Shown: positions 1 through 52,525 of the stretch, one piece after another
Numbering within the stretch: position 1 is the stretch's first letter
Layout: each line of letters begins with the position of its first letter
DNA from: JBDROU01 sp043809745 [NCBI: bacterium]
GTDB taxonomy: Bacteria; Elusimicrobiota; JBDRMW01
Reading direction: 5' to 3'
NCBI GenBank assembly: GCA_043809745.1
Contig: JBDROU010000050.1
Location: 1 to 52,525 of the forward strand
DNA: 52,525 bases
Notes under the pieces: model-generated
Told to the model about the DNA's origin: nothing
What the model saw: only the letters and a program-made list of their open reading frames with translations
Database searches by the model: none
Translations under genes and position numbers: made by a program

Positions 1-261
1 TCAATAAGCGAAAAAAACATCTGAAGTGTGTGTCAGCGGGATAATTTAACCGTTATTGTTCCGCCAAAAGTATTCATAAAAGTTGTGCGCTGTATTCGGA
101 AAACTTATAGTAACGGTTCGTTGCAATTCCGAATACTCCAGAATTAAAAATATTTCTATACAACCCAAATTTCATTTTTCTTCACTGCAGATTTTAATTC
201 ATAAATTTCCAAAATAGAGGATTTTTTTCTTGTAATATTTACAAAGATGTTGATAAGAATA
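1..261. other. intergenic stretch, no gene seen
   Basis: No convincing reading frame, RNA gene or mobile element is visible from the window edge to the promoter of the first gene. A short inverted pair (ATTCGGAAAAC near 94 and TTCCGAATAC near 128) is present but weak. It may contain the downstream flank of a gene lying outside the window. Confidence 0.4.
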
Positions 262-270
262 TGCTATAAT
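262..270 (+). promoter_or_regulatory. extended -10 promoter for the GGDEF gene
   Basis: The sequence ATGCTATAAT contains TGC immediately before a perfect TATAAT (265-270), an extended -10 element. No good -35 hexamer lies at 16-18 bp, which fits extended -10 promoters. A transcript from here would carry a roughly 75-nt leader before the ATG at 352. Confidence 0.5.
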
Positions 271-304
271 ATATCTATACGAAGTTTGCAAATGATCAGA
301 CTTT

Positions 305-338
305 GGGATGCTCAAAAAACGCGTTTTATAGGCATCCC
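305..338 (+). promoter_or_regulatory. leader hairpin before the GGDEF gene
   Basis: GGGATGC (305-311) pairs with GCATCCC (332-338), and the loop contains the self-complementary AAAACGCGTTTT. No U-tract follows, so it is not a normal terminator. It sits in the leader just before the ribosome-binding site (GAGG at 343-346) and could affect translation. It does not match a c-di-GMP riboswitch that I can recognise. Confidence 0.35.
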
Positions 339-351
339 GTAATGAGGTAAA

Positions 352-1083
352 ATGAAACAGAATATGCCTCATGGCAAATTATTTAAAAAAGTAATCTTAT
401 ATGAATATATAGGGTTCGCAATTGTCATCCTTTTTTTATGGCTTGATGAGATTTTAGACATCCCACACCACCTCTTTAGCAGCGAAATTACTCCCATAAA
501 CTATACAGAAAGTATTTTTGAAACTGGCATAGTATTTTTGTTGGCTTGCTTTATTATTTTGGCTACGCGAAAATTAATTTACAAAATTGAGCATATTGCA
601 ATTTGTGATCCACTTACCAATCTGCCAAACCGGCGTTTTCTTATGGAGTATCTGGAGTACGAAAAAAAAAGATCTTCCCGTTCAAAACGGGAATTTTCCA
701 TTATTTTTGGAGATCTTGATCATTTCAAAAAAATAAACGATACATACGGTCATGAGTGCGGTGATCGCTTGTTGCAGAAAGTAGCAGTAGTATTGAAAAG
801 CACGTTACGTCATCAGGATGTTGTCAGCAGATGGGGAGGTGAGGAATTTGTGATACTTTTGCCGGATACTTCATTAGAAAATGCTAGATATGTTGCTGAA
901 AAGCTTCGAAAAAATGTTGCAGATCAGCCATTTTTTTATAGATTTAGGGAAATAAAAAAGACTATGAGTTTTGGTGTAAGTAATCATTCTTATGAGAATA
1001 TCGGGTCTGATACTGGCATCCAAAAAGCAGATTATAATATGTATCAGGCCAAGCAAAAGGGGAGAAATACTGTAGTGGCATAG
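352..1083 (+). CDS. membrane-anchored diguanylate cyclase (GGDEF)
   Basis: This protein most likely makes cyclic di-GMP from two GTP at the inner membrane. Two hydrophobic segments lie at about residues 14-35 and 54-80, followed by a GGDEF domain at about 84-243. The active-site motif reads GGEEF (residues 162-166). RHQD (153-156), five residues before it, matches the RxxD inhibitory product-binding site, so feedback inhibition is expected. The DxLTxLPNRR start of the domain and the DLDHFKKINDTYGH metal/substrate motif are both present. The ATG at 352 follows GAGGT at a good distance. At 243 aa it has no recognisable sensory domain beyond the membrane part. It is separated by only 13 bp from the following GT-C gene and may be co-transcribed with it. 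Confidence 0.9.
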   Translation: MKQNMPHGKLFKKVILYEYIGFAIVILFLWLDEILDIPHHLFSSEITPINYTESIFETGIVFLLACFIILATRKLIYKIEHIAICDPLTNLPNRRFLMEYLEYEKKRSSRSKREFSIIFGDLDHFKKINDTYGHECGDRLLQKVAVVLKSTLRHQDVVSRWGGEEFVILLPDTSLENARYVAEKLRKNVADQPFFYRFREIKKTMSFGVSNHSYENIGSDTGIQKADYNMYQAKQKGRNTVVA

Positions 1084-1096
1084 TCCATTTGTGCAA

Positions 1097-2836
1097 ATGA
1101 ACTTAAATAAGTTATACAAATTAAAATCCTACCTGGATAACAAATATTTTCTCTGGCCGTTGATTATTTTTGCTTCCGCTTTTACTTTCCGATTATTGGG
1201 ACTATTATTTATTAAAAATGAATTTATTTTTCAAGTTCCTATGCTTGATTCAGCTTATTACAATGCATGGGCTGTGGAAATAGTTAAGAATAATGATTGG
1301 ATTGGCAAATCTGCTCAGGCTGTATTAGTGAGTCCGGGCTATCCTTACTTTTTAGCTGTTATATACTCAATTTTTGGGATTAATATACTTCCGGCAGTAA
1401 TGATTCAATGTCTTGTGTCGGCGCTTATTTGTTGTATTGTTTACAAGCTTGGTAAAGACCTTTTTAATAGATCTGCCGGTATTATAGCGGGTTTAATTCT
1501 GTCGGCATATGGGCTTGATATTTTTTACTCTCTTTTTTTATTAAAAGCCGTATATATAAATTTGTTTTCTTTGTTAGTTATTTTATCGCTTTGGGTTGCT
1601 CTTGAAAAATCAAATCTGTGGTTCGTATTGCTTGCTGGTTTGTTGACGGGATTGGTTAGTCAGTTCCGTCCGGATATAATGGTTTTTTGTTTTCTTTTTA
1701 TTTTGTGGGTTTTTTTCTTTTTGAGAGAAAGAAAAATTTCCTTCAGGATAAAATTTATATTAGTCTTTCTAACAGGTTTGGTTTACATACTGGTGCCTAT
1801 CTATTTGAAGAATTATTATGTTACTAAGGAGCCGGTAATATTTACTTCTCATGGAGGAGGTACATTCTATACAGGAAACAATTCATTAAGCCCAGGATAT
1901 TTTATTGAGATGCCGTTTGCGCATTCTGATGCAAAATATGAACAATTGGATTTTATGTACGAAGCAAGCAAAAGGTTAAAGAGGAGGATAACTCCTAATG
2001 AGGCATCATCTTTTTGGTTCCAGGAAGGTATAAAATATATCCGTAATAATCCGTTTAAATGGTTAATGCTGGAGATTAAGAAATTCAGTTTATTCTGGAA
2101 CCATCAGGAGATTCCCATTAATATGAATTATGACTTTTTTAAAGATAAATACCCTGTTTTCAAAATATTATTTTTACATTGGGGTATTATTGCTCCATTT
2201 GCTCTGATTGGGCTTTATTTTGTCTTTGTTTACAGAGGTATCAAGAATAACGGCATTATGCTTATATCACTTTTTCTTATTAGCAATATAATAATTGGGA
2301 TGGTGTTTTTTGTTAGTTCAGAATACAGATATCCTGCTTTGCCTGTTTTGATACTCTTTGGCGGCTACGGGATAATACGAATTATTAATGAGTTTATTAA
2401 TGGGAATATGGATAAAAGGATTAAAATTGCTATATGTATGTTAGTTTTGCTCGTTTTTTGCAATCTCAGGATTTATAAAGATAATTTTTCTTATGCGTAT
2501 TCAAATTTAGGTCTGTTGCTTCTTGAAAAAGGTCAGATTGAAGAAGCAGAAAATGAAATTCAAAAAGCAATAGAGCTTGATCCAAATAGCGGGTTCAATT
2601 GGATGGTTTTGGGGAATCTGTATTTTGATAAAAATCAAAAGGATAAGGCGTTATCTGCATATGAAAAGTCTATAGAACTTACTCCATATGCAGATGCATA
2701 CAGTAGAATTGGCATAATTTATTTGTCTGAAGGAAAGAAAAAGATCGCGAAGGAAGTGCTTGAAAAAGCTCTTGAATTAGCCCCGGGGCATCAAGAAGCT
2801 CGCTATTATTACAGTTTGACTTTGCAAAAAAGGTAA
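1097..2836 (+). CDS. GT-C fold (family 39-like) membrane glycosyltransferase with C-terminal TPRs
   Basis: The protein has about ten or more hydrophobic helices (residues ~15-465). An aspartate in the first extracytoplasmic loop (motif PMLDSAYYNAWA) is where GT-C lipid-linked-sugar transferases carry their catalytic acid. The last ~105 residues form about three tetratricopeptide repeats (motifs AYSNLGLLLLEKGQ, NWMVLGNLYFDKNQ and AYSRIGIIYLSEGK), which would sit in the periplasm or cytoplasm as a protein-binding platform. This order of domains is common for envelope glycosylation proteins. The reading frame is open from GTG 1091, but ATG 1097 is the more natural start; no strong ribosome-binding site decides it. 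Acceptor and sugar are not deducible. It is followed by tRNA-fMet. Confidence 0.75.
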   Translation: MNLNKLYKLKSYLDNKYFLWPLIIFASAFTFRLLGLLFIKNEFIFQVPMLDSAYYNAWAVEIVKNNDWIGKSAQAVLVSPGYPYFLAVIYSIFGINILPAVMIQCLVSALICCIVYKLGKDLFNRSAGIIAGLILSAYGLDIFYSLFLLKAVYINLFSLLVILSLWVALEKSNLWFVLLAGLLTGLVSQFRPDIMVFCFLFILWVFFFLRERKISFRIKFILVFLTGLVYILVPIYLKNYYVTKEPVIFTSHGGGTFYTGNNSLSPGYFIEMPFAHSDAKYEQLDFMYEASKRLKRRITPNEASSFWFQEGIKYIRNNPFKWLMLEIKKFSLFWNHQEIPINMNYDFFKDKYPVFKILFLHWGIIAPFALIGLYFVFVYRGIKNNGIMLISLFLISNIIIGMVFFVSSEYRYPALPVLILFGGYGIIRIINEFINGNMDKRIKIAICMLVLLVFCNLRIYKDNFSYAYSNLGLLLLEKGQIEEAENEIQKAIELDPNSGFNWMVLGNLYFDKNQKDKALSAYEKSIELTPYADAYSRIGIIYLSEGKKKIAKEVLEKALELAPGHQEARYYYSLTLQKR

Positions 2837-2868
2837 GTTAACCAAATTTTTATAACCTAATTTTATTA

Positions 2869-2897
2869 TTGCATTGAACTGTTCATTATAGTAGAAT
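2869..2897 (+). promoter_or_regulatory. probable promoter of tRNA-fMet
   Basis: TTGCAT (2869-2874) and TAGAAT (2892-2897) are separated by exactly 17 bp. Transcription would begin about 16 nt before the tRNA. Confidence 0.45.
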
Positions 2898-2919
2898 CAA
2901 AGCCTATAAATATTTAGAT

Positions 2920-2993
<74 letters not shown>

Positions 2994-3062
2994 AATATTT
3001 TTTGGTTTTAGTTCATTTGAGCGATTCCTTGTTTATCTTACCTTAAATTTTAGTGCTTTCAA

Positions 3063-4043
3063 ATGTCAAAAATAATCATTTGTATTCACGGGCTCGGGAA
3101 CAAACCGCCTTCTCATTTGTATAAAAGCTGGTGGAAGAAATCTATTCTTAAAGGGTTAAGCGAAATTCACCGTGCCAGGCTTTTTTTGAATTTAGAGTTA
3201 GTTTATTACGCGGATTTGCTTCATTCGAGGCCTTTGGATGCTGAATGCAAAGACAAGAATGATCCGCTTTTTATCAAAGAGCCGTATGTTCCCGAAAGTA
3301 AAATTATTCAAAGTAATGGAGAACACCAAACAGCTGTTTTCGATCAGTTAAAAGCGCAGTTGGAAAAAGTAATCTTTACAGCAACGGTTTCGCTTAACAT
3401 TGATACAATTACAGATTCTATATTAAGGCGCTATTTCTCGGATCTTGCAGACTATTATTACAAAATCTATAAAATAGTTGATGGAAAAGAACTGCCATTA
3501 GGCGAGATTATTCGACAAAGATTATCAGAGGTTCTATATAAAAACAGAAAAAAGGAAATTTTGCTTATAGGACACTCGATGGGTTCTATTATTGCTTATG
3601 ATGTGCTCAGACGGACTTTGCCGGAAGTTAAAATCCACTCATTTGTTTCTGTGGGTTCGCCATTAGGCATTTCAGTTATCTTAAAAAAAATATTTCAGCA
3701 ATCCAATTTTAGCTCAATAAAGGATGTTGCTGTGCCGGAAAGCATACAATACGCTTGGTATAATATTTTTGATCCGAGGGATATAATTACTTTAGGTAAT
3801 TCGATAAGAGATTACTATAAAGAAAACAACAAACTGGTGAAAGTGATTGATTTAAAAATAAATAACAGTTATGAGCACAATGGGAAAAATAATCCGCATA
3901 AAATATATGGTTACCTGAGGGAAGAAGAATTTTCTGCAATTCTGAATAATTTCTTAACTGATGGGAAAGAAACCCTATTGAACAAGCTCGGGTATAAACT
4001 TAGTGAATTTTTGATAAAAATCAATAGAAATGAAATCAACTAA
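3063..4043 (+). CDS. alpha/beta-hydrolase, lipase-like
   Basis: The protein belongs to the alpha/beta-hydrolase fold. An oxyanion-type motif IICIHGLG lies at residues 4-11, and the nucleophile elbow GHSMG is at 170-174 with Ser172 as catalytic serine. The SMGSIIAYDVLRR helix after the nucleophile is typical of PGAP1-like or triacylglycerol-lipase-like cytoplasmic hydrolases. Probable acid and histidine residues lie further on (for example DPRDI and the NPHKIYGY region near residues 240-285). There is no signal peptide, so action on a cytoplasmic or membrane-lipid ester is likely; the substrate is unknown. The ATG at 3063 lies 69 bp after tRNA-fMet. The 231 bp up to the next gene hold only AT-rich sequence. 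Confidence 0.75.
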   Translation: MSKIIICIHGLGNKPPSHLYKSWWKKSILKGLSEIHRARLFLNLELVYYADLLHSRPLDAECKDKNDPLFIKEPYVPESKIIQSNGEHQTAVFDQLKAQLEKVIFTATVSLNIDTITDSILRRYFSDLADYYYKIYKIVDGKELPLGEIIRQRLSEVLYKNRKKEILLIGHSMGSIIAYDVLRRTLPEVKIHSFVSVGSPLGISVILKKIFQQSNFSSIKDVAVPESIQYAWYNIFDPRDIITLGNSIRDYYKENNKLVKVIDLKINNSYEHNGKNNPHKIYGYLREEEFSAILNNFLTDGKETLLNKLGYKLSEFLIKINRNEIN

Positions 4044-4274
4044 AATGGTTAAATATTATATGTAGTATATGATTAAACTGAACCTGACAAAACGGAAGAA
4101 AAGCAGTAAAAAAGTTAAATAAGTAAATATTACAACAGCCAAGAATATAAAACATATATTCTGAGATAATTGTTCCAAAATACTCATATTATTCAATCCG
4201 CCTTGAAAAATCTGAAATAAGCATTAAACTTTAATTGATAAGGTATTTTTTGTTAACTAGTGTGGGAGATGTTT

Positions 4275-5828
4275 ATGAGGAATATACTGCTTATTGATGA
4301 TGAAGAAAGCGTTCGCGAATTAATCCCGAATATATTCCCTAAGGAAGAATATAATATAGCAGCTGTTAAGGACGGTGTGACAGGGATTGATATGCTTAAG
4401 AGTAATAATTTTCAGGTGGCCCTGGTTGACATAAAAATGCCCGGAAAAAACGGTATAGAGGTGCTTAAGCAGCTTAAGGCCGATAATCCGGAAATAGAGG
4501 TGTTAATTATTACCGGACATGGAAGCATGGAAGAAACAATTCAAGCCATGAAACATGACGCAAGTGACTTTATATTAAAACCGTTTGATAATGAGGAGTT
4601 GTTCCTTTCAGTAAAAAAGGCTTTTGAGAGTTATGAACTGCGGGCCGAAAACAGAAGGCTTATAAGAGAATTGCGTGAAGAAAAAGACAGGCTGCTTAAG
4701 GTTAATGAAAAATTGCGGGAATTGGATCAGATGAAATCAAAATTTGTATCGACAGTATCCCATGAGTTGCGTACACCGCTAACTGTAATAATTAGTACAG
4801 TTAATAATATTTTGGATGGGACAGTGGGAGATGTGCCTGAATATCACTTAAAATGGTTAAATATGATTAAGAGCAATGGGCAGAGGCTGAATTCGCTTAT
4901 TGAGGACATTCTTGATGTATCCAGGCTTGAATCTGCAAAAGAAGATAAAAATAGGATTAGGCTTGATATAGTAGACCTTATCCGTAAGGTTGTAAGCAAT
5001 CTTTCTAGTTTAGCCCAAAAAAATAAAATAAAGATATCGGTTAATGCATTTGAAAGTTTACCTATGGTGGAAGCTCATGTTGGAAGGATTGAACAGGTTG
5101 TTACAAATCTTATAACCAATTCCATCAAATTTACTCCTCCGGATGGTTTGATAACAATTAATATTAAAAGAAAAGCGAATTTTATCTCAATAGAAGTTGA
5201 AGATACAGGTATTGGTATTGCGAAAGAGAATCTTAAGAGTATTTTTGATAGATTCTATCAGGTACAGAATAATCAGGATGGCAGGTTAAAAGGAATTGGA
5301 TTGGGGCTGGCTATAGCAAAAGAGATTATTGCTCAGCATAACGGGCGAATCTGGGCTGAGAGTCAGACCGGTAAAGGAAGCAAGTTTACATTTACGCTGC
5401 CGATCAGTTTGTTTAATTCAAGCGAGAAAGTTCACATTATGGCTATTGAAGATGAAGAAGAGATTCGTGAGTTATACAAATTGATTTTAGAAAAACTTGG
5501 GTTTGAGGTTGAAGTAGTGTCCACCGGTGAAGAAGGGATCGAAATGGTAAAGAAAGGTGATAAGAGCTATGATATAGTGTTTAGTGATTTAAACTTGCCT
5601 GTGAAAAACGGTGTCGAGGTTCTGCATAAAATAAAAAGTATCGATCCGGGCATACAAACCGCCATAATAACCGCATATCCGGACAGCAAGCTGTTATCTG
5701 AGGCATTGAAATACGGTCCGCTGATGATTGTTTCAAAGCCCATAGATGAAAGAAAAATTTATGAAGTTGTTCAAAAACTGATTGCTCAAAAAAATATAAT
5801 TTATAAGAAAATTGAAAATGAAAATTGA
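4275..5828 (+). CDS. receiver-histidine kinase-receiver hybrid protein
   Basis: The domain order is as follows. A receiver domain (residues ~1-120) has DD at 8-9 and phospho-acceptor Asp52 in VALVDIKMP. A coiled linker (~120-150) follows. The HisKA dimerisation domain contains SHELRTP, with His163 as phosphorylation site. The HATPase domain has an NxxxN-type N-box (NLITNSIKFTP), DTGIGIA and GIGLGLAIAKE. A second receiver (~395-510) has an acidic pocket at EDEEE, phospho-acceptor Asp in VFSDLNLP, a Thr/Ala switch and the conserved Lys (VSKP). No transmembrane segment or DNA-binding domain is present, so it is a soluble phosphorelay protein. ATG 4275 is chosen over GTG 4260 because GGGAG precedes it at six bases. 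It begins a tight five-gene signalling operon. Confidence 0.9.
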   Translation: MRNILLIDDEESVRELIPNIFPKEEYNIAAVKDGVTGIDMLKSNNFQVALVDIKMPGKNGIEVLKQLKADNPEIEVLIITGHGSMEETIQAMKHDASDFILKPFDNEELFLSVKKAFESYELRAENRRLIRELREEKDRLLKVNEKLRELDQMKSKFVSTVSHELRTPLTVIISTVNNILDGTVGDVPEYHLKWLNMIKSNGQRLNSLIEDILDVSRLESAKEDKNRIRLDIVDLIRKVVSNLSSLAQKNKIKISVNAFESLPMVEAHVGRIEQVVTNLITNSIKFTPPDGLITINIKRKANFISIEVEDTGIGIAKENLKSIFDRFYQVQNNQDGRLKGIGLGLAIAKEIIAQHNGRIWAESQTGKGSKFTFTLPISLFNSSEKVHIMAIEDEEEIRELYKLILEKLGFEVEVVSTGEEGIEMVKKGDKSYDIVFSDLNLPVKNGVEVLHKIKSIDPGIQTAIITAYPDSKLLSEALKYGPLMIVSKPIDERKIYEVVQKLIAQKNIIYKKIENEN

Positions 5829-6207
5829 AAATCAAAAAAAATATCGCATCTTGGTTATAGAAGACAATCCAGAAATACTGGAGTTATTAGATGCGCTCCT
5901 GACTGCGCAGGGTTTTGAGGTATTTACCTGCGTTGATGGAGCTAAAGCCTTAGAAAAATTTAATAAAAAAGATTACTCTCTTGTAATACTGGATATGATG
6001 CTTCCTGGGAAAAGTGGATTTGATATATGTAAGGAGCTCCGCGCTGAAGAAAAGGGGGCGCATATACCGTTGATTATATTATCTGCTCTGGCTCAAAAAA
6101 CAGAAATTGAGAAAGGGATAGACTGTGGTGCGGATATTTATATTACTAAGCCGTACGAAAATAAACATTTGATAGAACAAATTAATAAACTATTGAGAAC
6201 TGAATGA
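5818..6207 (+). CDS. single-domain response regulator (CheY-like)
   Basis: The gene encodes a lone receiver domain of about 130 aa. The acidic pair ED is at residues 15-16, the phospho-acceptor is Asp59 (VILDMMLPGKSG), a switch Ser/Thr lies in IILSA, and the conserved Lys is in ITKPYE. There is no output domain, so it probably shuttles phosphate to or from the adjacent hybrid kinases or binds a partner directly. The frame is open from TTG 5812, but ATG 5818 is the better start. Its start overlaps the upstream kinase gene by 11 bp and its stop overlaps the next gene by 4 bp (ATGA), showing translational coupling. Confidence 0.9.
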   Translation: MKIENQKKYRILVIEDNPEILELLDALLTAQGFEVFTCVDGAKALEKFNKKDYSLVILDMMLPGKSGFDICKELRAEEKGAHIPLIILSALAQKTEIEKGIDCGADIYITKPYENKHLIEQINKLLRTE

Positions 6208-7307
6208 AAAAAATATTAGTTGTGGATGATGATGAAAATATTCGGGAAAATCTGACCGTAAGACTTCAAAAAAATGGTTTTGAAGTTTTAACGGCAAGCA
6301 ACGGAGCTGATTCTATCGAGATGGCTGTAATTAAAAAACCGGATGTAGTACTGCTTGATATAATGATGCCCGGGATGGACGGATTTCAAGCTTGTGATCA
6401 AATAAAGAAGAAGACCGCCCCCGAGTTTTTACCTGTTATATTAGTTACGGCGCTGAATCAAGTTGAAGATAAAATAAAGGGTTTGCAGGTTGGTGCTGAT
6501 GATTTTGTTGGGAAACCTTTTCAGGATTCGGAACTCATAGTCAGGATTAATGCTTTTATCAGGATCAAATCGCTTCACGATAAGTTAGAAGAAAGTTATC
6601 GTGAACTGAAACAGTTGGGAGCTCTTAAGGATAACCTTACAAGTTTAATTATTCATGATTTAAAATCGCCGATTGCCTCAGGAATAGCTACGCTTACTCT
6701 GTTTTGGGAAAAACATAAAAATGATTACAACTCTTTGGTAGAAGATATGATATCTAAGATTAAGAGAAATTATAAGATTCAGCAGGATTTGATAACTGAT
6801 ATATTAGAAATAAATCGCATGGATAATAACGAAATAAAATTGGAAAAGAAAAAAATATCAGTTGATAAATTGATCGATGAATCTATCATTCAAACTGAGC
6901 CCGCTGCGATTCAAAAGGGAATCTCAATAAGCAAATCATTAGGGGAAAGATTACCGATCCTAATAGGAGATGAGCAATATATACTGAGGGTATTGTCAAA
7001 TCTAATAAATAATAGTATAAAGTATACGCCTTCCAGCGGCATAATAAATATATCTGTAAGTTTTGATAATGAAAAGCAGCATTTTATTTTTTGCATACGG
7101 GATAACGGCCAGGGCGTTGAAAAAGAGGATTTAAGTAGAATTTTCGACAGATACTTCCAGGTGGATCCGACAGCTCCTCAATCCAGAAGGGGTGTTGGAT
7201 TGGGACTTTCTTTCTGCAAGATGGCTGTAGAGCTGCACGGTGGAAAAATCTGGATTGAAAGCGAGAAAGGAGCAGGCAGCAGTTTTTATTTTACTGTTCC
7301 TGTATAA
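6204..7307 (+). CDS. receiver-linked histidine kinase
   Basis: An N-terminal receiver domain (residues 1-120) has DDD at 8-10, Asp52 as phospho-acceptor in LLDIMMPGMDG and a conserved Lys in VGKPF. A short coiled linker follows, then a histidine-kinase dimerisation domain with His151 in the IIHDLKSP motif. This is the HDLKSP variant rather than HELRTP. The HATPase domain has NLINNSIKYTP, DNGQGV and GVGLGLSFCKM. There is no membrane segment. Response-regulator/kinase proteins of this order usually receive phosphate from another kinase as well as transferring it. It begins inside the stop codon of the single-domain regulator and is 2 bp from the next one, so the genes form one operon. Confidence 0.9.
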   Translation: MKKILVVDDDENIRENLTVRLQKNGFEVLTASNGADSIEMAVIKKPDVVLLDIMMPGMDGFQACDQIKKKTAPEFLPVILVTALNQVEDKIKGLQVGADDFVGKPFQDSELIVRINAFIRIKSLHDKLEESYRELKQLGALKDNLTSLIIHDLKSPIASGIATLTLFWEKHKNDYNSLVEDMISKIKRNYKIQQDLITDILEINRMDNNEIKLEKKKISVDKLIDESIIQTEPAAIQKGISISKSLGERLPILIGDEQYILRVLSNLINNSIKYTPSSGIINISVSFDNEKQHFIFCIRDNGQGVEKEDLSRIFDRYFQVDPTAPQSRRGVGLGLSFCKMAVELHGGKIWIESEKGAGSSFYFTVPV

Positions 7308-7309
7308 AT

Positions 7310-7684
7310 ATGTTTAAGAAAAAGATATTGGTGGTTGAGGATGAAAGTGATATTGCGGAAAATATAGTAGTGCGCCTTGAAGCAGAAGGGTATAATACTA
7401 TTTATGCAAGTAACGGCAAATCGGCTATCGATTCAAGTTTAGAAGAAAAACCAGATTTAATTTTACTTGATATAATGCTCCCAAAGCTGGATGGTATAGA
7501 AGTATGCAAAGTGCTTAAGAGCAAATCTAAGCTTAAGAATGTACCTATCCTTATGCTTACGTCGTTGAATGCTGTTGGGGATGTTGAAAAGGCTTTCCAA
7601 GCGGGAGCTAATGATTATCTGGCTAAACCATTTGAATATGACAGATTATTAAGCAAAATTAGAAAACTTCTCGATGAGGTATGA
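7310..7684 (+). CDS. single-domain response regulator (CheY-like)
   Basis: This is a 124-aa lone receiver. It has acidic residues at 10-12 (VEDE), Asp54 as phospho-acceptor (LLDIMLPKLDG), Thr in the switch position (LMLTS) and Lys in LAKPFE. It is closely similar in style to the receivers in the two neighbouring kinases and may have arisen by local duplication. No output domain is attached. The ATG follows the previous stop by 2 bp. Confidence 0.9.
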   Translation: MFKKKILVVEDESDIAENIVVRLEAEGYNTIYASNGKSAIDSSLEEKPDLILLDIMLPKLDGIEVCKVLKSKSKLKNVPILMLTSLNAVGDVEKAFQAGANDYLAKPFEYDRLLSKIRKLLDEV

Positions 7685-7743
7685 TAGAGGAAAATGCTTG
7701 ATTATTTAATAAATATTGCTACAATAATAAATAAGGGGTTTTA

Positions 7744-8127
7744 GTGGATACTTATAAGGTTCTAGCATTAGTAGCGGATGATGATTCTGATACAAGGGAT
7801 TTGTTAAAGTTGGTATTGGAATCAGACCGCTATTCTGCAATTGAGGTAACCAACGGCAAAGAATTGATTGAAAAAGCCAGAGCCGAAAACCCCAGTCTTA
7901 TTATTTCTGATGTAATGATGCCTTATATGAACGGATATGAAGCTATAATAAAACTAAGAGAAAATCCGCTATTTCAGAAAACTCCGGTTCTATTTATTTC
8001 ATGTATAGTTACAAATGGCCCTTTGGTTCAGCAGATGAAAAAAATGTCTAATGCTACTTTCATGGAAAAGCCGTTTACACCTCAGACTTTATTAAAAACC
8101 ATCAATAGTCTTTTAATAAGCCAGTAA
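7744..8127 (+). CDS. divergent single-domain response regulator
   Basis: This is a 127-aa receiver domain starting at GTG 7744, with AAGGGG about 8 bases upstream. It keeps the acidic pocket (DDD at residues 12-14), Asp56 in ISDVMMP and a Lys in MEKPFT. The beta-4 switch region reads FISCIV instead of the usual ITA/LSA type, so its activation surface may differ. It is the last gene of the phosphorelay cluster, with a 59-bp gap before it. No downstream output protein is visible in this window. Confidence 0.85.
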   Translation: MDTYKVLALVADDDSDTRDLLKLVLESDRYSAIEVTNGKELIEKARAENPSLIISDVMMPYMNGYEAIIKLRENPLFQKTPVLFISCIVTNGPLVQQMKKMSNATFMEKPFTPQTLLKTINSLLISQ

Positions 8128-8268
8128 TCCAAATAACAAAAACTCACAAAATCCTATCCAAAAGATAGCAATAGTATTATTAAAAAGACCTTGCGCAAAT
8201 CAAAAACCTGACTTATATACATATTGGTAAGATATATAGGAATTTGATATTTATCAGGGGGATGTAAG

Positions 8269-8853
8269 GTGGAAGGTAATTTAATAACACAGATGATGTT
8301 GCCGCTATTTATATTCTTAGCCCGGGTTACAGATGTAAGCCTTGGCACAATTAGGATAATGTTTGTTTCCCGCGGTATTAGGATGGTAGCTGCTATACTT
8401 GGTTTTTTTGAAGTATTTATATGGCTTATCGCGATTACACAGATAATGCATAATCTGACTAATATAACTAATTATTTTGCATATGCGGCGGGATTTGGAT
8501 TAGGAAATTATGTCGGGATTTCGATTGAACGCATGTTTTCATTCGGGAATTTATTGATAAGGGTTGTTACAAATAAAGACGCTGATAAACTGGTAGAATA
8601 CCTAAGTGAAAAAAAATATGGAATTACCAGCGTAAATGCTCAAGGAGTAAGAGGCCCTGTTAAAATAATTCTTACGGTAGTTAAAAGAAAAAATGTAGAA
8701 AGTGTAATATCAATTATTAAAAGGTTTAATCCGAAGGCTTTCTATACAATAGAAGACATAAGGTATGTTACTGAAAGCGATATGTTTTCAATCTCTGTTC
8801 CTCAAAGAAAGTATCTGAGGACATTTTATAATTTATTTGAAAAAAAGAAGTAA
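8269..8853 (+). CDS. UPF0316 membrane protein (DUF5698/DUF2179)
   Basis: Three hydrophobic helices at about residues 7-25, 37-60 and 65-85 make up the DUF5698-type membrane part. The ~80-residue soluble C-terminal domain of the DUF2179 (YitT C-terminal-like) type contains the GxTxxxxxG-like stretch around KKYGITSVNAQGVRG. Total length (194 aa) fits the UPF0316/YebE family, whose function is not established. GTG 8269 is chosen because AGGGGGA lies 6 bases upstream; an ATG at 8262 is followed directly by TAA. The gene stands alone and is followed by a strong terminator. Confidence 0.8.
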   Translation: MEGNLITQMMLPLFIFLARVTDVSLGTIRIMFVSRGIRMVAAILGFFEVFIWLIAITQIMHNLTNITNYFAYAAGFGLGNYVGISIERMFSFGNLLIRVVTNKDADKLVEYLSEKKYGITSVNAQGVRGPVKIILTVVKRKNVESVISIIKRFNPKAFYTIEDIRYVTESDMFSISVPQRKYLRTFYNLFEKKK

Positions 8854-8922
8854 TCAGTAATTAAATTTGGCAGCCAGCAAAGCAGAAGTAACCTCGTAAA
8901 AGTAGTTCGGGTTAAGATTGGG

Positions 8923-8960
8923 AAAAAGCTGGGCTTTAGGTGAAAAAGCCCAGCTTTTTT
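8923..8960 (+). terminator. rho-independent terminator
   Basis: A 15-bp stem of AAAAAGCTGGGCTTT and its exact complement encloses a five-base loop, and the 3' arm ends in TTTTTT. The matching A-run on the other side makes it potentially bidirectional. It closes the UPF0316 transcript. Confidence 0.85.
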
Positions 8961-9125
8961 ACTGTTTCATCTTTATCTTTGTTTATCATTTTAACCACCT
9001 CAAGAGCATTTTCTATTTAATATAACATTTAACTAAAAAAAATTTCCAAACAATTTTTAGAAAAAGACAATAATTTATAGCTTGCAAATAGCTCTAAAAA
9101 TGAGTAGATTATTAATGTTTCAAAA

Positions 9126-9527
9126 ATGAATATGCAGAAAATAAATGAAATTTCAATAAAAACAAGTAAAAGAATAGAATTCTTGGATATAACAAACCGT
9201 ATACAGAATACAGTTTCAAATATAGAACAAGGAATTATCCATATTTACTGTCCACATACAACTGCAGGGCTTACTATTAATGAAAATGCGGATCCGGATG
9301 TGGTTGCAGATATAATTAGAGGTTTAGAGCGGATGGTGCCTGAAGGAGCTCAATATGATCATAGTGAAGGTAATTCCCCTGCCCATATAAAAGCTTCACT
9401 TATGGGCTTTCATCAGACAGTGCTTATAAAGCAAAACAAACCTGTATTGGGTACGTGGCAAGCTATTTATTTCTGTGAATTTGATGGACCGAGGGAAAGA
9501 AAGATATTTATTACTTGTATTTCATAG
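9126..9527 (+). CDS. YjbQ family protein (UPF0047)
   Basis: The sequence matches the small YjbQ/UPF0047 family in length (133 aa) and in its hallmark motifs: CPHTTAGLTINENADPDV, the DHSEGNSPAHIKASLMG metal-site region, and a GTWQAIYFCEFDGPR end. Members have been reported to have weak thiamine-phosphate-synthase activity, but their real substrate is unsettled. A full thiE lies at 32487 in this window, so a thiamine role here is not needed. The start is ATG 9126, with ATG 9132 as an alternative. The upstream 160 bp are AT-rich with no clear ribosome-binding site. It appears monocistronic, after the terminator at 8923-8960. Confidence 0.85.
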   Translation: MNMQKINEISIKTSKRIEFLDITNRIQNTVSNIEQGIIHIYCPHTTAGLTINENADPDVVADIIRGLERMVPEGAQYDHSEGNSPAHIKASLMGFHQTVLIKQNKPVLGTWQAIYFCEFDGPRERKIFITCIS

Positions 9528-9685
9528 TTATATTAAAAGTTCTGTTTATTTCTAAATAAATTTTGAATATTAGTTAATTTTTAGCATTAGGATTCTTCAA
9601 TTACCTAATTAATTGTTCGTTTAATTACAATTAATCTACTTAGTTACTACTAATCAATTAAATATTTACTTGTGATGGTACTTTT

Positions 9686-11308
9686 ATGATCGCACCGGAA
9701 TTAGAAGTAAACCCGTGGAAACGACTATTATATAATTTGATATCGTTTTTTAGCAAAATATTTAATTACAAATATTCTAACATACTGCTAATTGCTATAT
9801 ATGCTGCAATAATTATTTTTGTTTCATCATTTCATGAATTATGGCATGATGAAGCCCGTGCTTTAAACTATATATTAGAAAGCAGATCGGTAAAAGCTCT
9901 TTTAAGTAGCCTAGTTAATAATAATGAAGGGCATCCTTTTCTATGGTACATAATTTTATATTCTGCCTATAAACTGTTCAATTCTACAGTTGTCTTGAAA
10001 GCCATTAACATTTTTTTTGCAGTTGCTTCTGTAGCCCTAATCTTAAGAAAATCCCCATTCCCGTCGATAATTAAACTTATGTTTTCATTCGGTTATATAA
10101 TGCTGTTTCTATTTCCGGTGCTTAACAGGGGGTACTCTCTATCCGGTTTTCTAATTTTGCTTGTTTGCGCATTGTACGGTAAAAGAAAAGAGTATTTTGT
10201 AGTTTTAAGCGTGGTACTCTTTTTATTAGCTAATACTCATGCTTTTGGTGTAGTAGTTGCGGCTGCGTTTTTGGTCTCATTTATTTTTGAATTTATCGCG
10301 GATCGAACATTATTTGAAATTGGGAACAAATATTTTAATGCAGTAATTATAGGATTGGTAATAATTATTTCTGGCATACTTCTTTCTGCTGCTCAGGCAT
10401 TTCCGGATAAAACAACAATAGTAACTTCTGTTTACTATCTTACTGTTGAGCAGATAATGTCGAATTTTATTAGATCGTTTGTAGTCATCGGCGAAAACTT
10501 AAAGGATATATTATTTATCAACAATATTTATATAATTTCAGTTATTGTATGGCTTTTCATAATTTACACATTCAGAAAATTTCATATTGGAATTATCGCT
10601 CTATTAAGTATAGCCGGATTCAATTTGTTTTCAAATTTAATCTATAAAGCTCATATACTCCATCAGGCTTTATTATTTATAGTTATAATCGGTGTATTTT
10701 GGATAGATCTTAAAGACCGTGAGATGGCGGGACGGAATACAGAGGTTAAAAGTTCGAATAAAAAGTATTGGAGTATGATAATTTATGGTATTTTGGTTGC
10801 TATTCTTTTTTTTCATTGTTTAAAGGCATTTAAGAGTATTAAATCAGAAATCTGTTTAGATTACTCTTCCAGCAAGAGCTTTGCTGAAATGCTGAATACT
10901 AATAATATGTTAAAAAATGCAATTATTGTCGGCGAACCTGACTATTTGATTGAATCGATTTTGTATTACAATAAAAGATTCGATATTTATATCCCAAGAG
11001 AGAGCAGATTTGGGAAAGTGCCAAGCCTTACGGTGCGTAACAAAAGAATATTTTCATTAAAAGAATTGCTGGCAACCGCAAAAAAACTTAAAGATAATTT
11101 TAACAGGCCGGTTGTTATAGTTCTTGGACATAAATTGTCAGCCGAATCCCCATTTTCAATACAACTGCCTTTTAATAAGGTTTTTAATTACACCAGAGAA
11201 TCATTGAAATTGTTTAATGAAAACACTGTTCAATTAGCGGATTTTAATAAAGCATTTAGTGATGAGAAATATAAAGTTTATTTGTTAAAGGGTCCCGATA
11301 AATTATAA
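9686..11308 (+). CDS. polytopic GT-C-like membrane protein
   Basis: The protein (540 aa) has about ten hydrophobic helices from residue 30 to 385, then a soluble C-terminal domain of ~150 residues. The first extracytoplasmic loop carries HELWHDEARAL, and a later loop has NNNEGHPFLWY. The loop acidic residues plus the xGHPxLWY motif are typical of uncharacterised family-39-like glycosyltransferases. The C-terminal part (NAIIVGEPDYLIESILYY...) resembles the soluble domain of such proteins, where lipid-linked sugar handling is presumed. Donor and acceptor are not deducible. It is the second GT-C-type protein in the first 12 kb; unlike the one at 1097 it has no TPRs. The ATG at 9686 follows a GTGATGG stretch. 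Confidence 0.65.
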   Translation: MIAPELEVNPWKRLLYNLISFFSKIFNYKYSNILLIAIYAAIIIFVSSFHELWHDEARALNYILESRSVKALLSSLVNNNEGHPFLWYIILYSAYKLFNSTVVLKAINIFFAVASVALILRKSPFPSIIKLMFSFGYIMLFLFPVLNRGYSLSGFLILLVCALYGKRKEYFVVLSVVLFLLANTHAFGVVVAAAFLVSFIFEFIADRTLFEIGNKYFNAVIIGLVIIISGILLSAAQAFPDKTTIVTSVYYLTVEQIMSNFIRSFVVIGENLKDILFINNIYIISVIVWLFIIYTFRKFHIGIIALLSIAGFNLFSNLIYKAHILHQALLFIVIIGVFWIDLKDREMAGRNTEVKSSNKKYWSMIIYGILVAILFFHCLKAFKSIKSEICLDYSSSKSFAEMLNTNNMLKNAIIVGEPDYLIESILYYNKRFDIYIPRESRFGKVPSLTVRNKRIFSLKELLATAKKLKDNFNRPVVIVLGHKLSAESPFSIQLPFNKVFNYTRESLKLFNENTVQLADFNKAFSDEKYKVYLLKGPDKL

Positions 11309-11309
11309 C

Positions 11310-11339
11310 TTGACATAATGATCTCTATGAGTATCATTA
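11310..11339 (+). promoter_or_regulatory. probable promoter with overlapping operator for tal-rpiB
   Basis: TTGACA (11310-11315) and TATCAT (11332-11337) are 16 bp apart. The spacer and -10 are covered by an inverted repeat, TAATGAT (11316-11322) and ATCATTA (11333-11339), positioned as an operator would be. The repeat has no T-tract, so a terminator is less likely. It precedes the gnd remnant, tal and rpiB. Confidence 0.4.
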
Positions 11340-11379
11340 CTTTATATCAAAGAAAAACTTAAATGCAAAATTTTATAAA

Positions 11380-11472
11380 ATGAAGATTGGTATTATCGGA
11401 TTGAGGAAGAAGAATCTTAATATATCAGATAGATTATTACAAGAAGGACATAAAATTACAGGAAATCAATAA
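11380..11472 (+). pseudogene. remnant of 6-phosphogluconate dehydrogenase N-terminus
   Basis: A 30-codon frame starting MKIGIIGL and containing DRLLQEGHKITG closely follows the first beta-alpha-beta unit of bacterial 6-phosphogluconate dehydrogenases (family pattern MKIGIIGLGKMGxNxxRRLLxxGHxVxG). The nucleotide-binding glycines are gone (GLRKKN instead of GLGxMG), and the frame ends after the second beta strand. It sits directly upstream of transaldolase and ribose-5-phosphate isomerase, exactly where gnd belongs in a pentose-phosphate operon. I read it as the decayed 5' end of a lost gnd gene. A short leader peptide is an alternative. Confidence 0.6.
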
Positions 11473-11495
11473 ATTATCAGAGGAGTGGAAAATTT

Positions 11496-12629
11496 ATGGA
11501 AAAAACATCAATTCAGAAATTAGGCGAATTTGGACAAAGTGCCTGGCTTGATAACATCAGCAGGGATCTAATAAAAAGCGGTAATTTGCACAGATTAATT
11601 GGAAAGGGACTTTTGGGGATGACTTCAAATCCAACAATATTTGACAAAGCAATTAGCCAGAGCTCAGATTACGATAAAAGGTTGGTTGAGCTGGCAAATG
11701 ATAATAAAACAGCATTCGAGATTTATGATGAACTAACTATTAAAGATATTCAAGATGCCGCTGACATATTAAAGTCAGTTTATGAAAAATCCTCTGGTAA
11801 GGATGGATATGTAAGTTTGGAGATCAATCCTATGCTTGCAATGAAAACGCAGGAAACCATAGAAGAGGGAAAAAGACTATTTAAAAAAGTTAACCGTTCA
11901 AATGTTATGTTCAAAGTCCCTGCCACAGAACCGGGTTTTCTTGCAATTGAAGAGTTTCTATCTAATGGAATGAATATTAATATTACGCTTATTTTTTCTG
12001 TTCAGCAATATGTGAATACGGTTAAAAGTTATATAAGAGGTTTGCGGAAATTCAGTAATAAAGCTTTGGATTTAAGCGGTGTAAGGTCAGTAGCCAGCAT
12101 CTTTGTTAGTAGGATTGATACCGCGATTGACAAAAGAATTGATGAAGTTATTTCGAGAGAAACCAGTAAAGAAAAAAAAGACAAATTATCATTGCTTAAA
12201 GGCAAAGCTGCTGTTGCCAACTCGTGGTTAGTTTATAAAAAATGGATTAAGTTGTTTTCGTCCGTAGAATTTGAGGAAGTTGCAAAAAAAGGTGCAAATA
12301 AACAGCGCATACTATGGGCTTCAACAGGGACGAAAAATCCTGCTTTTAGTGATATAATGTATATAACCGAATTAATAGCGCCTGATACAGTTAATACAAT
12401 GCCGGAATCAACTTTCAATGCTTTTTTAGATCACGGCAATGTCGTAAATGCTGTCCCATCTAATTTTGATGGTGCAAAAGATGTATTAAGTGAATTGGGA
12501 ATGTACGGTATTAATATTAATAATATCTGTAATGAACTCCTTGAAGCAGGACTTGTTTCGTTTGAGAATTCGTTTAATTCTCTATTGTCAACAATTGAAC
12601 AGAAGGCTAATACGATGAGCAAAGTATAA
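11496..12629 (+). CDS. tal: transaldolase
   Basis: The enzyme transfers dihydroxyacetone units between sugar phosphates in the non-oxidative pentose phosphate pathway in the cytoplasm. Length (377 aa) and motifs fit the longer TAL subfamily. LGMTSNPTIFDKAI is the N-terminal substrate motif, SLEINPMLA follows, and the Schiff-base lysine is in NVMFKVPAT. INITLIFS and WASTGTKNP are also conserved. GAGGAG precedes the ATG by 11 bases. It is followed by rpiB after 67 bp and preceded by the gnd remnant, so the operon covers pentose phosphate interconversion. No pgi fusion is present. Confidence 0.93.
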   Translation: MEKTSIQKLGEFGQSAWLDNISRDLIKSGNLHRLIGKGLLGMTSNPTIFDKAISQSSDYDKRLVELANDNKTAFEIYDELTIKDIQDAADILKSVYEKSSGKDGYVSLEINPMLAMKTQETIEEGKRLFKKVNRSNVMFKVPATEPGFLAIEEFLSNGMNINITLIFSVQQYVNTVKSYIRGLRKFSNKALDLSGVRSVASIFVSRIDTAIDKRIDEVISRETSKEKKDKLSLLKGKAAVANSWLVYKKWIKLFSSVEFEEVAKKGANKQRILWASTGTKNPAFSDIMYITELIAPDTVNTMPESTFNAFLDHGNVVNAVPSNFDGAKDVLSELGMYGININNICNELLEAGLVSFENSFNSLLSTIEQKANTMSKV

Positions 12630-12696
12630 AATAGATTTTTTGAATAAAACACAAAAGATCTAAATAAAATATTAAAGAAAGGCTGAGTATACGATT

Positions 12697-13152
12697 ATGA
12701 GTATTGAGAAAAAAATTTATTTAGGTGCAGATCACGGCGGGTTTCATGTAAAGGAGTATGCCAAGAAATTACTAAAAAAACTGGGATATAAGGTTGAAGA
12801 TGTAGGAACATATAATACTGACAGTGTTGATTATCCGGATTATATAAGTAAAGTTGCTAAAAATGTAAGCAAGGAAAAAAATTCTTCAGGTGTTGTAGCT
12901 TGTTCTACTGGTATCGGTGCATCTATAGTTGCAAATAAAGTGCGTGGGATAAGGGCTGCTTTGGTTCATAACAAACGTGAGGCAAGATTAAGCAGAGAAC
13001 ATAATGATTCGAATGTTCTTGTGTTAGGTGGAAAGCCTTATAATCAGAATAATGTTAAAGATATTATTAATACATGGATCAAAACAGGATTCCAGGGTGG
13101 CAGGCATTTGAGAAGGATAAAAAAGATAGATAGTTTGGAGCAACATAGATAA
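12697..13152 (+). CDS. rpiB: ribose-5-phosphate isomerase B
   Basis: RpiB interconverts ribulose-5-phosphate and ribose-5-phosphate. The 151-aa protein shows GADHGGF near the N-terminus, the YPDY motif, the catalytic cysteine in VACSTGIGASIVANK, and the HNKREARLSREHNDSNVLVLGG substrate/phosphate region. It is co-directional with tal and the following HAD phosphatase. AAGAAAGG lies upstream of the ATG. With tal it covers part of the non-oxidative pentose phosphate branch; the oxidative-branch gene upstream is decayed. Confidence 0.93.
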   Translation: MSIEKKIYLGADHGGFHVKEYAKKLLKKLGYKVEDVGTYNTDSVDYPDYISKVAKNVSKEKNSSGVVACSTGIGASIVANKVRGIRAALVHNKREARLSREHNDSNVLVLGGKPYNQNNVKDIINTWIKTGFQGGRHLRRIKKIDSLEQHR

Positions 13153-13206
13153 AGGTTTGGTCAGTGTCGTTAAATACCCAATAAATATCTTGCCAGAGCT
13201 AAATTT

Positions 13207-13851
13207 ATGAAGTTTATTGAAAATATATTTTTTGATTTGGATGGGACATTGGTTGATTCCAAAAAAGATATTATTTCAGCCGTGCAAAATGCGCTTAAAG
13301 AGAACAAATTGCCTGCTAAAACCTCTGAAGAGATAATGTTTCACATCGGCAGTTCTATAGAGTACCTTTTAAAAAAAAGTGCGGGAAATGTTTCTGAAGC
13401 GGTTTTACAGAAATGTTCTTCCGATTATGAAAAATATTATAAAAACCATTATCTTGAAAATACAAGTATTTTTATGGGTGTAAAGGATGTTCTTGAGAAT
13501 TTCAGAGATAAGAATAAATTTATTGTAACAAATAGGAGATATGGTTCTTCTAAAAGACTGCTCAAAACTTTAGGGATAGATAAACATTTCAAAGACATTA
13601 TAGGAGGGGATGATCTAAGTTGTTTAAAACCTTCTTCATGTCCGTTGGACAATATAATATCAAGACATAAACTAAAAAAAGACAAAACAGTATTTATAGG
13701 TGATATGCCTGTAGATGTTTTGGCTGGGAAGCAGGCAGGTGTTATAACCTGCGCAGTAACCTACGGATTCAGTAAAAAAGAGGATATAATAAAAACAAAT
13801 CCTGATTTTGTTATTGATAGTATGAATCAATTAACAAATTTATTTAATTGA
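13207..13851 (+). CDS. HAD-family phosphatase (phosphoglycolate-phosphatase-like)
   Basis: This is a HAD superfamily hydrolase of 214 aa. Motif I FFDLDGTLVDS has nucleophile Asp10 and general acid Asp12. Motif II is IVTNRR, motif III Lys lies in CLKPSS, and motif IV FIGDMPVDVLAGKQAG has the metal aspartates. A helical cap lies between motifs I and II. The overall pattern matches Gph/PGP-type phosphatases that act on phosphoglycolate or related sugar phosphates. Its position after tal and rpiB suggests sugar-phosphate metabolism, but the substrate cannot be assigned from sequence alone. The last ~50 residues include VTYGFSKKEDI, typical of this subgroup. Confidence 0.85.
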   Translation: MKFIENIFFDLDGTLVDSKKDIISAVQNALKENKLPAKTSEEIMFHIGSSIEYLLKKSAGNVSEAVLQKCSSDYEKYYKNHYLENTSIFMGVKDVLENFRDKNKFIVTNRRYGSSKRLLKTLGIDKHFKDIIGGDDLSCLKPSSCPLDNIISRHKLKKDKTVFIGDMPVDVLAGKQAGVITCAVTYGFSKKEDIIKTNPDFVIDSMNQLTNLFN

Positions 13852-13929
13852 TTAACGACTTTAACTAAGTGAAAATAACAAAATCCAATAAATCCGCAAT
13901 ATTATAATCATATCTAATTATCAACTTTA

Positions 13930-14015
13930 CTTAGTGACAGTCACCAAGTTTAGCTATTATGTTGAACGTGAATGCAGTTTAGACTTAATGACTAGACTTA
14001 ATGACTGTCACTAAG
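13930..14015. repeat. paired palindromes of the TTAGTGACnGTCACnAA type
   Basis: Two near-perfect 19-bp palindromes lie here: CTTAGTGACAGTCACCAAG (13930-13948) and CTTAATGACTGTCACTAAG (13997-14015). The second is preceded by a direct repeat of AGACTTAATGACT (13981). A related TCAGTGACAGTCGCCAAA occurs near 18049. They bracket the pair of GGDEF/HD-GYP genes. They may be a dispersed intergenic palindrome family or protein-binding sites. Confidence 0.5.
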
Positions 14016-14047
14016 AGACCAGATCTGATCCCAGTATCTTCATTATG

Positions 14048-15835
14048 TTATGTGGAATCTTCAGTTGATTTGTATTCTATAAACGCTTCTATAAACAAAT
14101 CTACAATTTTTGGATCAAAATATATATTTGAACCTTCCTTTATTTGTTTAAGAGCTTCACTATCACTAAGCGCTTTCCTGTATGGCCTATCCTGTATCAT
14201 TGCGCAATACGTATCTATCACAGCAATAATCCTTGCCATTAGCGGGATTTGATCCCCCTTCAATCCTTCTGGATAGCCTTCTCCATCCCATCTTTCATGG
14301 TGATAGTATACAGATTCGGCGATATCCTTTAAATCTGTTGAAGTCTGAAGAACCAGATTTCTTCCAACCTTTGTATGATCCTTCATTATCGTCCACTCCG
14401 AATAATCCAGTTTATCTGATTTAAGGAGGATAACTTCCGGAATGCTAATAGTACCAACATCCCTTATGGCACATGCCGCTAGCAGGCTCTATGTCTGTTT
14501 TGGAGAAAAATTTAATTTTTTGCTTAATAAAATAATTATTTCATGATGTTTGTCTGAAGACCGATTAATCGATTCGTTACTCGCATCAACCACTGCTTCA
14601 AGTGCTGAAAGCATCTCGTCAGTGCCTTTTTCCCATCCTTCTTCCGATTTATCTTTGTGCTGCTTTTCAATCTTATCCCATACGTTGATTTGCCCTCGGC
14701 CAGAATCCTTTGCAAGATAAACAGCATGGTCTACTCTTTCCAAGAAGGCTTCCGGAGAGACATCATCCCTGCTTAGTTCAGCCAGGCCGATGCTGGCTCC
14801 TATTTTATCAGGTCCTTTTTTGTCCTTGAGTGATATGTTATCTAATTTCCTGCGGATCCGCTCAGCCAAAAAAAATGCCATATCCCTATTTGTATTTGGG
14901 AGTATCACAGCGATCTCATCACCACCATAGCGCGCTGAGAAATCTGAACCCCTTGTGCCTTTCAGTATTACTTCAGAAACTTTTTTTAGTATAAGATCAC
15001 CTATTTGATGGCCGTATGTGTCATTTATATCTTTAAAATTATCCAGATCAATGAAAATAATACTAAGGGGCGCTCTGTATCTTTTCGAGAAATCAAACTC
15101 CTTTTTAAGCGTTTCCTTAAAATTGGTCTGGTTGTAGAGCCCCGTTAGAAGATCCTTCATGGCCATATCACGAGCTTTCTGGTAAAGCTTATCCAGCTCT
15201 TTATTGCTTTCAATTAGTCTGTTGTTGCTCTTTTCAAGGGCTTTTTCGCTCTGATTTAATTCTTCGGTAGAAAGGAATGTATTTTTGTATTGTGTGCTAA
15301 AAATTTTTGTTAGCAGCAACATCATTATAGATGTCCCCGTCATAAAATAATTGGCAAAAAGGAAGTTGTTTGTATCCCATAATTCCAGTTTAAGTAACAC
15401 CGCAATATTGTAAAACAAAATTTGCAGACCGGCTGCAACAAGATTAGGAATTAAAAAAAAGCCATTGCATACCAGAGGAGCCATTATCGAAAGGTTTATA
15501 AATTCATAGTAACTGCTTTGGGAACTATCGGCCAGATTTATAATTAAACTTATTGCCATTCCGTGTGAAACTGCGGCTGCGGTAGCCAGCCATATTACAT
15601 TTTTTCTTAATCTTTTAGAGAAAGTTAGAAAAAATATTATACATATCAAAGAGGAAACTATTACTCTAAGCTTTAGGAAATTTTCAGCTAATTCTGGGTA
15701 AAAAATCCAGTCAAAACAATTAAAGCCTAGAAGCATAATAATTAAAATTATTGCAACCACTCTAAGCCTTCTGCAAATAACTTTATTTATCTCAACAACG
15801 TATAGCTCTTCTATAACTTTGGCTGGTTTTTTCAT
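14048..15835 (-). pseudogene. GGDEF/HD-GYP protein interrupted by one TAG stop
   Basis: Read from 15835 leftward, the frame encodes five to six membrane helices (to ~residue 190), a GGDEF domain with GGDEI (304-308) and an RGSD inhibitory site, then stops at TAG (14489-14491) after 448 residues. The same frame continues without shift to 14048 and encodes the rest of an HD-GYP domain: IPEVILLK, YYHHERWDGEGYPEGL and PYRKAL. The intact neighbour (15848-17620) has the same architecture end to end. The HD pair itself is also altered: AGG GAT (Arg-Asp, 14459-14464) stands where the paralogue has His-Asp. The cyclase half (14489-15835) could still be made as a 448-aa diguanylate cyclase; the phosphodiesterase half is dead without readthrough and probably inactive even with it. 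Confidence 0.8.
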
Positions 15836-15847
15836 TTTCTTATGTTT

Positions 15848-17620
15848 TCATAAATTTTTACCGTGCCCGTCAAATTTATTGATACTTTCAACAAAAACCT
15901 CAACAATTTTGGGATCAAACTGACTGCCTGAACAATCTTTAATCTGTAACAATGCATGTTCTTTCGTAAATGGATTTCTGTAGGGCCTTTTTGAAATCAT
16001 AGCACTGTATGCATCTAAAACTGAAACAATCCTTGCTGTTACAGGGATATCTTCACCTTTCAATCCTTCAGGATAGCCGGTCCCATCCCATCTCTCATGA
16101 TGGTAGTAGATTGCCTCGGCAACACTATTCATTCCTTTGCTGGCCTTAATTACTAAATCTCTACCAATCTTTGCATGGTTTTTCAGCACATCCCACTCAG
16201 AATCATTTAATTTGGTTGTCTTAAGAAGTATAACATCCGGAACTCCTATATTGCCGGCATCGTGTAGAATAGCTACTATTTTTATATCCGCTATCTGTTT
16301 GTCTGAAAATTTCAGCTTCCTGCCCATTTCATCAATAATTTCGGTTAAGTCTATTGTTTCCCAATTCCGGGTTTTATCCTTTATTTTTATAAGGTTATTA
16401 AGAGTGGTCAACACTTCAGGCAATCCTGATTCGCCTGTGACGTGCATATTATACTTTATCATTTTTTCATCACCATCCTGTGCAACCCTGCCCCTTCCTG
16501 ATTCCTTTGCGATATAAACAGCTCTGTCTACTCGATCAAGAAAATCTCTGGAATTTTTGTCCTCTACCCCAAGTTCTGCAACACCTATACTGGCACCTAC
16601 GCGTTCAGGCCCTCCTTCGGATTGGAAATTAAGTTTATTTATACTTTTGCACAGTCTTTCTGCAATAAATAGCGCCTGGTTTTTGTTTGTGCTAGGTAAA
16701 ACCACTGCAAGTTCGTCACCGCCATACCGTGCGGGTGTGTCCGTAGACCTTGACTCGGTTAACAGTATATTCGCAAAACCTTTCAAAACCTTATCGCCAG
16801 CCTGGTGGCCGTACATGTCGTTTATTTCCTTGAAATAATCAAGATCAATAAACATAATGCTCAAGGGCGATTTATATCTTTTAGAGTAAGCAAATTCCCT
16901 TTTTAATGTTTCCTTGAAATTCATCTGGTTAAAAAGTCCTGTAAGCATATCTCTCCTGGCCATTTCTGTTGCCTGCTGGTAAAGATTTTCCAGATCCTTG
17001 TTGCTTCTTGACAGTTTTATATTCGTCTCAGCCACATCCTTTTGGCTTTGTTTGACCGCCACACTCCTTTTATAAGCTTTGTAGTGCTGAATACTGTAAA
17101 ATTTTGTCATGACCAAAATAAAAATAATTGTAGTGCCTAAAAGGAAATTACCAGAAATAAAATTATCTAAATCAAATTCTGATTGTTTTAATATACAGGG
17201 AATCCAATATAAATGTAACCCTACTACACACGCAATTAAGTTTGGAAGTAAGTAAAAACCATTAAGAACAAGCAAGGCCAGCAGGGTAAGATTATAGCCA
17301 TCATAATATATGCTTTTGCTACCATTCGTGAGGTATATCATTACGGCCATAGAAGCAATGACTAAACATACGCCTAAAATAGCCACCCAGACCGCATATT
17401 TTTTCCATTTCGGGCTCATTACGGGAATGTAAAGCGAAAACAAAGCAACTGAAGTTAATATTCTTATCTTTAAAAAGAAAACTCCATATTCGGGATATAT
17501 CAGAAAATCAATCGGGGAAAAAACAATAAAAAGTGAAGAAGCTATAGGAATAATAATCTTAATCCTGGATACAACCGTATCAGTAACTTGATTATTATAT
17601 ATTTCCTCAACGTTATCCAT
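15848..17620 (-). CDS. membrane GGDEF + HD-GYP cyclic-di-GMP protein
   Basis: This is a 590-aa bifunctional cyclic-di-GMP protein. Several hydrophobic helices lie at residues ~20-185, a coiled linker follows (~190-215), and the GGDEF domain contains GGDEL (300-304) preceded by RSTD as an RxxD product-inhibition site. The HD-GYP phosphodiesterase domain has His453-Asp454 in ILHDAGNIG, HHERWDGTGYPEGL (507-520) and PYRNPF. The HDxGK signature reads HDAGN, so the usual lysine is replaced. The ATG is at 17620. The gene lies 12 bp upstream of its broken paralogue in the same direction, showing tandem duplication. It may make or break c-di-GMP depending on the membrane input. Confidence 0.88.
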   Translation of the reverse strand: MDNVEEIYNNQVTDTVVSRIKIIIPIASSLFIVFSPIDFLIYPEYGVFFLKIRILTSVALFSLYIPVMSPKWKKYAVWVAILGVCLVIASMAVMIYLTNGSKSIYYDGYNLTLLALLVLNGFYLLPNLIACVVGLHLYWIPCILKQSEFDLDNFISGNFLLGTTIIFILVMTKFYSIQHYKAYKRSVAVKQSQKDVAETNIKLSRSNKDLENLYQQATEMARRDMLTGLFNQMNFKETLKREFAYSKRYKSPLSIMFIDLDYFKEINDMYGHQAGDKVLKGFANILLTESRSTDTPARYGGDELAVVLPSTNKNQALFIAERLCKSINKLNFQSEGGPERVGASIGVAELGVEDKNSRDFLDRVDRAVYIAKESGRGRVAQDGDEKMIKYNMHVTGESGLPEVLTTLNNLIKIKDKTRNWETIDLTEIIDEMGRKLKFSDKQIADIKIVAILHDAGNIGVPDVILLKTTKLNDSEWDVLKNHAKIGRDLVIKASKGMNSVAEAIYYHHERWDGTGYPEGLKGEDIPVTARIVSVLDAYSAMISKRPYRNPFTKEHALLQIKDCSGSQFDPKIVEVFVESINKFDGHGKNL

Positions 17621-17860
17621 AATATAAATGAGATAAAGAGGCCGTTTCTATTTGCTGTTTCTTAAATAATCATCCTCTCGTTGTTATTCATTTGAAACTC
17701 TAACAAGTTGTTGGATTGAGCGGTCAGCTCAACTACGCATTCGGCAGAACCTTTCAGCTATATTCTATCATGAAGAAATTTCTAATTCCAGTTATTTCAC
17801 ATGCTTTGTAAAGCCAATTTAGAAACTTCAGGTTTTTTCCATTTCAAGACTTATAGTGGA

Positions 17861-18056
17861 CTTAGTGAGAGATCGCACAAAAAGGCGGCTACCGGCTGCA
17901 AATTTGGTTTTTGGGCTGCAGCCGTCGTTTTACTCAACTTACCCCCACCGCTTTGCTTCGCAAAGCGAAGCAGTGGGGGCTCGTTTCACAAAACTTGGCT
18001 TCGTCTCAAAACCCAAAATTTTGCTCCGGCTACCCCTTTTTGAGCGATCTCAGTGA
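17861..18056. repeat. ~195-bp imperfect inverted-repeat element with central GC hairpin
   Basis: The left arm (from CTTAGTGAGAGATCGC at 17861) and the reverse complement of the right arm (ending around 18054) align over roughly 80 bp, for instance around CAAAAAGG and GCAAA. The centre is a stable hairpin: CCCCCAC (17942-17948) pairs with GTGGGGG (17973-17979) and encloses CGCTTTGC/GCAAAGCG. It is visibly more GC-rich than its surroundings. It has no transposase and resembles a MITE or large repetitive hairpin. The rest of 17621-18119 holds no gene. Confidence 0.65.
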
Positions 18057-18119
18057 CAGTCGCCAAATAGTGTAGTGAAAGTCGCTAAGGAGTCCACCTC
18101 GTAGGGTTAGGGTGTGTGC

Positions 18120-19055
18120 TTAATTTGACGAATTTTTGTCTCTAACCGGGCGGAAATTTAAGTGGAATATCTTGTTGTTTGTTAACTCATCTAGTGACCC
18201 CATAGTAATAATCCAATAATTTTCAAGATCTTCATAGGAAATCTCTTTTATTCGGTGATTAATTTGGATTCTTCTTTTTTTTAACTCCGCAACTGCCAAC
18301 GGGTTCTTTTTATCTAAGGCCTCGTTAATTAACATAACAATGGCGTCTTTGATAGAATTAGCATCCCTGCTTTTCTCAGCTATCATCCCAAGACTTTGAG
18401 CGCCTATTAATATTTTCTCTCTCAGTAAAATATTTAATACGTTAAACGCGGCAATTCTAAATTTACCGATAGCAAAGTTTGCTCTATCATTCGAAGTGTG
18501 ATTTTCAAAATGAATCCTTGGATTAATCAAAAATTCAGAAAATACATGAGATGTTCCCTCTAATTTTTTCAGAACCATTTTGTTATTCCTACTGCAATAA
18601 GCCCGCCATAAAGAATTGGCTGCATTTGCTTTAGCTATCAAAACGGCGCAAGTATATTTGTTACAAGTGATAATTCTGCAGGCTGTTTCCATGCCGATTT
18701 CACTCTCGCTGTCAACCAATAACGATATAGAAATCATGGCTTCATTGGCAGCCTGTCCGCTGTATAAACTGCTTTCAATCAGCAGATCCGCAATCCCTTC
18801 AAGCTTGGCAATTACTTCAGATTTCTTTTTTAGATCTGATTCTCTAAGATATTGCAACCTGAGATTATGTATTTCTTTGTATGCCATTTTAGACTTTTGC
18901 TTATCCGGAAATAAAGCAATAACTTTTTCAGCTGTACCCGGACCCGCTGGCGGCGCAAGAAATGAGCTCGAGCTTAATAAAGAATGAGAAATTGCAAGAA
19001 GTACAGCAATTAAATAAATATTTAGATTTATTAGTAAACGTTTAATGTGTTCCAT
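18120..19055 (-). CDS. exported LAPP-motif protein, helical, unknown function
   Basis: I do not recognise a known domain. The first ~31 residues form a signal-like segment (basic MEHIKR then a hydrophobic core), followed at residues 32-36 by FLAPP and then AGPG. The remaining ~270 residues look all-helical with charged and hydrophobic heptads, and may contain HEAT-like alpha repeats (alanine-rich helices such as AANEAMISISLLV and FRIAAFNVLNILL). No membrane helix follows, so a periplasmic or surface location is inferred. The start ATG at 19055 is supported by the promoter just upstream (19072-19120). It is divergent from a second LAPP gene at 19192, with 136 bp between them. It belongs to the five-member LAPP set of this window. 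Confidence 0.65.
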   Translation of the reverse strand: MEHIKRLLINLNIYLIAVLLAISHSLLSSSSFLAPPAGPGTAEKVIALFPDKQKSKMAYKEIHNLRLQYLRESDLKKKSEVIAKLEGIADLLIESSLYSGQAANEAMISISLLVDSESEIGMETACRIITCNKYTCAVLIAKANAANSLWRAYCSRNNKMVLKKLEGTSHVFSEFLINPRIHFENHTSNDRANFAIGKFRIAAFNVLNILLREKILIGAQSLGMIAEKSRDANSIKDAIVMLINEALDKKNPLAVAELKKRRIQINHRIKEISYEDLENYWIITMGSLDELTNNKIFHLNFRPVRDKNSSN

Positions 19056-19071
19056 GGGAAGTTATATTTAT

Positions 19072-19120
19072 ATATTATATCAAGTTTGCATCACTCAAGC
19101 ATGTAAATTAATTGTAAATT
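19072..19120 (-). promoter_or_regulatory. LAPP-type promoter (leftward)
   Basis: On the minus strand AATTTACA (19113-19120 and again 19102-19109) is followed by GCTTGA (19095-19100), 17 bp, and TAATAT (19072-19077). The -10 is weaker than in the other copies and the upstream box spacing differs, but the order and 17-bp spacer match. The start codon lies 16 bp further on. Confidence 0.5.
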
Positions 19121-19138
19121 TTAAAATTTCCTTGCCAA

Positions 19139-19183
19139 AATTTACACGAATTTTACTTGAATCTTAATATCAATATATTAAAC
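19139..19183 (+). promoter_or_regulatory. LAPP-type promoter (rightward)
   Basis: AATTTACA (19139-19146), 8 bp, ACTTGA (19155-19160), 17 bp, TTAAAC (19178-19183). The upstream boxes are identical to those at 48461, while the -10 is poor; TATATT at 19174 is an alternative. The ATG at 19192 is only 8 bp beyond, so the mRNA would be almost leaderless. Confidence 0.55.
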
Positions 19184-19191
19184 TTACTAAT

Positions 19192-21108
19192 ATGAAGAGT
19201 TTTATATTGAAAATTATATCAATTATAGTATCAATCAGTATATGTGTTACTTGTTTACCCACTGTTTCGACAAGTAAAATGCTTCTTGCCCCTCCCGGTT
19301 TGAGTCATTGCATTGATTCATATACATTTTCTAATGATAGTAAAATACAAAGTATTATTGAGAAAAACCCAGAGAAAAAATCTTATCAATCAGGGCTGAT
19401 TACTAAATTGCTAAAAGTGAGTAGAAAGAATCGCAATTTTAAACTGTGGGCTTGGTTATTACAGCCAATAATTGCTTTATCAATTGGGCCTATTATCTTT
19501 GGTGCTCTATTTGCATTGTTTCCGATAAGTATCCCCTCATACTTTCTCCATTGGTTTTCTGTATCAATATTTTTTGGGCTGCAGTACGTGTTCCAAAGTA
19601 ACAAGAGACACTTTGATTGGAGTGCTTTTTTCTTTTCGATAGGCACAGGTTCTTTTGGGCCATTGGTAGGCATAAGTAATTTGCCTATTAATCATTCTGT
19701 AGTTTTATTTTTTGTAGGATTAATGACCGTTGCGATACGTGCTATACATGACATTTCTATAACATATGAAGAACATTCATCTATTGACACAAATGGTCGG
19801 AGAAAAGTTTTGAAGTTAATTGGATTAACAGGAGCTTCAATTGTAGGATTGTCCATTGGAATTATCAAGGTTTTAGATTATGTTAGTTTATCATCTGTTA
19901 ATATAGGTGAGTTTCAAAATAAATTTTTTCAGGGTATTGAAAAAGCTAGCCATAGTGATTACTCTAGCATATTCCCATGGTTTGACTATTTAGAAGTCAA
20001 TGAAAAGCGAAAAGATCTTTCTCCCTTTAGACGTTTTTATGGAACACCTGAAAATTTTGCTTTTAAAATAGTTAGGCTCCATGAAATCAAGAAGAGAGAT
20101 CGGAATATAATACCACTAGCGTATTTGCAACAAGTAAAGGCTATTCGCAGATTGCCAGATTCATATCGTCAGACAATTCTTCAAGTGTCCAATAAATATA
20201 ATCGTCCACCTGAGTTGTATGTTTCCGGAATGATCAATGCAGTTGCAAATCAATACACGATAGATCATGCTTTGTTTGTTTTGAAAAAGCGACAATCTCA
20301 ATGGCAGGATTTTATTGAAAGACTCAAGCAAAACTGGCCACAGTGGCTGCTAAATATAACTTTTTCTGCAAAGCTTGTTGATTTATTTGGAGGGATTGTG
20401 TTTGAGGCAAATAATTCAATGGGAGTTTTTCAAATTCGGCCAGCTATGGTAAAAAGATACCTTAATTCTATTAATGGGCTAAAAGTGGATGAAACAACAG
20501 AAAATAAGAAAATATCGATTGCCTTATTGAATCCTATAACAAATATTCATGCATATTCTGCCATATTAGAAAAAGTGTTGACTGAAGTAGAAAACCATAG
20601 ATCTGGTGCTGTTAAAGGGATTATGCCAGATGTTGGAAGCTATTATCGTGAATCACGATCTGAAATGCTCTTTACTGGTGGGGATGTTGATCTTGAAGCT
20701 CTAAAGGCAATTCCTGAAAAAGCAATTATGGGTAGTGAAGATTGGATATTGGGTGTTTATCATTTATTGTATCATATGAAATTTTATTTTCATCCAGATA
20801 CACTAGCTTTGTCAATAGTATCAGGTATTTTTAATGACAAACCGGCACTATTTGATATAAATGATTTAGAAGAAATGTCTCAAAAGAAAGGATGGGAAGA
20901 TGCCTTTGAAAAAGATCTTGATAATTTAATAAGTGCACAGAATGATTCAGATCCATATATTCGCGATGCAGCTGAGGAGACTATACGTATTATACTTTCA
21001 AATGGGAATTTACACATTAATAACATCCTACTAGGACGGTTTAAACAACTTATAAAACAAAGTAGCCGAAATGTCCCAGTTTATAGAACTTGCTTTAGTT
21101 CTCTTTGA
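19192..21108 (+). CDS. exported/membrane LAPP-motif protein with lysozyme-like segment
   Basis: Function unknown. The sequence has four visible parts. Residues 1-30 are a signal-like helix followed by LLAPPG (31-36). Residues ~75-190 contain about four hydrophobic helices. Residues 203-230 read RRKVLKLIGLTGA plus a hydrophobic run, which looks like an internal twin-arginine-type signal or a further membrane anchor. The last ~400 residues are soluble. In that soluble part NRPPELYVSGMI (near 340) and FEANNSMGVFQIRPAM (near 405) are reminiscent of lytic-transglycosylase/lysozyme-fold motifs with a glutamate before an S-x-G-x-x-Q-I-x-P segment. This is only a resemblance. The ATG is set by the LAPP-type promoter ending 8 bp before it. 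Confidence 0.6.
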   Translation: MKSFILKIISIIVSISICVTCLPTVSTSKMLLAPPGLSHCIDSYTFSNDSKIQSIIEKNPEKKSYQSGLITKLLKVSRKNRNFKLWAWLLQPIIALSIGPIIFGALFALFPISIPSYFLHWFSVSIFFGLQYVFQSNKRHFDWSAFFFSIGTGSFGPLVGISNLPINHSVVLFFVGLMTVAIRAIHDISITYEEHSSIDTNGRRKVLKLIGLTGASIVGLSIGIIKVLDYVSLSSVNIGEFQNKFFQGIEKASHSDYSSIFPWFDYLEVNEKRKDLSPFRRFYGTPENFAFKIVRLHEIKKRDRNIIPLAYLQQVKAIRRLPDSYRQTILQVSNKYNRPPELYVSGMINAVANQYTIDHALFVLKKRQSQWQDFIERLKQNWPQWLLNITFSAKLVDLFGGIVFEANNSMGVFQIRPAMVKRYLNSINGLKVDETTENKKISIALLNPITNIHAYSAILEKVLTEVENHRSGAVKGIMPDVGSYYRESRSEMLFTGGDVDLEALKAIPEKAIMGSEDWILGVYHLLYHMKFYFHPDTLALSIVSGIFNDKPALFDINDLEEMSQKKGWEDAFEKDLDNLISAQNDSDPYIRDAAEETIRIILSNGNLHINNILLGRFKQLIKQSSRNVPVYRTCFSSL

Positions 21109-21118
21109 AGCTTTACAA

Positions 21119-21334
21119 CTAGGACTTGCTTGCCATCCACCTTTCAGTATTTAATGATTCAAGCTTAGCTCTAAGTAATGAAATTAGCGGTTCACTGCAA
21201 TTCCCTAATTTGCTGTCTACTGAAATATAATCCCTCATATTAGTCCTATCAGGCCTTATTAAATAACTCCCAATATTTAACCTTGCAAATATTGTTTCAA
21301 GGATATGCTTTTTAAAAACATTCGATATTGTTCC
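21119..21334 (-). pseudogene. possible gene-end fragment of unknown family
   Basis: The 317 bp between two + strand genes contain, on the minus strand, 71 sense codons in frame ending TAG at 21119, with no start codon at its beginning. The translated stretch (for example IFARLNIGSYLIRPDRT and NTERWMASKS) has a normal protein-like composition, but I cannot name a family. It may be the 3' end of a gene removed by an insertion, or chance. Apart from it and the operator repeats the region is featureless. Confidence 0.25.
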
Positions 21335-21348
21335 CTATTTTTATGCTT

Positions 21349-21396
21349 AAATTTGGTCATTATATATTGACCAAATTTGGTCATTATATATTGACT
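21349..21396 (+). promoter_or_regulatory. tandem palindromic operator upstream of AAA ATPase gene
   Basis: Two 24-bp units repeat head to tail (21349-21372 and 21373-21396), each starting AAATTTGGTCATTATATATT and differing only in the last base. Across the junction, ATTTGGTCA (21351-21359) and TGACCAAAT (21368-21376) form a perfect inverted repeat around an AT core. It ends 29 bp before the start codon, the position of an autoregulatory operator. TTGACC/TTGACT within the units could also act as -35 elements. Confidence 0.6.
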
Positions 21397-21425
21397 AAAT
21401 ATTTTACATATGTTAAAGTATTGGT

Positions 21426-22823
21426 ATGTTAGAGGATTTTGAGGTACATAATCAGTTTAGGGAGTCGGTTGTGAGGTATCGAAACCATGATCCTCATCTG
21501 AAGAAACTAACTTTAGCTCCATTGGTATATTATTCCACTCTGCTACAGGAGAAGAATTTCAATCTTCCTGGTATTTTCGTAATTACTGGAGGAAGGCAAG
21601 TAGGAAAAACTACTTTTTTGAAACAATTGATTCTTAGACTTCTTGAGCAAAAAAAGGTGTCGCCAGAGAGCATTTTGTTTCTTTCTGGAGAGCTTATTGA
21701 TTCGCATCACAAATTGCGCTTGATTATTAACCAATTTTCTGAGCAAATGCAAAAGCATCTTTATCTTTTTGTTGATGAAGTTAACTACATTCCAGATTGG
21801 GATAAGTCTTTAAAATTTCTAGCAGATTCAGGCACATTTGAATATATGTCAATTTTTTTGACGGGTTCTGACACGTCAATTATAAAAGCTGCTATGAAGC
21901 GGTTCCCAGGCCGTCGTGGTGCAGCGTCAGTGGTTGACTATTCGTATAATCCTCTTTCATTTACTGAGTTTGTTTGCCTGAAAGATAAAAAGCTATATGC
22001 TGCATGTCACGATATTATTGAAAAGCCATTACTAAGCACAGTCTCAGAGTATGAGAAATATCATGGAAGACTTCTTGTGTTGCTCAATGAGTATTTGATA
22101 CATGGTGGATATCTGCCAGCTATCACGGAATTTGAGAAGCATAAAGTAATTTCGAGATCAGTTACCAATACATATATTCAATGGATTGTAGGTGATATGC
22201 TCAAACATAACAAAGATGAGCACTATGTATGGGAAATTCTGCGAGGCATTAAGAAAACATATCTTAATGGGATTTCGTGGAATACGCTTGGGAAAAGTCT
22301 CTCGATAGAGCATCACAAAACAGTTGCTGATTACTGTTATCTCTTAGAATCGGCCCATGTCATCCACATCCAAGAGATGCTAGTTGAACATAAATTAGTT
22401 GGTGGGCCAAAGAAAAATCGAAAAATATATTTTCGGGATCCTTTTATAGACCATGCTGTTACTGTACATCTAAATCCGAGCGTTACGACTACTGATATAC
22501 AGAAAAAATTATCTGACAATCTGTTTTTATCGTCTTATATTGAGGCTATTATCGTGGACCACTGTAAACGCCGTTTCCCAACATACTATATCCGGGGAAA
22601 TAAAGGAGAAGTTGATGTGGCGGTGGTCATCGGTGACGAGTTCTTTCCTATTGAAGTCAAATGGACAAATACTATGCGCAGCGAGGAACTTAAGCAAATT
22701 CAGCAATACAAAAAAGGAATCATTCTCAGCAAAGGTGCAGAGCAAAAAAAAATGGGGAACAATACTATAATACCTCTGCTGCGTTTCTTGTTATATATTG
22801 ATCACGGAGTATTCGAGTATTAA
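21426..22823 (+). CDS. AAA ATPase with DUF4143 / nuclease-like C-terminus
   Basis: This matches the widespread family of ~400-460-aa P-loop ATPases with a C-terminal DUF4143 region. Walker A is GGRQVGKT (residues 55-62) and Walker B is YLFVDEVNYIPDW (Asp117-Glu118). SIFLTGSD is a sensor-1-like stretch, and the winged-helix linker (ISWNTLGKSLSIEHHKTVADY) follows. The C-terminal segment GEVDVAVVIGDEFFPIEVKW has the D...ExK arrangement of PD-(D/E)XK nucleases. Function is not established; these genes move between genomes often, and defence or toxin-antitoxin-like roles have been proposed for some relatives. A tandem palindromic operator directly upstream suggests tight self-regulation. It sits between LAPP and SGNH genes, consistent with an acquired gene. 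Confidence 0.85.
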   Translation: MLEDFEVHNQFRESVVRYRNHDPHLKKLTLAPLVYYSTLLQEKNFNLPGIFVITGGRQVGKTTFLKQLILRLLEQKKVSPESILFLSGELIDSHHKLRLIINQFSEQMQKHLYLFVDEVNYIPDWDKSLKFLADSGTFEYMSIFLTGSDTSIIKAAMKRFPGRRGAASVVDYSYNPLSFTEFVCLKDKKLYAACHDIIEKPLLSTVSEYEKYHGRLLVLLNEYLIHGGYLPAITEFEKHKVISRSVTNTYIQWIVGDMLKHNKDEHYVWEILRGIKKTYLNGISWNTLGKSLSIEHHKTVADYCYLLESAHVIHIQEMLVEHKLVGGPKKNRKIYFRDPFIDHAVTVHLNPSVTTTDIQKKLSDNLFLSSYIEAIIVDHCKRRFPTYYIRGNKGEVDVAVVIGDEFFPIEVKWTNTMRSEELKQIQQYKKGIILSKGAEQKKMGNNTIIPLLRFLLYIDHGVFEY

Positions 22824-23046
22824 AAATTGGCTGTGTTCTAATGCTCTATTGATCTAAAGTCATACCATTTTTTTGATTTACTAAAAAGAAATAACCAAAT
22901 AAAATGCTGAAGTTAGTGCCATTCGTGCCCCATGTTTTTCTAGATGGACGCTATATGGACACCCTAAAGTTAACATCAATTAGACATAAATTCAATGGAA
23001 AGAAAAGTTGCAGAAGAACTATATCCATCATTTATGGAGTAATATT
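22824..23046. other. convergent intergenic region, nothing assigned
   Basis: This is the gap between the convergent ATPase and SGNH hydrolase genes. An ATGGAAAGAAAAG frame of 15 codons at 22996 is too short to support. No terminator hairpin with a T-tract is clear. Confidence 0.3.
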
Positions 23047-24372
23047 TTATTTTAAATGTTTGACTATTACCTTATATAATTCTTCAGCAGCCAATTCATG
23101 AGATAAACTATTTGGGTGAAGATCTCTGTATGACACTATTAGGTCTTTCGCGGGATAGTGCTTGTATATGTCAAGAAGATCCAGTGATTCGATTCCCATC
23201 TGCTTTAACCCATTTTTTAAATTGTTATGAGCCTCGTTGAATGGGTAGGGATTGAAATTGCTAAACCAAGGGAAAATTAAGAAGATCAGACTGCTGTTTG
23301 CGTCTTTAATCTCCGAATTAAGAACTTCCAGATTATTGAAATAATTATTCCATGGTATTGTATTTGCGGTGTAGGCACTTTGCATATCTACTATTGCACT
23401 ATTTTCTGAGAATAATGAGATTAGTGGATTAAAAAGTCCTGTTAAATATAGGTTATATTTAAGAAACACATATAATTTTGAAATTTTGAGTTTAGGGTTC
23501 ACAGATTCAATATCATTCAGGACATGGCAGATGACCACTAAATCAGGTTTTAATGCATATCCTAAGCGCTCAAAAAAATGTTTTTGATGTACTATAGACC
23601 AGTTTGGAAATGATGCGTTTATCACTTCAGCAGGAAATCTTTTTAAGAGTTTTTCTTCAAGCCTGCTGCTTAATATTTTGTCCTGGTCTACTTTGAATCC
23701 GTAAGCGAAAGAATCTCCGAGTATTAGAATTCTTTTGGCGTTACTCTGATTGTTAATGTCTATTTCAGAACTTCTTAATCCAATCTTATTTTTTCTAACT
23801 TTAGTCGCATACCATCGCCACTGGGAAGCTTCTGACCAAGTATTAGGGCAGAATATCCTAAGCCCCCATTCCGTAAAAGTTAAAAGAGTAAATAATGTTG
23901 TTAATGACAAGAGAGCGCTAAGCGATCTTACTGCAAGTTTATTATTATAGATATTTCTTTTACTGCGACATATGAAAGTGCCTGATAAAAATACCAGGAA
24001 AGAAAAAAACAAAGCAAACAAAGATATGTAGTTGAAAAGTAAATCAATTTGGGAAGTTACTCCCAGTTTAAACAACAATAATATGTTGAGCAATTTTATT
24101 ACAAGCAAGGACGAGGACAATATAAGTCCAAATATATTTATGAAATAAAAACTTGCAAGAAAAAATGATAAAGCGAATAAACCTAAAAAGGCAGTTAATA
24201 TATTAAAATGAGCAGCTACTAGGATTTTGCATATATCAATATTGCTAAACAGCAAATATGGCAGGTTAATAAAAAGGCATAACAAAATTAACACGAGATT
24301 AATTTTGATCAGAGCTGCAAAATAAGGTTTTACCAATGTGTCATTTTTTGGTAAGTTTTTTGTGAGTATCAT
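23047..24372 (-). CDS. membrane-anchored SGNH/GDSL hydrolase
   Basis: The N-terminal ~165 residues contain four to five hydrophobic helices, followed by an SGNH-fold domain. Block I is RILILGDSFAYG with the catalytic serine, block II-like NASFPNWS has a glycine-to-serine change, block III is VICHVLNDIES with the conserved N-D, and block V SYRDLHPNSLSHELAA has the catalytic Asp-x-x-His. Such membrane-tethered SGNH proteins commonly remove or transfer acyl groups on cell-surface sugars. The substrate here is not deducible. The start ATG at 24372 precedes LTKNLPKND. It is convergent with the ATPase gene and divergent from the RAYT gene. It is a stand-alone gene. Confidence 0.8.
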   Translation of the reverse strand: MILTKNLPKNDTLVKPYFAALIKINLVLILLCLFINLPYLLFSNIDICKILVAAHFNILTAFLGLFALSFFLASFYFINIFGLILSSSLLVIKLLNILLLFKLGVTSQIDLLFNYISLFALFFSFLVFLSGTFICRSKRNIYNNKLAVRSLSALLSLTTLFTLLTFTEWGLRIFCPNTWSEASQWRWYATKVRKNKIGLRSSEIDINNQSNAKRILILGDSFAYGFKVDQDKILSSRLEEKLLKRFPAEVINASFPNWSIVHQKHFFERLGYALKPDLVVICHVLNDIESVNPKLKISKLYVFLKYNLYLTGLFNPLISLFSENSAIVDMQSAYTANTIPWNNYFNNLEVLNSEIKDANSSLIFLIFPWFSNFNPYPFNEAHNNLKNGLKQMGIESLDLLDIYKHYPAKDLIVSYRDLHPNSLSHELAAEELYKVIVKHLK

Positions 24373-24482
24373 ATTAAGTAGTATACAAAAATCGGCAGTA
24401 TAATCAAATAAATGCTGTGAGACTGCTATTCCAAGAATTCCACAAATATTTTACTTTGAGAAGATATATTTTGTCGGGCTTA

Positions 24483-24523
24483 GAACATTTGGGTACTGGA
24501 ACATTTGGGTACTGTACCCAAAT
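24483..24523. repeat. palindrome and direct repeat upstream of RAYT gene
   Basis: GAACATTTGGGTACT occurs twice in tandem (24483-24497 and 24499-24513). The second copy forms a perfect 21-bp palindrome, ATTTGGGTAC-T-GTACCCAAAT (24503-24523). A further TTTGGGTACCAAAG lies just after the transposase gene (25148-25160). Such hairpins are candidates for the REP-like substrate of the enzyme encoded between them. Confidence 0.6.
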
Positions 24524-24562
24524 AAGGTTGAATTTAATGTGTATATATGATATTTTATATTA

Positions 24563-25135
24563 ATGCCACAGTTGCCCCGGGAGTTGATCCCAAAACAATA
24601 TTATCATTTCATCACTCGCAGTAATAATCATATTAGGTTGTTTCAAGATCAGGAAGACTTTACTAAATATCTTCGGCTTATAAAATATTATTTTAGGAAA
24701 GGACATATACATTGCATTCACTACTGCTGCATGAATACACATGCCCATTTTGTTGTTTATATGCCGGGATCGGTCCGTCATGTAGGATCAATAATGAAAT
24801 ATATCCAGCTTAAGTACTATCATTACTTTCACAAGAAGTACAATCATGAAGGAATCCTGTGGTGGGGGAGATATCGTAGTGCAATCATAGATACAGAAAA
24901 CTATATGCTTGGATGCGGACTGTATATCGAACATAATCCTGTTAAGGCAGGAATAGTAACACAGCCTGATGAATACCAGTGGTCAAGTTACCGACATTGG
25001 ATCGGAGCAGAAAAAAATGATTTAGTGGTAATAGAGCATCCGCTGCAGGATGTTATAAGGGATTATAAGAATATTGCGGCTGACTATATTGATTCGTATA
25101 TTGAATATGAGCATGGGAAGAAGGGGCGCATGTAA
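24563..25135 (+). CDS. REP-associated tyrosine transposase (RAYT, Y1-type)
   Basis: This single-strand HUH transposase of the IS200-like superfamily is in the REP-associated subgroup. The histidine motif reads NTHAHFVV (His60, His62), the nucleophile is probably Tyr121 in GLYIEHNPVKAG, and YQWSSYRHWIG is the conserved C-terminal motif. The N-terminal LPRELIPKQYYHFITRSNN segment and length (190 aa) fit the family. These enzymes are normally single-copy and do not move themselves; they act on palindromic repeats. Palindromes of GGGTAC type flank the gene on both sides. The ATG at 24563 has no strong ribosome-binding site. It lies between the SGNH gene and tRNA-Ser. Confidence 0.9.
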   Translation: MPQLPRELIPKQYYHFITRSNNHIRLFQDQEDFTKYLRLIKYYFRKGHIHCIHYCCMNTHAHFVVYMPGSVRHVGSIMKYIQLKYYHYFHKKYNHEGILWWGRYRSAIIDTENYMLGCGLYIEHNPVKAGIVTQPDEYQWSSYRHWIGAEKNDLVVIEHPLQDVIRDYKNIAADYIDSYIEYEHGKKGRM

Positions 25136-25184
25136 ACAGAATATTTTTTGGGTACCAAAGTCCGACGCGAGGCAGATAAACCAG

Positions 25185-25213
25185 TTGACAAATTTGGTAA
25201 TATATTAAATAAT
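25185..25213 (+). promoter_or_regulatory. probable tRNA-Ser promoter
   Basis: TTGACA (25185-25190) is followed after 17 bp by AATAAT (25208-25213). Transcription would start about 50 nt before the tRNA. Confidence 0.4.
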
Positions 25214-25269
25214 CAATGCAATATTAAGACGGGAGTAGGCCAAAGCTACTTGCTGAACAATTAATTGAA

Positions 25270-25360
25270 GGAGGGGTCGCCTAGTTGGCTTATGGCGGCG
25301 GTTTGCTAAACCGCTATCCGCTGTAAAGGCGGATCGAGAGTTCGAATCTCTCCCCCTCCG
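25270..25360 (+). tRNA. tRNA-Ser (GCT)
   Basis: The acceptor stem is GGAGGGG/CCCCTCC with discriminator G at 25360. The anticodon stem GCGGT/ACCGC surrounds TTGCTAA, with GCT at 25305-25307. The long variable arm (ATCCGC...GCGGAT) is typical of class II serine tRNAs. The T-arm is GAGAG/CTCTC with a TTCGAAT loop. CCA is not encoded. It reads AGC/AGT codons. Confidence 0.95.
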
Positions 25361-25433
25361 AGTAGAAGGTATATCCCGGGCACATAGTTTACACAATTTG
25401 GTATATTTGTACTAATCTTATAAAACAAATAAA

Positions 25434-26417
25434 ATGAGTAAATTTAACTTACTTTTTATTTCAATTACATTAATTTTCCACTCTGTATGGCTTTTCGCGG
25501 TTGAAGACAAAAATAATTCTTATATTCAAAAGTTCTATGATTCGATAATAATTGAACCGTTTGTTTCGCAGCAGAAGTTGGAATTAAGGTTTGAAAGTAC
25601 TGAAACCGGTTCAACCCAGAGAATTGATTATAAACCCAATATAAAGACTAATGCCGGTTTTTCAGCGAGTTACAAAAGTTTTGGCGGGGCTGTGTCATGG
25701 AATAATGGTGCGACTGCTTTAGATAATACAGTATATGGAAAATCGGATTATATCGATTTTCAGTTTAGTTTTTATGGGAGTAAGTTCGGTATAGATGCGG
25801 TATATCAGAAGTACAAAAAGTTTTATCTTGATGATCCTAAGAAATTCTATTCGCTATGGCAAGCGGCAGATCCGTATCCGCAGCGGGAAGATTTAAGGAT
25901 TGATAAATATTTTACTAATCTGATTTATGTTTTTTCGCATGACAAATTTTCTTTAAGGGCTGCGGTAAATCAGACTGAAAAGCAGTTAAAAAATGCCGGA
26001 TCATTTTTACTAATCACATCTGCTTCTTTTGTAGATATTAAGAGTAATTATTCTTTAATTCCAGCGAGTCATGAAAAATATTTTACTGAAATAGCCGGAT
26101 TTACGGGAGGTGAGTTTATTGGGATTGCATTAGCGCCCGGCTATGCTTATTCGTTTGTCTGGAAGAACTTTTATTTTACTCCTTATATCTTTTTTGGTCC
26201 TAATATTGTTTATCAGCGTTATGAAGTCACGGAAGGTAAAAAAACATCAGTTAGCGGCGGTGCTAAAGGTATACTTAGGTTGGGAACAGGTTATAATGGT
26301 GATAAATTCTTTGCCGGTATTTATTGGAATGTAGATAGTGCAACCAATAAGCAGAAAGAAGTTTCAGTGGGATCAAGCTCGATGGCTTTTAAGATATTTT
26401 GCGGTTCTCGGTTTTAA
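25434..26417 (+). CDS. probable outer-membrane beta-barrel protein
   Basis: The protein (327 aa) begins with a signal peptide (MSKFNLLFISITLIF...LFAVED; cleavage probably after the alanine near residue 23). The rest alternates polar and aromatic/hydrophobic residues in short strands with many Tyr, Phe, Gly and Ser. It ends in ...KIFCGSRF, a terminal phenylalanine as in outer-membrane beta-barrels recognised by BamA. These features point to an 8-12-stranded barrel, but I do not recognise the family. DUF4421-like proteins have similar lengths and could be checked. The gene follows tRNA-Ser and stands alone. The ATG is preceded by an AT-rich region with TATAAA-like sequence and no strong Shine-Dalgarno. 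Confidence 0.6.
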   Translation: MSKFNLLFISITLIFHSVWLFAVEDKNNSYIQKFYDSIIIEPFVSQQKLELRFESTETGSTQRIDYKPNIKTNAGFSASYKSFGGAVSWNNGATALDNTVYGKSDYIDFQFSFYGSKFGIDAVYQKYKKFYLDDPKKFYSLWQAADPYPQREDLRIDKYFTNLIYVFSHDKFSLRAAVNQTEKQLKNAGSFLLITSASFVDIKSNYSLIPASHEKYFTEIAGFTGGEFIGIALAPGYAYSFVWKNFYFTPYIFFGPNIVYQRYEVTEGKKTSVSGGAKGILRLGTGYNGDKFFAGIYWNVDSATNKQKEVSVGSSSMAFKIFCGSRF

Positions 26418-26560
26418 GTTAAGTAGAGTGTTCCTAGCTTATTAAATATTGTAAGTTCCGGTGATCTTTGGGGAATCGGAACAATGACTAATAATAAAAT
26501 TAAGTTTACCTCGTCTTAATTGCTTCTGCTATAAGTCTGAAATTTTAATTAGGCCACCAT

Positions 26561-26584
26561 TTTTCGAGAGAATTCTCGCGAAAA
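26561..26584. repeat. 24-bp palindrome in intergenic region
   Basis: TTTTCGAGAGAATTCTCGCGAAAA is an inverted repeat with one mismatched pair centred on GAGAATTCTC. It lies just upstream of the LAPP-type promoter at 26595 and could be an operator or the terminator-like end of the preceding gene. No T-tract follows. Confidence 0.4.
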
Positions 26585-26594
26585 TAACACATTA

Positions 26595-26640
26595 AATTTA
26601 ACAATAATTTTACTTGACCTTAATATGTGTTTTGTATAAT
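26595..26640 (+). promoter_or_regulatory. LAPP-type promoter
   Basis: AATTTA(A)CA (26595), ACTTGA (26612-26617), 17 bp, perfect TATAAT (26635-26640). The upstream box is one base further away than in the other copies. The ATG at 26647 is 6 bp beyond the -10, implying a leaderless transcript and excluding the upstream TTG 26614, which lies within the promoter itself. Confidence 0.65.
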
Positions 26641-26646
26641 TCTATT

Positions 26647-27393
26647 ATGCGAAAACAACTGGGTCAAGTCATAAAATTAGCATTTTATTTATATTTTGTT
26701 TTTATTCAAAGCGCTAGTAACTGTTTTGGTTTAACATTTCTTGCTCCACCTTCTTTTAGAAATGATGCAAATCCTTTAACTGTATCTCCATATTTTGAAG
26801 AACAAAAAATTAAAGCATCCGAAAAAATACCGCAATTAAAGATTCATATAAAAAGCTCCAATAAAGGTAAAGACATAGAGAGTTTTTTGAAGCTTTCTCG
26901 TATGCTTGAAGGTAATTATAGTGAAAAAGATAAATTCAGGCAATATTTGCAATATCTAAAAGCACAAAATGCGTTGCTGGAAACAAATTTAGTAAATAAA
27001 TTTTTGAACAGCAAATACGGGGTAAGATTAAGAAAAGCTCTAGCCAGGGAAGGAATTGAAGAAGTTGTAATTGATTTGATAGATTTTTATTTATGGGAAG
27101 ATTATGAAGATGCATTTGCAGTAAGTAGTATTGTCGAAAATAGCGGAGTATTGTATATTTCGATACCTGATTCTGAAGTTAATAATGAAGATGCGGCTAA
27201 AAATTGGATGCTGTTATTAATGAGCAGAATATGGGAAACAAACTGGGGACAGGATGTGTTTATTTCCGAAGGCTTAATTTTTGAGAAAGATAATGTTGAG
27301 CCAATTCTCATCGAACCTGGGATTTCTATTTCTTCTAAAGTGAACAGAAAGGCCAAAAAATTACCCGACAGGCAACTGGGAAGTTCACAATGA
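26647..27393 (+). CDS. exported LAPP-motif protein, unknown function
   Basis: No known domain is recognised. A hydrophobic signal-like segment (residues ~10-28, LAFYLYFVFIQSASNCFGL) leads directly to FLAPPS at residues 31-36. The mature part of about 210 residues is charged and mostly helical at first (LKLSRMLEGNYSEKDKF), then mixed, and contains FLNSKYGVRLRKALAREGIE and an acidic stretch DLIDFYLWEDYEDAF. It has no cysteine in the mature part and no second membrane helix. ATG 26647 is chosen, not the longer TTG frame at 26614, because the longer frame starts inside the -35 box. It lies between the OMP-like gene and the biosynthetic operon, and shares its promoter type with four other LAPP genes. 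Confidence 0.65.
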   Translation: MRKQLGQVIKLAFYLYFVFIQSASNCFGLTFLAPPSFRNDANPLTVSPYFEEQKIKASEKIPQLKIHIKSSNKGKDIESFLKLSRMLEGNYSEKDKFRQYLQYLKAQNALLETNLVNKFLNSKYGVRLRKALAREGIEEVVIDLIDFYLWEDYEDAFAVSSIVENSGVLYISIPDSEVNNEDAAKNWMLLLMSRIWETNWGQDVFISEGLIFEKDNVEPILIEPGISISSKVNRKAKKLPDRQLGSSQ

Positions 27394-27522
27394 TTAAAAT
27401 ATTTCTTAAGCAACTAAATAATAGCTACAATCTGCCGCCTAAATTCAGCACATCGCATTTGCTAATGTAATCATCTAAAAAAGAATAGCTAAAAAGCCGA
27501 GTATTTAATAAAATACTAGGAA

Positions 27523-28581
27523 ATGGATAATATAACTCAGTTTAGTTTTAAAAGAGTAGAAACAGTCCAAAAGAAACTAAAGGATTATTCCGGGTATCTT
27601 ATATGCGATCCGGTCAATTTATTTTATTTAACCGGTTTCAGCGACGCAGATGTTTTGTTTGTAATATGTAAGAATCAATTGTTTTTTTTCCTGCCTGAGA
27701 TGTTAATTAATCAGTTCAAGAATAGATTCCCCGCAGCGCGATGTATTAGATTAAATAAATTACCAAAAGATCTCGATGTGTTAAAGAAAGAGCGGATTAA
27801 AAAGGTTATAATAGATACTAAGAGAATTTCCTACGATTTCGGTCAGAAAATTTCTAAAAATAAATATTTTTTATATGAGTTTATAAAAGAGGACACTATT
27901 TTAGATAAAATGCGAATGATTAAAGATAAATATGAGATAAATTGTATAAGTAAGGCCTGTGAAATTGCTGCAAAAACATTTAAATGGGTTAGAGGCATTG
28001 TCAAAATGGGGATGACTGAAGAGTATCTTGCCCGCTTAATTAAGCAAAAAATGCTTTCACTAGGAGCGGATGGAGTTAGTTTTGAGCCGATAGTGGCATT
28101 TGGAAGCAATACCAGCTACCCTCACTACGTAAGCAGTAATACAAAAATAGGCAAACAGGGGCCTCTACTGCTGGATTTTGGCTGCAGTTTTAAAGGGTAC
28201 AATTCTGACTTGACAAGAACAATATATTTAGGTAGAATCTCAAAATTATATGATAAAATATATCAAATTGTTTCGTTGGCTCAAGAGAAAGCCATCAGTT
28301 TGATAAGACCCGGGAAAGCTCTCTTAAAGGTTGATAAAACTGCCCGTGATATTATCGGATCGAAAGGATATAAGAAATATTTCACTCATTCTTTGGGTCA
28401 TGGGATAGGTCTTGAGGTGCATGAGTTCCCGAGAGTAAGCAAGAAAAGCAGCGACAAAGCAGCCTCAGGCATGGTTTTGACAGTTGAGCCGGGTATATAT
28501 GTTCCCGGTTTTGGCGGAGTTAGAATTGAGGATGTTGTTTTGGTAACTAATAGCGGTTGTGATGTATTGACTGAATTATAA
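27523..28581 (+). CDS. M24 metallopeptidase, Xaa-Pro aminopeptidase/dipeptidase type
   Basis: The 352-aa protein has the creatinase-like N-terminal domain (YLICDPVNLFYLTGFSDADVLF) and the pita-bread catalytic domain. Metal ligands are visible: Asp in LLLDFGCSFKGYNSDLTRT (two aspartates 11 apart), His in FTHSLGHGIGLEVHEFPR, Glu in VLTVEPGIYV, and Glu in GVRIEDVVLV. It removes an N-terminal residue next to proline or cleaves Xaa-Pro dipeptides in the cytoplasm. The gene precedes efp, accB and accC, a common conserved order in bacteria. The ATG follows AGGAA. An AT hairpin (AGTATTT/AAATACT, 27500-27517) overlaps its leader. Confidence 0.9.
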   Translation: MDNITQFSFKRVETVQKKLKDYSGYLICDPVNLFYLTGFSDADVLFVICKNQLFFFLPEMLINQFKNRFPAARCIRLNKLPKDLDVLKKERIKKVIIDTKRISYDFGQKISKNKYFLYEFIKEDTILDKMRMIKDKYEINCISKACEIAAKTFKWVRGIVKMGMTEEYLARLIKQKMLSLGADGVSFEPIVAFGSNTSYPHYVSSNTKIGKQGPLLLDFGCSFKGYNSDLTRTIYLGRISKLYDKIYQIVSLAQEKAISLIRPGKALLKVDKTARDIIGSKGYKKYFTHSLGHGIGLEVHEFPRVSKKSSDKAASGMVLTVEPGIYVPGFGGVRIEDVVLVTNSGCDVLTEL

Positions 28582-28640
28582 GAGAATTTCTAATAAAAAA
28601 GCTTCTAAATCAAATTACATATAAGAAGGTATTATAAGAG

Positions 28641-29198
28641 ATGATTACAACAGGTGATTTCAGGAATGGTTTAAATATTGAAGTTGATAATGATTTTTAT
28701 ACGGTTGTTTGGTTTCAGCACCATAAACCCGGGAAGGGCGGAGCTGTGCTCAGGGTTAAAATAAAAAATATACATACGGGCGCGATTACCGAAAGAACTT
28801 TTAAGTCCGGCGAGAGATTCCGCGAGGTGAATTTAGAGAGGAAAAGGGAACAATTTCTGTATCGGGATGGGGATATCTTCCATTTTATGAATATGGAAAC
28901 TTACGATCAGATTGAGCTGGGGTTGGATACGGTAGGTGAAAATGCAGTTTTTTTTAAGGAGAATATGGAAGTTTCATTATTAATGCTGGAAGATAAAATC
29001 ATTGGATTGGAGCTGCCCAATTCTGTGGACTTGAAGGTTGAATATACAGAACCCGGGATTAAAGGCGATACCGTTAATAATGTGCTTAAGCAAGCTGAAC
29101 TTGAAACAGGGGTTCAGATTAAGGTCCCTTTATTTATTAATATCGGGGATATTGTTCGTGTTGATACGCGTACAAGAGAATATATAGGACGGGCATAA
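28641..29198 (+). CDS. efp: translation elongation factor P
   Basis: EF-P relieves ribosome stalling at polyproline stretches. The length (185 aa) and three OB-like beta-barrel domains are standard. The domain I loop reads HHKPGKGGAVLRVK, so a lysine is present at the position modified by EpmA-type or other modification systems in other bacteria. The C-terminal signature includes GDIVRVDTRTREYIGRA. The gene lies between the M24 peptidase and accB. Several proteins in this window have PP pairs (LAPP, IMPP), so EF-P would matter for their synthesis; that link is my inference. The start ATG is at 28641 with AAGAG upstream. Confidence 0.95.
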   Translation: MITTGDFRNGLNIEVDNDFYTVVWFQHHKPGKGGAVLRVKIKNIHTGAITERTFKSGERFREVNLERKREQFLYRDGDIFHFMNMETYDQIELGLDTVGENAVFFKENMEVSLLMLEDKIIGLELPNSVDLKVEYTEPGIKGDTVNNVLKQAELETGVQIKVPLFINIGDIVRVDTRTREYIGRA

Positions 29199-29201
29199 AA
29201 A

Positions 29202-29660
29202 ATGGAAAAAAAACAAATTTCGAAAATTATCAACTTTGTAAAAGAAACAGATCTGACGGAGTTTTCGCTGGAAAAAAACGAGTCTAAGATTTATTTTCGC
29301 AGACGGATTGATCACAGCAAAGGTCAAAAGTTTCAAAATGGGAGTACTGCGGTTTTAGACGAAGAACAAATCAAAAATGAGGCAGAAGAAGAGAAGAAAA
29401 AATTTACTCCTATATGTTCAGTGATGGTAGGAACGTTCTACCATTCGATTTCAAAAGATAGGCCGCCTTTTGTTATCGAAGGGAATACGGTTATGCCTGG
29501 CCAGAAAATCGGGGTTATAGAGGCTATGAAGATTATGAAAGATGTTTTAAGCACTGTGGAAGGAAAGATTGTCAAGATACTTGTTGAAAATAATAATCAT
29601 GTAGAATACGGACAAGAACTATTTTTGGTTGATACTAGTGTAAAAGGGAAGAAGAAATAA
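29202..29660 (+). CDS. accB: biotin carboxyl carrier protein of acetyl-CoA carboxylase
   Basis: BCCP carries biotin between the biotin carboxylase and carboxyltransferase during malonyl-CoA synthesis. The 152-aa protein has an N-terminal helical region, a charged linker (EEQIKNEAEEEKKK) and a C-terminal biotinyl domain. The biotinylated lysine is in IEAMKIMKDV, with the thumb region IVKILVENNNHVEYGQ. The ATG follows efp by 3 bp and accC lies 51 bp downstream, so efp-accB-accC are one transcript. The carboxyltransferase genes are not in this window. Confidence 0.95.
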   Translation: MEKKQISKIINFVKETDLTEFSLEKNESKIYFRRRIDHSKGQKFQNGSTAVLDEEQIKNEAEEEKKKFTPICSVMVGTFYHSISKDRPPFVIEGNTVMPGQKIGVIEAMKIMKDVLSTVEGKIVKILVENNNHVEYGQELFLVDTSVKGKKK

Positions 29661-29711
29661 AATAGAAGAGATCTCATAGGAATAGAAAATAATAATTAAT
29701 TTGAGGCATAT

Positions 29712-31085
29712 ATGTTTAAAAAAGTTTTAGTTGCTAATCGCGGTGAAATTGCAGTTAGGATTATCGGAGCTTGCAAGGAACTCGGGTTGAAAACAGTTGC
29801 TGTTCATTCTGATATAGATAAAGAGAGCCTTCATGTTAAGATAGCAGATGAGACCGTTTGTATCGGGCCCGGGCCCGCTACGGATAGTTACCTCAACATA
29901 CCTAATATAGTTTCTGCCGCGGAAATAAGCGGGGCAGATGCCATACATCCCGGGTACGGGTTCTTAGCAGAAAATACTTATTTTGCTGACGTGTGTGAGT
30001 CGTGTCATATTAAATTTATAGGTCCTTCCAAAAAGGCTATTGAGAATATGGGTAATAAATCGCAGGCCAGGAAGATTATGAAAAAAGCAGGTGTCCCCAT
30101 TGTGCCCGGGACTGACAGCTGCATTTCTGCCGATGATCCAGACCTGTATAAGATTGCCAAGAAGATTGGGTTCCCGATTATTGTAAAAGCTGCTGCAGGC
30201 GGCGGCGGCAAGGGCATGAGAATCGTTCAAGATGGGGAAGCGCTCAGGAGCGCGATAGCCACAGCTCAGACCGAAGCAAAGGCAAGTTTTGGAAATGAAA
30301 ATGTGTATATGGAAAAATATATTGAAGAACCGAGGCATATAGAGTTTCAAATTTTGGGAGACAGAAAAGATAAGGTTGTGTATCTTCCTGAGAGAGATTG
30401 CACTATACAAAGAAGACATCAGAAATTGATTGAAGAATCCCCGAGCCCGGTCGTTTCTTCCAGCTTGAGAAAAAAGATGGGTAAGGCGGCGCGTAAGGTT
30501 GGCGAGGCGATAGGCTATCAAACTGTTGGAACTGTGGAGTTTTTGCTTGATAAGGATGAAAATTTTTATTTTATGGAAATGAATACTAGAATCCAGGTGG
30601 AGCACCCTGTTACTGAGATGCTTGTTGGACTTGATCTGGTTAAAGAACAAATAAAGCTTGCGGCTGGGGAAAAGATCGAATATGATTCGGATGATTTTAA
30701 GCCAAAAGGTCATGTAATGGAGTGCCGGATTAATGCCGAAGATCCGTGGCAAGATTTTGTACCTTCCCCGGGACAGATTAAGGGGCTTGTTTTGCCCGGT
30801 GGTTTTGGAGTAAGGGTTGATACGCATATTTATTGCAACTATACTATACCTTCATTTTACGATTCTTTAATTGCAAAACTTGTGGTTAACGGGGGAAATA
30901 GAAGTGAGGCAATAGAAAAAATGAAGCGCGCGTTAGATGAATTTTTTATAGAAGGAATTGCTACTACTATTCCGTTCCATAAGTTGGTGATGAAAGATGA
31001 ATATTTTCAAAAAGGGACTTTTTATACAAATTTCATTCAAAAACATTTGTTAAGCAATAAAAACAATAATGGAAAAAAAGGCTAA
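29712..31085 (+). CDS. accC: biotin carboxylase subunit of acetyl-CoA carboxylase
   Basis: AccC carboxylates biotin on BCCP using ATP and bicarbonate. The 457-aa protein starts KKVLVANRGEIAVRII, has the ATP-grasp glycine loop AAGGGGKGMRIV, the biotin/bicarbonate motif EMNTRIQVEHPVTEML and the C-terminal domain (ECRINAEDP). All are standard. A 287-aa antisense frame within it is a shadow. The ATG is preceded by GAGGC. Its 3' end overlaps gmhA by 17 bp, joining fatty-acid and LPS genes in one transcript. Confidence 0.96.
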   Translation: MFKKVLVANRGEIAVRIIGACKELGLKTVAVHSDIDKESLHVKIADETVCIGPGPATDSYLNIPNIVSAAEISGADAIHPGYGFLAENTYFADVCESCHIKFIGPSKKAIENMGNKSQARKIMKKAGVPIVPGTDSCISADDPDLYKIAKKIGFPIIVKAAAGGGGKGMRIVQDGEALRSAIATAQTEAKASFGNENVYMEKYIEEPRHIEFQILGDRKDKVVYLPERDCTIQRRHQKLIEESPSPVVSSSLRKKMGKAARKVGEAIGYQTVGTVEFLLDKDENFYFMEMNTRIQVEHPVTEMLVGLDLVKEQIKLAAGEKIEYDSDDFKPKGHVMECRINAEDPWQDFVPSPGQIKGLVLPGGFGVRVDTHIYCNYTIPSFYDSLIAKLVVNGGNRSEAIEKMKRALDEFFIEGIATTIPFHKLVMKDEYFQKGTFYTNFIQKHLLSNKNNNGKKG

Positions 31086-31620
31086 AGAATTTCTGGCTAG
31101 TACAAAAACAGCGGTTAACAAACTGGAAATAGATCAAGTTGTTGGGCTTTCCAGGAAGATCAAATCATCATTATCAAAGGGCGGTAAGTTGATAGCATTC
31201 GGTAATGGCGGGTCCGCTGCCGATGCTCAGCATCTTGTTGCAGAACTGGTAGTGCGGTTCGAAAAGGATAGGGCTCCTATAAGCGCGATAGCTCTAACAA
31301 CAAATACCTCTGTGCTTACAGCTGCCGGAAATGATTTTGGTTTTGAGGAAATATTTTCTAAGCAAATAGAAGCTCTTGCCTGTAAAGATGATGTTGTTGT
31401 TGCATTGAGCACAAGCGGGACATCGCCGAACATATTAAAGGGTGTTGCTGCTGCCAAAGAAAAAGAATGTTTTACTGTAGGTTTTACCGGTAAATCCGGT
31501 GGGAAGTTAAAGAGCATAACGGATCTTTGCATAAGTATCGATTCCAGCAGAACTGCTGATATTCAGGTTTGTCATATAGCGTTACTGCATCTTTTGTGTT
31601 TTTTAATTGAGAGTGACTAA
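31069..31620 (+). CDS. gmhA: sedoheptulose-7-phosphate isomerase
   Basis: GmhA converts sedoheptulose-7-phosphate to D-glycero-D-manno-heptose-7-phosphate, the first step of LPS heptose synthesis. The 183-aa SIS-domain protein contains FGNGGSAADAQHLVAELVVRF, the phosphate-binding serine motif ALSTSGTSPNILKG and the C-terminal HIALLHLLC. The start ATG at 31069 lies inside the accC 3' end. The following gene encodes the adenylyltransferase of the same pathway. The kinase and phosphatase steps are not seen in this window. Confidence 0.93.
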   Translation: MEKKAKEFLASTKTAVNKLEIDQVVGLSRKIKSSLSKGGKLIAFGNGGSAADAQHLVAELVVRFEKDRAPISAIALTTNTSVLTAAGNDFGFEEIFSKQIEALACKDDVVVALSTSGTSPNILKGVAAAKEKECFTVGFTGKSGGKLKSITDLCISIDSSRTADIQVCHIALLHLLCFLIESD

Positions 31621-31623
31621 AAA

Positions 31624-32088
31624 GTGGATAAGTATAAGAGTTTAAAACAGTTAAAACGAATTATTTCCTTCTTGCGTTCAAAGAGTAAAAGGATAGTTTT
31701 TACAAACGGGTGTTTCGATTTGCTTCACAGCGGTCATGTTAGACTCCTTTCAAAAGCGAAATCATTAGGTGATGTGCTGATTATCGGTTTGAATTCTGAT
31801 AATTCTGTTAGACGGATAAAAAAGAAGGGCAGACCTGTTCAGAACTTAATAGATAGGGTTGTTTTATTGACAGCTCTTGAGAGCGTTGATTATATAATAA
31901 GTTTTAATGAAGATACGCCTGATAAACTCATCAAGAATTTACGGCCGGATGTTTTGGTAAAAGGCGGTGATTATAAGCTGAAAGATATTGTGGGCAGAGA
32001 ATATGTTAAAAAGGTTGTTCGGGTAAAGCTTAAAAAGAACAAATCAACAACGAATTTAATTAAAAAGATAAAAAAAGTTTTGGCTTAA
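31624..32088 (+). CDS. heptose-1-phosphate adenylyltransferase (HldE C-terminal type)
   Basis: The 154-aa nucleotidyltransferase activates D-glycero-beta-D-manno-heptose-1-phosphate to ADP-heptose. It shows the HxGH motif in FTNGCFDLLHSGHVRLL, GLNSDNSVRRIKKKGRP and the KGGDYKLKDIVGREYV segment. It equals the RfaE2/HldE C-terminal domain as a separate gene; the kinase domain usually fused in front is absent. GTG 31624 is the start, 3 bp after gmhA. The pairing with gmhA supports the assignment and an LPS-type envelope. Confidence 0.9.
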   Translation: MDKYKSLKQLKRIISFLRSKSKRIVFTNGCFDLLHSGHVRLLSKAKSLGDVLIIGLNSDNSVRRIKKKGRPVQNLIDRVVLLTALESVDYIISFNEDTPDKLIKNLRPDVLVKGGDYKLKDIVGREYVKKVVRVKLKKNKSTTNLIKKIKKVLA

Positions 32089-32089
32089 A

Positions 32090-32524
32090 ATGAAAAGAAA
32101 AATAATGGACAAGAATATTATAAAAGTTATTGATGTTAATGTTAACAGGGCAAGGGAAGGTTTGAGGGTAATAGAAGATACCGTCCGGCTTATAAAAAGA
32201 GACAGTTTTTTTTTTAAGCAATTAAGGTCTTTTAGACATAAGGTAAGCGAGTTGTTTAAATCCGGAGAAACAGAGTTAATTGCGGCCAGAACGGCGAATT
32301 CAGATATAGGCAGAAGTTCCCGGCAGCTTGCTTATAGAGATGTGGATAATATAGTTAAGGCTAATTTCAAAAGAGTTCAGGAATCATTGAGGGTGCTGGA
32401 GGAATATTCCCGTCTTTGCTTCAAGGACAAGGTTCAAGATATCAAACGTATCAGGTTTAAGATATACTCGCTTGAGAAACGGTATTATGAGCAATACAAG
32501 GTTGTTCAAGCTTTATATTATTAG
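32090..32524 (+). CDS. ThiD2-like hydroxymethylpyrimidine-phosphate kinase domain
   Basis: The 144-aa helical protein carries DVNVNRAREGLRVIEDTVRL near the N-terminus and VKANFKRVQESLRVLEEYSR later, two related segments that match the ThiD2 domain found fused in front of ThiE in several phyla. ThiD2 has been reported to be a strictly monofunctional HMP-phosphate kinase. Here it is a separate frame, but its last 38 bp overlap thiE, which looks like a split or not-yet-fused version of the bifunctional protein. The start may be ATG 32090 or ATG 32105. Neighbours thiE and thiC complete most of the pyrimidine/TMP branch. Confidence 0.75.
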   Translation: MKRKIMDKNIIKVIDVNVNRAREGLRVIEDTVRLIKRDSFFFKQLRSFRHKVSELFKSGETELIAARTANSDIGRSSRQLAYRDVDNIVKANFKRVQESLRVLEEYSRLCFKDKVQDIKRIRFKIYSLEKRYYEQYKVVQALYY

Positions 32525-33134
32525 TACAATCCCTTCAGATAAAGCTGAATATATCCAGATGGCCGAAGAGTCAGCTAAAGGCGGGGCAGATGTATTCCAG
32601 CTTAGAGTTAAGAATTTGCCGGATAAAGAATTCCTCGCACAGGCAAAAAAAGTAAAAGCTATATGTGCTAGATATAATGTTCTTTTTATAATAAATGACA
32701 GAGTTGATATCACGCTTGCCTGTCAGGCAGATGGTGTGCATCTCGGGCAGGATGACATGCCTTTACAAACTGCTCGAGAAATACTTGGAAAAGATAAAAT
32801 AATCGGATGTTCCACGCATTCATTAGAACAGGCATTAAAAGCCGAAGAAGAAGGTGCTGATTATATTGGAGTAGGCCCGATATTCTCTACCCCTACAAAG
32901 CCTGATTATAAAGAAGTTGGGGTTGAGCTGATAGAAAAAGTAAGCAAAAAAATAAATATACCATTTGTGGCTATCGGCGGTATAAATTTGGATAATCTTG
33001 AGAGTTGCCTTAATGCAGGAGCTAGAGCTGTTGCGGTTGTAAGGGCTGTAAGCGGCTCAAATGATATAAAGAAAAATGCGGAGTTGTTTAAAGAAAGGAT
33101 AGATAAACACCGGCACAGCGGAATTTGTGTTTAA
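32487..33134 (+). CDS. thiE: thiamine-phosphate synthase
   Basis: ThiE couples HMP-pyrophosphate with thiazole phosphate to form thiamine phosphate. The protein (215 aa from ATG 32487) shows a TIM-barrel with QLRVKNLPD, FIINDRVDITLACQADGVHLGQDDMP, GCSTHSLEQALKAEEEGADYIGVGPIFSTPTKP described as separate motifs, and the VAIGGINLDN phosphate-binding loop. The frame is open from TTG 32472, but the ATG is preferred. It overlaps the ThiD2-like gene by 38 bp and is followed by thiC after 19 bp. No TPP riboswitch can fit in these gaps. Confidence 0.93.
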   Translation: MSNTRLFKLYIISTIPSDKAEYIQMAEESAKGGADVFQLRVKNLPDKEFLAQAKKVKAICARYNVLFIINDRVDITLACQADGVHLGQDDMPLQTAREILGKDKIIGCSTHSLEQALKAEEEGADYIGVGPIFSTPTKPDYKEVGVELIEKVSKKINIPFVAIGGINLDNLESCLNAGARAVAVVRAVSGSNDIKKNAELFKERIDKHRHSGICV

Positions 33135-33153
33135 TTAAATAGTATTAAGCGAA

Positions 33154-34473
33154 ATGGAAAACTTAATTGAAGTCTTAAAACTCGGAGAAATACCTGAAGT
33201 AATTGAAGAAATTGCTTTTAAGGAAAGTATTTCAACAGATATATTAGTTCAGCGCATACTCGACGGGAAAGCAGTGATTCTTAATAACAGTAACCACAAA
33301 TTGAATTCTGATAATGTGTGCGCTATTGGAGAAGGATTAAAAACAAAGGTAAACGCTAATATCGGGACCTCTTCAGATTCGCCCGATTTATATAAAGAGA
33401 TTAGGAAACTTTCAATTGCTATTCAGTCAGGTGCTGATACCGTAATGGATCTGTCAACAAGCGGCAATATAGCAGATATTAGAAAAGCTTTGCTGTCTGC
33501 TTGCACGGTTCCTTTTGGGACTGTTCCGATTTATGAGATGATTTGCGGTATGGTTTTAAAAGGAAAAAATATCAGGGATATGGATCCGGAGATGATGTTT
33601 GATACTATAATAAAACAGGCTGAAGACGGCGTCGATTTCATGACCATACATTGCGGTGTCACACGTCAGACTGTAGAGGTATTGAAACACTATAAAAGAT
33701 TGGCCGGGATAGTAAGCCGCGGAGGAGCTTTTCTTGCAGAATGGATCTTGACTAATAACAAAGAAAATCCTTTTTACGAGCATTTTGACAGATTATTGGA
33801 GATTGCCAAGAAATATAATCTGATTTTAAGTTTAGGTGATGGTTTAAGGCCTGGTTGTCTTGCAGATGCAAGTGATTCAGCTCAACTGTCGGAATTATAT
33901 GTCCTTGGAGAATTAACAAAAATTGCCTGGCATGCCGGAGTAGGGGTAATAATAGAGGGTCCCGGACATCTGCCTTTACATCAGATTAAAGCGAATATAG
34001 AGCTTCAGAAAAGTGTTTGTAATGGCGCTCCGTTCTATGTTTTAGGGCCTTTGGTTTGCGATATCGCACCGGGTTATGATCATATTACATCTGCTATCGG
34101 CGGAGCAATAGCCGCAAGTCACGGAGCAGATTTTTTATGTTATGTGACGCCTTCAGAGCATATAGGGATACCTACAGAGGAGGATGTTAAACAGGGAGTT
34201 ATCGCCTCCAGAATCAGCGCGCATGCAGGTGATATAGCTAAGGGAATACCAAATTCAATGGAATGGGATAATAGGATTTCTTTAGCCAGGAAAAGGCTTG
34301 ATTGGAAAACCCAGGAGGAGTTGTCTATAGATCCTCAAACTTTTAGGAATATAAGACAAAGAGTTAAGCTTAAAGAAAATGATGTATGCAGTATGTGCGG
34401 TACATTTTGTTCAATGAGGGAGATGAACCGGGTATTTAATAATGAAAAAGAAGAAGTTAAGCTAAAAAAATGA
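33154..34473 (+). CDS. thiC: phosphomethylpyrimidine synthase, short form
   Basis: ThiC is the radical-SAM-type enzyme that rearranges AIR to HMP-phosphate. The 439-aa protein has the characteristic VNANIGTSSDSPDL, TVMDLSTSGNI, MTIHCGVTR, ILSLGDGLRPGC, EGPGHLPLHQI, and a C-terminal cluster motif CSMCGTFCSM. The cysteine spacing is CX2CX3C, one residue shorter than the CX2CX4C of the long bacterial/plant form, and the N-terminal extension of that form is missing. It therefore belongs to the short ThiC group. Its stop overlaps thrB by 4 bp (ATGA). There is no upstream riboswitch, so thiamine control, if any, must act elsewhere. Confidence 0.95.
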   Translation: MENLIEVLKLGEIPEVIEEIAFKESISTDILVQRILDGKAVILNNSNHKLNSDNVCAIGEGLKTKVNANIGTSSDSPDLYKEIRKLSIAIQSGADTVMDLSTSGNIADIRKALLSACTVPFGTVPIYEMICGMVLKGKNIRDMDPEMMFDTIIKQAEDGVDFMTIHCGVTRQTVEVLKHYKRLAGIVSRGGAFLAEWILTNNKENPFYEHFDRLLEIAKKYNLILSLGDGLRPGCLADASDSAQLSELYVLGELTKIAWHAGVGVIIEGPGHLPLHQIKANIELQKSVCNGAPFYVLGPLVCDIAPGYDHITSAIGGAIAASHGADFLCYVTPSEHIGIPTEEDVKQGVIASRISAHAGDIAKGIPNSMEWDNRISLARKRLDWKTQEELSIDPQTFRNIRQRVKLKENDVCSMCGTFCSMREMNRVFNNEKEEVKLKK

Positions 34474-35390
34474 AGGATTTTTTAAGAGTTACTATTCCTG
34501 CTACAAGCGCAAACCTCGGTCCCGGATTTGATTGTCTGGGCGCGGCGGTTAGTTTATATAATAAAATCTTTCTTAAGGTCCTTAAAAAAAATGAACCCTC
34601 GAAAATTGTGGTGCAAGGTTTTGGTAAGGGTGTTATACCTGAAAACCACAATAATTTGGTTTTCAGGATTATCAGGGATTTGTTTTTAAAGAATAAAAGG
34701 CTCTGTCCCAGATTTAGTCTTGAATTAATAAATAATATACCGGTTGCGCGCGGATTAGGATCCAGCGCGGCTGCAATTGTCGGTGCTCTTAAATTGGGAA
34801 ATGAGCTTTTAGATAATAAATATTCTCAAAGAGAACTCATTAATAAAGCGGTTAAGATAGAAGGCCATGCGGATAACATAGTGCCGGCATTTGTCGGAGG
34901 ATTGTGTATCACCAGAATAAACGATGATTCTGTCCTCTGGTGGCGCCAGGAGATTGCAAAGGATCTGTGCGCATGTGTTTGTATGCCGGAGTTTTCGGTA
35001 GTAACTAAGGATGCAAGAAAACTTATGCCGTTAAAATACTCGAGTAAGACTTCTATATTTACCACGAGCGGCGCGGCTTTTTTTGTAGCTTCTGTTACAT
35101 CAAAGCAGTCGCGCGAGCGGGATATGATTGTCAGGGAGGCTATGACCGACAAGTTTCATCAACCGCACAGAAAGAAGTTGATAAAGGGTATGGAAAAAGT
35201 TTTTTTTCAAGCGAAAAAATCAGGGGCTATAGGAGTAGCGTTAAGCGGATCAGGGCCAAGTATAATTGCAGTTGCCAGAAAAGGCAGCAACACAAATAGG
35301 ATCGGGAAAGCAATGGTAGATGCTTTTCGCGACAATGGCGTTAAAAGCGAATATAAAATATTACAATTTGTTTCTAAAGGGGTATATTAA
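34470..35390 (+). CDS. thrB: homoserine kinase
   Basis: ThrB phosphorylates homoserine for threonine synthesis. The 306-aa GHMP kinase has VTIPATSANLGPGFDCLG at the N-terminus, the ATP loop PVARGLGSSAAAIVGAL, and the C-terminal ALSGSGPSIIAV motif. It is translationally coupled to thiC (ATGA overlap) and lies 3 bp before lysC. Threonine synthase and homoserine dehydrogenase are not in the window. In this operon the threonine route coexists with cimA, an alternative isoleucine entry. Confidence 0.94.
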   Translation: MKDFLRVTIPATSANLGPGFDCLGAAVSLYNKIFLKVLKKNEPSKIVVQGFGKGVIPENHNNLVFRIIRDLFLKNKRLCPRFSLELINNIPVARGLGSSAAAIVGALKLGNELLDNKYSQRELINKAVKIEGHADNIVPAFVGGLCITRINDDSVLWWRQEIAKDLCACVCMPEFSVVTKDARKLMPLKYSSKTSIFTTSGAAFFVASVTSKQSRERDMIVREAMTDKFHQPHRKKLIKGMEKVFFQAKKSGAIGVALSGSGPSIIAVARKGSNTNRIGKAMVDAFRDNGVKSEYKILQFVSKGVY

Positions 35391-35393
35391 GTA

Positions 35394-36617
35394 ATGAAGA
35401 AGTTAGTAGTGATGAAGTTTGGAGGCAGCTCTGTCGCTGATAGCAGTAAAATAAAAAACGTTGCTCGTCGTGTTATAAAAAACAGGAAATTAGGGTACGA
35501 TGTAGTGGTCGTAGTATCCGCGCCGGGCGATATGACTGATGATCTGCTTAAGATGGCAGATGGAATAACAAAGAAGCCTGATGAAAGGGAGATGGATGTG
35601 CTGCTTTCAACCGGGGAGCAGATCTCTATAGCTCTTCTGACCATGGCTATAAAAGATCTTAGATACAGCGCGATATCTTTAACCGGGGCTCAGGCTGGTA
35701 TTGAAGCAACGCTTCATCATACAAGAGCAAAGATTACACGAATTACTCCTAACAAATTAAGGTATGAGCTTGATAAGAAAAGAATTGTAATTGTTGCTGG
35801 TTTTCAAGGTATAAATTCAAATTCAGATATTGTTACACTTGGCCGCGGAGGCTCAGATTTGACGGCTGTAGCGCTGGCTGCTGTTCTCAAGGCCGATCTT
35901 TGTGAAATCTATACGGATGTCGACGGTATTTACAGAACGGATCCCAGAATTTGCCCTGAAAGCCATAAAATTGATACAATAAGCTATGATGAGATTTTGG
36001 AGCTTGCAGGTGCCGGGGCTCAGGTAATGCAGGCCCGTTCTATTGAAGTTGCTAAAAAGTTTGATGTTGAGATACATGTGCGTTCTAGCTATAATGACAG
36101 GGTCGGGACAAGGATAACTAGGGAGGTTAAGAGAATGGAAGAGGTTGTGGTTTCTGGCATTGCTTTGGATCGAAATCAAGCGAAGATATCTGTAATTGAT
36201 GTGCCTGATAAGCCGGGCATCGCCGCGAAAATATTTGGAGAGTTAGCAAAAGCTCATATTAATGTTGATATGATAATCCAGTCAGGTGCGAGAGGAAAAA
36301 ATAATGATATCTCTTTTACTATATCCAGCCAAGACCTGGGGAAAGCATTAGATGTGCTTAAAAAAGCGCAAAAAGTGGTTAAAGCGAAACGTGTAATTTA
36401 TGATAATGAAATTTCAAAAGTTGCTATAGTAGGGGTGGGCATGAGGAGCCATCCCGGTGTGGCAGCAAAAATGTTTCAAGCTTTGGCTAAAAATAAAATT
36501 AATATTGAAATGATCTCTACCAGCGAAATAAAGATTAGCTGCGTTGTAGCTAAAGCGGATTTAGAAAAAGCTGTTAAGATTTTACATAAAGTGTTTGATT
36601 TGGGGAAAAGGGGTTAG
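35394..36617 (+). CDS. lysC: aspartate kinase
   Basis: LysC catalyses the first step of the aspartate family pathway. The 407-aa protein has the kinase domain (VMKFGGSSVADSSKI; TLGRGGSDLTAVALAA; YTDVDGIYRTDPRI) and two C-terminal ACT domains (beginning near DRNQAKISVIDVPDKPGIAA and SKVAIVGVGMRSHPGVAAK), which bind lysine/threonine for feedback inhibition. The length matches the monofunctional Gram-positive/cyanobacterial-like type. It lies 3 bp after thrB and 3 bp before cimA. The ATG at 35394 is right after the thrB stop. Confidence 0.95.
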   Translation: MKKLVVMKFGGSSVADSSKIKNVARRVIKNRKLGYDVVVVVSAPGDMTDDLLKMADGITKKPDEREMDVLLSTGEQISIALLTMAIKDLRYSAISLTGAQAGIEATLHHTRAKITRITPNKLRYELDKKRIVIVAGFQGINSNSDIVTLGRGGSDLTAVALAAVLKADLCEIYTDVDGIYRTDPRICPESHKIDTISYDEILELAGAGAQVMQARSIEVAKKFDVEIHVRSSYNDRVGTRITREVKRMEEVVVSGIALDRNQAKISVIDVPDKPGIAAKIFGELAKAHINVDMIIQSGARGKNNDISFTISSQDLGKALDVLKKAQKVVKAKRVIYDNEISKVAIVGVGMRSHPGVAAKMFQALAKNKINIEMISTSEIKISCVVAKADLEKAVKILHKVFDLGKRG

Positions 36618-36620
36618 AGT

Positions 36621-38204
36621 ATGAGAACGGTAAAAACATTTGATACGACATTGCGTGATGGAGCCCAGCGTTCCGGAATATCTCTCTCTGTTGATGATAA
36701 GATAAAAATCAGCTTGAGGCTGGATGATCTGGGTATTGATTACATCGAAGGCGGATGGCCGGGTTCTAATCCTAAAGATATCCAGTATTTCAAGGAAATA
36801 AAGAAGCGTAAGTTGAAGCATTCCAAAGTAACTGCCTTTGGTTCAACGAGGCATAAGGAAAAAGCTGCATACAGAGATAAAAATTTGATCAGTATTTTGG
36901 AATCCAAGGTCAAGGTAGCCAGTATCTTTGGCAAGGCCTGGGATCTACATGTGCATGATGCTCTAAGGACTTCGCTTGAAGAAAACGCAAAGATGGTTTA
37001 TGATTCAATCCGCTTCCTTAAATCTAAGGGTTTGGAAGTAGTTTTTGATGCGGAACATTTCTTTGATGGATTCAAAGCGAATAAGGATTATGCTTTAATT
37101 GTATTGAAGAAAGCTCAAGAAGCTGGAGCAGATAATATATCGCTTTGTGATACAAATGGAGGAATGCTGCCTTACGAGATTTCTGAGATATTCAGAGAGG
37201 TGCGGATGAGTATCTCCGCTCCATTAGGTATACATGTGCATAACGATTCAGACTGCGCTGTAGCAAATACAATCGAAGCGGTTAGGGAAGGTTGTGTACT
37301 TGTGCAGGGAACATTAAATGGTTTTGGCGAAAGAGCAGGAAATGCGAATTTGGCAAGTATTATTGCTAACTTAAAGCTAAAGATGGGCATCCATTGTTTA
37401 ACGGACAGTCAGCTTCAGGGCCTTGCAGAAGCTACTCGTTATGTAGCTGAGGTGGCTAATCAGATCCCGAATGAACATCAACCGTTTGTGGGATCATCGG
37501 CTTTTGCTCATAAAGGTGGGATTCACGTTTCTGCTTTAGCCAGGAAGACCAGCACTTATGAGCATATTGATCCGAGTTTGGTTGGTAACCAGCGTAAGGT
37601 GCTTATCTCAGAGCTTTCTGGCAGAAGTAATATTATAATGAAGGCTAAAGAGTTAAAAATTGATTTTGATTCAGCGGTAAGTGATAAGGTAATTGAGTCA
37701 ATTAAAGGTTTGGAAAATAAGGGTTATCAGTTTGAAGGCGCCGAGGCTTCATTTGCGCTGCTTGTTAAAAAGGCAGGAAAGAAATTTAAACCCTTTTTTG
37801 AATTAAAGGGATTTCGAGTTGCAATTGAGAAAAATCCGTATAATAAAGGGCTGGTTTCCGAAGCAACAATTAAACTGATGGTGGATAATCATGTTGAGCA
37901 TACTGTTGCAGAAGGCGATGGCCCTGTGAACGCGCTTGATAATGCGCTCAGGAAGTCTTTAGAGAAGTTTTATCCTCAGCTTAAAGAGGTAAGCCTTTCA
38001 GATTTTAAGGTGAGGGTGCTTGATGCAGCAGAAGGTACGGCAGCTAAAGTAAGGGTGTTTATTACTTCAAGGGATAAGGATGAGGTATGGAATACAATTG
38101 GTGTATCTGAAAATATTATTGAAGCTTCATGGCAGGCATTAGTAGATAGTATCGAATACAAATTACTTAGAGAGGAAGGTAGTTCATGGAAAAGAAAGAA
38201 TTAA
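36621..38204 (+). CDS. cimA: (R)-citramalate synthase
   Basis: CimA condenses pyruvate and acetyl-CoA to citramalate, a threonine-independent entry to isoleucine. The 527-aa protein has [17 protein letters not shown], the [10 protein letters not shown] motif typical of CimA (not LeuA), [13 protein letters not shown] metal histidines, [15 protein letters not shown], and the C-terminal regulatory LeuA dimer domain. Compare LeuA at 45104, with GFPITSQGD at the equivalent site. The gene overlaps ilvD by 19 bp. The combination suggests isoleucine is made through citramalate here. Confidence 0.93.
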
Positions 38205-39853
38205 GAAGTGATGTGACAAGAAAAGGTGTTCAAAGAGCGCCTAATCGTGCGTTGTTATATGCTACAGGGGTCACACAGAGCAGAATAAATAAGCCTTTTA
38301 TAGGTATTGCCAGTTCATTTACTGATTTAGTTCCCGGTCATGTAGGAATGAGGGAGCTTGAACGCGCTATTGAGCAGGGTATTTCTGCCGGTGGGGGTGT
38401 GCCTTTTGTTTTTGGTGTTGGAGCTATATGCGATGGGATTGCAATGGGACATAAGGGCATGAATTATTCATTGCCAAGCAGAGAAATAATTGCGGATATG
38501 GTTGAAGTAATAACGCAGGCGCATCAGTTAGACGGTCTTGTCCTTTTAACAAATTGTGATAAGATTACCCCGGGGATGCTTATGGCAGCCTGCAGGATAG
38601 ATGTGCCGGCAATAGTGGTTACAGCGGGCCCGATGCATACAGGGTATTGTGATGGGCAAAGAAGATCTCTGGTTAGGGATACATTTGAAGCGGTGGGGCA
38701 ATTCCAGGCAAAGAAGATTAGTAAAGAAAAACTGGAGCGTGTAGAGTTATGCGCCTGTCCCGGACCCGGTTCATGCCAGGGCCTTTATACGGCCAACACA
38801 ATGGCTTGTATTACTGAAGCTATGGGGATGTCGTTATCCGGATGCGCAACGGCAATGGCTGGATCAGCCGCGAAAAAACGAATTGCTTATGAGTCCGGTG
38901 TAAAAATAGTTGATTTAGTGGAGCATGACGTAACGGCAAGAAAGATACTTAAGGCAAACGCGTTCCATAATGGGATAGTTATTGACATGGCATTAGGCGG
39001 TTCTACAAACACTGTATTGCATCTGCCTGCGATTGCGTATGAAGCGGGCATCAATTTGCCTCTTACAAAATTTGATGAAGTATCTAAAGTCATACCGAAT
39101 ATTGCCAGCCTGGAGCCGAGCGGCGATCACTATATGGAAGATTTAGATAACGCAGGCGGTATACCTGCTGTGCTATCAGCGTTAAAATATAAAATTCTGC
39201 CCTCAAGCACAGTGAACGGCAGGAATATTACCGAAATTGCAAAATCTGCGAAGGTCCTGGATGACAATATTATAAAAACCGGCAGGCCTTACAGGAAAGA
39301 AGGCGGTATTGCAATTTTATTTGGCAACATTGCGCCTGATGGGTGCGTCGTAAAGCAGTCTGCTGTAAATGAAAAGATGCTGAAATTTCAAGGACCGGCG
39401 CGGGTATTCAATTCAGAAGAATCTGCTATGAGCGCAATATTAGGTAAGAAGATTAAAAAAGGCGAGGTAATAATAATTAAAAATGAAGGGCCTAAAGGAG
39501 GCCCAGGTATGAGAGAGATGTTAAGCCCCACAAGCGCTCTGGTTGGGATGGGCTTAGCGGATTCAGTTGCACTGATTACTGATGGAAGATTCTCCGGAGG
39601 GACCAGAGGCCCTTGTATAGGTCATGTCAGTCCAGAGGCTGCACAGGGCGGGCCTATAGCGATCTTAAGGGATGGCGATACCATACAGATAGATATACCC
39701 AAACGGCTGCTTAATGTGCGTTTGACAGATTCAGATATAAAGCTCCGGTTAGCGCGTTGGAAACAGGAGCCGAGAGATGATCTAAAGGGATATCTGGCGA
39801 GATATCAGAGGATAGTGCAATCAGCAGCGAGCGGAGCTATATTGAAACAGTAG
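38186..39853 (+). CDS. ilvD: dihydroxy-acid dehydratase
   Basis: IlvD dehydrates dihydroxyisovalerate and dihydroxymethylvalerate for valine/isoleucine. The 555-aa protein has [33 protein letters not shown] with the cluster cysteines, [14 protein letters not shown], and [20 protein letters not shown]. The start overlaps cimA by 19 bp. It is followed by a 62-bp gap with a possible promoter and then a HAMP-only membrane protein before ilvB. Confidence 0.96.
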
Positions 39854-39915
39854 ATTTTTAATAAAATTGATCTTTTGGTAAAATATTTTGTTTTTATTAT
39901 GAAAGGAGAATAACA

Positions 39916-40353
39916 GTGGAAGACATTACGAAAAAAAGGAGGAAGCCGTTTTATCTTATTATTAATAAGAGATTCCAGGGAAAGTTTGCATTTTATTTCG
40001 CTTCTCTGGTTTTCTTATCTATTCTTTTTTTGTGGTCAACTGTGTTTCTGGTATTTCAAATTAGTATAGTGAAAGCAAATGCTCAAAAGCTGCTACAAAA
40101 TGAGCTGCAAAGTATTTTAGGCACGATAAATTTTTTCTTCTTTGTAGAAGGATTAATTATATTGGGATTAGGGATATTTTTATCGCTGGTAGTATCTCGT
40201 TCGATTATCGGGCCTTTATTTAGAATTGAGGAGGATCTGAAAAAAATACAGCAAAACCCTGAAGTTTCTAGGGAGATAAGGGTGCGCAGGAAGGACCAGT
40301 TTCAGTCTCTGGTAAAGGTAATAAACGATATATTGGAAAAACTCAGGAGTTGA
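39916..40353 (+). CDS. small membrane protein with HAMP-like domain
   Basis: This 145-aa protein has two hydrophobic helices (about residues 24-48 and 72-95) around a short extracytoplasmic loop. It then has a HAMP-like segment: SRSIIGPLFRIEEDLKKIQ, with the conserved proline, and EIRVRRKDQFQSLVKVINDILEKL, with the D/E-F-x-x-L motif. It resembles the membrane-HAMP part of a sensor kinase or chemoreceptor but has no sensor or output domain. It starts at GTG 39916 with AAAGGAG well placed upstream. It lies between ilvD and ilvB in the same direction, an unusual place for a signalling fragment. Function unknown; it may dimerise with a kinase elsewhere. Confidence 0.7.
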   Translation: MEDITKKRRKPFYLIINKRFQGKFAFYFASLVFLSILFLWSTVFLVFQISIVKANAQKLLQNELQSILGTINFFFFVEGLIILGLGIFLSLVVSRSIIGPLFRIEEDLKKIQQNPEVSREIRVRRKDQFQSLVKVINDILEKLRS

Positions 40354-40400
40354 CGAAAATTAGCATATAACATTTTGATTAGATGTAAAGGAGGAATTAA

Positions 40401-42128
40401 GTGGAATTGACAGGCGCAGAGATTTTCATGCAAAGTTTGATAGAAGAAAAAGTTGAAGTTATATTCGGCATACCGGGAGGCGTGGTGCTCCCAATAATCG
40501 ATAAGTTAAATGAGTCTAAAATCAGGTTTATTCTTACCCGTCATGAACAGGGGGCAGCTCACATGGCAGACGGTTATGCCCGTTCAACCGGCAAGACAGG
40601 TGTGTGTTTTTCTACATCCGGTCCCGGAGTTACAAATTTGGTTACGGGGCTTGCTACAGCTTATATGGATTCAGTCCCAATGGTTGCGTTCAGCGGGCAG
40701 GTTGCGACTAATCTTATCGGAAATGATGCTTTCCAGGAAGCGGATGCAACAGGTATTACCAGACCTGTTACCAAGCATAACTTTCTTGTTAAAGATGTTA
40801 AGGATTTAGCGAATACCATACAAGAAGCGTTTTATATAGCTTCTACTGGCAGGCCGGGACCTGTGCTTGTAGATTTGCCGGTTGATGTTCAAAAAGCTAC
40901 TACGGAATTTATATATAAAGAAAAAGCTGAGATTCGTTCTTATAAGCCTACTTATACCGGTCATACAGGGCAGATAAAAAAAGCAGCGGATCTGATCAAT
41001 AAATCTCAAAAACCCGTTCTCTATATTGGCGGCGGGGTGGTTATATCAGATGCGCACGGTGAGGTGAATGAGCTCGCAGAAAAGGCGGAAATCCCTGTTA
41101 CCAACACCTTGATGGCTCAGGGTGTTTTTCCAGAGAACAACAGATTGAGTTTGGGGATGTTGGGTATGCATGGGACATATTCAGCAAATATGTCCATGCA
41201 GAATGCGGATTTAATTATTGCTGTTGGATCCAGATTTGATGATAGGATAACAGGCCGCATAGCAGATTTTGCGCCGTTATCAAAAAAAATACACATCGAT
41301 ATTGATCCGACTTCTATATCCAAGAATGTTCTTGCCGATATCCCCATTGTTGGTGATGCCAGGTTAATTCTTAAGGAGTTGATAAAATTAGTTAAAAAGA
41401 CCACTCACGGTAAATGGATCGGTCAAATCTCTGAGTGGATTAAGGCTACTCCGAATGCTTATTATAAAAACGATAATGCGTTGAGGCCGCAGTATATAAT
41501 TGAGCAGGTCAGAAATATAACTAAAGGGAAGGCCATTGTTACCACTGAAGTTGGTCAGCATCAAATGTGGGCTGCTCAGTTTTACAAACCCGAAAGCCCC
41601 AGACATTTTTTGACCTCCGGCGGATTGGGGACTATGGGATATGGTTTCCCGGCAGGGATAGGCGCAAAAGTTGCTAATCCAAAAAAGGATGTTTTTGTTA
41701 TTGCCGGTGATGGTTCTATACAGATGAATATACAGGAATTAGCTACGGCTGTGCTGAATAAGATTAATGTGAAGGTTGTTATATTAAGTAATAATTTCTT
41801 AGGTATGGTCAGACAGTGGCAGGAGATGTTTTACGGGAGAAGGTATAATGCTGTTTGTCTGTCAAAGAAGCCTGAGTGTGATCCAGGATGTAATAAACCG
41901 GCAGATGGATGCCCTGTATTTGTTCCTGATTTTGTGAAAGTTGCAGAAGCGTACGGAGCGTGCGGAATGAGAATAACCAAAAAAGAGGATGTTATCCCTG
42001 CGCTTGAAAAATCATTAACAATAGATAATACTGTTTTTATGGATTTCATTATTGAAAAGGAAGAAAATGTTTTTCCTATGGTTCCATCAGGTGCGGCTTT
42101 GCATGAAATAATAACGGGTTTAGCATAA
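40401..42128 (+). CDS. ilvB: acetolactate synthase large subunit
   Basis: IlvB uses ThDP to make acetolactate and acetohydroxybutyrate. The 575-aa protein has the three domains: N-terminal PYR domain with catalytic Glu in TRHEQGAAHMADGYAR, a central FAD/Rossmann domain (PVLYIGGGVVISDAHGEV), and a PP domain (GDGSIQMNIQELATAV...NN). Before the C-terminal PDFVKVAEAYG motif lies an unusual cysteine-rich insertion, residues 486-504 (Cys486, 493, 497, 504; spacing CX6CX3CX6C). GTG 40401 follows AAGGAGG. It forms the holoenzyme with ilvN 41 bp downstream. Confidence 0.95.
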   Translation: MELTGAEIFMQSLIEEKVEVIFGIPGGVVLPIIDKLNESKIRFILTRHEQGAAHMADGYARSTGKTGVCFSTSGPGVTNLVTGLATAYMDSVPMVAFSGQVATNLIGNDAFQEADATGITRPVTKHNFLVKDVKDLANTIQEAFYIASTGRPGPVLVDLPVDVQKATTEFIYKEKAEIRSYKPTYTGHTGQIKKAADLINKSQKPVLYIGGGVVISDAHGEVNELAEKAEIPVTNTLMAQGVFPENNRLSLGMLGMHGTYSANMSMQNADLIIAVGSRFDDRITGRIADFAPLSKKIHIDIDPTSISKNVLADIPIVGDARLILKELIKLVKKTTHGKWIGQISEWIKATPNAYYKNDNALRPQYIIEQVRNITKGKAIVTTEVGQHQMWAAQFYKPESPRHFLTSGGLGTMGYGFPAGIGAKVANPKKDVFVIAGDGSIQMNIQELATAVLNKINVKVVILSNNFLGMVRQWQEMFYGRRYNAVCLSKKPECDPGCNKPADGCPVFVPDFVKVAEAYGACGMRITKKEDVIPALEKSLTIDNTVFMDFIIEKEENVFPMVPSGAALHEIITGLA

Positions 42129-42169
42129 AAACCATATCCAATTGCGGTTCTGGATATAAAGGAGGAGAG

Positions 42170-42655
42170 ATGCGTCATATAATATCGGTTCTGGTTGAAA
42201 ATAAAGCTGGGGTGCTTGCAAGGATATCCGGTCTGTTTTCTGCTCGAGGGTTCAATATAGACTCACTTGCTGTTGGAGAAACGGAGGATCCGAATATTTC
42301 AAGGATGACCATAATTGTAAAGGGTGATGAACGGATATTGGAGCAGGTTGAAAAACAGCTGAACCGTTTAGTGGATGTTATAAAGATTTCTGATTTTTCC
42401 GGTGTGCCTCATTTGGAGAGGGATCTGGCATTAATTAAGGTTAATGCGGATAGCAGCAGAAGGTCTGAAATAATGCAGATAGTAAATGTTTTTCGCGCAA
42501 AGATAGTGGATGTAAATACAAACTCAATCATTATTGAAATTACGGGTGATGAGCAAAAAATAGAAGCTTTTATTGAGATGCTTTCTCCTTTTGGAATAAA
42601 AGAAATGGTCAGGGCAGGCGTTGTTGCTATGGCAAGAGGAGAAGGGAAAAAATAG
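42170..42655 (+). CDS. ilvN: acetolactate synthase regulatory subunit
   Basis: The 161-aa small subunit has an N-terminal ACT domain (ISVLVENKAGVLARISGLFSARGFNIDSL in two parts, with NKAGVLARI as the core) and a C-terminal domain (ALIKVNADSSRRSEIMQIV). It stimulates IlvB and binds valine for feedback inhibition. AAGGAGG precedes the ATG. Length matches the class (about 160 aa). It is located between ilvB and ilvC. Confidence 0.95.
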   Translation: MRHIISVLVENKAGVLARISGLFSARGFNIDSLAVGETEDPNISRMTIIVKGDERILEQVEKQLNRLVDVIKISDFSGVPHLERDLALIKVNADSSRRSEIMQIVNVFRAKIVDVNTNSIIIEITGDEQKIEAFIEMLSPFGIKEMVRAGVVAMARGEGKK

Positions 42656-42722
42656 CAGATAAATTAAATCTTAATCTCATCTTAAAGACTAATATTTAAT
42701 AACTTTATAAGGAGGTAGGACT

Positions 42723-43718
42723 ATGGCAAAAATGTATTACGATCAGGATGCAAATTTGGATGTATTAAAGGGGAAGAAAATCGCAGTTATAGGTTATGGC
42801 AGCCAGGGCCATGCTCAGGCCCAGAACTTAAGAGATTCCGGTTTGGATGTTATTATTGCTGAACTTCCGGATACGTCGAATTATAAAAAGGCATTAGAAG
42901 ATAACTGGACTGTAGTTTCAGCGGCTGAGGCGGCCAAAACAGCTGATTGGATACAAATTCTTGTTCCCGATGAATTTCAGGGAAAGATCTGGAAAGAGGA
43001 AATTAAGCCAAATATAAAAAAGGGTACTGTGCTTGGCTTCTCTCACGGTTTTAACATCAGGTTTAAGCAAATTAAACCTCCAAAGAAATGTGATGTTGTT
43101 TTAATTGCGCCCAAAGGGCCCGGACATTTAGTAAGAAGAACTTATGTTGAAGGCGGCGGAACCCCGAATTTAATCGCTGTTGAACAGGATTATTCGGGAA
43201 AAGCAAAGGAAATGGCTTTAGCCTATTCAAAGGGTATCGGCGGGACAAGGGCCGGAGTTATAGAAACCACTTTTGCCGAGGAAACCGAAACAGATTTGTT
43301 TGGCGAGCAGGTTGTCCTTTGCGGAGGTGTTATAGAACTTATTAAGAAGGGATTTGAGGTTCTTGTCGAGGCTGGATATCAACCTGAGATTGCTTATTTT
43401 GAATGCTTGCACGAGATGAAACTAATAGTTGATCTTATATATGAAGGCGGTATCAGCAACATGAATTATTCAATTTCCAACACCGCTGAATACGGCGAAT
43501 ATGTGGTTGGCAAGAGGATAATTAGCGATAAAACTAAGAAAACTATGCAGAAAGTTTTAAAAGAAATTAAATCAGGGAAGTTTGCAAGGACCTGGATTAA
43601 AGAAAGTGAAGCCGGCAGGCCGAATTTTGATAAATTTCGCAAAGAACTTAGTGAACATACAATTGAAAAAGTTGGCGCTCAACTGCGCGGAATGATGCCG
43701 TGGCTTAAGAAAAAGTAA
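42723..43718 (+). CDS. ilvC: ketol-acid reductoisomerase, class I
   Basis: IlvC isomerises and reduces acetolactate products. The 331-aa protein has [19 protein letters not shown], the [11 protein letters not shown] motif, and metal ligands in [17 protein letters not shown] and the C-terminal [17 protein letters not shown]. The cofactor loop after beta-2 reads [14 protein letters not shown], without the usual arginine of NADPH enzymes (LRxGS type) and with acidic residues, so NADH use or mixed specificity is possible. AAGGAGG precedes the ATG. Its stop TAA shares a base with the ATG of psd. Confidence 0.95.
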
Positions 43719-44344
43719 TGATTGTAAAAAGCGGAATTCTTTTTGCTGTTGTTTTTTCTAGTCTTGCTTTTGTTTTTGTTATACCGCAATTTGTCTGGAC
43801 AAAAGTAATAGCAGCCTTGATGTTCTTGTTGTGTATCTTTGTTCTTTTCTTTTTTCGCGATCCCGGACGTCTTATAAACAGTTCCGCAAGTGTATTATTA
43901 GCGCCTGCGGATGGCAAGGTTCTTTCTTGCGAGAAACTGGAAAGTAGCGATATAGGCCAGTGCCAGGTTGTTAGGATCTTCCTGTCAATATTTAATGTCC
44001 ATATTCAACGTTCGCCGATTAACGGGACTGTTCAGAATATTGAACGGAAAAAAGGAGCATTTAAGGCGGCCTATAAAAAAGAAGCATCAGAAGAAAATGC
44101 GAAAAATACTATAATTATCAAAGGGGATAAAATAACCGTTGCAGTAACTCAAATAGTAGGTTTGATAGCCAGGAGAATTGAGTGTTGGGTAAAAGTTAAC
44201 GAAGCTGTAGAACAAGGGCAAAAAATAGGTTTTATCAGATTCGGATCACAGGTAGATATTTTTATGCCGAGTTCTGTTGAGCTTTGCGTAAAACCAGGTG
44301 ATAATGTAAAGGCAGGAATAACTAAAATAGGGGTTTTGGAATGA
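43718..44344 (+). CDS. psd: phosphatidylserine decarboxylase, short pyruvoyl type
   Basis: Psd converts phosphatidylserine to phosphatidylethanolamine at the membrane. The 208-aa proenzyme has an N-terminal hydrophobic part (two helices), LLAPADGKVLSCE, NVHIQRSPINGTV, and the self-cleavage region IRFGSQVDIFMP, where the Gly-Ser bond forms the pyruvoyl group (short-family FGS type instead of LGST). The ATG uses the last base of the ilvC stop. It overlaps pssA by 4 bp, so the two PE-synthesis enzymes are made together. Confidence 0.92.
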   Translation: MIVKSGILFAVVFSSLAFVFVIPQFVWTKVIAALMFLLCIFVLFFFRDPGRLINSSASVLLAPADGKVLSCEKLESSDIGQCQVVRIFLSIFNVHIQRSPINGTVQNIERKKGAFKAAYKKEASEENAKNTIIIKGDKITVAVTQIVGLIARRIECWVKVNEAVEQGQKIGFIRFGSQVDIFMPSSVELCVKPGDNVKAGITKIGVLE

Positions 44345-45117
44345 AGAAAAAAGGTATATATGTTTTGCCTACAACTTTCACCTTATTAAATCTCTCTCTA
44401 GGATTTTTTGCTATTATTGAAGTCTTCAAGAGCAATTTTTCAAACGCGGCTTGGGCTATTGTAGCTTGTCATTTCTGCGATGTGCTGGATGGCAGGGTTG
44501 CAAGAATGACAAATACAACAAGCAGTTTCGGCATAGAGTTTGATTCTTTTGCAGACTGGATTAGTTTTGGTATTGCGCCGGCAATCATGATGCATCAGCT
44601 TATACTTTATCAGTACGGCAAGCTGGGCTTCATTATAGCTCTGCTCTTTGTAATAAGCAGCTGTTTAAGATTAGCGCGGTTTAATGTGAAATCTTTGGAC
44701 GGCAACAATATTTCTGATTCTTATTTTGTCGGTCTGCCTACACCCGCAGCTGGCGGCATTCTTGCTGCGTTTGTATTGGTATATCAGTTATTCTATCAGG
44801 AGATTACTGCAAAAACAATTCCTTTATTAATGCAAAATGTGCCGATTTTTGCTAAGAGTATGCCTCTTTTTATGTTCTTTTTATCGATAGCAATGGTTTC
44901 GCAAGTAAAATGGAATAATTTTAAGATGATTAAATTTTCACGGCCGAAGCCGTTTAGCAGTTTGGTGATAGTCCTGATTTTTGGATTGTTAATATATGTT
45001 TATCCTGAGAATTTTATATTCTTATTATATTTAGCATACATAGTTTGGGGTTTGTTAGGTTTTGTTTTAAGGTTTAGGCGTTTTAAGGGGAGGGAGATAA
45101 AAAATGAAAAAAGATAA
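44341..45117 (+). CDS. pssA: CDP-diacylglycerol-serine O-phosphatidyltransferase
   Basis: PssA makes phosphatidylserine from CDP-diacylglycerol and serine. The 258-aa integral membrane protein shows the CDP-alcohol transferase signature: [11 protein letters not shown], then [17 protein letters not shown] (DGxxAR...GxxxDxxxD). About seven hydrophobic helices are visible. It overlaps psd by 4 bp (ATGA) and leuA by 14 bp. Its place between branched-chain amino acid genes is unusual but conserved in some phyla. Confidence 0.93.
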
Positions 45118-46648
45118 AGTAATAATATTTGATACAACTCTTAGGGATGGTGAACAATCCCCGGGAGCAAGTCTTAATAATAAAGAAAAGCTTGAGATAG
45201 CTTTTCAGCTGGCGCGTTTGGGGGTGGATGTTATAGAGGCGGGATTTCCCATCACATCGCAGGGTGATTTTGACGCTGTAAAGACTGTAGCTAAAAGGGT
45301 AAAGGGTGTGGAAGTATGCGGATTGGCCAGGGCTAATAAGAAAGATATTGATGCATGCTGGAGTGCCGTAAAATACTCCGATAAACCCAGGATTCATACT
45401 TTTATTGCTACTTCAGATATTCATCTCAAAAGCAAACTAAAAAAAACGAGGCAGCAGGTCCTTGAGATGGCTGTAGAGGCTGTTAAGTATGCAGCAAAGT
45501 ATACTGATAATGTTGAGTTTTCAGCTGAGGATGCTAGCAGGAGTGATTTTTCATATCTTCTAAGCATATGCGAGGCTGTTTCAGCAGCGGGAGCTAAATC
45601 CATTAATATACCGGATACTGTAGGGTATGCGATACCCCAGGAATTCGGTGCGCTTATAGGAAAACTTCATCAGGAACTCAGCTGTAAAAGTGATTGCATT
45701 ATAAGCGTACACTGCCATAACGATCTCGGGCTTGGTGTTGCCAATTCGCTTCAAGCTCTTAAGAATGGAGCAAGGCAGGTAGAGTGCACTATTAACGGGC
45801 TTGGTGAGCGGGCCGGGAATGCTTCGCTTGAAGAGATTGTGATGGCTCTTGCCACACGCAAGAAGTATTTTAATCTAACTACAAATGTTAATAAAAAAGA
45901 AATATATAAAACCAGCAGGCTTGTTTCTACTTTGACCGGTATAATTGTCCAACCCAATAAAGCAATTGTCGGAAGCAATGCATTTGCGCATGAAGCCGGT
46001 ATTCATCAAGATGGGGTTATTAAATCGCCGCTCACTTATGAGATTATGACTCCCGAATCCGTTGGTGTTCCGTGCAGCAAACTTGTGTTGGGGAAACATT
46101 CAGGCAGACATGCATTTGGGAAACGCCTTAAAGAACTCGGATATACTATAGACAAAGATGAACTTGAAAGGCTTTTTGTGCTTTTTAAGGAACTTGCAGA
46201 CAGGAAGAAAAACATATACGATGAAGATCTGGTGGCTCTTGTTGAAAACCAGCTTGCAGAAATACCGGAGACATTTATCCTTGATTATCTGAATACTTCG
46301 TCAGGCACGGGTATTATACCTACAGCGACAATAAGAATAAAAAAGGCTGGAAAGATTATTCAAGACTCGGCTTGCGGGGATGGCCCTGTTGACGCCTGTT
46401 GTAAAGCGATTGATAAAGTTACAGGTATTAAGGTTAAGCTTGCTGATTATTCGCTTAGAGCAGTATCCAGCGATAAGGATGCTCAAGGCGAGGTAAGTAT
46501 TAAACTTGATTATAATAATTCAGTAGTACTCGGGCGAGGAGTTTCTACGGATATTATAGAGGCAAGTGCGCGCGCTTATTTGAATGCCTTAAACAGAATC
46601 ATGATGCTGCCTAAGAAAGTTAAGAAAGCGAAACAAGAGAGAATATGA
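45104..46648 (+). CDS. leuA: 2-isopropylmalate synthase
   Basis: LeuA condenses 2-oxoisovalerate with acetyl-CoA, the first committed step to leucine. The 514-aa protein has [49 protein letters not shown] metal histidines, [27 protein letters not shown], and the C-terminal regulatory domain (leucine feedback). Length fits the bacterial form. It overlaps pssA by 14 bp and is followed by leuC after 13 bp. Confidence 0.95.
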
Positions 46649-46661
46649 AGGGATTGAATTA

Positions 46662-47906
46662 ATGAATATAACGGAAAAAATATTAGCGAATCATTGCGGG
46701 AAAAAGAAGGTTGAACCGGGCGAGTTTATTATAGCTGATGTGGATATAGCGCTGGGGAATGATATAACAGCGCCCATAGCAATAAGGGAGTTTTACTCAA
46801 ATGGATACAAAAAAGTATTTAACAATAAAAAAATCGTGCTGGTGCCGGATCATTTCACTCCTAATAAGGACATAAAATCCGCCGAGCAGGCCAATGTGTT
46901 GAGAAAATTTTCTAAAGAACAGAAAATAAAATATTATTTTGACCAGGGGGAGGTTGGGGTTGAACATGCGCTGCTTCCAGAGAAGGGTATAGTATTGCCA
47001 GGGGATTGCGTTGTTGGCGCGGATTCTCATACCTGCACTTACGGCGCTTTGGGTGCGTTTTCTACCGGTGTGGGTTCAACCGATTTGGCCTTTTGCTATG
47101 CTACAGGAAAGGTATGGCTTAAGGTCCCAAAGACTATCAAGGTTATTTTTAGCGGGAAACTTAATAAATGGGTAGAAGGAAAAGATCTCATACTTTATTT
47201 AATAGGGCTGATCGGTGTTGATGGAGCAAATTATCAAGCTTTGGAGTTTACGGGGCCGGTGATAAGCAAGCTCTCTATGGCCGGAAGGTTTACTATGTGT
47301 AATATGGCAATAGAAGCTGGAGGGAAAAGCGGTGTTATTGAGCCTGATCAAATCACATTAGACTATGTAAGAAAACGTGCGCAGAGGAAATATAAATTTA
47401 TTAAATCAGACAAAGATGCGGAGTATGCCAAAACGTTGGAGATAGATGTAAGCAAGCTTGAGCCAATCGTTAGCCTTCCTCATCTGCCGTCTAATACTAA
47501 AATGGTATCTGAGCTCAAGAATATATATGTGAACCAGGTTGTTATAGGATCATGTACAAACGGGAGGATCGAGGATCTTGAGGTTGCCGCAAAGATAATG
47601 AGAGGCAAAAAAGTTCACAAAGATGTAAGAACCCTTATTATGCCTGCAACACCGGAGATATATCGTCAGGCGCTAAAGAAAGGATATCTTGAGGTTTTCC
47701 TAAATGCCGGAGCTGTTATATCACCGCCCACATGCGGGCCGTGTCTGGGCGGTCACATGGGAATACTTGCCGAAGGTGAAAGATGTCTTGCAACAACAAA
47801 CCGAAATTTCGTTGGGCGCATGGGGCATACAAAGAGTGAGGTTTATCTGGCAAGCCCTGCGGTTGCGGCTGCAACTGCTATTAAAGGCAAAATAAGCCTT
47901 CCGTAA
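46662..47906 (+). CDS. leuC: 3-isopropylmalate dehydratase large subunit
   Basis: LeuC carries the [4Fe-4S] cluster that isomerises 2- to 3-isopropylmalate together with LeuD. The 414-aa protein has VVGADSHTCTYGALGAFSTG, VIGSCTNGRIEDL, and PPTCGPCLGGHMG, giving the three cluster cysteines. Its length fits the shorter archaeal/bacterial LeuC2 group rather than the ~465-aa enterobacterial form. The partner leuD and the dehydrogenase leuB do not follow; a small inverted-repeat element starts 4 bp after the stop. Confidence 0.94.
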   Translation: MNITEKILANHCGKKKVEPGEFIIADVDIALGNDITAPIAIREFYSNGYKKVFNNKKIVLVPDHFTPNKDIKSAEQANVLRKFSKEQKIKYYFDQGEVGVEHALLPEKGIVLPGDCVVGADSHTCTYGALGAFSTGVGSTDLAFCYATGKVWLKVPKTIKVIFSGKLNKWVEGKDLILYLIGLIGVDGANYQALEFTGPVISKLSMAGRFTMCNMAIEAGGKSGVIEPDQITLDYVRKRAQRKYKFIKSDKDAEYAKTLEIDVSKLEPIVSLPHLPSNTKMVSELKNIYVNQVVIGSCTNGRIEDLEVAAKIMRGKKVHKDVRTLIMPATPEIYRQALKKGYLEVFLNAGAVISPPTCGPCLGGHMGILAEGERCLATTNRNFVGRMGHTKSEVYLASPAVAAATAIKGKISLP

Positions 47907-47909
47907 AAC

Positions 47910-48031
47910 GGGGTCAGGCCTTGAATCTTTGAATTTACCAATTTATCAGTCTATAATTCAATAAGCTTTTTAAATAATAAGGATAAAGTGTTGATTATTT
48001 TCTAAGATTCAACAATTCAAGGTCTGCCCCC
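47910..48031. repeat. MITE/REP-like element with GGGGTCAGGCCTTGAAT terminal repeats
   Basis: The left end GGGGTCAGGCCTTGAATC (47910) and the right end, in reverse complement GGGGCAGACCTTGAATTG (from 48030), are inverted repeats about 85 bp apart. Similar GGGGTCAGG-TTGAAT ends are familiar to me beside RAYT-type transposases in other genomes (recollection). It carries no gene and sits between leuC and the PRTase. Confidence 0.6.
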
Positions 48032-48047
48032 ATTCAAAATTCAAAAG

Positions 48048-48458
48048 ATGAAAAAGATTATTAGCCTTAATGAGATTGTCCGAAAAATCAATGCTGTTAG
48101 ATTTAAAAAGTACGACTTAATAGTTGCAATCGGTACTGACGGTATAATGCCGGCGAGACTTATACAAAAAAAGCTTAAAATTCCCATAGAGATTATCAAA
48201 ATCAAATACCGCAATAAGGCTAATAAACCAATTTACCGCTCACCTAAACTTATATCCCAAAAAGCAAAATTTAAGGGTAAAAAAATACTGTTAGTAGATC
48301 TAGTAAGTCGCACAGGTAAAACCCTGGAAAAAGCAAAAAGGGTTTTAAAAGGCAACGCCATCCAGACGTTTGTAATTAACGGACAAGCCGATAACTCTCT
48401 TTACAACCTCCCATACTGCATAAAAGTGGGATCAGCTGTTGGCAGCTGCAGAAATTAA
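48048..48458 (+). CDS. phosphoribosyltransferase-like protein
   Basis: The 136-aa protein has the type I phosphoribosyltransferase fold signature. DLIVAIGTDGIMPARLIQKKL is the N-terminal strand/helix, and ILLVDLVSRTGKTLEKAKRVL is the PRPP loop. The usual acidic pair (VDD/VED) is VDL here and the TGxT portion is kept, so it may be a weak or regulatory PRTase. It is near the size of gpt/xanthine-type PRTases from archaea and candidate phyla. The ATG comes 17 bp after the inverted-repeat element, so the promoter may be within that element. It does not belong clearly to the leucine operon. Confidence 0.7.
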   Translation: MKKIISLNEIVRKINAVRFKKYDLIVAIGTDGIMPARLIQKKLKIPIEIIKIKYRNKANKPIYRSPKLISQKAKFKGKKILLVDLVSRTGKTLEKAKRVLKGNAIQTFVINGQADNSLYNLPYCIKVGSAVGSCRN

Positions 48459-48460
48459 AA

Positions 48461-48505
48461 AATTTACAAGTATTTTACTTGAATTTTATATTCAAATTAT
48501 ATAAT
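48461..48505 (+). promoter_or_regulatory. LAPP-type promoter
   Basis: AATTTACA (48461-48468), 8 bp, ACTTGA (48477-48482), 17 bp, TATAAT (48500-48505). This is the most complete copy of the shared pattern. It begins right after the PRTase stop codon. The ATG is 48 bp downstream. Confidence 0.7.
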
Positions 48506-48553
48506 TGTGCCTACAGCAGGTAATTCAATATATATTACGTGCCAAATTAAATA

Positions 48554-50503
48554 ATGCGATATAAAAGAATACTATCATTAGCAACACTATGTTTGCTGTT
48601 CATTCCAATCAGTGCTTATTCAAATAATTTTCTGGCCCCGCCAGGTAATATTTCTATTTCAAATAATTCTTTTTCGGAACAGATAACGAATGAGAATGAA
48701 GCTACGCAATTGACTAATAATCTGCAAAATATTTTAATCAGAGTACCTGCGAAAAGCAGCGATCTTACAAAAGAAAAAGCATGGGAAGAAGTTATTCAAT
48801 ACTTCTACTCAAAACCAACAAAAGTGATGGAAAAAGATATTCCGACAATTCTTAAATCGCTGGATGGACTACCCGAAGCAGCTGTGAGTTATTCATGGGA
48901 AGACGGGCAGCATGAAATTGAAATGTATATTTTGAAACTAAAAAAAGACAAACATCATAATTGGCTTCAAAAAAAAAATGCTGTATGCGCCTCATGCTTC
49001 ATGCGAGATAGTTCAACAAAAGAATTACTTGCTGTACATATTTTGAGAAATGCGGGGCCAGAGATAACATTGTGGGAAGAATATACAAAAAAACGTTATC
49101 AAGGTTTTGCATCACAACTTCCCCAATATGAGATGCGCTGGTGGAAAGAGATATCACTAAAAAATAAACCTGATAAAATAATTTCTCTAAATAAAAAAAC
49201 CATACCCACTCTTAACGTAAAACCATGGTTTGGTATATGGGCGACAAAGATAGAAAATAATAATTTACTAGAAAAATTTTTGTGCTATCTAAGTTTTTTT
49301 AATTCTCTTAAAAGAGAAGTAGGTTATTTTCCACCTTCGAGAATTGAAAATTTTGTAAATCAATTAACAGATAGGAAAGAAGCTTTTGTGGGTTCAGCTG
49401 TAGTGCTTGCTGAAGCTCTGCTTGAAACATATTCTGACATTCAGGAGATTAAAGATGCATTACCTGCTGATCCGCTTGAGGCAGCTGAAAAAATACGCGT
49501 TTTAATGACTGATAAAAAAGGAATATTACGCAATGAATGTACACCTTCAACTACTTTTAACTTTTTACGGTTTATTCTGGATAAGAATATAAACTACTTT
49601 AAAAACGTGTTAGATTTAAGACTGGCTGTGCTTGATCAATATCCTGAACTCGAGAAACTTAAAGAAGATCTTGATCTGGACGATCCGCTGGCGGCTGCAG
49701 AGCAAATCCGACATTTATTGACAAATGCTGAAGGCATCCTTAATGCAGATTTATATGTGCCGATTTATGTAGGGAAATTTATAAATTATCTTGCTGGGAA
49801 GGACCATATGTATTTAAGTCAAGCTATAAGTCTTCGAATGGAGTTGCTTGATATATATCCTGATCTGAAAAAATTAAAATCAGCATTACCGGAAGATCCT
49901 TTGGAATCAGCAGAGCAAATCAGATTATTGCTAACGGATATAGATGGGCAGTTAAATAGCAATTATACACCAATTAATTTTGAATCGTTCCTTCGATATG
50001 CTAAAAAGCGTAAAAATGAATATAGATATCTCAATAACGCTATACAAGTACGACTTGCATTCCTCAATGAGTTCCCCGACCTAAAAAAGATGAAGAAAAT
50101 ACTCAACAATAATCCATTTGAATGTTCAGAATCAATACGAATCTTAATGACAGATAGTGATGGGGGAATAAACAAGGCATATACGCCACTCAATATTGGA
50201 TCTTTCATCAGTTATGCATCAGGAAAGCGAAATAATTTTATCGAACCTCTGGTTCGTTTACGACTTGCTTTGCTAAAAGACTATCCTGATCTTAAAAGTT
50301 TAAGAATTGATTTGGTAAATAATCCTGATGAAATTGCTAAGAAGCTACAGCCAAAATTATATGATAAAAAAGGAAAAAATGGTTATAAAAATTTGGATAA
50401 TATTATTAAGAGACTTTATTGGTATGTTGTCGGGATTAGAGTTAGGAATTTACTTGATTCAATGCAGAGTATTAGGCAAAAGGATTTAGATATATCTCAT
50501 TAA
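48554..50503 (+). CDS. exported LAPP-motif protein with five ~72-aa repeats
   Basis: No known family is recognised. A signal-like segment (MRYKRILSLATLCLLFIPISA) is followed by FLAPPG at residues 26-31. Residues ~60-270 form a mixed domain with a WEEYTKKRYQGFASQL stretch that resembles an acetyltransferase-type helix only superficially. Residues ~283-640 contain five repeats of about 71-73 aa, starting near 283, 355, 427, 498 and 568. The shared core is (R)L-x-LL-x-x-YPDLKKLK, then DPLE-A-EQIR-LLTD, then a (Y)TP-I/L-N/S-F-I/L-Y segment. They look like helical repeats for protein or ligand binding. It is transcribed from a full LAPP-type promoter. The following LAPP gene is 79 bp downstream. 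Confidence 0.7.
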   Translation: MRYKRILSLATLCLLFIPISAYSNNFLAPPGNISISNNSFSEQITNENEATQLTNNLQNILIRVPAKSSDLTKEKAWEEVIQYFYSKPTKVMEKDIPTILKSLDGLPEAAVSYSWEDGQHEIEMYILKLKKDKHHNWLQKKNAVCASCFMRDSSTKELLAVHILRNAGPEITLWEEYTKKRYQGFASQLPQYEMRWWKEISLKNKPDKIISLNKKTIPTLNVKPWFGIWATKIENNNLLEKFLCYLSFFNSLKREVGYFPPSRIENFVNQLTDRKEAFVGSAVVLAEALLETYSDIQEIKDALPADPLEAAEKIRVLMTDKKGILRNECTPSTTFNFLRFILDKNINYFKNVLDLRLAVLDQYPELEKLKEDLDLDDPLAAAEQIRHLLTNAEGILNADLYVPIYVGKFINYLAGKDHMYLSQAISLRMELLDIYPDLKKLKSALPEDPLESAEQIRLLLTDIDGQLNSNYTPINFESFLRYAKKRKNEYRYLNNAIQVRLAFLNEFPDLKKMKKILNNNPFECSESIRILMTDSDGGINKAYTPLNIGSFISYASGKRNNFIEPLVRLRLALLKDYPDLKSLRIDLVNNPDEIAKKLQPKLYDKKGKNGYKNLDNIIKRLYWYVVGIRVRNLLDSMQSIRQKDLDISH

Positions 50504-50531
50504 TAAAAAAGGAGGATTAATAAGTATAAAT

Positions 50532-50576
50532 AATTTACAAGTTACTTGCTTGAATTCTATATTAATATCTTATAAT
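50532..50576 (+). promoter_or_regulatory. LAPP-type promoter
   Basis: AATTTACA (50532-50539), 8 bp, GCTTGA (50548-50553), 17 bp, TATAAT (50571-50576). The ATG at 50583 lies 6 bp beyond, so the mRNA is predicted leaderless. An unused AAGGAGG lies further upstream at 50509-50515. Confidence 0.7.
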
Positions 50577-50582
50577 TAATGC

Positions 50583-52376
50583 ATGATTAAAATCGCCAAA
50601 ATAGTTTTTCTTTATATTGCTATTTTATGTCTAGTATTATCAGCATCTAGTATTTTTTGCGAGCTTAACTTTATTATGCCACCAGGCGCGGCAGAGGTTG
50701 GTTCTGCTTACAATCAAGCAGATGACACAAATGATTCTTCTATAGTAACTGGTATTCATAAGCCCAGTCCTGAGACATATACATTGATATTAGCCCTGAA
50801 TATTCTTAATGGGAAGGATCATGATGGAAAGACGCCAATGGATTATGATTACACAACAAAGGCGATGGCGTTGCAAAGAGTATTTATCCATGTGCGCACT
50901 TTGGGCATTATGCCCGTTTATGAAACATTAAATTTGATGCAGCTAAAAGGAATGTTTGATAATATGGGTAATTTGCATTACGGAATATTTAGCGATATAG
51001 CATTGGAGAGTATCATATATGAATGGTCATCAAAATGGCTGCCAAAAATAAATGAACTTGAAAAAAAGCTTGATGATCCCGTTGTATTACATGATCTGAT
51101 TGGATCTTTTAGAAATGAGAATATTCTTTCACTGAAGGATATATATCCTAAAAAAATAAGGGGGAAGGTATTTGTGGTAAGAGTCGATTTTAACGATATC
51201 CATTATAATCCAGAAGATTCCATGATTGATGACATAAGGCTTAATGCCGCTTTTGAGACTCTTGTTTATATAATTAGAAATAAAGGCAAGGTAGTGCTGG
51301 TTACTCATTATGGAAGACCTTCCGGTGTGGGAGTTGAAGAAGAGTTTAGCGTCGAACATATAGCTGCTGCGGTGGAAAAATTATTAAAAATACCAGTAAA
51401 ACTACTCAGAGGAAAAGAAATTGCACCAAACAAATATAGTATAGTGACAAATGAAATTGCTGATGAAGTCCAACGAATGCAAGAAGGAGAGGCAGTATTG
51501 CTGGAAAATGCACGTTTTGATTGGAGGGAAAAATCAAGCATATTAGCAGATAGGGAAGGATTAGTCTATGATTTATCAAGGCTGGGCGATATTTATGTTT
51601 TAGACGGTTTTCCTATTTCTCACAGAGGCGATTCCACAGTAATTGAAGCAAAAAAAGTTCTGCCTTCAATAGCAGGCTTTTGGATGAAAAGTGAATTAGA
51701 AGCGCACAATGAATTTTTGAAATTAATTAAAAGTACTGAACGCGGTCCTATGGCAGTACTTTTTGGAGGCAAGAAAAAAGACAAAATCCCGCTAATTATC
51801 AAATTTACAGAGCAGCTAAAAACCGGTGATATTGTTATGTTCGGTAATGTGCTTTCGGAATTTATAATAAATGAGCACAATAAATTTATTAAAAGGTTAC
51901 AAGCAAAGGGTATTCGAGTAATGCTTAGTGAAGATACTATTGAAGGGAAGGATATCGGGGGCAAGACACTGCAAAGCTTTATTGGAGCATTAGATAAGGT
52001 GTGGTATGTTTACTGGAATGGGCCCATGGGAGAATTTGAAGTATCACCTTATGAAAAAAATAGTTATTGTATCGCAAGAGCAATAAAAGCGCAAATAGAC
52101 GCGGGAAAAATATTAAAAGCATTTGTTAGCGGCGGAGAAACTGCATTTCTTGTAAAATCTGCTTTAAGCTTAACCGAACAGACTCGACAGAAAATACCTA
52201 ATCTATATATTTCAACAGGGGGAGGGACCTCAACAGATTTCTTCGCGTATGAGAGAAATATCGGGATGGAGAACCTCTGGGGAATAAGCAGCTGGTACGG
52301 ACATTTCATACCTGCAGCAGCAGCTGATATGCTTCAAAACTACATAAGCGCAAATGAAGCAGCAACAAGCCAATAG
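50583..52376 (+). CDS. exported phosphoglycerate kinase homologue with LAPP-like N-terminus
   Basis: Residues 1-26 form a signal-like helix, followed by FIMPPG (30-35), a variant of the LAPP motif. A ~140-residue region of unknown kind follows, then a phosphoglycerate kinase-like domain (about 180-597). PGK landmarks are present: VRVDFN (199-204), DDIRLNAA (basic patch arginine), THYGRP, LLENARF, SHRGDST, FGGKKKDKIP (lysine of the hinge/ATP region), WNGPMGEFE (478-486) and ISTGGGTS (543-550). The NDAFG motif is changed to LDGFP and VGGGDS to SGGETA. Most active-site residues remain, so activity is possible, but export would separate it from glycolysis. It is preceded by a LAPP-type promoter 6 bp from the start and followed by an IS3 element. 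Confidence 0.75.
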   Translation: MIKIAKIVFLYIAILCLVLSASSIFCELNFIMPPGAAEVGSAYNQADDTNDSSIVTGIHKPSPETYTLILALNILNGKDHDGKTPMDYDYTTKAMALQRVFIHVRTLGIMPVYETLNLMQLKGMFDNMGNLHYGIFSDIALESIIYEWSSKWLPKINELEKKLDDPVVLHDLIGSFRNENILSLKDIYPKKIRGKVFVVRVDFNDIHYNPEDSMIDDIRLNAAFETLVYIIRNKGKVVLVTHYGRPSGVGVEEEFSVEHIAAAVEKLLKIPVKLLRGKEIAPNKYSIVTNEIADEVQRMQEGEAVLLENARFDWREKSSILADREGLVYDLSRLGDIYVLDGFPISHRGDSTVIEAKKVLPSIAGFWMKSELEAHNEFLKLIKSTERGPMAVLFGGKKKDKIPLIIKFTEQLKTGDIVMFGNVLSEFIINEHNKFIKRLQAKGIRVMLSEDTIEGKDIGGKTLQSFIGALDKVWYVYWNGPMGEFEVSPYEKNSYCIARAIKAQIDAGKILKAFVSGGETAFLVKSALSLTEQTRQKIPNLYISTGGGTSTDFFAYERNIGMENLWGISSWYGHFIPAAAADMLQNYISANEAATSQ

Positions 52377-52386
52377 GAATTATTCC

Positions 52387-52525
52387 TGATGTTCCCCCGA
52401 AAAAGTGGACATGGAGTTAAGAGACTTTTAAGACTTGTTCAAACATGATCTGTTCAAACGCCTCGGGGCTTTTATAACCTAACAAAGAATGACGTCTTTG
52501 TCTATTATAAAATATCTCGATGTAC
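52387..52525 (-). mobile_element. IS3-family insertion sequence, end only
   Basis: The element end runs from about TGATGTTCCCCCGAAAAAGTGGACA (52387) to the window edge. The end sequence is like IS150-group terminal repeats with an AAAAAGT-GGACA core, and it encloses the 3' end of a transposase gene. The rest of the element, including the other terminal repeat and any target duplication, lies beyond the window. Confidence 0.8.
52417..52525 (-). CDS. IS3-family transposase orfB, C-terminal part
   Basis: Read leftward from the window edge, 35 complete codons end at TAA (52417-52419). The peptide has FYNRQRRHSLLGYKSPEAF, the conserved end of the rve integrase core (DDE) of IS3/IS150-type transposases. 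The catalytic residues lie outside the window, so its integrity cannot be judged. It would catalyse movement of the element whose terminal repeat begins about 30 bp downstream. Confidence 0.88.
   Translation of the reverse strand, partial: YIEIFYNRQRRHSLLGYKSPEAFEQIMFEQVLKVS

What the first reader, a model, noticed from the sequence alone, without database searches (positions are those of the whole stretch)
18120..52376. Five exported proteins share an N-terminal LAPP motif but no other similarity
Each of the genes at 18120-19055 (-), 19192, 26647, 48554 and 50583 begins with a hydrophobic signal-like segment followed at residues 26-36 by FLAPP, LLAPPG, FLAPPS, FLAPPG or FIMPPG. The mature parts are unrelated: an all-helical protein, a membrane/lysozyme-like protein, a small protein, a repeat protein and a PGK homologue. 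A fixed-position tag on unrelated cargo is what a sorting, processing or anchoring signal looks like (compare PEP-CTERM or lipobox, but at the N-terminus). I know of no described sorting system with this tag.
Basis: partly seen in the sequence, partly recalled or inferred. Interest (0 to 1): 0.88.

Follow-up and report, generated by a model that had tools for sequence, protein, structure and literature searches.

The report
Co-regulated exported proteins sharing LAPP tag
In one stretch of an unidentified bacterial genome, five otherwise unrelated exported proteins carry the same short tag (Phe-Leu-Ala-Pro-Pro) just after their export signal, and their genes also share one control element, so they look like a coordinated set whose purpose is still unknown.

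Summary
Five genes encode a signal segment followed at residues 26-37 by FLAPPA, LLAPPG, FLAPPS, FLAPPG or FIMPPG; about 0.0013 matches are expected per 45 residues. The bodies are unrelated by BLASTP; weak cross-matches (E < 0.1) are N-terminal only.

New: all five genes, and no other of 48 ORFs of at least 100 aa, share a 22-bp upstream element, AATTTACA-n3-wwTTTACTTGA. It has 23.68 bits against 17.2 +/- 0.47 in 1000 random five-gene sets (0 reach it); left out in turn, each site is the best remaining in the window. TTWACA-N5-TTTACW occurs 4 times, all before tagged genes; 0.08 expected. This is the layout of OmpR/PhoB-type operators. The exported DUF4421 protein lacks tag and element.

So tag and regulation go together. 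Best reading: a peptide address tag (0.40). Not excluded: an EF-P-dependent pause (0.25), an inherited 5' module (0.20), a Sec-targeting patch (0.10). No relatives of the tagged genes were found, and the window's genome is not held, so recurrence and any processing enzyme are untested.

The parts
18120..19055 (-). p1: tagged exported protein, 311 aa, low-confidence all-helical model, no family
18945..18962 (-). tag FLAPPA in p1 (residues 32-37)
19099..19120 (-). shared element upstream of p1: AATTTACAATTAATTTACATGC
19139..19160 (+). shared element upstream of p2: AATTTACACGAATTTTACTTGA
19192..21108 (+). p2: tagged protein, 638 aa, 3 further TM-like segments by hydropathy, sub-threshold SLT-like region 407-474
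19282..19299 (+). tag LLAPPG in p2 (residues 31-36)
26596..26617 (+). shared element upstream of p3: ATTTAACAATAATTTTACTTGA; TATAAT at 26635-26640, 6 nt before the ATG
26647..27393 (+). p3: tagged exported protein, 248 aa, no family
26737..26754 (+). tag FLAPPS in p3 (residues 31-36 from ATG 26647)
48461..48482 (+). shared element upstream of p4: AATTTACAAGTATTTTACTTGA
48554..50503 (+). p4: tagged exported protein, 649 aa, five repeats of 69-72 aa (residues 258-611)
48629..48646 (+). tag FLAPPG in p4 (residues 26-31)
50532..50553 (+). shared element upstream of p5: AATTTACAAGTTACTTGCTTGA (first half-site only); TATAAT at 50571-50576, 6 nt before the ATG
50583..52376 (+). p5: tagged exported PGK homologue, 597 aa, PGK region about 187-554
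50670..50687 (+). tag FIMPPG in p5 (residues 30-35)
25434..26417 (+). comparison gene: DUF4421 exported protein with signal peptide but neither tag nor element (only a lone TTTACA upstream)
28641..29198 (+). elongation factor P, the factor that relieves PP stalls (bears on the pause rival; a common gene)

Best explanation
The five genes form a small regulon of Sec-exported envelope or surface proteins. SHOWN: each has an N-terminal hydrophobic segment, then the tag [FL][LI][AM]PP[GSA], then an unrelated body, and each is preceded by the same 22-bp upstream element (two TTTACA-like repeats 11 bp apart running into CTTGA; p5 keeps only the first repeat; a TATAAT follows in p1, p3, p4 and p5). 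INFERRED: an OmpR/PhoB-type response regulator binding the repeats switches the set on together. INFERRED: signal peptidase cuts 0-7 residues before the tag, so the mature protein starts with a short hydrophobic stretch capped by two prolines (resistant to aminopeptidases). This end is read by one common envelope partner that holds, places or assembles the otherwise unrelated cargo. The partner is not identified.
For: Five tags at nearly fixed position, far above chance. Ala and Pro codons of the tag differ between genes (Ala GCG, GCC, GCT, GCC in p1-p4; four different Pro-Pro codon pairs in five genes), so the peptide is conserved rather than the DNA. The hydrophobic pair before the third residue is kept in 5 of 5, which a plain PP pause would not need. 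Signal-coding DNA lies within the shuffled range in 10 of 10 pairs. The element is specific to tagged genes: ranks 1-5 of 48 upstream regions, and leave-one-out each is the best remaining site in the window (17.5-25.7, next best 11.1-11.9); TTWACA-N5-TTTACW 4 hits, expected 0.08. The untagged signal-peptide protein DUF4421 lacks the element.
Against: Only five genes from one 52-kb window; motif pattern, element width and core pattern were all written after seeing the sites. Looser versions of the repeat are not unusual: one mismatch 6 hits against 3.5 expected; a degenerate repeat 13 hits against 8.4. No partner enzyme or receptor identified. No homologue of any tagged protein apart from ordinary PGKs was found, so the tag's conservation between species is untested. 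p2 is a polytopic membrane protein by hydropathy, an odd cargo for an N-terminal surface tag. Cleavage sites are my reading of the -3/-1 rule, not predicted by a program. A regulon does not by itself prove that the tag is an address.
Confidence: 0.4

Rival explanations
1. Translational pause: the tag is a programmed EF-P-sensitive diproline stall about 29-36 codons into the message, slowing the ribosome while the signal peptide is handed to the export machinery. The peptide itself does nothing after export.
For: 5 of 5 tags contain APP or PPG, triplets listed as strong stallers in PMC5811046 (passages); of the 7 other PP sites in window ORFs 1 of 7 has a listed strong triplet (PPD) (my count). 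That paper reports polyproline enrichment near starts and downstream of TM helices in E. coli. It also says that residues up to -5 modulate the stall, so the hydrophobic pair could matter for a pause too. EF-P is encoded at 28641-29198.
Against: The conserved F/L-L/I is not known to me to be required for a PP stall. At the stall most of the hydrophobic core is still in the exit tunnel (about 28 residues, PMC5811046), earlier than the roughly 45-codon site described there. EF-P is a common gene, so its presence says little.
Confidence: 0.25
2. Inherited 5' module: promoter, signal peptide and first mature residues descend from one ancestral gene start that was copied in front of different bodies, or the five are one family diverged beyond recognition. 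The tag is a relic or weakly constrained.
For: Element and tag co-occur in all five. The protein matches with E < 0.1 among the five are N-terminal and some run past the tag: p2-p4 11-91/6-82 (E 0.005 without composition correction, 0.08-0.19 with it), p2-p5 5-74/4-75 (0.03), p1-p3 8-85/8-83 (about 0.05), p4-p5 7-48/10-52 (about 0.09). Signal-coding DNA of p2-p5 (0.75) is near the top of its shuffled range (mean 0.64, maximum 0.77).
Against: Signal-coding DNA between element and tag stays within the shuffled range in 10 of 10 pairs and tag codons differ, so any copying is old and both ends have since been kept. Shared hydrophobic segments alone can give such weak matches. p5 is a PGK and p4 a repeat protein with no sequence link between the bodies.
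Confidence: 0.2
3. Early-mature targeting patch: the tag is a hydrophobic patch that helps SecA or SRP recognise weak signal peptides (a mature-domain targeting signal), without sorting beyond the inner membrane.
For: Position immediately after the signal and hydrophobic F-L-A; mature-domain targeting signals are a described concept (PMC11720017, title and start of abstract in listing).
Against: As I recall, described patches are degenerate, not a fixed FLAPPG string; the exported DUF4421 protein of the same window lacks it; it gives no reason for the shared element.
Confidence: 0.1
4. Chance or composition.
For: Small sample, and the patterns were chosen after the fact; looser repeat patterns are not enriched.
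Against: 0.0013 per segment; 0 of 100 shuffles; 0 of 1000 gene sets and 0 of 500 shuffles.
Confidence: 0.02

Closest known systems
PEP-CTERM/exosortase, LPXTG/sortase and T9SS CTD sorting tags (recalled)
   Same: A short tag or domain shared by unrelated exported proteins.
   Different: Those are C-terminal; here the tag is next to the signal peptide and no cognate enzyme was identified.
Lipobox (Lsp/Lgt lipoprotein signal; recalled)
   Same: N-terminal, at the signal peptide boundary, on unrelated cargo.
   Different: No lipobox cysteine; the core is PP, not C.
EF-P-dependent diproline stall sites (PMC5811046, abstract and passages)
   Same: APP/PPG triplets near the start, after a hydrophobic helix.
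   Different: Extra conserved hydrophobic pair and a shared upstream element.
OmpR/PhoB-family operators, e.g. KdpE TTTATA-N5-TTTACA (PMC3264566, passages); M. tuberculosis PhoP 7-bp repeats with 4-bp spacer (PMC4832192, start of abstract in listing)
   Same: 6-bp AT-rich direct repeats with 5-bp spacer, 11-bp period (TTTACA-N5-TTTACT).
   Different: Regulator unknown here; p5 has only one clear half-site; the second repeat runs straight into a TTGA -35-like box.
Signal-peptide-embedded sorting motifs such as YSIRK-G/S (recalled, no call)
   Same: Motif tied to the export signal rather than to the cargo.
   Different: YSIRK lies within the signal of Gram-positive wall proteins; this tag lies after it, in an apparently diderm organism.

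Membership tests
PEP-CTERM/exosortase or LPXTG substrates | C-terminal motif + hydrophobic helix + basic tail | tested here: not met
   By reading, the five C-termini (FRPVRDKNSSN, VYRTCFSSL, DRQLGSSQ, RQKDLDISH, ANEAATSQ) have no such tail (sequences); NCBIfam gave no match up to E 10 for p1-p4, p5 not given to that library.
Bacterial lipoproteins | Lipobox with +1 Cys after the signal | tested here: not met
   By reading, no [LVI][ASTVI][GAS]C in the five N-termini; their cysteines sit in ISIC and CVTC (p2), ASNC (p3), ATLC (p4), AILC and SIFC (p5); p1 has none there.
Tat substrates | Twin-arginine before the signal helix | tested here: not met
   By reading, no RR in the n-regions; p2 has RRKVLKL at residues 203-209, before an internal helix, not at the N-terminus.
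EF-P-dependent programmed pause | Strong-stalling diproline triplet (APP, PPG and others) | tested here: met
   5 of 5 tags (with the hierarchy quoted in PMC5811046).
EF-P-dependent programmed pause | Ribosome pauses there and export depends on it | not testable with these tools
   Needs ribosome profiling or reporters.
OmpR/PhoB-family regulon | Direct repeats with 11-bp period upstream of several genes | tested here: met
   TTWACA-N5-TTTACW at 4 of 5 tagged genes and nowhere else in the window; p5 has the first half-site only.
OmpR/PhoB-family regulon | Cognate regulator with winged-helix output domain | tested here: inconclusive
   Three receiver-domain proteins checked (4260, 6204, 7744) show no DNA-binding domain at E 1e-5; other window ORFs were not checked for one and the rest of the genome is not held.
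Sorting tag | Tag recurs on unrelated exported proteins in related genomes, with a co-occurring partner enzyme | not tested
   No genome of the window's lineage was reachable: own genome not held, and the single genome-contig scan kept 80 of 243 loci, all from records titled as Proteobacteria.

The most novel reading that the evidence does not exclude
FLAPP[GS] is a new N-terminal address tag, exposed at the mature N-terminus by signal peptidase and read by a dedicated envelope receptor or transferase, and its substrates form a dedicated two-component regulon that includes a secreted, repurposed phosphoglycerate kinase homologue.
Probability: 0.25. Interest if true: 0.82.

Novelty: new variant of a known kind. 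Interest (0 to 1): 0.6.

Why it matters
Known protein-address tags read after export are, as I recall them, mostly C-terminal or lipid-based. A short tag at the mature N-terminus, on unrelated cargo and tied to its own upstream element, would be a new way to mark envelope proteins, or a clear case of a coded ribosome pause tied to export. The element and tag give a two-part signature that can be searched in any related genome to list the whole set, including proteins of unknown function.

Tried and rejected
Chance: rejected. Recent duplication of a 5' cassette: not seen at DNA level. Lipoprotein, Tat, PEP-CTERM and LPXTG membership: not met (read; for p1-p4). A Xaa-Pro peptidase-like gene (27523-28581) next to p3 was considered as a tag processor; I set it aside because I recall such genes as common cytosolic neighbours of efp, so there is no reason to link it. 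The consensus TTTACTTGA with one mismatch was uninformative (28 hits, 27.7 expected), and so were the repeat with one mismatch (6 against 3.5) and a degenerate repeat pattern (13 against 8.4); the element is significant only as the exact double repeat or as the full 22-mer. A first 55-bp alignment anchored on CTTGA put p1 at rank 1161; a 4-bp shift, and then de novo discovery, brought it in. Promoter-like hexamers alone did not separate the tagged genes.

Led nowhere: the genome-contig scan with p5 (80 of 243 loci kept, PGK matches of 24-29% identity in Proteobacteria); eight viral-contig scans, of which one search gave 9 distant PGK loci and one search gave 96 matches to the element, 0 of 96 with the tag in the one or two longest ORFs starting within 150 bp downstream; plasmid tblastn of p4 and p2 and phage tblastn of p4 (no match); PDB sequence search of p2 (none up to E 1) and p4 (one match at E 0.055, not meaningful); single-sequence fold of p4 repeats (mean pLDDT 38), for which two alignments were made and not used; Foldseek of the p1 model (best E 0.019, TM 0.17, not meaningful); DUF4421 searches in the genome holding L023 and in a set of 28 genomes given as its relatives (none; not informative); literature search for the motif string (returned papers on flapping wings) and for a PhoP box (none). 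Dropped rows: L001 (stop codon) and L040 were left out of the PGK alignment (one search used 7 of the 80 loci). Not done: p1, p3 and p5 in plasmids or phages, p2 in phages, p1 and p3 in the PDB sequence search, p1 and p3 in any contig collection.
Full report
1. What was checked. The window is 52,525 bp, 36% GC. Its own genome is not held, so most evidence comes from the window itself. It looks like a piece of a diderm bacterial chromosome: gmhA-like (below the family cut-off) and HldE domain II heptose genes, branched-chain amino acid, leucine and thiamine genes (10 of the ORFs). I did not determine the phylum.

2. The tag. Six-frame search for [FLIMV][LIMV][ARMGSTC]PP in frames of 60 or more codons gave 8 hits: the five reported proteins, VISPP deep inside 46662-47906, and two hits in antisense frames of 73 and 63 codons (34952 LLAPP, 28526 ILTPP), which I take as chance. 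Positions from the likely starts: p1 FLAPPA 32-37, p2 LLAPPG 31-36, p3 FLAPPS 31-36 (ATG 26647), p4 FLAPPG 26-31, p5 FIMPPG 30-35. By composition the pattern is expected in 0.00135 of 45-aa segments; shuffling residues 16-60 of the six clear signal proteins gave at most 2 tagged in 20,000 rounds, against 5 seen. The pattern was written after seeing the five, so these figures are generous, but not by the orders of magnitude needed. In 89 other loci (Gammaproteobacteria, one Rhodoferax, viral contigs) 0 of 130 signal-like N-termini had it, though 11 had a PP; a looser scan found one VIAPP in an ORF without a signal (L085). Those loci are not matched in GC.

3. Who carries it. By hydropathy and reading, the window has six proteins with a classic cleavable-type signal: the five, and a DUF4421 protein at 25434 (PF14391, 4e-50), which has no tag. 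ORFs under 100 aa were not examined. p2 has further TM-like segments at 85, 164 and 206 and a sub-threshold SLT-like stretch (E 0.19). p4 has five repeats of 69-72 aa. p1 gave a low-confidence all-helical model (mean pLDDT 65) with no meaningful PDB match. p3 has no family. p5 has a PGK domain from about 187 to 554 (PF00162 2.7e-59; 13pk 3.3e-36). Aligned with seven proteobacterial PGKs, the substrate-side residues I recall as important are invariant (R200, D202, N204, R219, H242, R245, R311, H347, R348), but GGGIANTF reads FGNVLSEF and about 35-40 residues of the nucleotide domain are missing (39 alignment gaps between residues 447 and 458 or so). The GGGDT/GGGET loop reads SGGET, a minor change. 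I infer that ATP use is lost or changed, as would suit an exported protein.

4. Not one family by sequence. Among the five, BLASTP matches with E < 0.1 all lie in residues 1-91: p2-p4 11-91/6-82 (0.005 without composition correction, 0.08-0.19 with it), p2-p5 (0.03), p1-p3 (about 0.05), p4-p5 (about 0.09). Shared hydrophobic segments can cause this, but it also suits an old common start. Tag codons differ (Ala GCG, GCC, GCT, GCC in p1-p4, Met in p5; Pro-Pro CCG-CCA, CCT-CCC, CCA-CCT, CCG-CCA, CCA-CCA). Signal-coding DNA lies within the range of 100 shuffles in 10 of 10 pairs; the highest is p2-p5, 0.75 against a mean of 0.64 and maximum of 0.77. The 20 residues after the PP are rich in G, S, T, N, D, Q in three (0.55-0.60 against 0.30 in the window proteome) and ordinary in p1 (0.30) and p3 (0.35).

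5. The shared upstream element: the main new result. Reading 80 bp upstream of each gene showed a common TTTAC...CTTGA block. An anchored 55-bp model placed p2-p5 as best remaining site in leave-one-out tests, but p1 at rank 1161 (best only after a 4-bp shift). De novo search for a 22-bp motif in the 120 bp upstream of the five (width chosen after that reading) gave AATTTACAATTAATTTACATGC (p1), AATTTACACGAATTTTACTTGA (p2), ATTTAACAATAATTTTACTTGA (p3), AATTTACAAGTATTTTACTTGA (p4), AATTTACAAGTTACTTGCTTGA (p5), 23.68 bits. Among 1000 random five-gene sets drawn from the 21 other genes with at least 60 bp free upstream the mean was 17.20, sd 0.47, maximum 19.48; among 500 shuffles of the five upstreams the maximum was 19.11. 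Leave-one-out, each of the five is the best remaining site on either strand of the window (17.5-25.7; next best 11.1-11.9), and the five rank 1-5 of 48 ORF upstreams (next 10.8 for 24563, 10.4 for 9686, 9.6 for 32090); DUF4421 is not among the 16 listed. As a plain pattern, TTWACA-N5-TTTACW occurs 4 times in the window, upstream of p1-p4, with 0.08 expected and 0 of 100 shuffles reaching 4. Looser forms are not unusual: one mismatch 6 hits against 3.5, a degenerate repeat 13 against 8.4, TTTACTTGA with one mismatch 28 against 27.7. p1 and p2 are divergent, and their sites are separate (19099-19120 and 19139-19160). The sites end 29-71 bp before the start codon and are followed by TATAAT in p1, p3, p4 and p5.

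6. What the element may be. Two 6-bp AT-rich direct repeats with a 5-bp spacer are the layout of OmpR/PhoB-family sites: KdpE binds TTTATA-N5-TTTACA (PMC3264566, passages), and M. tuberculosis PhoP binds 7-bp repeats with a 4-bp spacer (PMC4832192, start of abstract in listing). I infer a response regulator. None of the three receiver proteins I checked in the window has a DNA-binding domain; I did not check the others.

7. How it may work. Best reading (0.40): a co-regulated set of envelope or surface proteins whose mature N-terminus, exposed by signal peptidase, is recognised by one partner. The -3/-1 rule allows cuts 0-7 residues before the tag (p1 SSS|F, p2 STS|KM, p3 CFG|LT or SAS|N, p4 AYS|NN, p5 ASS|IFCELN); this is my reading, not a program's. 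Main rival (0.25): a coded pause. APP and PPG are listed among strong stallers, and polyproline motifs are enriched near starts and downstream of TM helices (PMC5811046, abstract and passages); 5 of 5 tags hold such a triplet against 1 of 7 other PP sites in the window (my count); EF-P is encoded. Against it, the two hydrophobic residues are also kept, and at the stall the signal core is still in the tunnel; but that paper says residues up to -5 modulate stalls, so this is not decisive. Other rivals: old inherited 5' module (0.20), early-mature targeting patch (0.10), chance (0.02).

8. What is not known. No relative of a tagged protein other than ordinary PGKs was found: the genome-contig scan with p5 kept 80 of 243 loci, all titled as Proteobacteria; viral scans with p4, p5 and p2 found none; a PGK-alignment scan found 9 distant PGK loci, and the tag scan of those loci found nothing; an element scan gave 96 matches, 0 of 96 with the tag; plasmids (p4, p2) and phages (p4) gave no match. 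p1 and p3 were not searched in any collection. These collections are poor places to find an uncultured lineage, so this is not evidence of rarity. Literature: my searches (listings) showed no description of such a tag; in one Omnitrophota paper (PMC10066038, passages) the words 'signal peptide' do not occur. One search was swamped by unrelated words and only open-licence papers are held.

9. Verdict. Observation confirmed and extended; interpretation partly supported. The set is real; the meaning of the tag is open. Interest 0.6.

Noticed in passing
window 50583-52376: Exported PGK homologue with substrate-side residues kept but a shortened, altered nucleotide domain (GGGIANTF replaced by FGNVLSEF, about 35-40 residues missing); possibly a secreted ligand-binding or moonlighting domain.
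   Followed up: partly
window 26635-26647 and 50571-50583: TATAAT lies only 6 nt before the ATG of p3 and p5, so these mRNAs would be leaderless if that box is the -10.
   Followed up: no
window 14048-17620 (-): Two adjacent genes with GGDEF-like and HD-GYP-like parts (named by eye): 15848-17620 is whole, while its neighbour is in two ORFs (14489-15835, 40% identical; 14048-14386, 53% identical to the C-terminal part), i.e. an interrupted copy.
   Followed up: partly
window 49325-50386: p4 repeats end in a loop such as TDIDGQLN or TDSDGGIN that resembles a degenerate EF-hand/dockerin calcium loop before the next helix (resemblance recalled).
   Followed up: no
window 24563-25135: REP-associated tyrosine transposase-like gene (NF047646 7.2e-16, below its cut-off; Y1_Tnp 1.4e-6) between tagged genes.
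   Followed up: no
window 4260-8127: Run of receiver and histidine-kinase proteins; the three checked (4260, 6204, 7744) have no DNA-binding output domain.
   Followed up: partly
window 19798-19818 (p2 residues 203-209): Twin-arginine-like RRKVLKL before an internal hydrophobic helix of p2.
   Followed up: no
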